In this document: piece by piece, positions 1 through 64,000 of the stretch
Layout: every line of letters starts with the position of its first letter
How positions within the stretch are numbered: position 1 is the first letter of the stretch
DNA from: Nautilus pompilius
Taxonomy: Eukaryota; Mollusca; Cephalopoda; Nautilida; Nautilidae
NCBI GenBank assembly: GCA_018389105.1
Contig: JACATO010001218.1
Coordinates: 26,769 to 90,768 of the forward strand
Reading direction: 5' to 3'
DNA: 64,000 bases
The notes under the pieces: model-generated
The model's database searches: none
Seen by the model: only the letters and a program-made list of their open reading frames with translations
What the model was told of the DNA's origin: nothing
Translations under genes and position numbers: made by a program

Positions 1-232
1 GACCGCAGACTCGTTCACACTCTGCGTCTTTGGTTACTTGAATTACAACGAAATCTAAAACATTTCCGCATATCTCGGGGACCGGTTCCATTCTCTCCGA
101 AGTAGACACAGAAGAATCGGAATCTTACTTCCTAGACTTTTCTATTAGAGACAGTGTCATTAAGTGTTCGTTGTTTGATATTTATCTTTAATGTCTGATG
201 TACAAGAAAACGGAAAATATGTCCTGAGTATA

Positions 233-236
<4 letters not shown>

Positions 237-273
<37 letters not shown>

Positions 274-276
274 ATC

Positions 277-334
<58 letters not shown>

Positions 335-355
335 TTATTATTATTATTATTATTA
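237..355. repeat. (ATT)n microsatellite
   Basis: About 119 bp of almost pure ATT/TTA trinucleotide, interrupted by single-base slips such as ATTAATTATT and TTTTATTA. It is the first of about nine ATT/AAT tracts in the window, which occur in both strand orientations. Confidence 0.97.
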
Positions 356-934
356 ATATTAGCAGCGAGACCGAGATTTAGAAACACTTTTGTTCACTTA
401 TACCTTACTTTCCAGTTGGACTGTTAATATATGAAGAGAGCAAGTGAGTATGTTTGTTCGGCTTGTTTTCTTATGTTTGCAATAATCATGCAATTTAATT
501 TAAATTTAGAACAAGTTGAATTATAAATGTTTTGTTCTGAAACCGAGTAAGTACGTACAACAGAGAGTGTGATATATTTCCAAGAAAGTGAACGGGAAAG
601 ATACTGCTACAAGACCAGATGTGGTTGGTTCGCTTCTATTCTTTTAACGAAACAAGGTATTTAAAAAACAAAAAAACAAAACAAATTAAGATTGAAAATA
701 AGTACAGAGATAGTAATAGTAACAGTAAATTCCGGCTGGTTCTTGCCGAAATACTTGGGTTTAAAAATGTTGCTTCGCTTCAGAAATCTCAAATCTGAAT
801 TTTAATTTTCAAACTTCATGCAAGATCGCCGTCTTGGGGCAGCGATGGCATCTGAAATTTTAAATTAAAATCAGTCAAGGAGATTCTTAATTTTTCTCTT
901 TTCTGTTCTATCATTTCATTCCTTTATTAAAGGT

Positions 935-993
935 TTCTTCTTCTTCTTCTTTCTTCTTCTTCTTCTCTTCTTCTTCTTCTTTCTTCTTCTTCT
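935..993. repeat. (TTC)n microsatellite
   Basis: A polypyrimidine TTC tract with slips (TTTC, CTC). The minus strand is a pure purine GAA tract. Confidence 0.95.
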
Positions 994-2818
994 ATCTCCC
1001 TGTTAAAACAAAACAGCTTTAGCTTTGGAAAAATAAGAAGCTGCAGCTCGATTTCACTTTCAGCACGTGCCTTTGATGAAATCAATTTATATTAGCATCG
1101 TGAAATATATCTCAACAATTTTTCAAAGACAGATTATCCTCGTAAAATCCGTATTTATTTTTCTAAATGACACAAAAACTGCTTTTCTTCTTCTTCTGCA
1201 ATTGACTTCTGTTGTCGGAAAGTATTAGAGTAAAATATTTGGTAGTCGCTCCAATTTAGTATCGTATTTTGTGTATTTATTCAGTTTTCGAAACACATTT
1301 ACCCTGATACAGCATTCATTCATCGCCTTCGAGGTATTAACAGAATTACAGCTTTTCCCAATATTGCGAGATTTATTTTTTATTCTACAAAAAAGCTGCT
1401 AATTAATGAGAAGTATACTTTGTTGTTAATGGATTACCTATCAAAAGAACGAACATTCAGTTCGCCACCTGGCGAGATCGTCGGTTATTTCGCGGTATTT
1501 TAACCCTAACGTCTCGACCGTCACCCGATCGCTTCCTGCAAACATCGTTCAGATATTTAAGGAGAACACGCTCATTACTGAGAGACAGTTGGATATCGGC
1601 GAGAGCCAGGTGTCCATAGATAAATCCCCGCTTTTACCGAAAAGCAGAGATTACAATTCCTGGTCTGATTTACACTAACAGCCAAATATATAGAATCTGT
1701 GAAAATATAAACGTTAGCGGACGTCCGCAGGAACGAATACTTCCTTCTGTTAATAACACGGGTTCCGTGCTATCGAGACTTGTTTTCGGAAGCCACTCCA
1801 GACTGACCAGCACCTGTGACATAACTGGTTCGTGAGCTCCGCTTCCAACCGGCACTCTGCACCAAAACACATCGCTGAGCGAGGATTTGTAACGGGCGAC
1901 CCAGCTGTGCTAAAACAATGGGCTGTCGGGTAACCACAGAGACGTGGTAAGGACCAAACTGTTGCCGAACCCACCTGCCGGTGTTGTGGCTGCTGGGTTC
2001 GACAAAACACCTGTCCAAGATTGCCAGGTGAAGCGAAATATCTCTTTCCCGTGGAAGTCGTAATAAAAAAATAGCTCCGACAGTCCGCTAAGGTAGCCTG
2101 GGTGTCGGGGTGGGTTGTCATCTGTACGGAACACAAAGGGTATTGACAGCAGCTCCGCTAGTAGCGGGGCTCAAGACTGCGACATCAGATGGATTGGTTA
2201 ATAACACGGTGTGTTAAGAAATGAGGTTTGAGAATAGCGGAAAACACCTCACCTGTATAACTTCAGCGTAGTTAGGTGTGAATCGTTTTTTTTTTATTAT
2301 TTTCTACACCAGGCTGATACGGTAGTTCCGTCAGTAACCATTGATCTGACGGTGCGCCTGTAAACTCACATCACAACTGGTCACGAGCGGGTAGAGGCGA
2401 CACACGTCTGTGATGTGGCGGCCTATTCAAGGCGTATAGTTTCTGTTCTTGTTTTTAATTCGGGGACTTTCCAGGAAAACTCTGGAGAAACCTGCTCAAC
2501 CTGACCAGGGCGTCACCGTCATCACTACTATTATCATTCCAGCTGCATGATGACCTTTGGTTAGATTGCTATTTTAATGAAAGCTATCAATCTTAAATAA
2601 TAGCAGTAGTGTACATCTGTTATCCGTTCAGATGGTTAGCGTGTCGACTGTTGTTTAGCAAAACGTTTTTCTGACCGTTTTCGAAAAACATTACAAAGTA
2701 TTCATAGTTCTGTAATAACAATTTTCCAACATTAATTTTACCTGTAATTAAAAATAGAGAAAATAAACAATGCATAACAGCGAAGGCGCTAGAGGCATCT
2801 CCCCCCCCGCGCTCTAGC

Positions 2819-3196
2819 TTCTCTCTCTCCAAGCTCAAATCTATCTCGAGCTCTCGCTCTCTATCGCTCTCGAGACATCTCTCCATCTCTCTCTCTCTCT
2901 CTCGCTCTCTATCTCTCTTTCTCTCTCTCCTCTCCCCCCTCCATCTCTCCATCCCTCTCTCTCTCTCTCCACCCCCCTCTCTCTCTTCCTCTCTCCATCC
3001 ATCTCTCTCTCTCTCCATCTCTCCATCCCTCTCTCTCTCTCCATCTCTCCATCCCTCTCTCTCTCCATCTCTCCATCCATCTCTCCATCTCTCCATCCCT
3101 CTTCACTCTCTCCATCTCTCCATCCATCTCTCCTCTCTCTCTCTCTCTCTCTCGCTCTCTCCATCTCTCCATCCCTCCATCTCTCTCTCTCCTACC
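2819..3196. repeat. (CT)n / CTCTCCAT polypyrimidine tract
   Basis: About 375 bp of nearly uninterrupted pyrimidines built from CT dinucleotides and the 8-mer CTCTCCAT, with CCCTCTCT variants. The complementary purine strand gives spurious Arg/Glu/Trp/Asp/Gly/Met frames of up to 158 codons, which are low-complexity shadows. Long mirror-like polypurine tracts of this kind can form triplex DNA. Confidence 0.95.
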
Positions 3197-5342
3197 CTAT
3201 ATGCAATATGGATGCAAGAATGTTTTACAACAAGCTAGTAATTACGTAATTCCTGAACTATTAAGCAAATTCGCATAATTCCAGCCTGCGCTATATTAAA
3301 ATATCACAACATATTTAATTATAACATGTAGTGTAAGTCTAAAGTAGTACTGGTTTTGTTAATGGCATAAGTACATCAAGCCTAACAATTAGAATCTTCA
3401 CCGATCACGATTACGAGATTGAGATATAATGAGAGTCCATGAAAAAAAAAACCCCTACGTCTGCCCAGGGAATTGTTGGTAAATTACTGGTTTCAATGTT
3501 AATGCCAACGGTGTAGTATACTTACCTCTGCTGCTATACGTTAGTTTAATCTTCTAAACGTTCTGAACATTGTTATAATCGCGAATGTACTAGGCAGGTA
3601 CACTCTATTGTTATTTTTTTAAGATATATATATATATATTTATCAGCCCTCAACGTCAAACAAATCGCATATTAATACTTAATTCATGCAGTAGATTTAA
3701 ATGGAAAAGTTAATATTTTTTCTTCGTTAACAACCACGGGGATTTGTATCCGAACTATAATTTCGTTAAGCTCACGGGTTTAGTGATACTGTCAGCCATC
3801 TGTGTGCAGGAGGGGCTGTAAATAGGGCCGAGTGATGGCAGGAGACCGGCTGAAATCTTCGAGCTGGTTACGTCGGAATTCTTACCAAAACGATTACGAT
3901 TTTCATGCTAAAGGAATAACTTCTTATTACAAACTAAAGTTGGTATGGGAAAGCGTGTATTCTCGTCATATATGAGCACCGACAGATGGGGGGCGAGAAT
4001 ATATATTTGAACACCTGTTAGCCGGAAGATTTGTAAGCATTAAAAAATGGAAACAGTACATTTCTGTCATGTGATGTTCGACCTCCAAGACGCGCGGGGT
4101 ACGGCAATGAACGTCGGCCCATTTTCTAGTTCTGTTACTAATGACAAGGTGATGGGGAGGGAGGGTATATCAATAAGAACGAGGACGTAAGATCTAAAAA
4201 ATTTCCATTTTACTTTCATCCATTTAACGACATACCGCGGACTGTTTCACGGCAAGAGCGGCGCGGACTCTGCCCGAACTGGTCTCCCTCCCTCCGTCTC
4301 GTCGTCTTCCCTCTTCTTTTTACTGCCAGTCTGTAGACGCGCATTGGCGGGTTGTTCGCCCCTTTTCTGCTATTTCTACAACGGAAGTAAAACCGCAGAA
4401 ACCTAAAGGAAGCCCGACGACCGGACCTTCTCTCTGCCGGTTTTAAGGTGCGAAAAGGAATTCCCCAGAAACTCGTGCCTGTTCCCCGACTACCTGGGGC
4501 CGCATTCAAATACGCACCTTCCTTGGTTAAGCCGGGTTAATTCTGTTTTTTCTCAGGCAGGTGATTGAGACCCGTATACCTGCGCTTCCGGAACGCACCT
4601 GTTTGTCCGGTTTATCGAGTTTTCTCCAAAAGCTATTTCAAAAAACCCCACAAAGTTACTTTTGTTTTGTCTGGCGGAAGTTTTAAAAGTCATTTTATAC
4701 ACCGAAAAGGGCGACGGTTGGAAAGCTGTCCCCACCAACAGCCAGCCAGAGTAACCCCTACCGAATTCGGGCATCGGATTTCGTTCGGTTTTTTGTTGTT
4801 GTTGTTTTTCAAAACGTACAGCTGTCGCCAAAATTATGCGTCGCCGTGTGGCGTAGAAAGTTCGTTCTGCGTGCCACGGGGCGAGACGCTTGTGACCCGG
4901 GATCCACACTTTGCCTTCGTCGTCTGTAATTGCAGTTTTATTAGAACGAAAGTCCTGTTTGGAGAGAAATAGTAACAGAACTGAACTGGTGTTTGATCGT
5001 TGTTTAGAGTTGGTTTCGAACCGGAAAGTTTTAGCAGCTAGCTAACCGCGACCACAGATTAGCGGTCGGGCGTGGTTTCCCACTCGTGTAAGTCCCGCCG
5101 CCCCGCCCTGGGGAGACGACAGTCGACTTCATTGTCTAAGCTGCAACCGCGATCTACCGCTGATAGTCATATAGATCAAATTCTCCTTATAGATAATCAG
5201 ACGAATGACATAGCAACTTGTAACCGAAAACTGTGCCAAAAACAACTTTTTTTCACATTACATTAAGAAATATCAGCTGTTAAAAGTTTGAAAAATCAGT
5301 TCGAAACTTATTAATATTGGCTGAGTTGTACAGAAATGTTTC

Positions 5343-5421
5343 ATAATAATAATAATAATAAAATAAAATAATAATACTACTAATAATAATAATAAGAAGA
5401 AGAAGAAGAAGAAGAAGAAGA
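5343..5421. repeat. (AAT)n-(AAG)n compound microsatellite
   Basis: AAT/ATA repeats run directly into about nine AAG/GAA repeats. The two motifs differ by one base, which suggests the second arose by mutation and slippage from the first. Confidence 0.95.
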
Positions 5422-5590
5422 ACTAAATGTATTGAAATGTTTCGTACACGGTGAACTTGGTTTTATTTAAGATATGAACATAAATGTACTGATGTTTAAT
5501 ATAGATGAGGAAATTCTTTAGCTTCTTTCAAGTTTATTAATTTTAATAAGATTTTTCAAACTATAAGAGACTGTCGACAATGATGAAGAA

Positions 5591-5665
<75 letters not shown>
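5591..5665. repeat. (ATT)n microsatellite
   Basis: About 75 bp of ATT repeats with one internal slip near 5,630. The minus strand reads as a poly-Asn or poly-Ile frame, which is not a gene. Confidence 0.97.
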
Positions 5666-5667
<2 letters not shown>

Positions 5668-6112
5668 TTTCTGCTGCTGTTATTGTTGCTGCTACTTTCA
5701 CTATTCTTTTTCACCTGTGACAATAAAAGCAGATCGATCACTAACCAAGTCACTGGCTTGCTTTATTAGATTTAGTAGACAGGGAAGTGCCTTCCCAGCC
5801 TTCTGTTATGCAGAAGGCTGCCATTTAACTGTACCCTGGTCTTATCTTAGCCTTTTATTTTATGCGGGTGTTCGCCTACTTACTCCCTATATACGATAAA
5901 TCTAATCCCATACACCCACCGACGTTATTTTAAATCCCTGTTCCAACAATCTGATCATCGGCCGATCACAGTCTAGCTGTTCGATTCCATTAATTAACGC
6001 ATCTGGACACTTTTTCTTCTTTTTTAATTTCATCGGAGCATTTGACCCAAACAATCAAAACCCTGAAGGCCAACAAGAGAGACGTTTTTCAAACACCCGG
6101 CGCCGGGTCGGT

Positions 6113-6127
6113 CCGACAGGGGGCGCT
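6113..6127 (+). promoter_or_regulatory. CTCF-like core motif
   Basis: CCGACAGGGGGCGCT matches about 13 of 15 positions of the vertebrate CTCF core, including the AGGGGGCGCT block that contacts the central zinc fingers. Sites this close to consensus are uncommon by chance. Orientation is plus. Confidence 0.45.
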
Positions 6128-6255
6128 AGTTTCCAGGGTTGATTCGCTAACAGCATTTTTCGGATTTTTTTTCCTTCTCATTCGTGAAAAACTGGAACTG
6201 GCGACTGTTTGATTTTTAAACTAGCCGGGCTTCAGATTAGTAAATATTCAGGAGC

Positions 6256-6276
6256 ACTTTCACAAACTGTGAAAGT
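6256..6276. promoter_or_regulatory. T-box-like inverted repeat
   Basis: A perfect 9-bp inverted repeat (ACTTTCACA and TGTGAAAGT) is separated by three bases. The arms contain TTTCACA and TGTGAAA, which are T-box (Brachyury-type) half-site cores. In the classical palindrome the halves are six bases apart, so the spacing here is shorter. Confidence 0.3.
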
Positions 6277-6420
6277 CTGGGCAGCTGCGGGCGGCCGTCC
6301 ATGGCAACAGTCCGAGCCGATTAGGGAGACGGGCTATAAGCCGAGGGCCTCGTATTAGCCGCCATCTTCCCCTTCCTTTCGTGTTTGCGATGCTGTCTCT
6401 TTAAGTTTCTAGTGCCGAAA

Positions 6421-8199
6421 AGTAGATTTAATAAGCAAAACCTTCCACGGAAAAGTGAAGAAATACTGGTATCCTTTTGTTTAGGCAATACCCTGCTGCC
6501 AGAAGTCTTTATTTAAAGGATGGTGCCGACGCCATTTTTCTGAGATGCTACCCGAACCCTGATCTTCAGGGCCGTCGGAAGAGAGTGGCGATTAACCTGT
6601 TTGCTCTGTACTACGTTCGAGGAAGGACTCGATTCGTTATTCGACATTAGAGTGCTTAAAGGGGGCTAAATTAATTTTTGATCGGGGGGGGGGAGAACTA
6701 GAAGTCTTAATTTTAAATTGGTCATCGATGGGCTAGGGCTACCATCATCGATATTACTAAGTATTTTCTTTTAATCACGGTCGTTGGTGGAGACAGAAAC
6801 ACCCCAAAACGTCGGATGGGTGTGATGAGACTGAAGATGAGATCAAGAACTGCGCCGACGAACTCGCCCCCACCTCGGAAGCCTTCAGTAGCCCGCGATG
6901 TTTACGTATCAGCAATGTCGTCTTTGTATTTAGCAAATAAGTAGCTTTTATGGAGTTTAACCTCAATACTGGAGAAAGGTACTGGGATATTTCCGGTTGC
7001 CCAACAAACAGAAAACAGATTGGGAAATGATTGATTCACATATTATTTTGGTTCTAATCTTTTGTGGTTGTGTGAGATCGAGTTCGGACACCGACCAGCG
7101 AAACTTTAACCTGCATTTATCGCTTGTTCTCAGTAAATGCCAGTCTTGAGTTCTCCTTTCTTCGCAAGTGTTTATGGAAAGAATTTTTGTTTCTTTGGTT
7201 TAGAAGGTACATAGAAAAACGAATCTTTTTATAAATAATTGCTAGTTACCATTTAGCATCAACCAGATGATGATGGAAAGATGACAGCTAAGTATATATA
7301 TGCTGTGTTGCAGTTTACTTCCAACGTTAAGCAGAAGGATAAGAACGATGTGTATATGACGGTGGTCACTGTCAGAACATATATACATGGTTTCCATTCT
7401 ACTTCCTCAGTATAATGGTATGGTTCAGGGAATCGATATATTAAAAACAATGATATCATAGTCACCTATGTAATAGCGATATTACTTAATTCTTTAAGAA
7501 ACTTTAAGAAAGATAGCAGTGTATTTTAGAATTAAACTTCCCGATAGTTTAACTACCGGACTAGCTGATAAAGTGTTGGGGTGGATTATCTCACAAAATG
7601 AGTTTGATCTGTGTAAAAGAGCTTCTGTTCTAAGACCTTGCTTTGTTGTTATTATACAGCTTCGATATTCTAACTTGCCAAGTACACCATTTACAGAAAG
7701 AAGTCGGAAGGCTAGTTAGCACTATCGTCATACCAGTACCAGTGCCGAGCTAGCCTTCTAACTTCGCTCTGTAACCACCAAAAAATAACTTGTGCGCTTC
7801 TATGCTACATAGACTTCGTTATATTTCTAAACACCGTAAAAGTGATCATTCTCGCCGTGTAGACTTTCGAAAATTTATTAAATTATGGATATTTCTGTTA
7901 TAATTTGCCGCTCACAGGCAGAGTTTGGTTTCTATCTCCTAATTATTATTGTTTTCTAAGAAGAAAGGGAGTCCCCCCTATATTATAATAAAGGGCACGC
8001 GGCCATTCTTTTCGAGTATTCCGTGCCGTTATCGCTTAACCTAAAGTGAAAGTAAGCAAAAGGCTCGCAAATGGCCACTCGATTGCTAATGAAACCGAGG
8101 AGACACCGACCGGTTTTTTTCTGGAATTTTACAGCTAATTAAATTAAATCGGAGAATTCCGATTAGTCGGGCACCCGTTTGTCTTCTTCATATTAAAAT
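6421..8199. other. Unique AT-rich DNA, no gene seen
   Basis: A few short open frames (minus 6,775-6,966; minus 7,259-7,465; plus 7,519-7,719) have no recognisable domain and no codon-usage signal. A poly-G run lies at about 6,683-6,694. Nothing else is supported. Confidence 0.6.
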
Positions 8200-8710
8200 A
8201 CAAGAGCGACTCGAAATTAGCCTACGTGGAAACCTACGGGGGGGGGGAACCGAGCGACATCTACCGGCGCGAGGCGAAATTAGCCCATCACCTAGATTCC
8301 GCTCGAGCCGAACTTCCATCGTCGGAGCCGCTACCCCAGTCAACCGAAAGCGAGGTCGGCGGAGGCCCGCCCCTCTCTCGGCTAATTACGGCCCCGCGCC
8401 TATCTCCCCCAGAACACGAGCCGGGCGGAATAAACCTCCGCGCGGAGTTCGCCGCCCGTCCCGACACCACGCGCCACTAACAAACGGCCGCTCTGGAAAA
8501 TTCCTCTGACATGTTCCGTTAGGGAAGCGTGTGAGCCGCCGAGTTCTCATTTTAATTCTCCTCGGGTTAAAACCCCGCTCTCAGTTTCGCTGACTCCCGA
8601 CATCTGGTTTTCCAAGAATCACGATTTCTCCGTGATCATCGGACGTGAGCTGGACGGAGACGTACCGAGTCTCGCCCACAAACTCACTCCGAGGAGACGT
8701 CGTCATGGCT
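8200..8710. other. CpG-rich block, candidate CpG island
   Basis: About 500 bp are GC-rich with many CpG, densest at 8,260-8,470. A plus-strand frame of 84 codons (8,226-8,480) and an overlapping minus-strand frame of 60 codons (8,288-8,470) coexist because high GC suppresses stop codons. Neither has a recognised domain. This could be an orphan CpG island or a promoter-proximal region. Confidence 0.4.
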
Positions 8711-8982
8711 ACCGCTTGAACTAATTGCGACTTTTCAAATTCCCCATTTTTACTGTTTTAATGTTTTTTTTTTTAACACTGATGAATTTTTTAACAATTC
8801 TACTTTTGCTTTAGCTTAATTTTAAACTATATTTTAAATTATATATGCACAGCTATACTTCTCTGTTTTATCCTCTGTGCGCCTACAGTCAGTCTGCTGG
8901 TATAGGTGGATACTATTAAAATTGGGTATAGATTTAAAATATTTACATATTGACACTCATCACGCAAGCGTTTTGATCTTTG

Positions 8983-9000
8983 TATTATTATTATATTATG

Positions 9001-9041
<41 letters not shown>
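8983..9041. repeat. (ATT)n microsatellite
   Basis: About 59 bp of ATT repeats. The plus-strand reading is poly-Tyr, which explains the short frame spanning it. Confidence 0.97.
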
Positions 9042-9217
9042 CACATCATAAAAGACCGTGCTCACTCTTATTTCGCTCATCAGGTATCGGATTATTAACA
9101 CTAAGTAACAGCAGCACCCTGAGAGACTCAGCTTCACAATCTTCATGAAATCAGAAAAGATGGGAAACGATAGTCAACTTTCGGGGAATCTTTTTCAATA
9201 AAACATTAGTGCACAGC

Positions 9218-9712
9218 TAACCCTAACCCTAACCCTGACACTAACCCGAAACCGACCTCTAACCCTAACCCTAATCCGAACCCTAACCCTAACCTCTAAC
9301 CCTAACCCTATCCTAACCCTAACCTCGACCCTAACCCTAATCCTAACCCTAACCTCTAACCTAACCTCTAACCCAACCCTAATCCTAACCCTAACCTCTA
9401 ACCCTAACCTTAATCCTAACCCTAACCCTAACCTCTACCCATAACCCTAATCCTAAACCCTAACCTCTAACCTAACTCTAACCCTAACCCTAATCCTAAC
9501 CCTAACCTCGAACCCTAACCCTAATCCTAACCCCTAACCCTACCTCTAACCATAACCCTAACCTCTAATCCTAACCCTAATCCTAATCCTAACCTAAACT
9601 AACCTCACCCTTACCTACCCCAACCCTAATCCTAACCCTAACCCTAACCTTAGCCCTAACACTAACCCTATCCCTAACCTTAACCCTAACCCTAACACTA
9701 ACCCTAACCTTT
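9218..9712. repeat. Degenerate interstitial telomeric repeat (CCCTAA)n
   Basis: About 495 bp are built from CTAACC/CCCTAA hexamers on the plus strand, which is the C-rich strand of TTAGGG telomere repeats. Variants include CTAATC, CTAACCTCT, CTTAACC and CGAACC. A compound unit of about 31 bp (CCCTAACCCTAATCC followed by CTAACCCTAACCTCT) recurs several times, so the block has spread by local tandem duplication, unlike a fresh telomere end. Unique DNA lies on both sides, so it is interstitial. The minus-strand Leu/Gly-rich frame through it is a shadow. Confidence 0.92.
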
Positions 9713-10527
9713 CTCTCTCCTCAAAAAAACAAACAAAACGCTGACTACGCTTTGGAAGGGATGGTGGTGGGAGGAGAGATGATCCGATATAATTATAAAC
9801 AAACAATCGCATCTTCTTCACAAGATTAAACTCATCACCAACATCTGCATCTCGTTTGTCATCCTCGACGCGAGAGGCTGTTGGCACGCAGGCTAAAGGC
9901 CTCGCTAGGGTTGCAGGGAAAAACGGTTGTTGGCTCCGAACGACCGTCGAAGATCGGGCCGGGCTGAACACCTTCTGCTTATGACTCCGCACCAGCGGGG
10001 TAAAACAACCACCAGCCCTGGCTCTCTCGGGGGTACAGATGGTTTTGTGACCGTCGGTGTGTATTGAACACTCCAGCCCGCGCCTGCATCTCCCCGGTCC
10101 CCTGGCGTTTCGTTCGTCATGTTACCGGGCGAGAGGCCTCGGGGGTCGGGGACGACTCTGGGTTATCTCGTAACTGAACGGCTCCCAGTCGGAGTGCCTC
10201 TCTCGAAGCTTCCATCCCTCGATTCTTTAGACGCGGCGTGTTTCCCTGTGACGGTGTGGCTGTCGGTACCCCAGTGACGCCGTGTCGGGCTGTAGCCGAC
10301 TGAGCGATTTGTAGAGAGCTAATTAGAAACTTTCCGAACTGCGAAGTTCGGATAATTAATGGTCGTGGATACGATGCCGGGTGTCGTTGTTGTCGGTCGC
10401 ACCAAATGCAGCAGCAGCCCACTTTCGGCCACCTCCTCTCTGGATCTTAAAAAAATACTTCCTGATCGCTGAATGATTCTGTTGCGATTTCTCTATTTTT
10501 CGGAGACTTTAGACAGCACTTTTGTCA
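9713..10527. other. Unique CpG-rich DNA
   Basis: Overlapping minus-strand frames (9,615-9,992; 9,905-10,120; 10,117-10,422) sit in GC-rich sequence at 9,840-10,430. They carry no domain that I recognise and the first reads out of the telomere-like repeat. No promoter or splice logic links them, so no gene is called. Confidence 0.45.
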
Positions 10528-10538
10528 AATAATAAATA

Positions 10539-10618
<80 letters not shown>
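10528..10618. repeat. (AAT)n microsatellite
   Basis: About 91 bp of AAT repeats with one ATAAATAAT slip near 10,580. It has the opposite orientation to the ATT tracts at 237, 5,591 and 8,983. Confidence 0.97.
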
Positions 10619-10980
10619 CACGAATGAGAAGAAGCACAGTGCAAAATCTCAAAACAAATGCGCTGATGAATGTTTACATCAGCTGACTAACAATCCCTCT
10701 GTGTATGCGTTACGCCCACTTACGTATGTAACAGCCGCTGAAGCTGAGAAGCATCTTCATCTATAAAACTTACCATTGCGATAGTAAATCTATTTTATCC
10801 ACCAGTTTTAGATTAACTGTTACCAAAATCAATTTTAAAAATATTGTATAGTATGTGTTTATTAATAATATAGCCTGTTTTAGAGCGAAACTAGTCCCTC
10901 CACAGCGGTTTAAAGACTTGTAAAATCCATCTGGTTCCTTACTCCGTGAAGTATTGAATTAAGTTCATGTATCACTGCAA

Positions 10981-11011
<31 letters not shown>

Positions 11012-11705
11012 CTCTCTCTCCACACACACCATATTTCAACGCTTCTTCTTCCAATATATCCAGAACTTTTCCCTGGTTAGCAGAATGATCAGAATTTAGA
11101 TGGCTGGATCGAGGCCTTCCTGACATAGATATTGCAGTTACATGAAGGTTAGGTCTGGATCATCAACTCTCTAAACCAGAATTAATGTTTCTGGCATCCA
11201 CTAATCCATTTTTAGAAATAGTCACCAGGCGTATATCAGTCAGGAGAGAGATTAGCCGAAGAACGCTCCGTTTAGCGAACCGTCGGAAAAAAGTAACCCG
11301 GGAAAATTCATTCAGATAAAATCCGAATGATAACTCTGCGCTTCTTTAACGATCTTTTACCTGTCAACTACCAGAGACGGACAGTCCTTGCCCTTTCTCT
11401 TCTACCCCCGAGCCCCCCTTTTCTGTTGCCTGATGTTGAAAAACTACAAGTAGTACCGACCCCGTTCGCTGGTAGAATTTATACCAAGGCGTTCGAAAAC
11501 TGCGATTTATCCATGTTCTGGTAAGAAAACATTAATTTAAAAAGAAGAAGAAGAGGTTTTTATGGAGATTGTTCCAGAAAATTAAAAAAAACGAGATCTG
11601 GTTTCTGAGAGAGAAGTCTGCTCACACCATCGTTATATTTAAGGGGAATGAATGTTTTAGAAGAATTTTCACTGGGTGCATTGAGTACAAAATGATAATA
11701 ACAAA
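10619..11705. other. Unique DNA with a (TC)n run
   Basis: A (TC)n run at 10,980-11,020 ends in a short CACACA. No gene is recognised. A 65-codon plus-strand frame at 11,327-11,524 has no known domain. Confidence 0.6.
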
Positions 11706-11729
11706 TTATTATGATTATTATTATTATAT

Positions 11730-11767
<38 letters not shown>

Positions 11768-11768
11768 G

Positions 11769-11799
<31 letters not shown>

Positions 11800-11829
11800 T
11801 AATTAATTAATTAATTAATTAATTAATTT
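11706..11829. repeat. (ATT)n-(AATT)n compound microsatellite
   Basis: Interrupted ATT repeats (11,706-11,800) pass into about eight copies of the tetranucleotide TTAA/AATT (11,797-11,829), which is fully self-complementary and could extrude as a hairpin. Confidence 0.95.
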
Positions 11830-13939
11830 TCTTAGATGGAGGTTGGAAGTTTTAATCAAAAGTACAAATGGGGTGGTATCCGTTATCTTCCGCGGAGTCA
11901 TGAACGAAACAAACCTGTAATTCTAGACCTGCTCGCAGCCCATCCTAAGGATCGTAGAGCTACGACAGGGTTACTTTGCCCTGAATCAATCTAGATCCCC
12001 CCTTTTCTTCCGTCCGTTTGGTGTAGCTGCATCCACGGGGGGGGGGGGACAAGGTTCCGACATTAAGGGACAGGGGTTTTTGACAAAAGTTAGAAGGACC
12101 TAATGAATCGGATTTTTCTCAGCTGGCAGTCACAGCCCTGAACGGCAACAAACGGAACTTGAATAAGCACGTGACCCGGAAGAAACACAGAACTTTTCAT
12201 TTTCTTAGATTTCTTAGAATTCACACTGTTTCTGAGCCTGGATTACGACTAAACGCATATTTACGTCTCTTCGGATAACTGCAGGATTATCCAGGCAGGC
12301 CGGCCCGCAAAGCTCGGAATAATTGTGACGTCACTCAGGGTGGTTGGAGAGAGGGAGATATCAGTGGCTATTTCTTACTAAATTTTGACGGAGGAATCTA
12401 AATAGTTTATAAGTGACAAGAGAAAAAGAGGAATAGTAGTAGACCCACAAAAGATGAGGATGGCTTTAAGACACTAAAAGAATTGAATTCAGAGACCGAA
12501 CAGAGTAGGCAGTGGATCGGTGCCTGGTAATCCAGGTGTGTAGCGGATAGGTACCGTCCCACCGAACTAGCTGAAGCCTTGCCAATCGCCGGAAACACCG
12601 TACGGTGCGGCCTGGTTTCCGGCGGACGGACACCAACAGTTCCCGGCGTTTTCCAGGATTTAGAAGGAAACCTAGCAAGTTACTAGTGGCTAACACACGG
12701 ATTGATTTTCGTCTCGGTTTGTCGACCTCTATCTTCGGTGTTGGTAAACACACTGGGAGCTCTCGAAATAACATTTCTCATTTCCGATTATCGCAACAAG
12801 GCTGCACGCGAGGTCCCTGGCGCCTTCTACCCCGTTCGGCGAAAAATCAGAGTAAACTGAACAGCTCCCGGTATTCGAATAAAATTAAGTATTATTATAA
12901 TTTATTACACTGTACTTTTTTTTGTTTTGCTTTGCTTTGCTTCCATCAACTCGGGTGCGACTGACTTTTTTGTATAACTCTGCACGCCCGGAAACGTTCA
13001 AATATTACTCAACACCGTAACCCGATATTGAACCTGCGCAGCGCCATTTTAAATTACCACATCCAACATCATTCCATACCGCGCGTGCTGATGCGAGTTC
13101 CCTCTTCTCTAGTGTTGGGAGGAGTCTTTTTAAGCTGTATCATTCGACGTCGCGTTACACCGTCTACACTGACACGATGTGTTGTCTACACCCCCCGTGC
13201 ACGTACACTTATAGAGAATCGCACCCTGGCACTAAGAAGCAGCAGAGGATAACAAGCTGCCAACGAGGTTGCATCAGTAAACGAGACGAGAGACCTTTCA
13301 CGTTAACACGAGCGGTTACCGGAAACCCGCTCGTCAGTACGGTTAACAAGGTATTCGATTTAATTTTAAATTAGGGTCCACTGATGATGAATAATTGGTT
13401 TTGTTTATTTTCTTTTAGTTAATTAGACATTTCACGGAGTTAGAAAGTAGACTTCGTCAACGAGAGAGCAGCTCGGCTTTTTTTTTTTTAAAAAAACAAA
13501 CAAACGCGGACGCCCGGCGTTTGTTCATCGTCCACCTGGCTGTCGGAAACAGGACTGGTGCAGTAAACCTGGCTCCGCCACACATGACTGGGCCTGCACT
13601 CGGTGGCTCGCCGGGAATTAAGCGGACTTGTGTTTCAAGTCTTTGTAAATCCGTTTTCCGCTCGCGGACCGAACCACCTGAGCGTGAACTTTGCCGACAT
13701 AAAGGGGAGGGAGGGAGAGAGAGAGAGAGGGAGGAGAGAGGAGAGAGAGGGGGGGGATGCGACTGCTGCACAGATGTTCCACACGTGAGAACCGCTGCTC
13801 TCCGCGGGCCGTTCCAGGAGAGACTCCGTAACGCTGCCCCACCGGTCGTTCCTCGAGGATCCTCCCCAATCTAGCTTCATTTCGATTGTAGCGCAAGTAA
13901 TTAAAACCGGTACCGTTCGCTTCCACTGTCGGCCAGAAA
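11830..13939. other. Unique DNA, CpG-rich at 12.5-13.9 kb
   Basis: A poly-G run lies at about 12,039-12,049. Open frames on both strands at 12,407-12,964 and 13,028-13,874 overlap one another and show no recognised domain. A purine (GA)n/(GGGA)n tract occupies 13,704-13,757. I see no convincing exon, and the frames at 13.5-13.9 kb run through the (GA)n tract. Confidence 0.5.
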
Positions 13940-13990
13940 ACACAAACAAACAGACAGACAGACAAACAAACAAACAAACAGACAAACAGG

Positions 13991-14040
<50 letters not shown>

Positions 14041-14249
14041 AACAAACAGACAAACAAAACAGACAGACAAAGAGACAGACAAACAGACAGACAAACAAAC
14101 AGACAGACAAACAAACAAACAGACAAACAAACAGACAGACAAACGACAGACAAACAGACAGACAAACAAACAGACAGACAAACAAACAAACAGACAAACA
14201 AACAGATAAACAGACAGACAAACAGATAAACAGACAGACAAACAGATAA

Positions 14250-14288
<39 letters not shown>

Positions 14289-15375
14289 AACAGACAGACA
14301 AACAAACAGACAAACAAACAGACAGACAAACAAACAGACAAACAAACAGACAGACAAACAGACAGACAAACAGACAGACAAACAGACAGACAAACAAACA
14401 GACAGACAAACAAACAAACAGACAAACAAACAGATAAACAGACAGACAAACAGATAAACAGACAAACACAAACAGATAAAAAAACAACAAACAGATAAAC
14501 AGACACAACAAACAGACAGACAAACAAACAAACAGATAAACAGACAAACAAACAGACAGACAAACAGACAGACAAACAAACAGATAAACAGACAAACAAA
14601 CAGACAGACAAACAAACAAACAGATAAACAGACAAACAAACAAACAGACTAAACAGACAGACAGACTAAACAGACAGACAGACTAAACAGACAGACAGAC
14701 TAAACAGACAGACAGACTAAACAGACAGACAGACTAAACAGACAGACAGACTAAACAGACAGACAGACTAAACAGACAGACAACAGATAAAAAACAGACA
14801 AACAGACAAACAAACAGACAGACAAACAGACAAACAAACAAAACAGACAACAACAAACAAACAGACAAACAGCAAACAAAACAAACAGACAGACAAAAAC
14901 AAACAGACAGACAAACAGATAAACAAACAGACAAACAGACAAACAAACAGACAGACAAACAAACAGACAGATAAATAGACAGACAAACAAACAAACAGAT
15001 AAACAAACAGACAAACAGACAAACAAACAGATAAAAACAAACAAACAAACAAACAGACAGACAAACAGACAGACAGATAAATAGACAGACAAACAAACAA
15101 ACAGACAGACAACAGACAGACAAACAAACAAACAGATAAATAGACAGACAAACAAACAGATAAATAGACAGACAAACAAACAAAAACAGACAAACAGACA
15201 AACAAACAAAACAGACAAACAGACAAACAAACAAACAGATAAATAGACAGACAGACAAACAAAAACAGATAAACAGACAGACAGACAAACAGACAAACAA
15301 ACAAACAGACAAACAGACAGACAAACAAACAGATAAATAGACAGACAGACAAACAAACAGATAAACAGACAGACA
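13940..15375. repeat. 1.43-kb ACAG/ACAA tetranucleotide array
   Basis: A very long imperfect tetranucleotide array of ACAG and ACAA with scattered GATA variants. At 14,646-14,781 it contains eight exact head-to-tail copies of a 17-bp unit (AGACTAAACAGACAGAC). On the minus strand the (CTGT/TTGT)n sequence has no stops over long stretches and gives Cys/Val/Leu/Phe/Ser frames of up to 341 codons in all three frames. These are artefacts of the repeat. The lack of frame preference, extreme composition and run-out into unrelated unique DNA all argue against coding. Confidence 0.96.
14646..14781. repeat. 17-bp minisatellite nested in the ACAG/ACAA array
   Basis: AGACTAAACAGACAGAC starts at 14,646, 14,663, 14,680, 14,697, 14,714, 14,731, 14,748 and 14,765. 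The copies are identical, so this block is younger than the surrounding, more varied array. Confidence 0.95.
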
Positions 15376-16391
15376 TCCTATCCGACTAAGGACGACACGG
15401 AGAAGCGACGAGGCAGGCGCCGGGCCGAACTGACAGTCAGCGCACGTGCGGCGGTATTATCCCGGTTGTCGCGATATAAAGACCTTACTGGCGAACTTAC
15501 TAAGCACAATTTCGTGACAAACGGGTATTAAGGAACCTGTAGGATAATCAGGATTTATAGGGCTCTTTTATACACAAAACGCCGGGATGCTGGCAGCGGG
15601 GTGTACTTTGTCACGTGCACACGACTACGAAGAACAGGCTAGAAAAGAAACGCTACGTATATCCAGGCAATGTCTTAACCGGTCACGTGGCCCTTCCGAC
15701 TTTGTTACGAGCTGTATCTAACAGCTGCCGGAGAGGAAGGAGCCCTGGTTTATTTTGTTATGATATTACGCTTATTATAGAAAACCCGAGAGAGTTTATA
15801 TTGTTGCCGTGCGAAGTACGAACAAGAGAGTTGAATTTAAATAGAGCTACCACGTGTAACTCCGAATTCGCCGAACCGAGACCGTGAAGCCCTCCTGTGG
15901 AAGATAGCGTGCAGCTACCTCCGTAAATACAAGAGGGTAGAGTTGGGGACAGTTTGGATAGCATTCGATCCCCCGACTTGGATCAGCTGGAAAACAATTC
16001 GAGCAGAAACTACTCGAACACAGATAAGTCTGGACACGAATTGCGCTTGGTTCAGTGTGGGAATTACCGAGGCAGAGAGACAGGCGGGAAGGGCCGGAAG
16101 TACGGCCGCCGGGAATTCACAGCTGGCCAGCTTTTCAAAAAGCTCCTAATAGAAGCCCGCCGCGTGCGGGGGCATCGAATCAACAAACATTGCTGCATTT
16201 CGTATGTGAAACATGGTTTAAAATTCCTCGCCGGCGACGAGTCCCGACCATGCCGATACCCCGGCATTATATTTCGGAGCATCGGACGACTTGCTTGGAA
16301 TGAACCGAAGCCCTCGATCTCAAGGCGTCGTCGTTTCCCGCGAGTCGCGGCCGGTCAAGCAGCAAACGAACCAGCAAGCAGTCTCTCTCAT

Positions 16392-16423
<32 letters not shown>

Positions 16424-16680
16424 GAGAAAAGCGAATAACAAAATTTAAATTCGCATTTTTATGATCGGAAAAATAAGTGTAGGCTCACCATTGAAATACA
16501 CCATAAATATCATGTAATCAATTTAATAGTGAAAATATTTACATGCAATATACATGACAGAAATGATTTATTTGTTACTATTGATTTTTCATGGCTGTTT
16601 CTGCACTACTTGAAGAGCTGATAGGGAAAGAAACTAACGAAGGAAAAAATAGAAAGCATCTTCATTTGATATTCTTCTTC
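15376..16680. other. Unique CpG-rich DNA with orphan frames
   Basis: The GC-rich segment 15,380-16,380 carries plus-strand frames at 15,615-15,887, 15,954-16,448 (164 codons) and 16,055-16,303. The 164-codon frame is the longest non-repeat frame in the window. It is basic, has no recognised domain, and its C-terminal 30 residues come from a (GTCT)n(CT)n microsatellite at 16,392-16,423. It overlaps other open frames in the same GC-rich DNA, so coding is unproven. Confidence 0.45.
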
Positions 16681-16739
16681 TATTTTTTATTATTATTATT
16701 ATATTATTATTCTTATTATTATTATTATTATATTATTAT
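16681..16739. repeat. (ATT)n microsatellite
   Basis: Interrupted ATT/TTA repeats of about 59 bp with TATATT and TTCTTA interruptions. Confidence 0.94.
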
Positions 16740-16998
16740 TGAAAAAGGGGTTGAGTGTTTTGAAAAAATACGTTTATTTTATTTGACACGACAACCGTTT
16801 TTGTACTGATGTATCTTGAAAGCTGGTTTTGTTTTGTCAGTTTTATTTAGCGTGAAAAGTTGACCTTGGTGCAAACTGGAAGAATCCCTGCATAGATCGC
16901 TTTTTACTTTGATAAGTTCACAGTATTATTAACTGATTAGTGCACAGAACTACATTGATTCAGACACGTCATACTTTGTATTCTTTTTACTTAAGTCA

Positions 16999-17165
16999 CA
17001 CATACGTGAACGACCACTGACACTTTATACACAAAGCGTCATGTGCGCGTCACTGACCGACTACACGTCACACATACGTCACATGTGCATCACTGATCTG
17101 TCAACACTTTATACACAAAGCGTCATGTGCGCGTCACTGACCGACTACACGTTAAACACAAAACG
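16999..17165. repeat. 84-bp tandem duplication rich in CGTCA
   Basis: The 49-bp block at 17,020-17,068 recurs without change at 17,104-17,152 (offset 84 bp), inside a longer and more diverged duplication. CGTCA or GCGTCA occurs about seven times between 17,038 and 17,168. CGTCA is the half-site of the cAMP response element (CREB/ATF family). It could be a small enhancer-like cluster or simply a young duplication of CpG-containing sequence. Confidence 0.8.
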
Positions 17166-17392
17166 TCATCACATTATTCACAATGATGCTGTGTACATCA
17201 TCACGATTTATATAAAAAATAGTTCATCACAAAAAGGAATTATACGCTATTTGCTAATAGATTATATATATAATTTTTGAATTTATTTTCCATTAAAAAA
17301 TAATCTTGGCATTTTTTCAAAGCAACATTTGTCTACGCTACTAAGAGAGATCATGAAAGTCTGACTGGCTTATGGCATATGCAGAGACAGTG

Positions 17393-17431
17393 GGTGTTTA
17401 GATTGCGCAGCAGTGACACTTTCTAAACACC
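17393..17431. other. Perfect 10-bp inverted repeat (hairpin)
   Basis: GGTGTTTAGA (17,393-17,402) and its exact reverse complement TCTAAACACC (17,422-17,431) flank a 19-nt loop. No T-run or precursor-like arm length supports a terminator or microRNA, and its role is unknown. Confidence 0.6.
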
Positions 17432-17636
17432 ACACAAAATTAACCTTGTGTGTTTGTTTACCTGCTGTCGCTGGGGAATCAAGTGCTCCCTGACGTTAAA
17501 TGGGGAGAATTTCGCTTGGCTGATATCAAGAAGTGCCAATGCATAAGGAAAGACGCATTCTTTATAATTTACATGTGAATATAATACCTGCTACTATAAA
17601 CTGTCCCTTTTATTTTCATGAGAATTTGTCTTGCAG

Positions 17637-17851
17637 ATTGTAAATATTCGCTGTTCAAGCCACGATGGTTTGATGTCATAGGTGGACGTGGTTGCTGCTT
17701 GGACACAACACCAATGCAATGTTATGAGGCCGTAAAACAAAAACTCCGATATAGGTTTGGCCTGATGTCCGAGAAAGCTATGTTGCTGTGTTCTGATATG
17801 AACCCGCTTGAACTAACTCTTCAGATAAATAAAAAGATGCAGAAAAAGTGA
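17637..17851 (+). CDS. Candidate terminal coding exon, unknown product
   Basis: About 71 codons, opening with residues DCKYSLFKPRWFDVIGGRG and ending in a Lys-rich tail and TGA at 17,849-17,851. The sequence upstream looks like a 3' splice site: a CTACTATAAAC branch-like motif near 17,590, a pyrimidine-rich stretch, then TTGCAG ending at 17,636. Unlike the repeat shadows, the peptide has balanced composition (Trp, several Cys, mixed charged and hydrophobic residues), and its codons are ordinary. I do not recognise the family. An in-frame ATG at 17,618 also exists. It could instead be a fragment of a decayed transposon or a chance frame. It is preferred over its neighbours only because composition and splice signal agree. 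Confidence 0.22.
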
Positions 17852-19051
17852 CTGCAATAATACTAGAGATAAACGTGATCTGGTTAGATGAAGATATAGT
17901 CTCCATGATTTCATAACCAGACTCGAAAAAAACAAAAAGCAAACAGAACAATTGCTATCTGCCGCTATATAGAAAAAAAAACACGTTTCTAAATTATATT
18001 GGGCCTGAATTTAGTAATCCACTTGAATTCGGACTACAGTATAGTACTTGCGGTCTGGCTGGCTTGTCTCGTGTCGGCGTGTGTGCTTCCTCTAAATTCC
18101 ACAAACAACGAAGCCGACCACGCTCTTGCGTCTTTTCATGTTGGCTTTTCTATAGAACTCCAGCGTGATGACGTAGCAACTACGTTCTAAGAAAAAGTTA
18201 AGTAAACCAATTCTTTTAAAGTAACACTGGAATCCAGTTTCAGCATGGGACACTACTGTCCAAAATCTATTTTTAATGTAAACACTAATTGCAAATTATC
18301 AAATGCACATAATAAAATAATAACTTAAATATTCTCAGATAGACAGTTCCGAGAACGCCATCATATGATTTTGAGCTCTTTTGAAGTGAAGGTAAAAAAG
18401 AAGAAATGACACCGTGACGTTGTAGCCTCGGTGCACGTGTCACGGCGGACCATTCTGGACAATTACCACGCACAAGAGAATTCCAAACAGCGCTGTACAC
18501 AAGTATGATGCAAGGGGATGCTTTGATGGTTGTAACGAGAAAGCTACGGCGCCACCCATACATGTTTACAAATACCAAGAGTTTAAATTTACTGAAATTA
18601 TTTTGAAGTTAATGTTATAGTTAGTTTCATGTATTAAAAAAGCATTTAACGTGTAGTAGACTCTGTTTCATTACGTGACGTCAGTATTCCTGGAAGGAGT
18701 TTGTCGATCGTTTCTCCGGTCGAAGACTCAAGTGACAATCCAAGGTTTTACAGCAAAATGTCTGGTAACAGTAGCGCCTATTGCAACTTTCCTTAATTAA
18801 TTCTTCGTACAACATCGGGAAAATAATTAAAATTTGAGATCGGTTAAAAATATTAAATTATTTTATTCGAATTTCAAAACGTTATTCATAAGTGTCGATA
18901 GTGTAAATATTTTAGTAAAAGCATTAGGACATAAAAAGGGAGATACAAATAAAATAATGGCATTTTATATTAAACAAAACCACAAAATAACCCAGGCTTC
19001 GCTAAGCGAGAGCCAAAACAACCACAATGTGACATAAATTTACATTTTTTT
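17852..19051. other. Unique AT-rich DNA up to the satellite
   Basis: No gene is recognised. A minus-strand frame of 97 codons (18,285-18,578) has no known domain. The last 30 bp (from about 19,040) pass into the first diverged satellite monomer. Confidence 0.6.
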
Positions 19052-21171
19052 GGTAGTAGAGCACATTATTATTCGTACCACTACATAATGTTGATAGAGA
19101 CCAGTATTATTGAAAGGCAATATTGTGTTGGTAGAGCTCTGTATTATTGTAATGCTATATTATGTTGCTAGAGACCAGTATTATTGTAATGTAATATAAT
19201 GTTGGTAGAGCCCAGTAATATTGTACCGCTATATTATGTTGGTAAAGCTCAGTATTATTGTACCGCTATATTATGTTGGTTGAGCTCAGTATTATTGTAC
19301 CGCTATATTAAGTTGGTAAAGCTCAGTATTATTGTACCGCTATATTAAGTTGGTAGACCTCAGTATTATTGTACCGCTATATTAAGTTGGTTAGACCTCA
19401 GTATTATTGTACCGCTATATTATGTTGGTAAAGCTCAGTATTATTGTACCGCTATATTAAGTTGGTTGAGCTCAGTATTATTGTACCGCTATATTATGTT
19501 GGTAAAGCTCAGTATTATTGTACCGCTATATTATGTTGGTTGAGCTCAGTATCATTGTACTGCTACATTATGTCGGTAGAGCACAGTATCATTGTACCGC
19601 TATATTAAGTTGGTAGAGCTCAGTATTATTTTACCGCTATATTGTGATGGTAGAGCCCAGTATTATTGTACCGCTATATTATGTTGATAGAGCTCAGTAT
19701 TATTGTACCGCTATATTGTGATGGTGGAGACCAGTATTATTGTACGCTATATTAAGTTGGTAGACCTCAGTATTATTGTACTGTTATATTGTGATCGTAG
19801 AGCCCAATATTATTGTACCGCTATATTATGTTGGTAGTGCTCAGTATTATTGTACCGCTATATTATATTGTTAGAGCACAGTATCAATGTACTGCTATAT
19901 TAAGTTGGTAGAGCTCAGAATTATTGTACCGCTATATTGTGATTGTAGAGCCCAATATTATTGTACCGTTATATTATATTGTTAGAGCACAGTATCATTG
20001 TACTGCTACATTATGTCGGTAGAGCACAGTATCAATGTACTGCTATATTATGTTGGATGAGCTCAGTATCATTGTACCGCTATATTATGTTGGTATAGCT
20101 CATAATTATTGTACTGCTATATTATGTTGGTAGAGCTCAGTATTATTGTACCGCTATATTTTGATGGTAGAGCACAGTATCATTGTACCGATATGATATG
20201 TTGGTAGAGCCCTGTATTATTGTACTGCTATATTATGTTGGTAGGGCTCAGTATTATTGTACCGCTATATAATGTTGGTAGAGTTCAGTATCATTGTACC
20301 GCTATATTATGTTGGTAGTGCTCAGTATCTTTGTACCGCTATATTATGTTGGTAGAGCTCAGTATTATTGTACTGCTATATTGTGATGATAGAGCCCAGT
20401 ATTATTGTACCGCTATATAATGTTGGTAGAGTTCAGTATCATTGTACCGCTATATTATGTTGGTAGTGCTCAGTATCATTGTACCGCTATATTATGTTGG
20501 TAGGGCACAGTAACATTGTACTGCTATATAATGTTGGTAGAGCTCAGTATTATTGTACTGCTATATTATGTCTGTAGAGATCAGTATTATTGTACCACTA
20601 TATTATGCTTGTAGAGCTCAGTATTATTGTACTGCTATATTATGATGGTAGACACCATTATTATTGCACCACTCTATTCTGTTGGTAACGGTCAGTATTA
20701 TTGTACTGCTATATTGTTGGTAGAGCCCAGTATTATTGTATCGCTATATTATGTTTGTAGACACCATTATTATTGTACCGCTATATTATGTCGTTAGAGC
20801 CCAGTATTATTGTACTGTTATATTATGTTGGTAGAGCACAGTATTATTTTACCGCTATATTGTGATGGTAGACACCATTATTATTGCACCGCTCTATTAT
20901 GTTGGTAAAGGTCAGTATTATTGTACTGCTATATCATGTCGTTAGAGCCCAGTATTATTGTACCGCTATATTATATTTGTAGACACCTTTATTATTGTAC
21001 TGCTATATTATGTCGGTATAGCACAGTATTATTGTACCACTATATTATGTCGGGAGAGCACAGTATTATTGTACCGCTATATTATGTTGATAGAGCTCAT
21101 TATTATTTTACCGCTATATTGTGATGATAGAGCCCAGTATTATTGTACCGCTATATTATGTTGGTAGAGCT

Positions 21172-21781
21172 CAGTATTATTGTACCGCTATATTATGTTG
21201 GTAGAGCTCAGTATTATTTTACCGCTATATTGTGATGATAGAGCCCAGTATTATTGTACCGCTATATTATGTTGGTAGTGCCCAGTATTATTGTACCGCT
21301 ATATTATGTTGGTAGAGCTCAGTATTATTGTACCGCTATATATGTTGGTAGTGCCCAGTATTATTGTACCGCTATATTATGTTGGTAGAGCTCAGTATTA
21401 TTGTACCGCTATATATGTTGGTAGTGCCCAGTATTATTGTACCGCTATATTATGTTGGTAGAGCTCAGTATTATTGTACCGCTATATATGTTGGTAGTGC
21501 CCAGTATTATTGTACCGCTATATTATGTTGGTAGAGCTCAGTATTATTTTACCGCTATATTGTGATGATAGAGCCCAGTATTATTGTACCGCTATATTAT
21601 GTTGGTAGTGCCCAGTATTATTGTACCGCTATATTATGTTGGTAGAGCTCAGTATTATTGTACCGCTATATATGTTGGTAGTGCCCAGTATTATTGTACC
21701 GCTATATTATGTTGGTAGAGCTCAGTATTATTGTACCGCTATATATGTTGGTAGTGCCCAGTATTATTGTACCGCTATATT
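21172..21781. repeat. 330-bp higher-order copy, perfect over 280 bp
   Basis: Positions 21,172-21,451 equal 21,502-21,781 base for base. The offset of 330 bp equals nine monomers, three of them 36 bp long instead of 37. Within it a 73-bp dimer marked by the shortened CTATATATGTTGG recurs near 21,339, 21,412 and 21,485. Confidence 0.93.
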
Positions 21782-22703
21782 TTGTTGGTAGATCTCAGTA
21801 TCATTGTACTGCTATATTATTTTGGTAGACACCATTATTATTGTACCGCTATATTATGTCGGTAGAGCCCAGTATTATTGTACCGCTTATATGTTGGTAG
21901 TGCCCAGTATTATTGTACTGCTATACAACGTTGGTAAACCACATTGTTTTGGTTCCGTGATATTATGATGCTTGTGCGAATTATTATTGTACCGTAATAT
22001 TATTTTGGTAGAGCTCAGTATTATTGTACCGCTTTATTATGTTGGAAGAGTCTTGTATTATTCTACCGCTATATATTGTTGGTAGAGCTCAGTACTATTT
22101 TAACGCAATATTATGTTGATAGAGCTTTGTATTATTGTAATGCAATATTATGTTGGTATTGCACAGAATCATTGTACCGCTATATTATTTTGTTACAGCT
22201 CAGTATTATTGTACCGCAATATTATGTTGGTATTGCGCAGTATTATTGTATCGTAATATTATGTTGGTAGAGCCCAGTATTATTGTATTGCAATATTATG
22301 TTGTTATTGCACAGTATCATTGTACCGCTATATTATGTTGTTAAAGCTCAGTATTATTGTACCGCTATAGTATGTTGGTAGTGACCACTTTTATTGTACC
22401 GCTATATTATGTTAGTAGAGCCGAGTATTATTGTACTGCTATATAACGTTGGTAAAGCACCGTCTTTTAGTACCGCAATATTATTTTGGTAGAGCCATGT
22501 ATTAATGAATGGCTATAATTTGAGTGTGGAGTACAGTATATATTACCGACATATTATGCTAATAGACACCAGTATTGTTGTATCTCTGTATTATGTTTAT
22601 ATATTCCAATATTATTGTATGCTTATATTATGGTGATGGATTACAGTACATATTACTGCTATATTATCTTGGTTGAGTACAGTATTTATTACCGCTATAT
22701 TAT

Positions 22704-22843
22704 GTTTGGAGTGCCCAGTATTATCGCTGCGTTATATTAAGTAGGAAAATTCCAGTATTATTATACGTCTATATTTAGGTGTTGGAGTAAAATGTATATT
22801 TCTGCTATATTATTTTACCAGACCACATTATTATTGTACCGAT
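22704..22843. repeat. Left copy of a flank-specific four-monomer block
   Basis: This stretch carries unusual markers in order: TTATCGCTGC, TATTATTATACGTCTATATT and TATTATTTTACCAGACCAC. The same order recurs at 50,431-50,564 and 50,902-51,041 on the far side of the 36-mer zone. The mariner element sits immediately to its right. Confidence 0.85.
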
Positions 22844-22846
22844 ATA

Positions 22847-22872
22847 CGAGGTCTGTCGAAAAAGTATCCGAC
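22847..22872 (+). repeat. Mariner left terminal inverted repeat
   Basis: Twenty-five bases (22,848-22,872) match the right end exactly in reverse complement. The outermost base is C here and A (in reverse complement) at the right end. Preceded by the TA target copy. Confidence 0.96.
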
Positions 22873-23047
22873 TTTATTTTTTCCGTGGGAAGTAATGAAG
22901 TTAGGGAGGCAAAAATGTGCATAGTGGAGCCGGATGTCTTCATGCGCATGCGTGGTTTTTGGCGGGCTTGCTGGATGCGTCAGTCGCTGTCAGGTAGCCA
23001 TCGTGTGAGGTGCTACATGACTTACTCGTCGCATTTCCATTTCGACC

Positions 23048-24105
23048 GTGATGACGGGAACGTGTGAGCAACGATCTTGCATCAAGTTTTGCCAAAAACT
23101 TGGGAGACACCCAAGCGGAAACAATTCGCAAAATTCAACAGGTGACAATGCCATGGGTGTTACCCAAATAAAAGAATGGTACAACAGGTTCAAAGATGGC
23201 CGCACATCGGTGGAGAGTTACCAGCGTTTCTGGGAGGGGGACCGTCAACAAGCCACAATGCAGTTGTTATCGAGAAAGTGCGCACCTTGATAATGGAGGA
23301 TCATCGTTTGACGGTGCGGGAAATTGGTGATGATGTTGAGATCAGTAAAGATTCTGCACATGCAATTTTAAAGGAGGATTTGAGCTCGCGCAGAGTGGCA
23401 GCAAAATTTGTGCCCAAGCTGCTTTCTCAGGAACAACAACAACTTCGTCTTGAGGTTGCACAGGACCTGCTGGATACTGCCAGCTGGGATCTTGAGTTCC
23501 AGAATACCGTGATAACTGGAGATGAGACGTGGGTGTACGGGTACGACCCAGAAACCAAAGCTCAGTCATCACAGTGGAAGCACCCAACGTCACTAAGGTC
23601 CAAAAAAACACATCAGGTCTGGAGCAAAATCAAGGTGATGCTGACTGTTTTCTTTGACTACTGAGGTGTTGTGCATCGCAAATATGCACCAGAAGGACAA
23701 ACAGTTACAAAGGAGTACTATCAGGAAGTCCTCCGACGTCTTCGTGATGCAGTTCGGCGCAAGACACCAGATCCGTGGGCCTCGCAAAACTGGCAGCTGC
23801 ATCGAGACAACACCCCGGCTCATTCATCATAGCTGATCCAAGGTTTCTTGGCAAAAAAAGGCATTTCGCTGATTCGCCAGGCTCCCTACTCTCCAGACAT
23901 GGCTCCTTCTGACTTCTGGTTATTCCCAAAAATGAAGATGCCACTGAAAGGTTCCCGCTTTGAGAGCTGAGAGGACATCATGCGGAATGCGATGGCAGAG
24001 CTGAGAGCCATTCCGGAAGAAGCATTCCAGACGTGCTTTGAACAGTGGAATGATCGCTGGGCTAAGTGTGTGGAGGCACAAGGGGCCTACTTCGAAGGGG
24101 ATTAG
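23048..24105 (+). pseudogene. Mariner transposase, disrupted
   Basis: The coding remnant spans about 352 codons, the usual mariner length. The N-terminal helix-turn-helix region reads EQRSCIKFCQKLG and later IKEWYNRFKDGRTSVES. After a frame change near 23,230-23,250 come LTVREIGDDVEISKDSAHAI (second helix-turn-helix) and the catalytic region. The first Asp is in TGDETWVYGYDPETK (about 23,518-23,562), the second in WQLHRDNTPAH (about 23,791-23,823), and the third in YSPDMAPSDFWLF. This is the DD34D arrangement with all three acidic residues still present. Damage consists of one frameshift and three in-frame stops (TGA 23,662, TAG 23,830, TGA 23,968). The natural stop is TAG at 24,103-24,105. 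ATG at 23,048 or 23,051 is the likely start. It once cut and pasted the element at TA sites and is now non-functional. It resembles the SETMAR-like mariner transposases common in animals. Confidence 0.95.
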
Positions 24106-24152
24106 CAATTTAACGCCACCAAGTACGTAATTTTGTTTTTTTCCAGCCTAAG

Positions 24153-24178
24153 GTCGGATACTTTTTCGACAGACCTCT
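24153..24178 (-). repeat. Mariner right terminal inverted repeat
   Basis: Reverse complement of the left terminal repeat, perfect over 25 bases (24,153-24,177). Followed by TA at 24,179-24,180 and then resumed satellite sequence. Confidence 0.96.
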
Positions 24179-24180
24179 TA

Positions 24181-26484
24181 TTATAATCGTAGAGCCCAGT
24201 ATTATTTTAACGCCGTATCATGATACTAGTGCCCAGTATTATTGTACCAATATATGTTGTTGGGAGATCTCAGTATTATTATATCGATATTTTATTATGA
24301 TGGAGCCAAATATTATGTAACGCTATATTATGATAGAGCACGGTACTATTGTACCACTATTTTATATAGGGAAATCCCAATATTATTTTACGGCTATATT
24401 AATGCGGTGGCGTACAGTATCTGATACCGTTATATTATCATACTAGAGCCCAGTATTATTGTATCGCTCTATTTTGATTATAGAGCTCAGTATTTGTGCC
24501 GATATATTATGGTGTTGGATTACAATATATATTACCGCCGATATTATGACATTAGAACCCAGTATTTTTTTTACCGCTATATTATTTTTGGAAATACCAG
24601 TATTATAGTTCCCCTATATTATGTTGAGCGAGCACAGTATTATTGTTCGGCTATATTATGGTGTCGGATTACAGTATATATTACCGCTATATTATAATAT
24701 TAGAGCCCAGTATTATTGTACCGGTATATTATTTTTGTGGAGGACAGTATTATTGTACCGGTATATTATTTTTGCTGTGCGCAGTATTGTTGTTTGGCTT
24801 TATTATGGCAATGGAGTACAGTATATATAACCGCTTTATTGTGTTACAAGAGCCCAGTATTATGGTGCTACTATATTATGGTGGAGGAGTAAAGTAATAT
24901 TGTGACGCTGTATTATGTTGGGAGGGCCCAGTATTATTCTACATCTATATTAGGGTGGTGGAGTACAATAGATATCACCGCTATATTATTGTACCGATAT
25001 ATTATGATGGAAGAGACTATTATTTTAGTACGGATATATTAAGGTGGTTGACTACAGTACACATTACCGCTATACTATGATACTAGAGCCCAGTATTATT
25101 ATACCGCTATATTATCGGGGTGGAGGACAATATATATTACCGATATATTATCATTATCATGGTAGAACCAACCCAGTATTATTGTACCGCGATATTATGT
25201 CGGGAGAGCCCTGTATGATTGTTCCACTATATTATGATACTAGCGCCAATTTTTATTGTGTGGCTATATTATAATACTATAGCCCAGTATTATTAAACCG
25301 GTATATTATGTAGAGAGATCCCAGTATTATTGTTCGGGTATATTATGGTAAAGCACTACGGTATATATTACCGGATATTATGAAACTAAAGCCTATTATA
25401 TTTGTACCTCTATATTATGTGGGGAGACACCAATATGTTTTTACGGTATTTTATGGAGGTGGAGTATATTATATATATTGCCGTATAAAATATGACACTA
25501 GAGCTCAGTATTATTGCACCGCTATATTATAATACTAGAGACCAGTATTATTTTACGGCTATATTATGTTGGGAGTGTCGAGTATTATTGCACCGCTATA
25601 TTATAATACTAGAGACCAGTATTATTATGCTGCTATATTATGATACAAGAGAACAGTATTATTGTACCGCTATATTATGTTTGCTGTGCGCAGTATTGTT
25701 GTTCGGGTATATTATGGTAATGCAGTACAGTATATATAACCGATATATTATGTTACAAGTAACCAGTGTTTTGGTAACGCTATATATATTATGTACGAAG
25801 ATCACAGTATTATTGTTCGGCTATATTATGGTAAAGCAGTACAGTATATATTACTGCAATATTATGATAATAGAGCCAAGTATTATTATACCTATATTGT
25901 AAGTAGGGAGAGCACAGTATTATTGTACCGCTATATTATGTTGGGAGAGCCCAGTATTATATAAAGGTATATTATGGTGGTGAAGTAAAGTATTATTGTG
26001 CCTCTATATTATGATACTAGTGCCCAGTATTTTTCTTCCGTTATATTATAATACTAGAGACCAGTATTATTGTACTGCTATATTATGATACAAGAGAACA
26101 GTACTATTATACCGCTATATTATGTTGGGAAAGTCCAATATTATTGTACGGTATATTATGTTGGTGGAGTACAGCATATATAACCGTTATATTATAAATT
26201 TTAGATATAAGTATTATTGTATCGCTATATTATATTGGTGGAATTAAGTATATATTAACGGTATATTATGATACTAGAGCTCAGTATTATAGTACCGCTA
26301 TAATATATAGGGCGATCCCATTATTAATGTAATGTATATTATGTTGGTGGAGTAAAGTATATATTGCCGCAATATTATGATGGTAGAGCCCAGTATTATT
26401 CTACCTCTATATTAGGTAGGGAGATCGCAGTATTGTTGTACATCTCTATTATGGTGGTATAGGACTGTATATATATTATAGCAA
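24181..26484. repeat. Satellite zone B: mixed 36/37-bp monomers
   Basis: Units of the 37-bp kind (GATACTAGAGCCCAGTATTATT) alternate irregularly with the 36-bp kind (GGTGGTGGAGTACAGTATAT). Divergence is high and many units have indels. Local copies are visible: about 24,765-24,850 resembles 25,675-25,765 (marker TTGCTGTGCGCAGTATTGTT), and 25,600-25,680 resembles 26,045-26,130. Confidence 0.9.
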
Positions 26485-27944
26485 TATTATTAGTGAGGAG
26501 TACAGTATGTCTCACGGCTATATTATGGGGGAGGAGTACAATATATATCACCACTATATTACTTGTGAGAAGTACATTATATATGACCGCTATATTATGG
26601 GGTAGGTGTACCGTATATATCACCACTATATTACTTGTGAGGAGTATTGATTGTTTCACCGCTATATTAAGGGAGAGTAGTACAGTATATATCACCGCTA
26701 TATTATGTGAGAGGAGTACAGTATATATGACCGCTATATTAGTGTGGTGGAGAACAGTATATATCAGCACTATATTCTGGTGTAGGAGTACAGTATGTTT
26801 CACCGCTGTATATATCACCGCTAATTATGGTGTGGAGTACAGTATACTGTAATATTACCGAATATTATTAGTGAGGAGTACAGCATATTCCGCCGCTCTA
26901 TTATATGTGAGTACTAGAGCATATATCACTTCTACATTACTAGTGAGGAGTAGAGTATATATCACCGCTATATTATTATTGAGGATTACAGTATATATCA
27001 CCGCTATATTATGCGGCAGGTATACAGTATATATCACTGCTATATTGCGAGGAATAGAGTATATATCACTGCTCTATGATGGAGGAGGAGTACAGTATCT
27101 ATCACTGTTATATTATTTGTGAGGATTACAGTATCTATTACCGTTATATTATGGAGGAAGAGTAGAGTGTTTCAATGCCATATTATTGAAGAGGAATACA
27201 GTATATATCACCGTTATATTATGTGGGATGAGTACAGTATATATTACCACTATATTACTTGTGAGGAGTAAAGGATATATCAACGCTATATTTTGTTGGA
27301 GGAGTATTATATATATATCACCGTTTATTATGTGGGATGAGTACAGTATATATGAACGTTTATAGGGGAGGAGTAAAGTATACATCACCGCTATATTATG
27401 GGGGAGTAGTAGAGTATATATCACCACTGGATTATGTGGGAGCAGTACCGTATATATCAGCGCTATATTAAAGTGTAGGAGAACCGTATATGTCACCATT
27501 AAATTACTTGTGAGGAGTACAGTATATATCACCGAACTATTATGTCGGAAGTAGTACAGTATATATCAGCGCTATATTATGGTGGAGGGTACAGTATATA
27601 TCAGCACTATATTATTGTGGAGAAGTACAGTATATATCACCGCTATATTATTATTGAGGATTACAGTATATATCACCGATATATTATGTGGCAGATGTAG
27701 AGTATATATCACCGCTATATTTTTTGAGAGGAGTAGAGAATATATGACCGCTATATTATGCGGCAGGTATACTGTATATAGCACCGTTATATTATTAGAC
27801 AGCAGTAGAGTGTATATGACCGCAAAATTTATGGAGTGGAATACAGTATATATAACTACTCTATTATGTGGGAGGAGTACAGATATGTCAGCGCTATATT
27901 ATGGTGGAGGAGTACAGTATATATACCATTATATTACTTGTGAG

Positions 27945-28110
27945 GAGTCCAGTATATATCACCGTAATATATGTGGGAGAAACCACAGTAAATATCACCG
28001 CTATATTATGGTGTGCAGTACAGTATACTGTATATCACCGAAAGGAGTACAGTATATATCACCGCTCTATTATTATTGATGAGTCCAGTATATATCCCTG
28101 CTGTTTTATG
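27945..28110. repeat. Segmental copy within zone C (left copy)
   Basis: Matches 29,224-29,390 at an offset of 1,278 bp. Both copies contain the unusual run GTGTGCAGTACAGTATACTG followed by ATCACCGAAAGGAG and a CTCTATTATTATTGATGAG unit. Confidence 0.88.
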
Positions 28111-28786
28111 TGGGAGGATTACTGTATATATTACTACTATATTATGGTGGATAAGTAAAATATATCACCGGTATATTAGGTGGGTGGAGTACAGTGTATA
28201 TCATCGCTATATTATGGAATGGAGTACAGTATATATCACAGCTCTATTAAATGGTTGGAGTACAGTATATATGGGCGCTATATTATGGTGGAGGAGTACC
28301 GTATATATAACCATAATATTACTTGTTAGGAGTACAGTAGGTTTCACTGCTTTATTAAGGGGGAGGAGTAGACTATATATCAGTCCTGTATTATTGTGAA
28401 GGAGTACAGTATATGTTACAGTGCTATATTATGTTGGAGAAGTACTGTATATATCAGCAAAATATTATGGTGGAGTACAGTATATATCACCATTATATTA
28501 CTTGTGAGGAGTACAGTATATATCTCCGTAATATTATGTCGGAGGAGTACAGTATATATTAGCGCTATATTATGGGGTAGGAGTACAGTATATATCAGCA
28601 AAATATTATGGTGGAGAATTAGGTTTATATCACCACTATATTACTTGTGAGGAGTACAGTATTTTTTAACGCTATATTATGGGGTAGGAGTACAGTTTAT
28701 ATCACCGCTATATTATGGGGAAGGAGTACAGTATATATCAACGCTATATAATGGTGGAGTACAGTATATATCAGCGCTATATTATG

Positions 28787-28890
28787 TGGGAGGAGTAGAG
28801 TATATATCAGCGCTATAATATAGTGGAGGAGTAGAGTATATATCACTACTATATTATTAGTGAGGAGTACAGTATGTTTCACCCCTATAT
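28787..28890. repeat. Segmental copy within zone C (left copy)
   Basis: Nearly identical to 30,168-30,271 (offset 1,381 bp). Shared markers are CGCTATAATATAGTGGAGG and CAGTATGTTTCACCCCTATA. Confidence 0.88.
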
Positions 28891-31800
28891 TATGTGGTTG
28901 GAGTACAGTATATATCACCGCTCTATTATGTGGGAGGAGTACGTTTATATCACCACTATATTATTAGTGAGAAATACATTTTTTTCAACGCTATATTATG
29001 GAGTAGGAGTACAGTATATATCACCGCTATATTATGGTGGAGGAGTACAGTATATATCTCCGTAATATTATGTTGGAGGAGTACAGTATATATTAGCGCT
29101 ATATTATGTGGGAGGAGTACAGTATATATCAGCGCTATATTAAGTGGAAGGAGTACAGTATATTTCATCGCTATATTAAGGGGAAGGAGTAGAGTATATA
29201 TCAGCCCTATATTATTGTGGAGGAGTCCAGTATATATCACCGTAATATTATGTGGGTGAACCACAGTAAATATCACCGCTATATTATGGTGTGCAGTACA
29301 GTATACTGTATATCACCGAAAGGAGTACAGTATATATCACCGCTCTATTATTATTGATGAGTCCAGTATATATCCCCACTGTTTTATGTGGGAGGAGTAC
29401 AGTATATATTAGCGCTATATTATGTGGGAGGAGTACAGTATATATTACCGCTCTATTATCGGGCAGGAGTACTGTATATATCAGCGCTATATTATGGAGG
29501 AGTAGTAGAGTATATATCACCGCTATACTATGGGGGAGAAGTAAAGTATATATCACCACTCTATTATGTGGGAGCAGTACCGTATATATCAGCGCTATAT
29601 TAAGGTGTAGGAGAACCGTATATGTCACCATTAAATTACTTGTTAGGAGTACAGTATGTTTCACCGCTATATTATGTGGTTGGAGTACAGTATATATCAG
29701 CAGTATATTATGGTGGACTAATACAGTATATATCACCATTATATTACTTGTAAGCACTAAAGTATGCATCACCGTAATATTATGTCGGAGGAGCACAGTA
29801 TATATTAGCTCTATATTATTGGTGTGGAGTACACTATATATCAACAATATTTCTTGTGAGGAGTATAGGATATATATATCACCGCTTTATTTTGTTGGAG
29901 GAGTATTATGTATATCACCGCTATATTATGTGGGGGGGTTCAGTATATATTACCGATATATTATTGGTGTGGAGTACAGTATATATCACCACTATATTAC
30001 TTGTGAGGAGTATATATTTTGTTGGAGGAGTATTATATATATCACCGTTATATTATCTGGGAGGAGTACTGTATATATATGAACGCTATATTATAGGGTA
30101 GCAGTAGAGTATATATCACCGCTATGTTATGGTGGAGGAGTACAGTATATATCACCGCTCTATTTTGTGGGAGGAGTAGAGTATATATCAGCGCTATAAT
30201 ATAGTGGAGGAGTAGAGTATATATCACTACTATATTATTAGTGAGGAGTACAGTATGTTTCACCCCTATATTATTGGGCAGGAGTACTGTATATATCTCC
30301 GCTATATTATTAGTGTGGAGTAAAATATATATCACCGCTATAATATTGGGGAAGTGTACAGTATATATCACCGCTATATTATGTTGGAGGGGTACATAAT
30401 GCATCACCGCTATATTATGTGGGAGGAGTACAGTATATATAATTGCTATATTATTTTGGTGGAGTACAGTATATATCACCCCTTTATTATTAGTGAGGGG
30501 TAGAATATGTTTCTCCGCTATATTATGGTGCAGGAATACTGTATATATCAACGATATATTATGGAGCAGGAGTACTGTATATATCACCGCTATATTATTA
30601 GTGTGGAGTACAATATATATCACCGCTATAATATGGAGGTGTAGTACAGTATATATCACCGCTATTTTAATAGTGAGGAGTGTAGTATGTTTCACCTCTT
30701 TCTTATATGGGTGGAGTACTGTATATATCACCACAATATTATGTGGGAGTAGTATAATTTATATCACCGCTATAATTATTAGTGAGGTGTAGAATATATT
30801 ACATCTCTATATTCTGGAGGAGTTGTACAGTATACATCACCTCTATATTAAGGGGGAGGAGTACAGTATATATCACCGCTATATTATGGTGTAGTTGTAC
30901 AGTATATATCACCGCTATATTATGTGGGAGGAGTATAGTTTAAATCATCGCTATATTTTGTTGGATGTCTATTGTATATATCAACTCTAAATTATATTGG
31001 AGGACTACTGTATATATCACCGCTATATTATTAGTGTGGAGTACAATATATATCACCGCTATAATATGGGGAGTAGTACAGTATCTACCAAAGCTATATG
31101 ATGTGGGTGGAGTACAGTATATATCACCGCTATATAATGGCAGAGGAGTACAGTATATATCAATGCTATATTATTAATGCGGTTTAAAGTATTTATCACT
31201 GCTATATTATTAGTTAGGAGTACAGTATATTTCACCGATATATTATGTTGGACGATTATAATTTATATCACCGCTATATTATGTTGGATGACTATAGTAT
31301 ATATTACCGCTTTATGATGTGGCAGGAGTACAGTATATATCACCGCTATATTATGTGGGAGGAGTACAGTAAATATCAAAGCTATATTATTAGTGAGGAG
31401 TACAGTATATTTCAGCGCTACATTTTGTTGGAGGATTATAGTATATATCACCGCAATATTATGTGGAATGAATATAAAATATATCACCGCTATATTATTA
31501 GTGAGGACTACTGAATATTTTCCCGCTAAATTATTAGTGACGAGTACAGTTTATTTCAACGCAATATTATTCGTGAAGAGTACAGTTTTTATCAGCACTA
31601 TATTATTTGGGAGGAGTACAGTATATATCACTACTATATTATTAGTGTGGAGTACAGTATCTTTCACTGAAATGTTATGGGGGAGTACAGCATATATCAC
31701 ATATATATTATTAGTGAGGATTACAGTATAATTCACGTCTATATTTATGTGTCAGAAGTACATTATATATCAGCGATATATTAGTTAGGAGTGCAGAATA

Positions 31801-33076
31801 TTTCACCTGAAAATTATTATTGAAGAGTACAGTATATATCACCGCTATATTATTAGTGAGGATTACAGTATATCTCACCGCCATATTTTGTGCAATGTGT
31901 ACAGTATATATCAACTCTATTTTATGGGGGAGTACAGGATATTTCACCGATATATTATTAGTGAAGAGTACAGTAATATATCACCGCTATATTATTATTG
32001 AGTATTGCAGTATAATTCACCTCTATTTTAAGGAGAAGTAGTGTATATATCACAGGTATATTATTTGTGATTAGTACAGTATATATCACCGCTATATTAT
32101 ATGGGTGGAGTACAGTATATTTCACCGGTATATTATTGGAGAGGAGTACAGTATATATATCACCACTATATTATTAGTGAGAATTACAGTATATTTCACC
32201 GCTATATTATGGGGGAGGAGTACATTATATATCACCACTATATTATTAGTGAGAATTACAGTATATTTCACCGCTATTTTAAGGAGAAGTAGTGTATATA
32301 TCACAGGTATATTATTTGTGATTAGTACAGTATATATCACCGCTATATTATATGGGTGGAGTACAGTATATTTCACCGGTATATTATTGGAGAGGAGAAC
32401 AGTATATATCATTGCTATATTATTAGTTAAAGTACAGTATATATCACCGCTATATTATTAGTGAGAAGTATAATATATTCTTACCGCTAAATTATGTGAG
32501 AGGAGTACAATATATTACACCCTTATATTATTAGAGAGAAGTACAGTATATATCACCGCAATATTAAGTGGGAGGTGTACCGTATATTTCATCGCAATAT
32601 TATTATGAGGAGTAGTGTATATATCACCGCTACATTACTAGTGAGAAGTACAGTATATATCACCGATATTTTAAGGGGGAGGAGTAGAGTATATATCACA
32701 GGTATATTATTTGTGAGAAGTACCATATATTTCACCGCTATATTATCTGTGAGAAGTACAGTATATTTCACTGCTATTTTACAGGTGAGTAGTAAAGTAT
32801 TTATCACTGCTATATTATTAAGTAAGAATAACAGTATATTTCACCGCTATTTTAAGGAGGAGTAGAGTATATATCACATGTATATTATTTGTGATTATTA
32901 CAGTATATATCACCGCTTTTTATTTGGAAGTAGTATAATATATATCACCGCTGTATTATCTGTGTGGAGTACAGTATATTTCACCGCTATATTATGTGGG
33001 ATAAGTACAGTATATATCACCGTTATATTATGGTGGAGGAGTACAGTATATATCACCGTTATATTATGGTGGAGGA

Positions 33077-33790
33077 GTACAGTATATATCAGCACTATAT
33101 TATGGTGGAGGAGTAGAGTATATATCACAATTTTATTACTTGTGAGGAGTACAGTATATATCAGCGCTATATTATGGTGGAGGAGTAGAGTATATATCAC
33201 AATTTTATTACTTGTGAGGAGTACAGTATATATCAGCGCTATATTATGGTGTGGGAGTAGAGTATATATCACAATTTTATTACTTGTGAGGAGTACAGTA
33301 TATATCAGCGCTATATTATGGTGGAGGAGTAGAGTATATATCACAATTTTATTACTTGTGAGGAGTACAGTATATATCAGCGCTATATTATGGTGTGGGA
33401 GTAGAGTATATATCACAATTTTATTACTTGTGAGGAGTACATATATATCAGCGCTATATTATGGTGGAGGAGTAGAGTATATATCACAATTTTATTACTT
33501 GTGAGGTGTACAGTATATATCAGCGCTATATTATGGTGGAGGAGTATAGTATATATCACAATTTTATTACTTGTGGGAGTACAGTATATATCAGCGCTAT
33601 ATTATGGTGGAGGAGTATAGTAATATCACAATTTTATTACTTGTGAGGAGTACAGTATATATCAGCGCTATATTATGGTGGACGAGTAGAGTATATATCA
33701 CAATTTTATTACTTGTGAGGAGTACAGTATATATCAGCGCTATATTATGGTGGAGGAGAACAGCATATATCACAATTTTATTACTTGTGA
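33077..33790. repeat. 72-bp higher-order repeat, about ten copies
   Basis: Two 36-mers, one with CAGCGCTATATTATGGTGG and one with CACAATTTTATTACTTGT, alternate regularly. The second type starts its CAATTTT motif at 33,128, 33,200, 33,272, 33,344, 33,416, 33,487, 33,559, 33,629, 33,701 and 33,773, a period of 70-72 bp. Copies are nearly identical, so the expansion is recent. Every copy of the second monomer has lost the CGCTATATTA core. Confidence 0.95.
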
Positions 33791-33956
33791 GGAGTACAGT
33801 ATGTATCATCGCTATATTATGGTGGAGGAGAACAGCATATATTACCACTATATTATTAGTGAAGAGTAGAGTATGTATTACCGCTATTTTATTGGGCAGA
33901 AGTACAGTATTGTATCACCTCCATATTTGGGTTAGAAGTACATTATGTTTCACTGA

Positions 33957-34210
33957 TATATTAATAGTTTGGAGTACTGTGTATATCGCCACTTTATTAT
34001 TGAAGAGGAGTACAGTACATATCACCGATATATCATTAGTCAGGAAACAGTATATATCATCGCTATTTTATGGGGCAGTAGTACAGTACACATCAGCGCC
34101 ATATTGATAGTAAGTACAGTTTATATCACCGATATTTTAAGGCGGAGGAGTAGAGTATATATCACAGGTATATTATTTGTGAGTAGTACATTATATATCA
34201 TTGCTATATT
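33957..34210. repeat. 463-bp-offset duplication (left copy)
   Basis: About 250 bp nearly identical to 34,420-34,673, with only a few substitutions such as GTATATCGCC versus GTATATCACC and CATTAGTCAGG versus CATTTGTCAGG. The right edge joins different monomers in the two copies. Confidence 0.92.
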
Positions 34211-34283
34211 ATGTGGGAGGAGTACCTATATTTCACCGCTATATTATTATTGAGGAGTACAGTATACATCACCGCTATATTAT
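34169..34283. repeat. Long-range identical block (left copy)
   Basis: All 115 bases equal 49,883-49,997, 15,714 bp away, including the irregular short monomer GGAGGAGTACCTATATTTC. Flanking monomers differ on both sides. Confidence 0.93.
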
Positions 34284-35869
34284 TAGTGAGAAGTATAGTA
34301 TATTTTACCGCTATATTATGTGGGATGAGTACAGTATATTTCATTGATATATTATGTGGGAGGAGTACAGTATATTTCACCGCTATATTATTTGTGAGGA
34401 GTACAGTATATTTCACCGCTATATTAATAGTTTGGAGTACTGTGTATATCACCACTTTATTATTGAAGAGGAGTACAGTACATATCACCGATATATCATT
34501 TGTCAGGAAACAGTATATATCATCGCTATTTTATGGGGCAGTAGTACAGTACACATCAGCGCCATATTGATAGTAAGTACAGTTTATATCACCGATATTT
34601 TAAGGCGGAGGAGTAGAGTATATATCACAGGTATATTATTTGTGAGTAGTACATTATATATCATCGCTATATTATTTGGGAGGAGTACAGTATATTTCAC
34701 CGCTATATTATTTGTGAGAAGTACATTATATTTCACCGCTATATTATGTGGGAGTAGAACAGTATATATCAACGTTATATTATTGGTGAGGAGTACAGTA
34801 TATTACACCGCAATTTTATGAGGGAGTAGTATAGAAAATATAACCAACATATTATTAGTGAGGAGTACATTATTTATCACTGCTACATTACTAGTGAGAA
34901 TTACAGTATATATCACCGCTATATTTTAGAGGAGTACAGTGTATTTCACTGATATATTATTAGTGAGAAGTACAGTATATTTCATCGCTATATTATGGGG
35001 CATTAGTTCAGTATACATCACCGCCATAATGTTAGTGAGTATAGTTTATATTACCGATATTTTAAGGGGGAGGAGTTGAGTATATTCCCCCGCTATATTA
35101 TTAGTGTGAAGTATAGAAAATTTTACCTCTATATTATGTGGGAGGAGTACAGTATATATCAACGCTATATTATTGTTGAGAAGTACAGTATATTACACTA
35201 CAATTTTATTGGGGAGTACTACAGTATACATTAGCGCCGTAATGTTAGTGAGTACAGTTTATATCACCGCTATATTTTTGGGAAGTAGTATACATCAGCA
35301 CCATAATGTTAGTGAATACAGTTTATATCACCGATATTTTAAGGCGGAGGAGTAGAGTATATATCACAGGTATATTAATTGTGAGTAGTACAGTATATAT
35401 CCCCGCTATAGTATGTGGGAGAAGTACAGTATATTTCACAGCTATAATGTTTGAGAGAAGTACAGTATATTTCCCTGCTATTTTATGGGGGAGGAGTACA
35501 GTATATATCACCGCCATATTATTAGTCAGGAGTACTATACATTTCACCGCTATATTATTGGGGAAGATTAGAGTATATATCAACGGTATATTATTGGTGA
35601 GGAGTACAGAATATATCACCGCTATATTATTAGTGAGAAATACAGTATATATCACCTCTATATTATTAGTGAGGGGTAGAGTATATTACACCGCTATTTT
35701 AAGGAGAAGTAGAGAATATATCACCGGAATTTTATTAGTGAGGAGTACAGTATATATCACCGCTATATTATTAGTGAGGAGTACAGTATATTTCACCGTT
35801 ATATTATGTAGGAGGAGTAGAATATATAAAACCATTGTATTAATGGTGAGGAGTATAGTGTATTTCACC

Positions 35870-36128
35870 GCTATATTATTAATGAGACGTACAGTATATT
35901 TCACCGATATATTATGCGGGAGGAGTACCGTATATTTCACTGCTATATTATGAGGGAGGAGAATAGTATATATCACCACTATATATTGTGAGAGGAGTAC
36001 CGTATATATCACCGCTATTTTATGCGGGTGGATTTAAGTATATTTCACCACTATAATATGTGGGTCTATTACCCTATATTTCACTGCTATATTAATACTG
36101 AGGAGTACAGTATATATCACCGCTATAA
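35870..36128. repeat. 1,325-bp-offset duplication (left copy)
   Basis: About 255 bp match 37,195-37,451 with few differences (for example CTATTACCC versus CTATTGCCC). Shared irregular units include AATGAGACGTACAG and GTGGGTCTATT. Confidence 0.92.
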
Positions 36129-39100
36129 TATGTGGGAGGAGTAAAGTATATTTCACCGCTATAATATTAGTGATAAGAACAGTATATGTAATCGCAGTAT
36201 TTTTGTGTGGGATACTGTGTATATCACCGCTATATTATTGTGGAGGAATACAGTACCTATCACCGCTATATTATTAGTGAGGATACAGTATATATCACCT
36301 CTATTTTATGGGTAAGTAGTACAGTAAACATCACCGCCATAAAGTTAGTGAGAACAGTTTATATCACCGATATTTTAAGTAGGAGGAGTAGAGTATATAT
36401 CACAGATATATTAGTTGAGTAGTACGGTATATATCACCGCTATATTATTAGTGAGGAGTAGAGTATATTACACCGCTATTTTAAGGAGGAGGAGTAGAGA
36501 ATATATCACCGGAATTTCATTAGTGAGGAGTACAGTATATATCACCGCTATATTATTACTGAGAAGTACAGTATATATAATCGCTATATTATTTCGTAGG
36601 TGTACAGTATATATCACCGCTATAATGTTAGAGAGAAGTACAGTATATTTCACAGCTATATTATGTGAGAGGAGTACAGTATATATCACCGCTATATTAT
36701 GGGGGAGGAGTGAAATATATTTCTCCACTATATTATATGGGAGGAGAACAATATATATCAACGCTATATTATTGGTGCGGAGTAAAGTAAATGTCATCGC
36801 TATTTTATTACTGAGAAGTACAGTATATATAACCGCTGTATTATTAGTGAGAAGTACTATATATATCAGCGCTATATTATTAGTGAAGAGTAGAGTATAT
36901 TACACCGCAATTTTATGAGGGAGTAGTACAGTAAATATCACCGCCATGTTATTAGTGAGAAGTACTATATATTTCACGTCTATATTATGTAGGAGGAGTA
37001 GAGTATATATAACCATTGTTTTAAGGGTGAGTAGTACAGTATATTTCACCGATATATTATGCGGGAGGAGTACCGTATATTTCACCGCTATAATATTAGT
37101 GTTAAGAACAGTATATTTAACCGCAGTATTATTAGTGTGGAATACAGTGTATATCAACACTATATTATTGAGGAGGAATACAGTACCTATAACCGCTATA
37201 TTATTAATGAGACGTACAGTATATTTCACCGATATATTATGCGGGAGGAGTACCGTATATTTCACTGCTATATTATGAGGGAGGAGAATAGTATATATCA
37301 CCACTATATATTGTGAGAGGAGTACCGTATATATCACCGCTATTTTATGCGGGAGGATTTAAGTATATTTCACCACTATAATATGTGGGTCTATTGCCCT
37401 ATATTTCACTGCTATATTATTACAGAGGAGTACAGTATATATCACCGCTATTTTATGGGGAAGTAGTACAGTATACATCACCGCCATAATGTTAGTGAGA
37501 ACAGTTTATATCACCGATATTTTAAGTAGGAGGATTAAAGTATATATCACAGATATATTAGTTGTGAGTAGTACGGTATATATCATCGCTATATTAATTG
37601 GTAGGTGTACAGTATATATCACTGCTGTAATGTTAGAGAGAAGTACACTATATTTCACAGCTATATTATGGGGGAGGAGAACAGTATATATCACCGCTAT
37701 ATTAAGTTAGAGGAGTAGAGTATATATCAACGCTATATTATTTTTGAGGAGTACAGTATTTTACACCGTAATTTTATGAAGGAGTAGTACAGTAAATATC
37801 ACAGCCATGTTATTAGTCAGGAGTACAGAATATTTCTCCGCTATATTATTGGGGAGGAGTACAGTATATATCACCGTTATTTTATGTGTGAGGAGTACAG
37901 TATATATCACCGCTATATTATTAGTGAGGAGTGCAGTATATTTCACCGTTATATTATGTGGGAGGAGTACAGTATATATCATCGCTATATTATTAGTGAG
38001 AAGTACAGTATATTTCACCGATATATTATTTGGGAGGAGTCCAGGATATTTCACCGCTATTTTATGAGGGAGTAATACAATAAATATCACGGCCATATTA
38101 TTAGTGAGGGGTAGAGTATATATCACCACTATATTATTAGTGAGAAGTACGGTATATTACACCGCATTTTTATGTGGGAGTATACAGTAAATATCACGGC
38201 CATATTTTTATAGAGTAGTATTATATATTTCACTGCTATATTATGTTGGAGGAGTACAGTATATATCACCGCTATATTATTGTTGAGGAGTACAGTATAT
38301 TTCACCGCCATATTATTAGTGAGTAGTATTATACATTTCACCGTTATATTATGGGGGAGGAGTACAGTATATATCACCGCTACTTATGTGTCATGAGTAC
38401 AGTATATTTCACCGCTATAATATGGGGGAGGAGTACATTATATATCAACGCTATATTTTGTGAAAGGAGTACAATATATTTCACCGCTATACTATTAGTG
38501 AGAAGTAAAGTATATATCACCTCTATATTTTTAGTGAGGAGTACAGTATATTTCACCGATATATTATGAGGCAGGAGTACAGTATATATTCACGCTATAT
38601 TATGTAGGAGTAGAACAGTATATATCAACGCTATATTATTGGTGAGGAGTATAGTATATTACACCGCAATTTTTGAGAGAATGGTACAGTAAATTTCACC
38701 GCCATATTATTAGTGAGGAGTATTATATATATAATATATCACCGCTATATTATAGGGGAGGAGTAGAGTATATACCATCGCTATATAATTAGTGAGGAGT
38801 GCAGTATATTTTCACCGCTATATTATGCGGGAGGAGTACAGTAATATCATCGCTATATTATGGTGGAGTTGAGTTTATTTCACCGCTATATTATTTGAGA
38901 GATGAACAGTATATTTCACCCGCCATATTAATGGGGAGGAGTTCAGTATATATCAACGGTATATTATGTGGAGGAGTACATTATATTACACCGCATTTTT
39001 ATGTGGGATTAGTACAGTAAATATCACGGCCATATTATTAGTGAGTAGTATTATATATTTCACCGTTATATTATGTGTCAGGAGGACAGTATATATCACC

Positions 39101-39710
39101 GCTATATTATGGGGGAGGAATACATTATATATCACCGCTATATTATGGGGGAGGAATACATTATATATCACCGCAATATTTTTAGTGAGGAGTACAGTAT
39201 ATATCATCGCTATATTATTAGTGAGAAGTACAGTATATATCACCGCTATATTATGGTGGAGTACAATATATATCAACGCTATATTATTTGTGAGGAGTAC
39301 TGTATATTACACCGCTATTTTATGTGAGAGCAGTAAGTATATATCACCGCTATATTATGGGGGGGAGTACAGTATATTTTGCCTCTATATATGACATGAG
39401 AGGTGTACAGTATATGTCACCATTTTTTATGGGGAGGAGTACAGAAAATATATATCACCACTATTTTATTAGTGAGGAGTACAGTATATATCACCGTTAT
39501 ATTATGTGGGAATAGTACCATATTTTTGACCGCAATATTATGTGGGAGGGTTAAAGTATATTTCACCGTTATATTATTAGTGAGGAGTAGACTATATATC
39601 ACCGCTATACTATGTGAGAGGAGTACAGTATATATCACCGCTATATTATATGTGAGGAGTACCGTATATTTCACCGCTATATTATGTGAGAGCAGTACAG
39701 TATATATCAC

Positions 39711-40020
39711 AGCTATAATATGTTGTAGGAGTACTGTATACATCATCGCTATACTATTAATATGCAGTAGAGTTCATTTCACTGATATATTAAGGATGAA
39801 TAGTATACTATATATATCTGCTTTCTTATGTGGGAGGAGGGTAGAATATACTACGGCTATATTATTTGGGAGGAGGACACTATATATCACCGCTATATTA
39901 TTAATGAGGAGTGCAATATCTTTCACAGGTCTTTCATGTTGGAGAAGTATAGTATATAACAGCTCTATGTTATTAATGATGATACCGTATATATCATCTC
40001 TATATTCCGGGGGGGTAGTA
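39711..40020. repeat. 7.69-kb-offset duplication (left copy)
   Basis: About 310 bp match 47,398-47,705 with scattered substitutions and 1-2-bp indels. Markers are AATATGCAGTAGAGTTCATT, GGGAGGAGGGTAGAATATAC and CACAGGTCTTTCATGTTGGA. Confidence 0.9.
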
Positions 40021-40180
40021 CATATATATCACCACCATATTATTAGTGAGTTGTACAGTATATATAATCACCGCTATATTATTAATGAGTAGTGCGGTAT
40101 CTTTCACATGTCTTTTATGTTGGAGAAGTACAGTATATATCACCGCTATATTATTACTGAGGAGTACAGATTATATCACC

Positions 40181-40615
40181 GCTATAATAATATGTGGGAG
40201 GAGTACTGTATACATCATCGCTATATTATTAATAAGTAGAGTTTATTTCACTAATATATTAAGGAAAGAGTTGTATACTATATATATCTGCTATATTATG
40301 TGGGAAGAGGGAGGAATATATCACGGCTATATTGTTTGGGAGGAGGAGAGTATATTTGACCTCTATATTATATGGGAGGAGGACAGTATATTTCACCGCA
40401 ATATTATTTGGGAGGAGTACAGTATATTTCACCTCTATATTATGTTGGAGGGGTACCGTGTACTTCACCGCTATATTATTAGTGAGGAGTGCAGTATCTT
40501 TCCCCGGTATTTTATGTGGGAGAAGTACAGTATATAACACCGCTATATTATCAGTGACGATACCATATATATCACCTCTATATTCTGAGGAAGTAGTACA
40601 GTATATATCACCGCT
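40181..40615. repeat. 7.72-kb-offset duplication (left copy)
   Basis: About 430 bp match 47,903-48,340. Shared markers include AATAAGTAGAGTTTATTTC, GGGTACCGTGTACTTCAC and CAGTGACGATACCATATATA. Together with the 39,711 block, this shows that a segment of at least about 0.9 kb was copied once and then edited. Confidence 0.9.
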
Positions 40616-43600
40616 ATAATAATAGTGATGAGTACAGTATATATCACCGCTATATTATTAATGAGGAGAGCGGTATCTTTCACATGTCTTTTATGTTGGA
40701 GAAGTACAGTATATAACACCGCTATATTATCAGTGACGATACCATATATATCACCTCTATATTCTGAGGAAGTAGTACAGTATATATCACCGCTATATTA
40801 TTAATGAGGAGTGCGGTATCTTTCACATGTCTTTTTTATGTTGGCGAATTACAGTATATAACACCGCTATATTATTGGTGATGATACCGTATATATCAAC
40901 TCTATATTCCGGGGGAATAATACAGTATATATCACCGCTATTCTTTTAGTAAGGAGTTTGATATATTTTACCTCCATATTATCAGTTAGGAGTACAGTAT
41001 ATATCACTGCTATAAAATGTTGGAGTGGTACAGTATATCTCACCGCTATATTATGGTGGATGCGTCCAGTATATATCTCCGCTATATTAAGTAGGAGTAT
41101 AGTACATATCACCGCTACGTTATCATTGAGCAGTACAGTATATATTACCGCTATATTTTTACTGAGGAGTACAGTATATATCACCGCTATAATATGTGGG
41201 AAGTGTACAATATATTACACAACTATATATGGGGGAGGCGTCCAGTATATATCACTGCTATATTAAGTAGAAGGAGTATAGTATATATCACCGCTTTATT
41301 ATTAGTTAGGAGTATATTATATATCTCCGCTTTATTATTACTGAGCAGTACAGTACATATCACCGCTATAATATGTGGGAGGAGTACAGTATATGTCACC
41401 GCTATATTATATTGAAGATTACAATATATATCACTGATATATTATGGGAGATGCGTCCAGTATATATCACCGCTATAATATGTAAGAGGAGTACGGTATA
41501 TATCACCGCTATATTATTGGTGAGGTGTACAATATATTTCACCACTATATTATGGGGGAGGAGGGAAGAATATTTCACGCAATATTATTTTGGAGGATAC
41601 CGTATATATGACGTATATATTCTGGAGGAGTAGTACAGTAAATTTCACCGCCATATTATGTGAGAGTTGAATAGTACATATCACCGCGATATTAAGGTGG
41701 AGGAGTACAGCATATATCACCGCTATATTATTAGTGAGGAATACAGTATATATCACCGCTATATTATTGGTGAGGAATACAGTGTATTTCACCACTATAT
41801 TATGGGGGAGGAGGGGAGAATATATCACGGCTATATTATTAGGGAGTAATACAGATTTTATCACCGCTATATTATGGGGTAGGTGTACAGTATATATCAA
41901 AGCTAAAATATGGGGGAGGAGTACTGTATACTTCATCTCTATATCATTAATAAGTAGAGTTTATTTCACTGATATATTATGGTGTAGTATACTATATATA
42001 TATATATATCTGCTATATTTTAAGTGAAGAGGGAAGTATATATCACGGTTATATTATTTGTGAGGAGGAGAGATATTTAACCTCTATATTATATGGGAGG
42101 AGTACAGTATATATCACCCCTATATTATTGGTAACGAGTTCAGTATATTTTACAGCTATATTATGTTGGAGGAGGGCAGAATATGTCACGGCTATATTAT
42201 TTGTGAGGAGTACAGTATATTTCACGGCTATTTTATGTGGGAGAGGTACCGTATATTTCACCGCTATATTATTAACCAGGAGTGCAGTATCTTTCATAGA
42301 TATTTTATGTTAGAGAAGTACAGTATATAACACCGCTATATTATTAGTGTGAAGTAAAGTATATATCACCGCTATTTTTTTAGTAAGGAGTATGATATAT
42401 TTTACCTTCATATTATTAGTTAGGAGTACAGTATATATCACCGCTATAATAAGTTGGAGTAGTACAGTATATTTCACCGCTATATTATGGGGGAGACGTC
42501 CAGTATATATCAACGCTTTATTATTAATTAGGAGTACATTATATATCACCGCTATATTATTACTAAGGAGTACAGTATGTATCACCGCTATAAAATGTGG
42601 GAGGAGTACAGTATATATCACAGCTATATTATTAGTAAGGAGTACAGTATATATCACCGCTATAATATGTGAAAGGAGTACGGTATATATCCCCGCTATA
42701 TTATTTGTGAGGTGTACAGTATATATTTCACCGCTATATTATGGGAGATGCTTCCAGTATATATCACCGCTGTAATATGTGGAAGGAGTACGGTATATTT
42801 CACTGCTATATTATTCGTGAGCAGTACAGTATATATCACCGATATATTATTGGTGAGGAGTACAGTATATTTCACCACTATATTATTTGGGAGGAGTACC
42901 GATTTTATCACTGCTATATTATGGGGCAGGAGTACAGTATATATCAAAGCTATAATATGGGGGATGAGTACAGTGTATATCACATATATATTCTGGAGGA
43001 GTAGTACAGTAAATTTCACCGCTATATTTTGTGACGGGCGAATAGTATATATCACCACTATATTATGTGGGTGCAATAGAGTATATATCACCGGTATATT
43101 ATGGGGGAGGAGTACAGTATATATCACCGGTATATTATTAGTGACGATACCATATATATCACCTCTATATTCTGAAGAATTAGTATAGTATATATCACCG
43201 CTATATTAATAGAGACGAGTACAGTATATATCATTACCGCTATATTATTAATGAGAAGTGAAGTATCTTTCACAGGTCTTTTATTTTGGAGAAGTATAGT
43301 ATATAACACCGCTATATTATTAGTGATGATATCGTATATATCACCTCTATATTCCGGGGGAGTAGTACATTATTTAGCACTGGAATATTATTGGGGAGGT
43401 GTACTCTATATTTCACCGCTATATATATATATTATTACAGATGAGTACAGATTATATCACCTCTATAATATCTGGGATGAGTACAATATATATCATCGCT
43501 ATATTATTAATTGGGATTTCATTATATTTCATCGCTATATTATTAATTGGGATTTCATTATATTTCATCGCTATATTATTAATTGGGAATTCATTATATT

Positions 43601-44789
43601 TCATCATCGCTATATTATTTGGGAGGAGTACTGTATACATAATCGCTATATAATGGGGGATGAGTACAGTATATAAGACCGCTCTATTATTTGGGTGCAG
43701 TCTAGTATATGTAAAAGCTATATTATGGTGGCGGAGTACAGTATATATCAGCGCTATATTATTTAGGAGAAATACAGTATGTTTCACAGCTATATTATAT
43801 TGAAGGAGTATATTATATATCATCTATATATTATTGGTAAATATTACCTTATATTTCTCCGCTATATACTGTTCGAGTTTTACAGTTTATATCACTGCTA
43901 TATTATGTGCGCGGAGTATAGTGTATATCACGGCTATATTATTAGTGAATATTACATTATATTTCCCCGCTGTATAATATGGATGGAGGAGTACAGTATA
44001 TACCACCATTATTTTATTAGGGAGGAGAACTATACATTTCACAGCTATATTATTTGGGAGGAGTACAGTTTCTATCACCGCTATATTATTAGTGAGGAGT
44101 ACAGTATATTTCACCGCTATATTATGTGAGAGGAGTACAGTTTATATCAGCACTATATTATTTGAGAGGAGTGCAGTATATTTCACCGTTATATTATAGG
44201 GGAAGTGGGAGGAGTACAGTATATATCACCGCTATTTTATTAATGAGGAGTACATTATTATCAACGCCATATTATGTGAGAGGAGTACAGTTTATATCAA
44301 CGCCATATTGTTAATGTGGAGTACAGTATATATCACCGCCGTATTATTAGTGACTAGTAATATATATTTAACCTCTATATTATGTTGGAGGAGTACGGTA
44401 TATATCAACGCTATATTATTGTTGAGGAGTACAGTATTTTACACCGTAATTTTATGATGGTGTAGTACAGAAAATATCACCGCCATGTTATTAGTGAGGA
44501 GTACAGTATATTTCACCACTATATTATAAGTGAGGTGCAGACTATATGTCACCGCTATTTTGTGTGATAACTACAGTATATATCACCGCTATATTATTAG
44601 TGAGAAGTACAGTATATTTCATCGCTATATTATATGGGAGGAGTACAGTATATATAATCGCTATATTATTAGTGAGGAGTACAGTATATTTCATCGCTAT
44701 ATTATATGGTAGGAGTACAGTATATATAATCGCTATATTATTAGTGAGGAGTACAGTATATTTCACCGCTATATTATGTGGGAGGAGTA

Positions 44790-45010
44790 TAGTGTATATC
44801 ATCGCCATATTAATAGTGAGTAGTATTATTTATTTCTCCGCTATATTATGGAGGAGGAGTACAGTATATATCACCGCTATATTATTAGTGTGAAGTACAG
44901 TATATTTCATCGCTATATTATATGGGAGGAGTACAGTATATATATAATCGCTATATTATTAGTGAGGAGTACAGTATATTTCATCGCTATATTATATGGG
45001 AGGAGTACAG
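44790..45010. repeat. 509-bp-offset duplication (left copy)
   Basis: About 220 bp match 45,299-45,520 with small indels. Shared pattern: ATCATCGCCATATTAATAG, then GGAGGAGGAGTACAG, then two ATATATAATCGCTATA units. Confidence 0.9.
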
Positions 45011-48000
45011 TATAATAATAATCGCTAATATTATTAGTGAGGAGTACAGTATATTTTCACCCGCTATATTATGTGGGAGGAGTTCAGTATATTTCACCAC
45101 AATTTTTGAGGGAGAAATACAGTATATTTCACTGCTATATTATTAGTGAGGAGTATAGTATATTTCACCGCTATTTTATGAGGTAGAAGTACAATATATT
45201 TCAACGCTATATTATGTTGGAGGAGAACAGTATATATCAACGCTATTTTATTGGTGAGGAGTACAGTATATATCAGCGCTATATTATGGAGAGGAGTATA
45301 GTGTATATCATCGCCATATTAATAGTGAGTAGTATATTTATTTCTCCGCTATATTATGGAGGAGGAGTACAGTATATATCACCGCTATATTATTAGTGTG
45401 AAGTACAGTATATTTCATCGCTATATTATATGGGAGGAGTACAGTATATATATAATCGCTATATTATTAGTGAGGAGTACAGTATATTTCATCGCTATAT
45501 TATATGGGAGGAGTACAGTATATATAATCGCTATATTATTAGTGAGGAGTACAGTATATTTCACCGCTATATTTTGTGTGTGGTGTACAGTATATATCAG
45601 CGCTATATTATGTGGAAGGAGTATTATATATATCTCCACTATATTATCGGTGAGGAGTATAGTATATTTCACAGGTATATTATGTGGGATGAATGCAGTA
45701 TTTATCACCGCTCTATTATTAGTGAAGAGTACATTATTTATCAAAGCTATTTTATTAATGATGAGTACAGAATATATCACCGCTATATTATATGAGAGGA
45801 GTACAATATATGCAACCGCTATATCATTTGGGAGGAGTACAGTATATTTCACCGCTATATTATTAGAAAGGAGAATCGTGTATATCACGGCTATATTTTT
45901 AGTTAGGAGTACATTATTTAGCACTGAAATATTATTACTGAGGAGTTCAGTATATATCACCCCTATAATATCTGGGATGAGTACAATATATATCATCGTT
46001 ATATTATTAATGTAGATTTCAGTATTTTTCATCGGTATATTATTTGGGAGGACTATTGTATACATCCTCGCTTATTATTAATAAGAAGTAAAGTTATTTT
46101 ACTGATATATTATGGGGAAATAGTATAGTATTTATAACTGCTAAATTATGTGTGAAGAGTATAGTATATATCACCGCTATCTTTTTTTTTAGGAGTACAG
46201 TATATATATCAATGATATATTATGTGTGACAAGTACAGTGTATATCACCGCTATATAATGGGGGAGGAAAACAGTATATATGACCGATATATTATTTGGG
46301 TGCAGCATAGTGTGTATAAAATCTATATTATGGTGGAGGAGTACAGTATATATCACCGCTATATTATTAGTAAGGAGTACAGTATATTTCACCGCTATAT
46401 TATGGTGGAGCAGTACAGTATATATCACCGGAATATAATGGGGGAGGAGTAGTGTATATATCACCGCTATATTATAAGTGAGGTGCAGACTATATGTCAC
46501 CACTATTTTATGTGTGATAACTACAGTATATATCACCGCTATATTATTAGTGAGAAGTACCGTATATTTCACCGATATATTATTAGTGAGGAGTAGACTA
46601 TATATCTCCGTTATATTATGTGGGAGAAGTAAAGTATATAACACCGTTATATTATCAGTGACGATATCATATATATCACCTCTATATTCTCAGGAAGTAG
46701 TACAGTATATATCACCGCTATAATATGTGGGAGGAGTAATGTATATTTCACCGCTATATTATTAGTGAGGAGTGCAGTATCTTTCACTGGTATTTTATGT
46801 GGAAGTAGTACAGTATATCAAACCGCTATATTATGTGAGAGGAGTACAGTATATATCACCACTATATTATGGTGTTGGAGTACAGTATATATCACAGCTA
46901 TTTTTTTAGTAAGTAGTATGATATATTTTACCTCCATATTATTTGTGAGAAGTACAGTATATTTACCTGCTATATTATGGGGTATTAATACAATATATTA
47001 CACCGCAATTTTATGAGGGAGTAGTACAGTAAATATCACCGCCATATTATTAGTAACGAGTACAATATATTTCACAGCTATATAATTAGTTAGGAGTAGA
47101 GTATATTTCACGTCTATATTAATTGGGAAGAGTATTGTTTTTATCACAGCTATATTATGGAGGAGTACAGTATATTTTTCCACGCTATATTATGTGGGAG
47201 GAGTACCGTATATTACACCGCTATATTATCAGTGACGATACCATATATATCACTTCAATATTCTGAGGAAGTAGTACAGTATATAACACCGCTATATTAT
47301 CAATGAGCAGTACAGTATATATCACCGCTATATTATTAGTTAGTTGTAAATTATATATCAACGCTATATTATTACTGAGTAGTACAGTATATATCACAGC
47401 TATAATATGTTGTAGGAGTACTGTATACATCATCGCTATATTATTAATATGCAGTAGAGTTCATTTCACTGATATATTAAGATGAGTAGTATACTATATA
47501 TATTTGCTTTATTATGTGGGAGGAGGGTAGAATATACTTCGGCTATATTATTTGGGAGGAGGACACTATAATATCACCGCTATATTATTAATGAGGAGTG
47601 CAATATCTTTCACAGGTCTTTCATGTTGGAGAAGTATAGTATATACACCTCTATATTATTAATGATGATACCGTATATATCATCTCTATATTCCGGGGGG
47701 GGTAGTACATTATATATCACCGCCATTTAATGGGAGGAGTAAAGTATATTTCACCGCTATATTTTTGGGCAGGTGTCCTGTATATATATCACCGCTATAT
47801 TAAGTAGAACGAGTATAGTATGTATCACCGCTATATTATCAGAGATCAGTACAGTATATATCACCTCTATATTATTAGTCATGAGTACATTATATGTTCA
47901 CCGCTATAATAATATGTGGGAGGAGTACTGTATACATCATCGCTATATAATTAATAAGTAGAGTTTATTTCACTAATATATTATGGAAAGAGTTGTATAC

Positions 48001-50140
48001 TATATATCTGCTATATTATGTGGGAAGAGGGAAGAATATATCACGGCTATATTATTTGGGGGGAGGAGAGTATATTTGACCTCTATATTATATGGGAGGA
48101 GGACAGTATATTTCACCGCAATATTATTTGGGGGAGTACAGTATATTTCACCTATATATAATGTTGGGAGGGGTACCGTGTACTTCACTGCTATATTATT
48201 AGTGAGGAGTGCAGTATCTTTCCCCGGTATTTTATATGTGGGAGAAGTACAGTATATAACACCGCTATATTATCAGTGACGATACCATATATATCACCTC
48301 TATATTCTGAGGAAGTAGTACAGTATATATCACCACTATTTTTTTAGTAAGGAGTTTGATATATTTTACCTCCATATTATAGTAGTTAGGAGTACAGTAT
48401 ATATCACCGCTATATTATTAATGAGGAGTGCGGTATCTTTCACATGTCTTTTATGTTAGAGAAGTACAGTATATAACACGCTATATTATTACTGATGATA
48501 ACGTATATATCCACTCTATATTCCGGTGGAGTAGTACAGTATATATCACCGCCATATTATTAGTGTGAAATACAGTATATATCACCGCTAATTTTTAGTA
48601 AGGAGTATGATATATTTTACCTCCATATTATTAATTAGGAGTACAGTATATATCACCGCTATATTATTAGTAAGGAGTACAGTATATATCACCCCTATAA
48701 TATGTGAATGGAGTACGGTATATATCCCCGCTATATTATTTGTGAGGTGTACAGTATATATTTCACCGCTATATTATGGGAGAAACGTACAGTATATATC
48801 AGCGCTATACTATGGGAGATGCTTCCAGTATATATCACCGCTATAATATGTGGAAGGAGTACGGTATATATCACTGATATATTATTCGTGAGCAGTGCTG
48901 AATAGATCACCGATACATTATTGGTGAGGAGTACAGTATATTTCACCACTATATTATGGGGGAGGATGGGAGATTATATCACGGCTATATTATTTGGGAG
49001 GAGTACATTATATATCAGCGCTATATTATATGAGAGGAGTAGAGTTTATATCACCGCTATATTATTAGTGAGGAGTATAGTATATATCATTGCTGTATTA
49101 TCAGTGTGGAGTATAGTATATTTCACCGCTATATTATGTGGAAGCAGGTCAGTATATTCCACCGCAATATTATTAGTGAGAAGTACAGTATCTTTCACCG
49201 CTATATTATGAGGAAGGAGTACGGTATATATCACCCCTATATTATGTGGAGGAGTACAGTATATATCACCGCTATATTATTAGTGAGGAGTATATTATAT
49301 ATCAGCGCCATATTATGTGGGAGGAGTACAGTATATATCACCGCTATATTATTAGTGTGGAGTACAGTATATATCAGCGCTATATTATGTGAGAGGAGTA
49401 CAGTATATATCACCGTTATATTATTAGTTAGGAGTACAGTATGTTTCACCGCTATATTATGTTGGAGGAGGTCAGTATATTCCACCGCAATATTATTAGT
49501 GAGTAGTACAATATATATCACTGCTATATTATGATTGAGTAGAATAGTTTATAACACCGATATATTATATGGAAGTGGTAAACTATATATCACCATTATA
49601 ATATTAGAGAGGAGTACTACATATTTCACAGCTATATTATTTGGGAGGAGTACAGTTTCTATTACCTTTATATTATTGCGACGAGTACATATATATCAGC
49701 GCTATATTATGTGAGAGTAGTACAGTTTATATCAGCACTATATTATTTGAGAGGAGTGCAGTATATTTCACCGTTATATTATCGGTGAGGAGTATAGTAT
49801 ATATCACCGGTATATTATGTGGGAGGAATACAGGATATATCACCCCTATATTTTTTGGGAGGAGTACAGTTTATATCACCCCTATATTATTTGTGAGTAG
49901 TACATTATATATCATTGCTATATTATGTGGGAGGAGTACCTATATTTCACCGCTATATTATTATTGAGGAGTACAGTATACATCACCGCTATATTATGTT
50001 TGAGGAGGATATTATATAACACCGACATATTATATGTGAGTGGTAAAGTATATATCACCGCTATATTATTAGTGAGAAGTACAGTATGTTTCACTGCTAT
50101 ATTATGTGGGAGTAATACAGTATATATCACCGGTATATTA

Positions 50141-53100
50141 TTTAGGGAGATCCTAGTACTATTGTACGGTAAATAATGTTGGTGGAGTACACTACATATT
50201 ACTGCATTACTCTGATGCTTGATATTAGTATTTTTGTACCGCTATATTATGTATGGAGATTACAATATTATTGTACGGTATATTATGTTGGTGGAGTATA
50301 GTATATTTCCGTTATATTATGATACTATAGCCAATTATTATTTTTCCCCTTTAATATGGTGGTGGAGCCCAGTTTTATTTTCCCGATATAATATCTTTGG
50401 ATATCCCAGAATTATTGTCCGATATATAATGTTGGGAGTGACAAGTATTATCGCTGCACTGTATTATGTAGGAAGATCCCAATATTATTATACGTCTATA
50501 TTTAGGAGGTGGAGTATATTGTGTATTTCCCCTATATTATTTTACTAGACCACAGTATTATTGTACCTCTAAATTATGGTGATGGAGTACAGTATATATT
50601 ACCGCAATATTATGATATTAGAGCCCAGTGTTATTGTACTGCTGTAATATGTAGGGAGATCCCATTATTATTGTACGGTATTATGGTGGGTGTACTACAG
50701 CATATATTACCTTATTATTAAGATACTAGATCCTAGTATTGTGGTCCCACTATATTATGTATGGAGATCACAATATTATTGTACGGTATATTATTGTGGT
50801 TGAGTACAGTATATATTTCCGTTATATTATGATACTATAGCCAATTATTTTTCCACTTTATTATGGCGGTAGAGCCCAGTTTTATTGTACCGATATATTA
50901 TGTTGGGAGTACCAAGTACTATCACTGCACTATATTGTGTAGGGAGATCCCAGTATTATTATACGTTTATATTTAGGAAGTGGAGTACAATGTATATTTC
51001 CGCTATATTATTTTACTAGACCATAGTATTATTGTACCTCTATATTATGGTGGTGGAGTATAGTATATATTACGCAATATTATGATATTAGAGCCCAGTG
51101 TTATTGTAGTGCTGTAATATGTAGGGAGATCCCATTATTATTGCACGGTATATTATGGCGGTGGAGTACATTATATATCACTGCTATATTATGTAAGGAG
51201 ATCCTATTATTATTGTACGGTATATTATGGTGGTGGAATACATTATATATTACCTCAATATTATGTGGGTGGAGAACAGTATTATTGTACCTCTATATTA
51301 TGTTGGTGTAGTTCAGTATATATTACAGCTATATTATGATAATTGAGCCCAGTATTATTGTATCGCTATATTATGATACTTGAGGCCAGTATTATTGTAC
51401 CGCTATAATATATAAGGAGATCCGAGTATTATTGTACTCTATATTATGTTGGTGAGTACGCTATATATTACCGCTATATTATGGGTGTTGGAGTACAGTA
51501 TATATCATCACTTTATTATGATACTATAGCGCATTATTATTTGCTGCTTTATTATGATGCCAGATCCTATTATTATTGTCCAGCTATATTATGTAGGGAG
51601 ATCCTAGTATTACTGTACGGTATATTATGGTGGTGTAGTGCAGTATATATTGCCGCAATATTATGATACTAGAGCCCAGTTTTATTGTACGCTATATTTT
51701 GTTAGTAGAGCCCAGTATTATTGTTCCGCTATATTATATTTGGAGAGCCCAGTATTATTATAATGCTATAGTATGTTGGGAGAACCCTTTATTATTCTAC
51801 GGCAATATTTTGCTGGTGGAGTACAGTATATATTACCGATATAGTATGTTGGTGGAGCCCAATATTATTGTTCGGCAATATTATGATAATAGATTCCAGT
51901 ATTAATGTAACTCTATGTTCAGTTGGGAGAGTCCAGTATTATTGTCCCGCTATATTATGACACTAAAGCACACTATTATTGTACGGCTATATTATGCTCT
52001 TTGAGTGCAGTATATCTTACCTTTATATTAGGCTCTTTGAGTGCAGTATATCTTACCTTTATATTATGATATTATTGCCAGGTATTATTGTACCGCTATT
52101 TTATGATACTAACGCCCTGTATTATTGTAAAGCTATATTATATCTGTGGAGGATAATATATAGTACCGATTATTATGATGGTAGTGCTCAGTATTATTAT
52201 ACAGCGATATTAGGTTGAAAGAGCCCTTTATTATTGTACTGCTATATGGTGATACAAGAGCCCAGTATTATGGTACCGGTTTATTATGATGGGAGTGTCC
52301 ATTATTATTGTACGGTTATATTATGATGGAAGAGCGCAGTATTATTGTTCCGCTATATTAAGGTGGTGGAGTACAGTATATATTACCGCTCTTCTATGAT
52401 ACTAAATCCCAGTATTATTGTATGGCTATATTATGGTTGTGGAGTACAATATGTATTGCCGCTATATTAAACTATTTGAGTATAGTATATATATAAAACC
52501 GTTATATTATGATACTATAGACTAGTATTATTATACTATTATATTATGAAACTAGTGCCCAGTATTATAGTACCACTATATTATGATATTAAAACCAGTA
52601 TTAGCGTATGGCTATATTAAGGTGGTGGAGGACAGTATATATTACCGGTATTCTATGATACTGTAGCCCAGTTTTATTGTACCGCTATATTATGTCGTTG
52701 CAGGACAGTATATGTTAACGCTATATGATGTTTGAGGAGTCCCGTATTATTGTACGGCTATATTATGGTGTTGGAGTACAATATATATTACCGATATATT
52801 ACGATGCCATAGCTAAGTAATATTGTACCGCTATATTATGTTGGGAGAGCCCATTATTATTGTAAGGCTATATCATGGTGGTTGAGTACAGTATATATTT
52901 CCGTTATACTATGATACTATAGCCCAGTATTATTCTACTGCTATATTACTTTGGGAGATCCAAGTATTATTTTAGGGCTATATTATGCTGTTGTAGTACA
53001 GTATTTATTGCCGTTATATTATGATAATATAGCCCAGTATTATTGTATTGCTATATTATGAAACTTGTGCCCAGTATTATTGTACCGCTATATTATGATA

Positions 53101-54001
53101 TTAAGACCAGTATTTTTCTACGGCTATATCATGGCGATGGAAGACATTACATATTAACGATATACTATGATGGTAGAGCTCAGTATTATTTTACCCCGAT
53201 ATTAGATTGGAAGTGCCCTGTCTTTTTGTACCGCTATATTATGATACAAGAGCCCAGTATTATTCTTCCGCCTTATTATCTAGGTTGATCCCAGTAATAT
53301 TTTACCGCTTTATTATGTAGGGAGATTCCATTATTATTGTACCGCTATATTATGGCGCTGGAGAGGAGTATATATTACCGCTATATTATGTACGGAGATC
53401 TCCGCTTTTTGTACTGGTATATTATGGTGTTGGAGTACTGTATATATTACCGATATATTATTATACCAGAGCCCATTGTTATTGTACGGTATATTATGTT
53501 CAGAGTGCCCTGTATTATTGTACTGCTATATTTTGATGTGAGAAGCAAGTATTATTGTACCACTATATTATGTGGGAGAGCACAGTATTAATGTACGTCT
53601 ATATTATGTTGAAGGATTACTACATATATTACCACTATATTATGTCGGAGTAGAGTATTATTTTATGACTATGTTATGATATTATACCCAAGTATTAATG
53701 TACTGCTATATTATGAAATTAGAACCCAGTATTATTGTACTACTATATTATGATACTAAAGTCCAGTATTATTTTAGGGCTATATTATGGCGGTGGAGGA
53801 CAGTATATATTAGCGGTATATTATGAAGGTTGAGCTCAGTATTATTGTACCGCGATATTCTGCTTGTGGTGCCCCGTATTTTATACGGCAATATTATAAT
53901 ACAAGAGCCTAGTTTTATTTTTCAATTTATTATTTAGGGAGTTTCCATTATTATTGTACGGTTTTATTATGTTTTGAGAGCGCAGTATTATTGTTCAGCT
54001 A
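50141..54001. repeat. Satellite zone D1: mixed 36/37-bp monomers
   Basis: Resembles zone B: 37-mers with GATACTAGAGCCCAGTATTATT alternate with 36-mers carrying GGTGGTGGAGTACAGTATAT, with many indels and point changes. It contains a tandem copy (50,253-50,690 versus 50,761-51,175) of a block of about 470-508 bp. Divergence is high elsewhere. It resumes after the inserted MITE at 54,589. Confidence 0.9.
50253..51175. repeat. Tandem duplication of a ~0.5-kb block
   Basis: Two copies start at 50,253 and 50,761. The offset is 508 bp at the left end and 470 bp near the GAGCCCAGTGTTATTG marker (50,621 versus 51,091), so indels have accumulated. Each copy contains the flank-specific block also present at 22,704-22,843. 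Confidence 0.88.
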
Positions 54002-54003
54002 TA

Positions 54004-54586
54004 CAGTTGTCCCCCGGTATTCGCGGGGGTTACGTTCCTAGAGCACCCGCGAAGAGTGAAAAACCGCGAATATTGGACATGGTCCATAAAAATGCCTATA
54101 AACGTCAAATATAACGTAAAATATAAGTAAATATATAATAATAATTTAATAAAAAATACAACACTCAGAGAAACACTCGAGATAGCTACACGCGGGTAAA
54201 CTGGGATGATGCGGGGCTGCATCTGCCTGAGACAGCGCCTCGTGGGCAGCAGCCAATCAGCAGCGAGGAGAAATGAATAACGCCTCGGATTGGCTACTTT
54301 CAAACCTCCAGCCAATAGCGTTTATTTTATATCGATATTTTGCTGAATTTACGTTAGTATTTATATTACAAAATTAGTAAATTATATTGTTATTAATAAT
54401 TTAGCGTTAAAAAGCGTGAAAAAAAATATATTGCCACGAAAAAAGGCATAAAAAATCCCGGAAGATATTTGCGATTCCGTGAATATGCGGGGATTTCCAC
54501 GAACAATTATTAGTTAGGTTCTAAGGAAAATTCCGCGAATAACCGGGGCCGCGAATGCCGAACCGCGATTACGCGGGGGTCGACTG
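54004..54586. mobile_element. Tigger/pogo-like MITE, 583 bp
   Basis: The ends are imperfect inverted repeats, CAGTTGTCCCCCGGTATTCG on the left and the reverse complement of a right end that reads CAGTCGACCCCCGCGTAATC inward. TA lies on both sides (54,002-54,003 and 54,587-54,588). Removing the element and one TA restores a satellite core followed by TGATACTAGA. The CAGT..CCCC(C/G)G terminus with GCGGGGGTTACGTTCC inside is typical of Tigger/pogo-type non-autonomous elements. There is no transposase. A minus-strand frame of 106 codons (53,995-54,315) has no transposase motifs. Three CCAAT boxes lie in the interior. Confidence 0.88.
54253..54316. promoter_or_regulatory. Three CCAAT boxes inside the MITE
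   Basis: CCAAT occurs at 54,253-54,257 (plus), as ATTGG at 54,289-54,293 (minus) and at 54,312-54,316 (plus). Two have the longer GCCAATCAG or GATTGGCT context preferred by NF-Y. Spacings are 36 and 23 bp. Whether they act is unknown. Confidence 0.4.
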
Positions 54587-56219
54587 TATTGTGATACTAG
54601 ACCCCAGTATTATTATACGGCTATATTATGGTGTTGGAGTTCAGTATATATTACCGCTAATCTATGGTGTGGGAGTTCAGTATATATTACCGATATATTA
54701 CGATGCCAGAGCACAGTATTATAGTACAGCTATATTTTGTAGGAAGAACCCAGTATTATTTTATTGGTATATTATGTTGGTGAGTACACTATTTTTTACC
54801 GTAATACTATGATACTAGAGCCCAGTATTATTCTACTGCTATATTATTTAGGGAGAACCAAGTATTATTTTACCGCTATATTATGCTGGTGGAGTACAGT
54901 ATATCTTACCGTTATATTATGATACTATAGCCCAGTATTATTGTACCGCTATATTATTGCGGTGGAGAACTGTATATATTAACGATATATTATGATGGTA
55001 GAGCTTAGTATTATTTCTACCCGACATTAGGTTGAAAGTGCTATGTATTTTTCTACCGCTATATTGTTTTATTAGATCCCAGTATTATTGTAAGGCTATA
55101 TTAAGGTGGTGAGGTACAGTATATATTACCTCTATTCTTTGAGACTAAAACCCAGTATTATTTTATGGCTATATTATGGTGGTGGAGTACAGTATATATC
55201 ACTGCTATATTATGCTGTTGGAGTACCGTATATGTTACCGGTATATTATGGTACACTAGCCCATTATTATTATACGGCGATATTAGGTTGGGAGAGCCGT
55301 GTATTATTGTACTGCTACATTATGACACTAGACCCCAGTATTATTGTACCGCTTTATTATGTAGGGAGATTCCATTATTATTGTACGGATATATTATCAT
55401 TTGAGTTCCCTGTATTATTGTACTGCTATATTATGGCTGTGGAGGAGAGTATATATTACCGCTATATTATGTAGGGATATCTCCGTTTTTTGTACTGGTA
55501 TATTATGGTGGTGGAGTACAGTATATATTACCGATATATTATGATACTATCGCCCAGTTTTCTTGTTCCGCTATATTATGTAGGAAGAGCCTACTATTAT
55601 TGTTGGACTATATTATGTTGGCAGAGACCAGTATTAGTGTACCGCTATATTTTGGTAATGCTGTACAGTATATAATACCGCTATATTATTATGGTTGAGA
55701 CAAGTATTATTGTACCACGTTATTATGTTGGGAGATTCCAGTATTATTGTACGGTATACTATGGTGGTGGAGTACATTATATATTACCGCTATATTATAA
55801 CACTAAAGCCCAGTATTATTATACTGCTATGTTTTTTTTTTTTTTGGAACAGCTCAGTATTATTGTATCGCAATATAATGTTGGGAGAGACCAGTATTAT
55901 TGTACTGCTATATTATGTATGGAGATTACTGTATTATTGTAAGGCTATACTATTGTGGTTTAGTACAGTATATATTACCGCTATACTATGATACTTGAGC
56001 CCAGTATTATTCTATTGCTATATTATGGTAGTGGAGTACAGTATATATTACCGCTATATTATGATACTATAGACCAGTATTATTGTACCGCTATGCTATT
56101 TTGGGAGAGCCCAGTATTATTGTACTGCTGTATTATCTTGTTGGAGTACAGTGTATATTACCGGTATATTGTTGGGAGATCCAAGTTTTATTGTAGGGGT
56201 ACAGTTTTATTCTTCGGCG

Positions 56220-56850
56220 ATATTATGGTGGTGGAGTACAGTATATGTAACCGCTATTCTATGGTAATGGAGTACAGTATATATTACCGATATATTACGG
56301 TGGAGGAGTACAGTATATATTACCGCTATATCAAGGTGGAGGAGTACAGTATATATTAACGCTATATCAAGGTGGTGGAGTACATTATATATTACCGCTA
56401 AACTATGGTGGTGGAGTACAGTATATATTACCGCTATATCAAGGTGGAGGAGTACAGTATATATTACCGCTAATCTATGGTGGAGGAGTACAGTATATAT
56501 TACCGTTATATCAAGGTGGAGGAGTACAGTATATATTACCGCTAATCTATGTTGGAGGAGTACACTATATATTACCGCTATATCAAGGTGGAGGAGTACA
56601 GTATATATTACCGCTAATCTATGGTGGAGGAGTACAGGATATATTACCGCTTTACTGTTGTGGAGTACACTATATATTACCGATATATCAAGGTGGAGGA
56701 GTACAGTATATATTACCGCTGTATCAAGGTGGAGGAGTACAGTATATATTACCGATATATTATAGTGGAGGAGTACAGTATATATTACCCCTAAACTATG
56801 ATGGAGGAGTGCAGTATATATCACCGGTATATTATGGTGGAGGAGTATAT
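56220..56850. repeat. Local 36-bp / 72-bp homogenised block
   Basis: Units with GGTGGAGGAGTACAGTATAT repeat every 36 bp. CTATATCAAG and CTAATCTATG variants alternate over part of the block to give a 72-bp dimer. The minus strand stays open for 205 codons (56,207-56,824) for this reason. Confidence 0.92.
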
Positions 56851-57127
56851 TATTATTTCTTCGGCCATATTTTGGTGGTGGAGTAGAGTATATATTTATT
56901 AACGCTATATTAATCTGGTGAGAACAGTATATATTACCACTATATTATGATACTAGAGCCCAGTATTATTGTTTCCCTATATTATTTTGGTGTAGTACTA
57001 CATATATTACCGCTATATTACGGGGAAGGAGTACAGTATATATAACCGCTATACTATGTTGGATGAGTTCAGTATATATTTCCGCTATATCAAGGTATGG
57101 AGTACATATATATTACTGCTATACTAT

Positions 57128-57570
57128 GATACTAGAGCCCTGTATTATTGTACCTCTATATTATGATATTAGAGCCCGGTATAATTTTACCGCTATCTTA
57201 TGTAGGGTGATCCCAGTATTATTGTATGACTATGTTATGGTCGTCAATTATAGTATATATATGAACGCTATATGATGGTGGAGGAGTACAATATATATTA
57301 CCGCTATATTAATGATACTAGAGCCCTGTATTATTGTACCTCTATATTGTGATATTAGAGCCCAGTATAATTTTACCGCTATATTATGTAGGGAGATCCC
57401 AGTATTATTGTATGACTATGTTATGGTCGTCAATTATAGTATATATATGAACGCTATATGATGGTGGAGGAGTACAATATATATTACCGCTATATTATGA
57501 TACTAGAGCCCTGTATTATTGCACCTCTATATTGTGATATTAGAGCCCAGTATAATTTTACCGCTATATT
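57128..57570. repeat. 185-bp higher-order repeat, 2.4 copies
   Basis: GATACTAGAGCCCTGTATTA starts at 57,128, 57,314 and 57,499 (186 and 185 bp apart, five monomers). Shared irregular markers are ATGACTATGTTATGGTCGTC and ATATATGAACGCTATATG. Confidence 0.92.
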
Positions 57571-59956
57571 ATGTTGGTAGAGCCCTGTTTTATTGTACCC
57601 TTATATCATGATAGTAAAGCCTCTTATTATTGTACCGCCTTATTATGATACTAAAGCCCAGTATTATTGTGCCGCTATATTATGGCGGTGGACGACAGTA
57701 CATATTACCAATATATTATGGGGGTGAAGTACAGTATACATTTCTGATATATTATGATACTAGGGCCCAGTTTTTTTTATTGTACCTCTATATCATTTTG
57801 GGAGAGCCCAGTATTTTTGTATGGCTATATTATTTTGGTGTAGTACTACATATATTACCGCTATGTTATGGTGGTGAAGAAGTACAGTATATATTACCTT
57901 TCTATTATGATTCTAGAGGCCAATATTATTATACAGATATATTATGTTACTAGAGCCCTGTATTATTGTACCTCTATATCATGTTAAGTGAGCCCAGTAT
58001 TATTGCAACGCTATATTATTTTGGGAGAGCCCATTATGATTGTGTCGCTACATTATGATACTAGATCCCTGTATTATTGTACCTCTGTATTGTGATACTA
58101 GAGCCCAGTATTATTGTATCGCTATATTATTTCTGGAGATCCCATTATTATTGTACGTTATATTATGGTGGGTGAGTACACTATATATTATGATACTAGA
58201 CCCCAGTATTATTGTACCGAAATATTATGGTGGTAGTTCACTTTATTATTGTATAGATATATTATGGTGGTAGACCACAGTATTATTGTACAGATATATT
58301 ATGTTGGAAATGCCCAATATTATTGTACCGCTGTATTATGTTGAGAGAGACCTGCATTATTGTACCGATATATTATGATGGTAGTGCCCGGTATTATTGT
58401 ACCAATAAATTTGGCTCGTAGATCAGAGTTTTATTTACCTATTTATTAGGGTGGTTGATCACAGTATTATTTTGCGGATATATTATGGTGGTAGTTCACT
58501 GTGTTATTGTCCCGCTATATTATGATGGTAGAGCTCAGTGTTATTGTACCTCTTCATTATGGTGGTACTTCACAGTATTATTGTACCACTATATTATGAT
58601 GTTTTTTGAACATATTATTGTACCGCTCTAATATGTTGGTAGAGCACATTGTTATTGTACCAGTATATTATGATGGTAGAGCACAGTATTATTGTACCAC
58701 TATATTATGATGTTAGAGCACAGTATTATTGTACCACTATATATGATGGTAGAGCACAGTATTATTGTACCACTATATTATGGTGGTAGAGGACAGTGCC
58801 TTTGTACCGCTCTATTATGGTGGTAGAACACAGTATTTTTGTAGCACTATATTATGATGGTAGTGCACATTATTATTGTACTGATTTATTATGATTGTTG
58901 AGCACAGTATTATTGTACCTCTATTTTATGGTGGTAGATGAAAGTATATTGTTACTGCTTTATTATTATGGTAGAGCACATTATTGTTGTACCACTATAT
59001 TATGGTGGTAGTGCACTGTATATTTGTACTGCTTTATTATTATGATAGAGCACAGTATTATTGTACCGATATATTATGGTGGTTTATCACAGTATTATTG
59101 TACCGCTCTATTATGATGGTAGAGCTACACTATTGTTGTACCGCTCTATTATGATGGTAGAGCACAGTATTATTGTACCGCTATATTATGATGATGGAGC
59201 ACAGTATTATTGTACCGCTTTATTATGATGGTAGTGCATATTGTTATTGTACGATTATATTATTGTGGTAGAGTACAGTATTATTGTACTGCTCTATTAT
59301 TATGATGGAGCACTGTATTATTGTAACGCTCCATTATGATGGTAGAGCACAGTATTGTTGTACCGCTATATTATGATGCTAATAATATGAATAGTATGAT
59401 TATCATGTTAAGAATTTGATATCTGATAATAAAAACAATCATTAACTCGACTTGTTAGTACAGTTGATTATAAATCATCGTATTTTCCAGAAATTGTTAG
59501 AGCTGTCGTCATTTTTACGTCATCAGTAATTAAATATGGTTATCCACTGACTGCTGGAGATTGAAAATACCTCTCCCTCGAGACATCGTCGCAGCAACGG
59601 GATTTCTACGATGACGATCACAAGGTACTGTGATGTCAGTTCACAATAACAATAAGAATTACTTATAATTCATTTTGATTTATTAATTTTATTATTCGAT
59701 GTGGTTACTTTGAAGACAGACATTACGTACTTTTGAGATGTTTCTAAGTGACATAAAAAGCAGTAGAGTTGTCATCAGTACGCCTTAGTATGGCAGGCAT
59801 AAAGTTATTCTTATTCTGCTTAGCCATACGAGTCGGGGGGGGCAGCATGGGGGATCGGTACAATGACGCGGACCAGAGTTTCCTTTGGCTGTAAAGGGAC
59901 GCAACTCGCGTGGTCACACCTTTCATCCGGTAACAAACTTCACTAGTGAGTGTCCC

Positions 59957-59957
59957 A

Positions 59958-60022
<65 letters not shown>
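59957..60022. repeat. (AAT)n microsatellite
   Basis: Twenty-two pure AAT repeats. The plus-strand reading is poly-Asn and the minus-strand poly-Leu. It is the purest trinucleotide tract in the window, so it may be polymorphic. Confidence 0.98.
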
Positions 60023-60023
<1 letters not shown>

Positions 60024-61622
60024 GTCAATGACATGGTTAGCGAGGATCAGCTGAGCCGTAGCCGTAGTTCTCCGACACCTCAGTGCCGACTGATGTTAAA
60101 TCATATCGATAGTTCGCTGCCAATGGGGGCTTAATAAGACCTGAGGTCACTTCTAACAGAGTAGAGCTCCTCCCATCTCACCTCCAGGCTCACCGTCTCT
60201 TCCCGAGTAATCAGAAGGAATAAAGCTGCAGTTTGGATGCTCTGCTTTATCGCCATAGCTGGACAGAATTTGTCGTCATAAAGTTAACTGAAAATTAGCC
60301 ATGGAACCGCAGCTGGTTTTAAGTAAAACAAATTAAATTTAACAATGTTTGCCTTCCTTTAATAGTTTTTACAATATTAGTTTCTTTTTTTTTAGAAACT
60401 TATCCAATTATCGTTATAGAGTTTGAATCTATTAAAAATAAACCCTCGAATTTAATTTTGCAGTGTAAGTTTTAAAATAAGATATACAAAGCTGTAAGAT
60501 TAATTTTCTTTGTACTATGCAAAAAAGGCTTTCTAGTTTTAAAAATATATTTAATTTCATGACTTTAATTTTTAAATAGTCAAGTAATTACTAGAATGTA
60601 CTAGTTTAAATAAGGAATCAGCGTTTTGATTATTTATGGAATCTACAGTCTATTGGCCGTAATTATTCGGGTTTTGTCTCAATATTAAGTGGAATTTATA
60701 GTATGTTCTACTATTTACGTCATGTAGATACCATGGAGAAATGGCTTTTTGTTGACTAGTAACTGAAGATTTATTTCTGCCCAGTATCGGTCTTAATTAT
60801 TAGTAAGTTTCACCTGGTAAGGACATCGTGGGTATATTATTATCTATATCTCTGGTTTTACTACCACCGTCTACACCCACTTGATGAAATCCGTGATCTG
60901 TCACGATTACAGTGCTACCCATTCATCACATAACTTCTCCCCCGATGTCGACGATTTGTTTTTAATTTATTTTATCTGTTAAAACAGTCAGAAGTTCAAC
61001 AGGTAACGTTGTGCAGCCACAAAGAGGCGCTGATAGCTACACCAAAAGCTCGCGAATCGCAGGACTATTATTGCCAGAAAAATTCCGCGTGATTTTAAAT
61101 GAATTATAATTGTAGATCTGATGACATTGCATAGGATTTCCCCATAATACTGCCAGAAATGTCCAGCCCCAGACACAGATTCTTAAATTCCTGATGAGAT
61201 TTCTCCTTCATCACTCTTTCTCAGTGTGTTTACATTTCATTCTTTAACCAGTCATCGCTCGCCGAATACTACGAACAGATCCATCGTGCTTTTAGGGGCC
61301 CGAACCTAAAATTTCTTTCTTTCTTTCTTTTATTTAAAAAAAGAAAACAAAAAAGGGTTAAACTTCTCTTTGGCGATTTAAATGTTTACGAACTGAGAAA
61401 TCAGAAATCTGAGTAAGTCGAACAGGAAAACAATCTAGGAAGAGAAAACAAAACAACAATGCAGGTGCAAAACGAGCCGTTCAGGTGCCCCTATGTCTTT
61501 TGCCGCGCGGTCGGATTTGGCGATACAGGTTATTTTGTCAGGCGTGATTACAGAGCCCGACCGTTTGTATCGCGGTTCATCCCGACGATCATCGCGCACC
61601 TGTTATGGAGTTGGGTGTATCG

Positions 61623-61655
<33 letters not shown>

Positions 61656-61656
61656 T
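61623..61656. repeat. (GA)n microsatellite
   Basis: About 34 bp of GA repeats with one GGA slip. Confidence 0.95.
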
Positions 61657-62446
61657 AGAGCGAAGAACACACAAACAGTCTGTAATCAGTTGTTACATTT
61701 TTCTTTTGTTTTGTAAACTTATGTGAATCCCGAAAACAGTTTGCGCCGAAGTCCCAGAGCCCCGACGGCAGCAACTCCTTTCCTGTATTCGGTCCGGGAT
61801 CGTGGCCCCAGTCTGGGCTCCCGACAACTACTCTCGAGGTTCGCTCCATGCTGCTTCTTGTTCGCCGTCATCACTACCATAGTTTCGCTTTGTTTTTGAG
61901 GGCCTAAAACTCCGTGTAAAACCGCGGAGAGAGGAGGTGGGGGAGAGAAAAGCTCGAATTGGTATTTATTTCTAAAAATAAAGGTCTAAAAAGGGATGGG
62001 TGTCTGGCTTCTGATTTTAGACACTATTTATGGTAACGGTATGACTCAACAAGTCGAGGAACTGCGCTGTTAGTCGACCGAGCGGAAACTTTGTTTGGTG
62101 GTGTGCGTAGAGCCGCAGACATATAACGCAGGTAAACAAATTGCCCATTTCCCCAAAGAGCAAGAAGTCGGATATCTAATTAATTATATTTAATGCCCCA
62201 CGTCGAGACTGTTGCCGGCCGGAGTGGTGATCATTATCTTAGAAGCCTGTCCCTGCGCTTGGGTTAGTAAAGGGGAGATGCTGCAAAACCTCGGTAAGCG
62301 GCTAAAGAACGAAATACAGCTCGAGTACATCTAGATAATTAATCAATCTATAAAGTGAAAAACAAACATTTATTACTGGTTCTTTGTTGTTTTTTAAACT
62401 AAGTAAAATAAGGTTGTGTAAATGAGCGGCCACGTTTTGATAGGTT

Positions 62447-62462
62447 ACAATGATATGCAAAT
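62447..62462 (+). promoter_or_regulatory. SOX-like and POU octamer motif pair
   Basis: ACAATG (62,447-62,452, a SOX-type core read on the minus strand) lies two bases before a perfect POU octamer ATGCAAAT (62,455-62,462). In the well-known SOX2/OCT4 composite the SOX half is in the opposite orientation, so this is only a related arrangement. The surroundings are AT-rich. Confidence 0.25.
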
Positions 62463-62734
62463 GAGATTTACTTATCCATTTCAGTAAACTTATTATTGGT
62501 AGCGCGAACAATTAATATTTTAAAATGTAATTAAATATTTCGGATTAATAATTCTGGCAACCAGGCTGGTTCTCAACATCTATGCTGAAGATGACAGCAA
62601 AAATAAAGAACCGAAACGCGAATATAGATGGACCAGTCTTAAGTTCGAAAGAAATAGAAAAAAGAATTAGTCTTCCTTTTTTAAAATAAAGACTGTGTCC
62701 AATTATTGATTAATGTGACAGTTATACTATATTA

Positions 62735-62766
<32 letters not shown>

Positions 62767-64000
62767 TATTATTATATTATTATTATTATTATTATTAAAT
62801 TTATTATTTATTATTATAAAAGTCTGTTACAGTTATCGTTTCTAGCAAAGATGGTTACTACACGACCTTATTTATTTATTTTTAGAGATAATAATTTACT
62901 TCGTATTTTTGTATATTTACATCTGATTTTTCTTTGCTGAGGACAGCAAACTAAGATCATTTATTTATTGATATCTTTAAAGATTCTCTGGTTTACACAC
63001 GTATCGATTTCGGTCAACAGAACCGGAAATGAGATAACGTCTGTGTGTGTGTTGGGTCTGAAAGTCTGCGACTGCCAGCTATTTCATACAATCGAAGATG
63101 TCTTCTCCTGCCCATTACGTTCCTCATTATGTGGGATTTGAAAACAACTAATTTTTTCTCTCTTTTAAATTCCCTCTTTATCGTAATGACATCCTTTATA
63201 TTTCCTTTCTGGTTAATATCGTTTTTTTTTTATATGTTGTTTGGGCTGCGGTCGAGTCCGACTAGCGGAGCTGGTTTTGTGGCTGGCGATGGTTTAAGCA
63301 AAAACTAATTTGTTCTTTTGAACACTTTTTACATTAATGGTTTCTTGTTGTTTCTCCTGTCTCTCTGCCGTATTGAACATTTCTCAACGAGTTATTTTTG
63401 AAAGTGGCTGCTACGCGCCGCCGTCGAGACCGCTGGTGGCATTGAAAGCGGAGAAATTAAAGCAGCAGTTCTCCGAAGGGAGGCAGACAGACTTTCAATG
63501 GTTAACGGTTTTAAAAAAAGGAGCATGTAATTTGACGAGGAATACAGATCGATATACACTTTTAAAAAAAAAATCTTACAACTATTTAATTTTCTGCTAA
63601 AACCCTTAATAATACAAACGATGGCGCATGGACTCTATTTCAAATGATTTTAATTTAAAAAAAAAAAAGAAGAAAAAATGTATTATTTTTCTTTTTGTTA
63701 ATCAACCAGCTTATTGAATCAAACTGGCCGACAACTTTTAAGAAAATCCAAATGTCAATGCGATTTAATGACCGACTGGACAGGTTTGTCGTGTTATTCG
63801 GTCAGTGTTTTTTTCTGCGACACGCATCACCGCTTTTGTCTGTAATCCGAACCCCGCGAAGTAGCGTCCATAGTACTGAGTCTGTGTCCGTAATACCGGC
63901 TACGTGACCATATAATGCGGTCTGCAATAAGTGTTCGGGATTTTTTCGTGTCTGCGCGTGACCCTTCTCTGTAGTGTATTTAACGATACAATAAGAGCAA
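62463..64000. other. Unique AT-rich DNA to the window end
   Basis: An (ATT)n tract lies at 62,729-62,817. Plus-strand frames at 63,045-63,308, 63,337-63,600 and 63,695-63,907 have no recognised domain and end in or near A-runs. No gene is called. Confidence 0.55.
62729..62817. repeat. (ATT)n microsatellite
   Basis: Interrupted ATT/TATATT repeats of about 89 bp. Confidence 0.95.

Follow-up and report, generated by a model that had tools for sequence, protein, structure and literature searches.

Nested layers of monomer types in a 40-kb satellite array of Nautilus pompilius

Most satellites are hard to read, their arrays being too long or too uniform. Large minisatellites have monomers in the minisatellite range of length and show local variant maps. 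The alpha-satellite monomer is about 171 bp long, so the 36-37-bp units of the array described here do not belong to that family. According to the parts of Shepelev et al. (2009, PMC2729386) and PMC4496801 that concern layering, alpha satellite has discrete monomer types that form partly symmetrical layers around primate centromeres. The satellite 'life cycle' model, as given in the relevant part of PMC10048060, regards diverged monomers at array ends as a source of new satellites.

Extent and content of the array

We analysed a stretch of 64,000 nucleotides (the window). The initial annotation had described one oriented array of about 40 kb with 36-37-bp monomers and one conserved core, covering nearly two thirds of the window between flanks of unique DNA, and had proposed a tandem-repeat search and monomer clustering. 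The features found were as follows.

19052-59380, + strand: satellite array, 40.3 kb, 63% of the window, both borders inside the window
19052-22470, + strand: L1, outer left layer, 37-bp type G, consensus ACCGCTATATTATGTTGGTAGAGCTCAGTATTATTGT, most homogeneous part
22471-26476, + strand: L2, inner, putatively old left layer, mosaic in which 36-bp x and 37-bp w and k monomers are joined by some G
22847-24178, + strand: mariner-type transposon, TA target duplication, terminal inverted repeats of about 26-33 bp, frame broken
26477-50129, + strand: B, central layer, about 660 36-bp monomers, consensus ACCGCTATATTATGGTGGAGGAGTACAGTATATATC, about 24 kb
32966-33842, + strand: local, apparently recent 72-bp dimer amplification inside B, from self match and lag-2 identity
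39694-40612, + strand: block of about 25 monomers inside B, copied to or from 47381-48334, 7.7 kb apart
47381-48334, + strand: partner copy of that block, inside B
50130-56200, + strand: R1 and R2, inner, putatively old right layer, x-w-k mosaic with some G
54004-54586, + strand: 583-bp TA-flanked MITE-like element, CAG...CTG ends, poor terminal inverted repeats
56200-57110, + strand: putatively x-derived 36-bp run, a separate small expansion, consensus intermediate between x and B
57110-58300, + strand: R2b, inner, putatively old right layer, 186-bp pentamer in about 2.7 copies
58300-59380, + strand: R3, outer right layer, 37-bp type G, consensus ACCGCTATATTATGATGGTAGAGCACAGTATTATTGT

TRF, alignment and self-BLAST showed head-to-tail 36-37-bp monomers throughout 19052-59380, all on the + strand. 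Wraparound alignment gave 1060 monomers. The 37-bp kind accounted for 346 of them, 251 with a length of exactly 37 bp, and the 36-bp kind for 714, 551 with a length of exactly 36 bp; monomers were counted only within 19050-22850, 24178-54003 and 54590-59380, as lenient segmentation otherwise extends into the flanks. The re-phased set held 1057 of the 1060 rows, the last row and rows with no contiguous right neighbour being dropped. The mean monomer-consensus match was 82-83%, vs 53% for non-array DNA put through equally lenient alignment. With both strands allowed, all 1397 retained self-BLAST matches were plus/plus, and ACCGCTATATTAT occurred exactly 170 times on the + strand (first at 19225, last at 59362) and never on the - strand. 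The annotated size, monomer length and orientation were therefore borne out. The same was true of the borders: monomer HMMs, trained on 400 of the 662 B monomers and on the full set of 395 non-B monomers, matched neither flank better than shuffled sequence (best E 1.4 vs 0.62). The two flanks had no repeat in common at E 1e-3, and on this ground we rejected the array as cargo of a larger element.

We recognised no named family; five exact monomer strings had no match in the literature text searched, and no Rfam 15 family reached its gathering score over the window. Exact-pattern scans of viral contigs (array patterns plus the mariner end) and GTDB genome contigs gave no match, nor did blastn searches of phages with 3.7 kb of L1 and of plasmids with 6 kb of B; this is uninformative because absence is expected for a eukaryotic satellite. 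For flank ORFs, 17 partly overlapping queries against Pfam returned nothing except a sub-cut-off DUF3624 (E 0.059).

Two inserted elements interrupt the array, a correction to the annotation. The inverted repeats of the mariner are 94% complementary over 33 nt, and its ORF at 23176-23664 matched Mos1 transposase (E 5.7e-6), with Pfam Transposase_1 below cut-off (E 0.027). TA and an in-register monomer flank this element on each side, as judged by eye. The element at 54004-54586, which we take to be a pogo/Tigger-like MITE, contains a 16-nt inverted repeat (88%) in its interior. Both insertions found (n=2) lie within the x/w/k layer, a number too small to show whether transposons accumulate in the older layers.

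It is scarcely credible that some of B codes for a repetitive protein (12 codons per 36-bp monomer). B does contain long ORFs, up to 263 aa, and 330 gapless monomers of the 660 had 40 stops in the third forward frame vs 69 when columns were shuffled independently. This deficit disappeared once the linked variable tract was kept as a block (40 vs 42.6, z -1.1). In addition, the commonest change of monomer length is to 35 bp, two B ORFs tried gave no Pfam match, and none of the three forward frames of the B consensus contains a stop when read by hand. We rejected a coding repeat because these 330 monomers showed no frame preference with the linked tract respected. The results indicate that 19052-59380 is a non-coding tandem satellite, probably with no sequence-coded function, and that it is an orderly instance of a class of sequence already known, not of a new class. 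As the annotation had suggested, a complete array of this sort, with both borders present, can help to show how satellites expand and decay.

Monomer types in mirrored layers

We assigned monomers to the nearest type consensus. The results showed G at the two ends, x, w and k with some G on either side of the middle, and B in the centre, indicating that discrete types are mirrored around the middle, as in a layered satellite, with imperfect symmetry: the right side has an extra run, and L1 measures 3.4 kb vs 1.1 kb for R3. In L1, 78 of 92 monomers were nearest G and 14 ambiguous (mean pair identity 0.836), and in R3 24 of 27 were nearest G; identity between R3 and L1 (0.774) was the highest for any pair of different domains. 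The 662 monomers of 26440-50142 comprised 573 nearest B, 65 equally close to B and x, 12 nearest x, 4 nearest w or G, and 8 ambiguous, and the sub-variants of B are located in the tract 3' of TATTAT. TRF, the tandem-repeat search used, returned period 36 over 26470-50142. Only 4 of the 395 monomers outside B were nearest B, 3 of them in the run at 56.2-57.1 kb, and 22 were tied between B and x, 12 of them in that run. The monomers thus form discrete types rather than a uniform set; what had been called one array with one conserved core holds at least five related types, mirrored layers, a 110-bp higher-order unit and two transposon insertions.

This unit, of three monomers in the order x>w>k, lies on both sides of B. 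The cyclic order appeared in four separate B-flanking stretches, namely L2 (31 forward vs 8 reverse steps, permutation p 0.001), R1 (37 vs 11, p 0.002), R2 (20 vs 6, 0 of 1000 permutations) and one more (p 0.03), domain limits and cycle having been picked after inspection of the data they are tested on. L2 and R1, 24 kb of B apart, share an identity of 0.666, vs 0.662 and 0.669 inside each. In R2b, TRF found period 186 over 57099-57597 (95% matches), with 97.7% identity over 264 bp at offset 186.

Next, the consensuses formed a chain in which G is central to w, k and x, followed by x, an intermediate and B. By consensus distance, the medoid among G, k, w and x was G in 1000 of 1000 bootstraps, and the type nearest B was x, likewise in 1000 of 1000. 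The consensus of the run at 56200-57110, where 22 of 25 monomers were nearest x, B/x or B, is exactly intermediate, one change from x and one from B, so that x, run and B are separated by single steps. By sequence, the middle layer B is thus apparently derived from x, a type of the layer around it, with ancestor and descendant assigned from the centrality of G and no outgroup.

Probable growth in place and alternative explanations

The nested layers seem to record a history of repeat growth. Probably, the array grew in place: increasingly derived variants expanded one after another, each splitting the older layer, as has been described for primate alpha satellite. An ancestral 37-bp G monomer would have built the first array, inside which the 110-bp unit, formed from the variants x, w and k, would then have been amplified; and B, a 36-bp derivative of x, would have amplified inside the mosaic to about 24 kb. 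Because B would have expanded within an older array, each older layer should now be two remnants, one per side.

The borders of B bear on this reading. B begins directly after an x monomer, and the monomer register is kept at both borders; at the right border k comes next, whereas the cycle predicts w, which counts against growth in place. Alternatively, the B block may have arisen outside the array, at another locus or as an extrachromosomal circle, and entered an existing x/w/k array in one piece through homologous recombination between monomers, which would give the same layout. Borders that are sharp, in register and free of a graded transition would suit such an insertion, as would the position of the x-to-B intermediate run, 6 kb from the B border rather than at it. 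We judge this origin unlikely, since all three, x, B and the run intermediate between them, are present at this one locus and leave an outside source unneeded, and since the start of B directly adjoins an x monomer.

To compare layers we counted divergence in the 13-base core common to all types, with intervals that are too narrow because block copying leaves monomers non-independent. Divergence per site was 0.116 in B (95% 0.110-0.123) and 0.141 in the mosaic (0.130-0.152; L2 0.142, R1 0.147, R2 0.128). The left G edge L1 was the least diverged part (0.080, 0.063-0.099), and the right G edge R3 (0.137, 0.108-0.168) was indistinguishable from mosaic or B. Of the fall towards the middle expected from in-place growth, B below mosaic is as predicted, the right G edge is compatible and the left G edge contrary. 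The left G remnant would have to have been renewed later, because it is least diverged although the model makes G oldest. The intermediate run (0.150) was about as diverged as the mosaic, though the chain puts it before B.

An earlier measure of age, match to own consensus, was abandoned because of bias: cluster membership had decided which G, k, w and x rows were used (75 of 92 in L1, 25 of 27 in R3), whereas all 662 B rows entered. It gave 0.828 for B, 0.833 for x, 0.834 for k, 0.862 for w, and 0.858 and 0.916 for G. With all types clustered jointly, six B-rich clusters gave 0.809-0.886 and three others 0.828-0.862. The unselected core count in its place slightly raised the odds of growth in place.

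The first 14 letters, ACCGCTATATTATG, are identical in all seven type consensuses; the exact 13-mer occurs in only about 16% of monomers. Conservation through constraint did not hold up within layers. With four hypervariable columns left out, variability in core vs elsewhere was 6.1% vs 6.0% at T sites and 9.4% vs 12.3% at A sites in B, and 7.4% vs 10.8% (T) and 6.5% vs 6.8% (A) in L1. In B, the frequency of change is about doubled at G and C sites, none of which lies in the TATATTAT part. Base explains the change within layers, so functional constraint was rejected, and the core has no sign of present-day constraint inside layers. As no two type consensuses show a difference within these 14 columns, constraint may have acted in the past.

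The array might instead be all or part of a putative centromere or chromatin-organising locus whose layers arose by selection or drive on B, given that the layering resembles alpha satellite around centromeres in the relevant parts of PMC2729386 and PMC4496801. This seems very unlikely: the array is small, with non-satellite DNA on either side of it inside the 64-kb window, and the core shows no constraint inside layers.

Within layers, turnover appears to continue through local amplification of units of 2-5 monomers and copying of blocks, from a few to about 25 monomers, sometimes across kilobases. The dimer tract gave an 808-bp self match at offset 72 (94.6%) and, for 23 monomers at lag 2, a mean identity of 0.943. 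The blocks 39694-40612 and 47381-48334 share stretches 96.9% and 96.8% identical at offsets 7687 and 7722, broken by a patch of unlike monomers. Altogether, there were 130 pairs of block copies of 110 bp or more, with partial overlap among them, and none linked B with another layer. Gene conversion or template switching fits block copying better than simple unequal crossing-over. A frozen, star-like B layer, suggested by equal adjacent and distant identity, was dropped once block copies appeared. The duplicated blocks showed no transition bias in a stricter count (474 to 733, overlapping pairs included); a first count of 103 to 195 was discarded, as alignment ends overran the true duplication.

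Near-identical units in L1 (the array's longest exact repeat, 280 bp) and in the dimer tract near 33 kb (188 bp) mean that copy number there could be wrong with short reads. It is nevertheless highly improbable that the length or layout of the array is an assembly artefact: with B monomers only about 75% identical and no exact repeat above 280 bp, ordinary long reads would order the array, and two unrelated transposons anchor it.

Comparison with known satellites

About 1060 readable monomers, both borders, a higher-order unit, an intermediate and block copies lie in one stretch, which allows in-place expansion, block conversion and insertion from elsewhere to be weighed against one another on real data. 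It is quite doubtful that the locus represents a complete small layered satellite of an invertebrate, possibly a compact centromere or chromatin-organising locus, with three nested generations, every border and the intermediate sequence state preserved; if so, the expanding-layer model would gain a single-locus test case beyond vertebrates and plants.

Compared with large minisatellites, the array has a monomer length in range and local variant maps; about 1060 monomers, 40 kb and a multi-type higher-order unit make it large for that class. As in the 'life cycle' model, so far as the relevant part of PMC10048060 describes it, one variant is occasionally amplified into a new run that then decays, and runs mix little. 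Unlike in that model, the derived variants here are internal, and the ends retain the type central to the others.

The array resembles primate alpha satellite, as treated in the parts of PMC2729386 and PMC4496801 on layering, in its discrete types in partly symmetrical layers with the more derived type central, its higher-order units and, for the two insertions found, the position of transposons within putatively older layers. It differs from alpha satellite as described there in size (40 kb vs megabases), in sequence and in having one outer edge as its least diverged part. Alpha satellite lies around centromeres, whereas a centromeric role is judged very unlikely here. The comparison suggests that an unrelated repeat of 40 kb can also show alpha-satellite-like layering, though the age gradient is present only in part.

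Extent and borders of the array

The initial annotation described a satellite array complete with both borders, and both points were borne out. Tandem Repeats Finder (TRF) returned overlapping rows of period 36-37 over nearly the whole of 19052-59380. Wraparound alignment resolved the array into 1060 monomers (346 assigned to a 37-bp and 714 to a 36-bp consensus) with a mean match of 82-83%; non-array DNA put through this lenient alignment reached 53%. The 13-mer ACCGCTATATTAT occurred in 170 exact copies on the + strand and 0 on the - strand, and all 1397 kept self-BLAST matches were same-strand. Monomer HMMs found no match in either flank better than in shuffled sequence, and the left and right flanks had no common repeat at E 1e-3, so both borders are captured.

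CpG observed/expected ratios in the flanks were 1.02 and 1.16, and TRF detected a degenerate CTAACC (TTAGGG-type) interstitial telomere-like tract at 9217-9709 (about 82 copies, 78% matches). Together with a Mos1-like mariner in the array, these suggest an animal genome that is not heavily CpG-methylated, probably that of an invertebrate. Pfam searches with 17 ORF queries from the flanks yielded nothing above the cut-off. A 1.4-kb tract of ACAA/ACAG units (13942-15375) carries long chance ORFs on the - strand, and its variation is nearly all transitions (154 to 3 relative to an 8-mer). Just left of the array, at 17012-17169, lies a short 43-bp tandem repeat (3.7 copies, TRF), a 55-bp piece of which recurs at 96%.

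Monomer types and domains

Re-phasing the monomers to start at the core separated the types cleanly. We drew the domain limits below from TRF breaks and type strings; the two inserted elements are listed last:

19052..22470, + strand: left edge of 37-bp G monomers (L1)
22471..26476, + strand: left mosaic of x (36 bp), w (37 bp) and k (37 bp) monomers (L2)
26477..50129, + strand: central layer of 36-bp B monomers
50130..56200, + strand: right mosaic (R1, R2)
56200..57110, + strand: run of x-derived 36-bp monomers (56-kb run)
57110..58300, + strand: right mosaic (R2b)
58300..59380, + strand: right G edge (R3), slightly different from the left
22847-24178: broken Mos1-like mariner with TA duplication, in the x/w/k layer
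54004-54586: 583-bp element with a TA on either side and CAG...CTG termini, in the x/w/k layer

G was the nearest consensus for 78 of the 92 left-end monomers, with 14 ambiguous, and for 24 of the 27 in the right G edge; in the middle, 573 of 662 were nearest B and 65 tied between B and x. The stretches at 22.5-26.4 and 50.1-58.3 kb (56-kb run excluded) were mosaics of x, w and k with some G. The order x>w>k recurred in them and would yield the 110-bp period given by TRF. Forward and reverse steps numbered 31:8 in L2 (permutation p = 0.001), 37:11 in R1 (0.002), 20:6 in R2 (0/1000) and 11:2 in R2b (0.03), for a cycle that was chosen after the labels were seen and that holds separately on either side of B. 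Similarity between L2 and R1 was 0.666, versus 0.662 and 0.669 within each stretch, and L1 and R3 were the most alike pair among different domains (0.774). The array register continued across both inserted elements, as judged by eye. Both were inserted after the same core TA, an unremarkable coincidence because a 37-bp monomer holds about 7 TA sites (hand count).

Order, age and turnover of the layers

The G consensus differed from those of k and w by 3-4 changes and from that of x by 8-9, part of the latter distance being a one-base shift scored column by column; k, w and x were 5-11 changes apart. G was the medoid in 1000/1000 bootstraps, as right G in 857 and as left G in 143. One change separated x from the 56-kb run and one more separated that run from B, and x was the nearest type to B in 1000/1000 bootstraps. 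On these consensus distances, the succession of layers from the edges inwards (G; x/w/k; B) would be the ancestral-to-derived order of types, provided that the medoid, the central type, is ancestral. In the layered model, successively derived variants expanded in place, each splitting the older layer. Both B borders fell between whole monomers, k-x preceding B on the left and succeeding it on the right; it is also possible that the B block was made beforehand and then inserted. Against the layered model stand the left G edge, the imperfect symmetry, the k after B on the right, and the rooting of its types on the central position of G rather than on an outgroup.

Age was measured as per-site divergence in the 13-base core common to all types, a measure that does not depend on assigning monomers to types. 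B stood at 0.116 (0.110-0.123) and the mosaic at 0.141 (0.130-0.152; L2 0.142, R1 0.147, R2 0.128, R2b 0.137). The right G edge gave 0.137 (0.108-0.168), the 56-kb run 0.150, and the left G edge the lowest value, 0.080 (0.063-0.099). B thus appears younger than the mosaic, as the layered model predicts. The low value of left G is not predicted by the model; on our reading, left G was probably renewed through its amplifications of 2-4 monomers. An earlier comparison that gave no difference between layers was dropped, being biased by row selection.

Inside the layers, 130 partly overlapping block pairs of at least 110 bp stood out (L1 63, B 60, 56-kb run 4, and one each for R1-R1, R1-R2 and R2b/R3), none of which joined B to another layer. 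Local blocks included 72-bp dimers at 33 kb and 186-bp pentamers at 57 kb. At a distance, about 25 monomers of 39.7-40.6 kb appeared again at 47.4-48.3 kb (about 97%), the block being broken by a patch of unlike monomers; outside it similarity dropped, save for one slightly shifted 174-bp stretch that matched at 91%. The top block score in B was 2.83, versus 0.33 and 0.29 in two runs with permuted monomer order. Because isolated blocks were copied over kilobases, we infer that gene conversion or template switching is favoured over simple unequal crossing-over.

Two identical 115-bp stretches within B (34169-34283 and 49883-49997), 15.7 kb apart, are a sign of long-distance copying. Adjacent monomers in B (26477-50129) were no more alike than random (lag 1 z -0.7), and second neighbours were more alike (lag 2 z 6.6), which gives B a weak dimer periodicity. 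The transition/transversion ratio between monomers was 0.50 in B (0.57 minus its variable columns) and 0.46-0.82 in five types outside B. Array differences thus had little or no transition excess, in contrast to the CTAACC tract (24 to 17), although founder variants and conversion confound the array count.

Function and relation to known satellites

The single conserved core of the initial annotation was not borne out as described: the first 14 columns were identical in all type consensuses, but within layers the core decayed about as its A/T content predicts. Examination of the array for function found none. A coding signal in B was rejected, the stop shortage in one frame coming from linkage within the variable tract. 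The array is most likely a selfish or neutral satellite. Its interest lies in its completeness. Five exact monomer strings had no match in the literature searched, and the array may be a new satellite of a known, layered kind; layering has already been described for alpha satellite (PMC2729386; PMC4496801).
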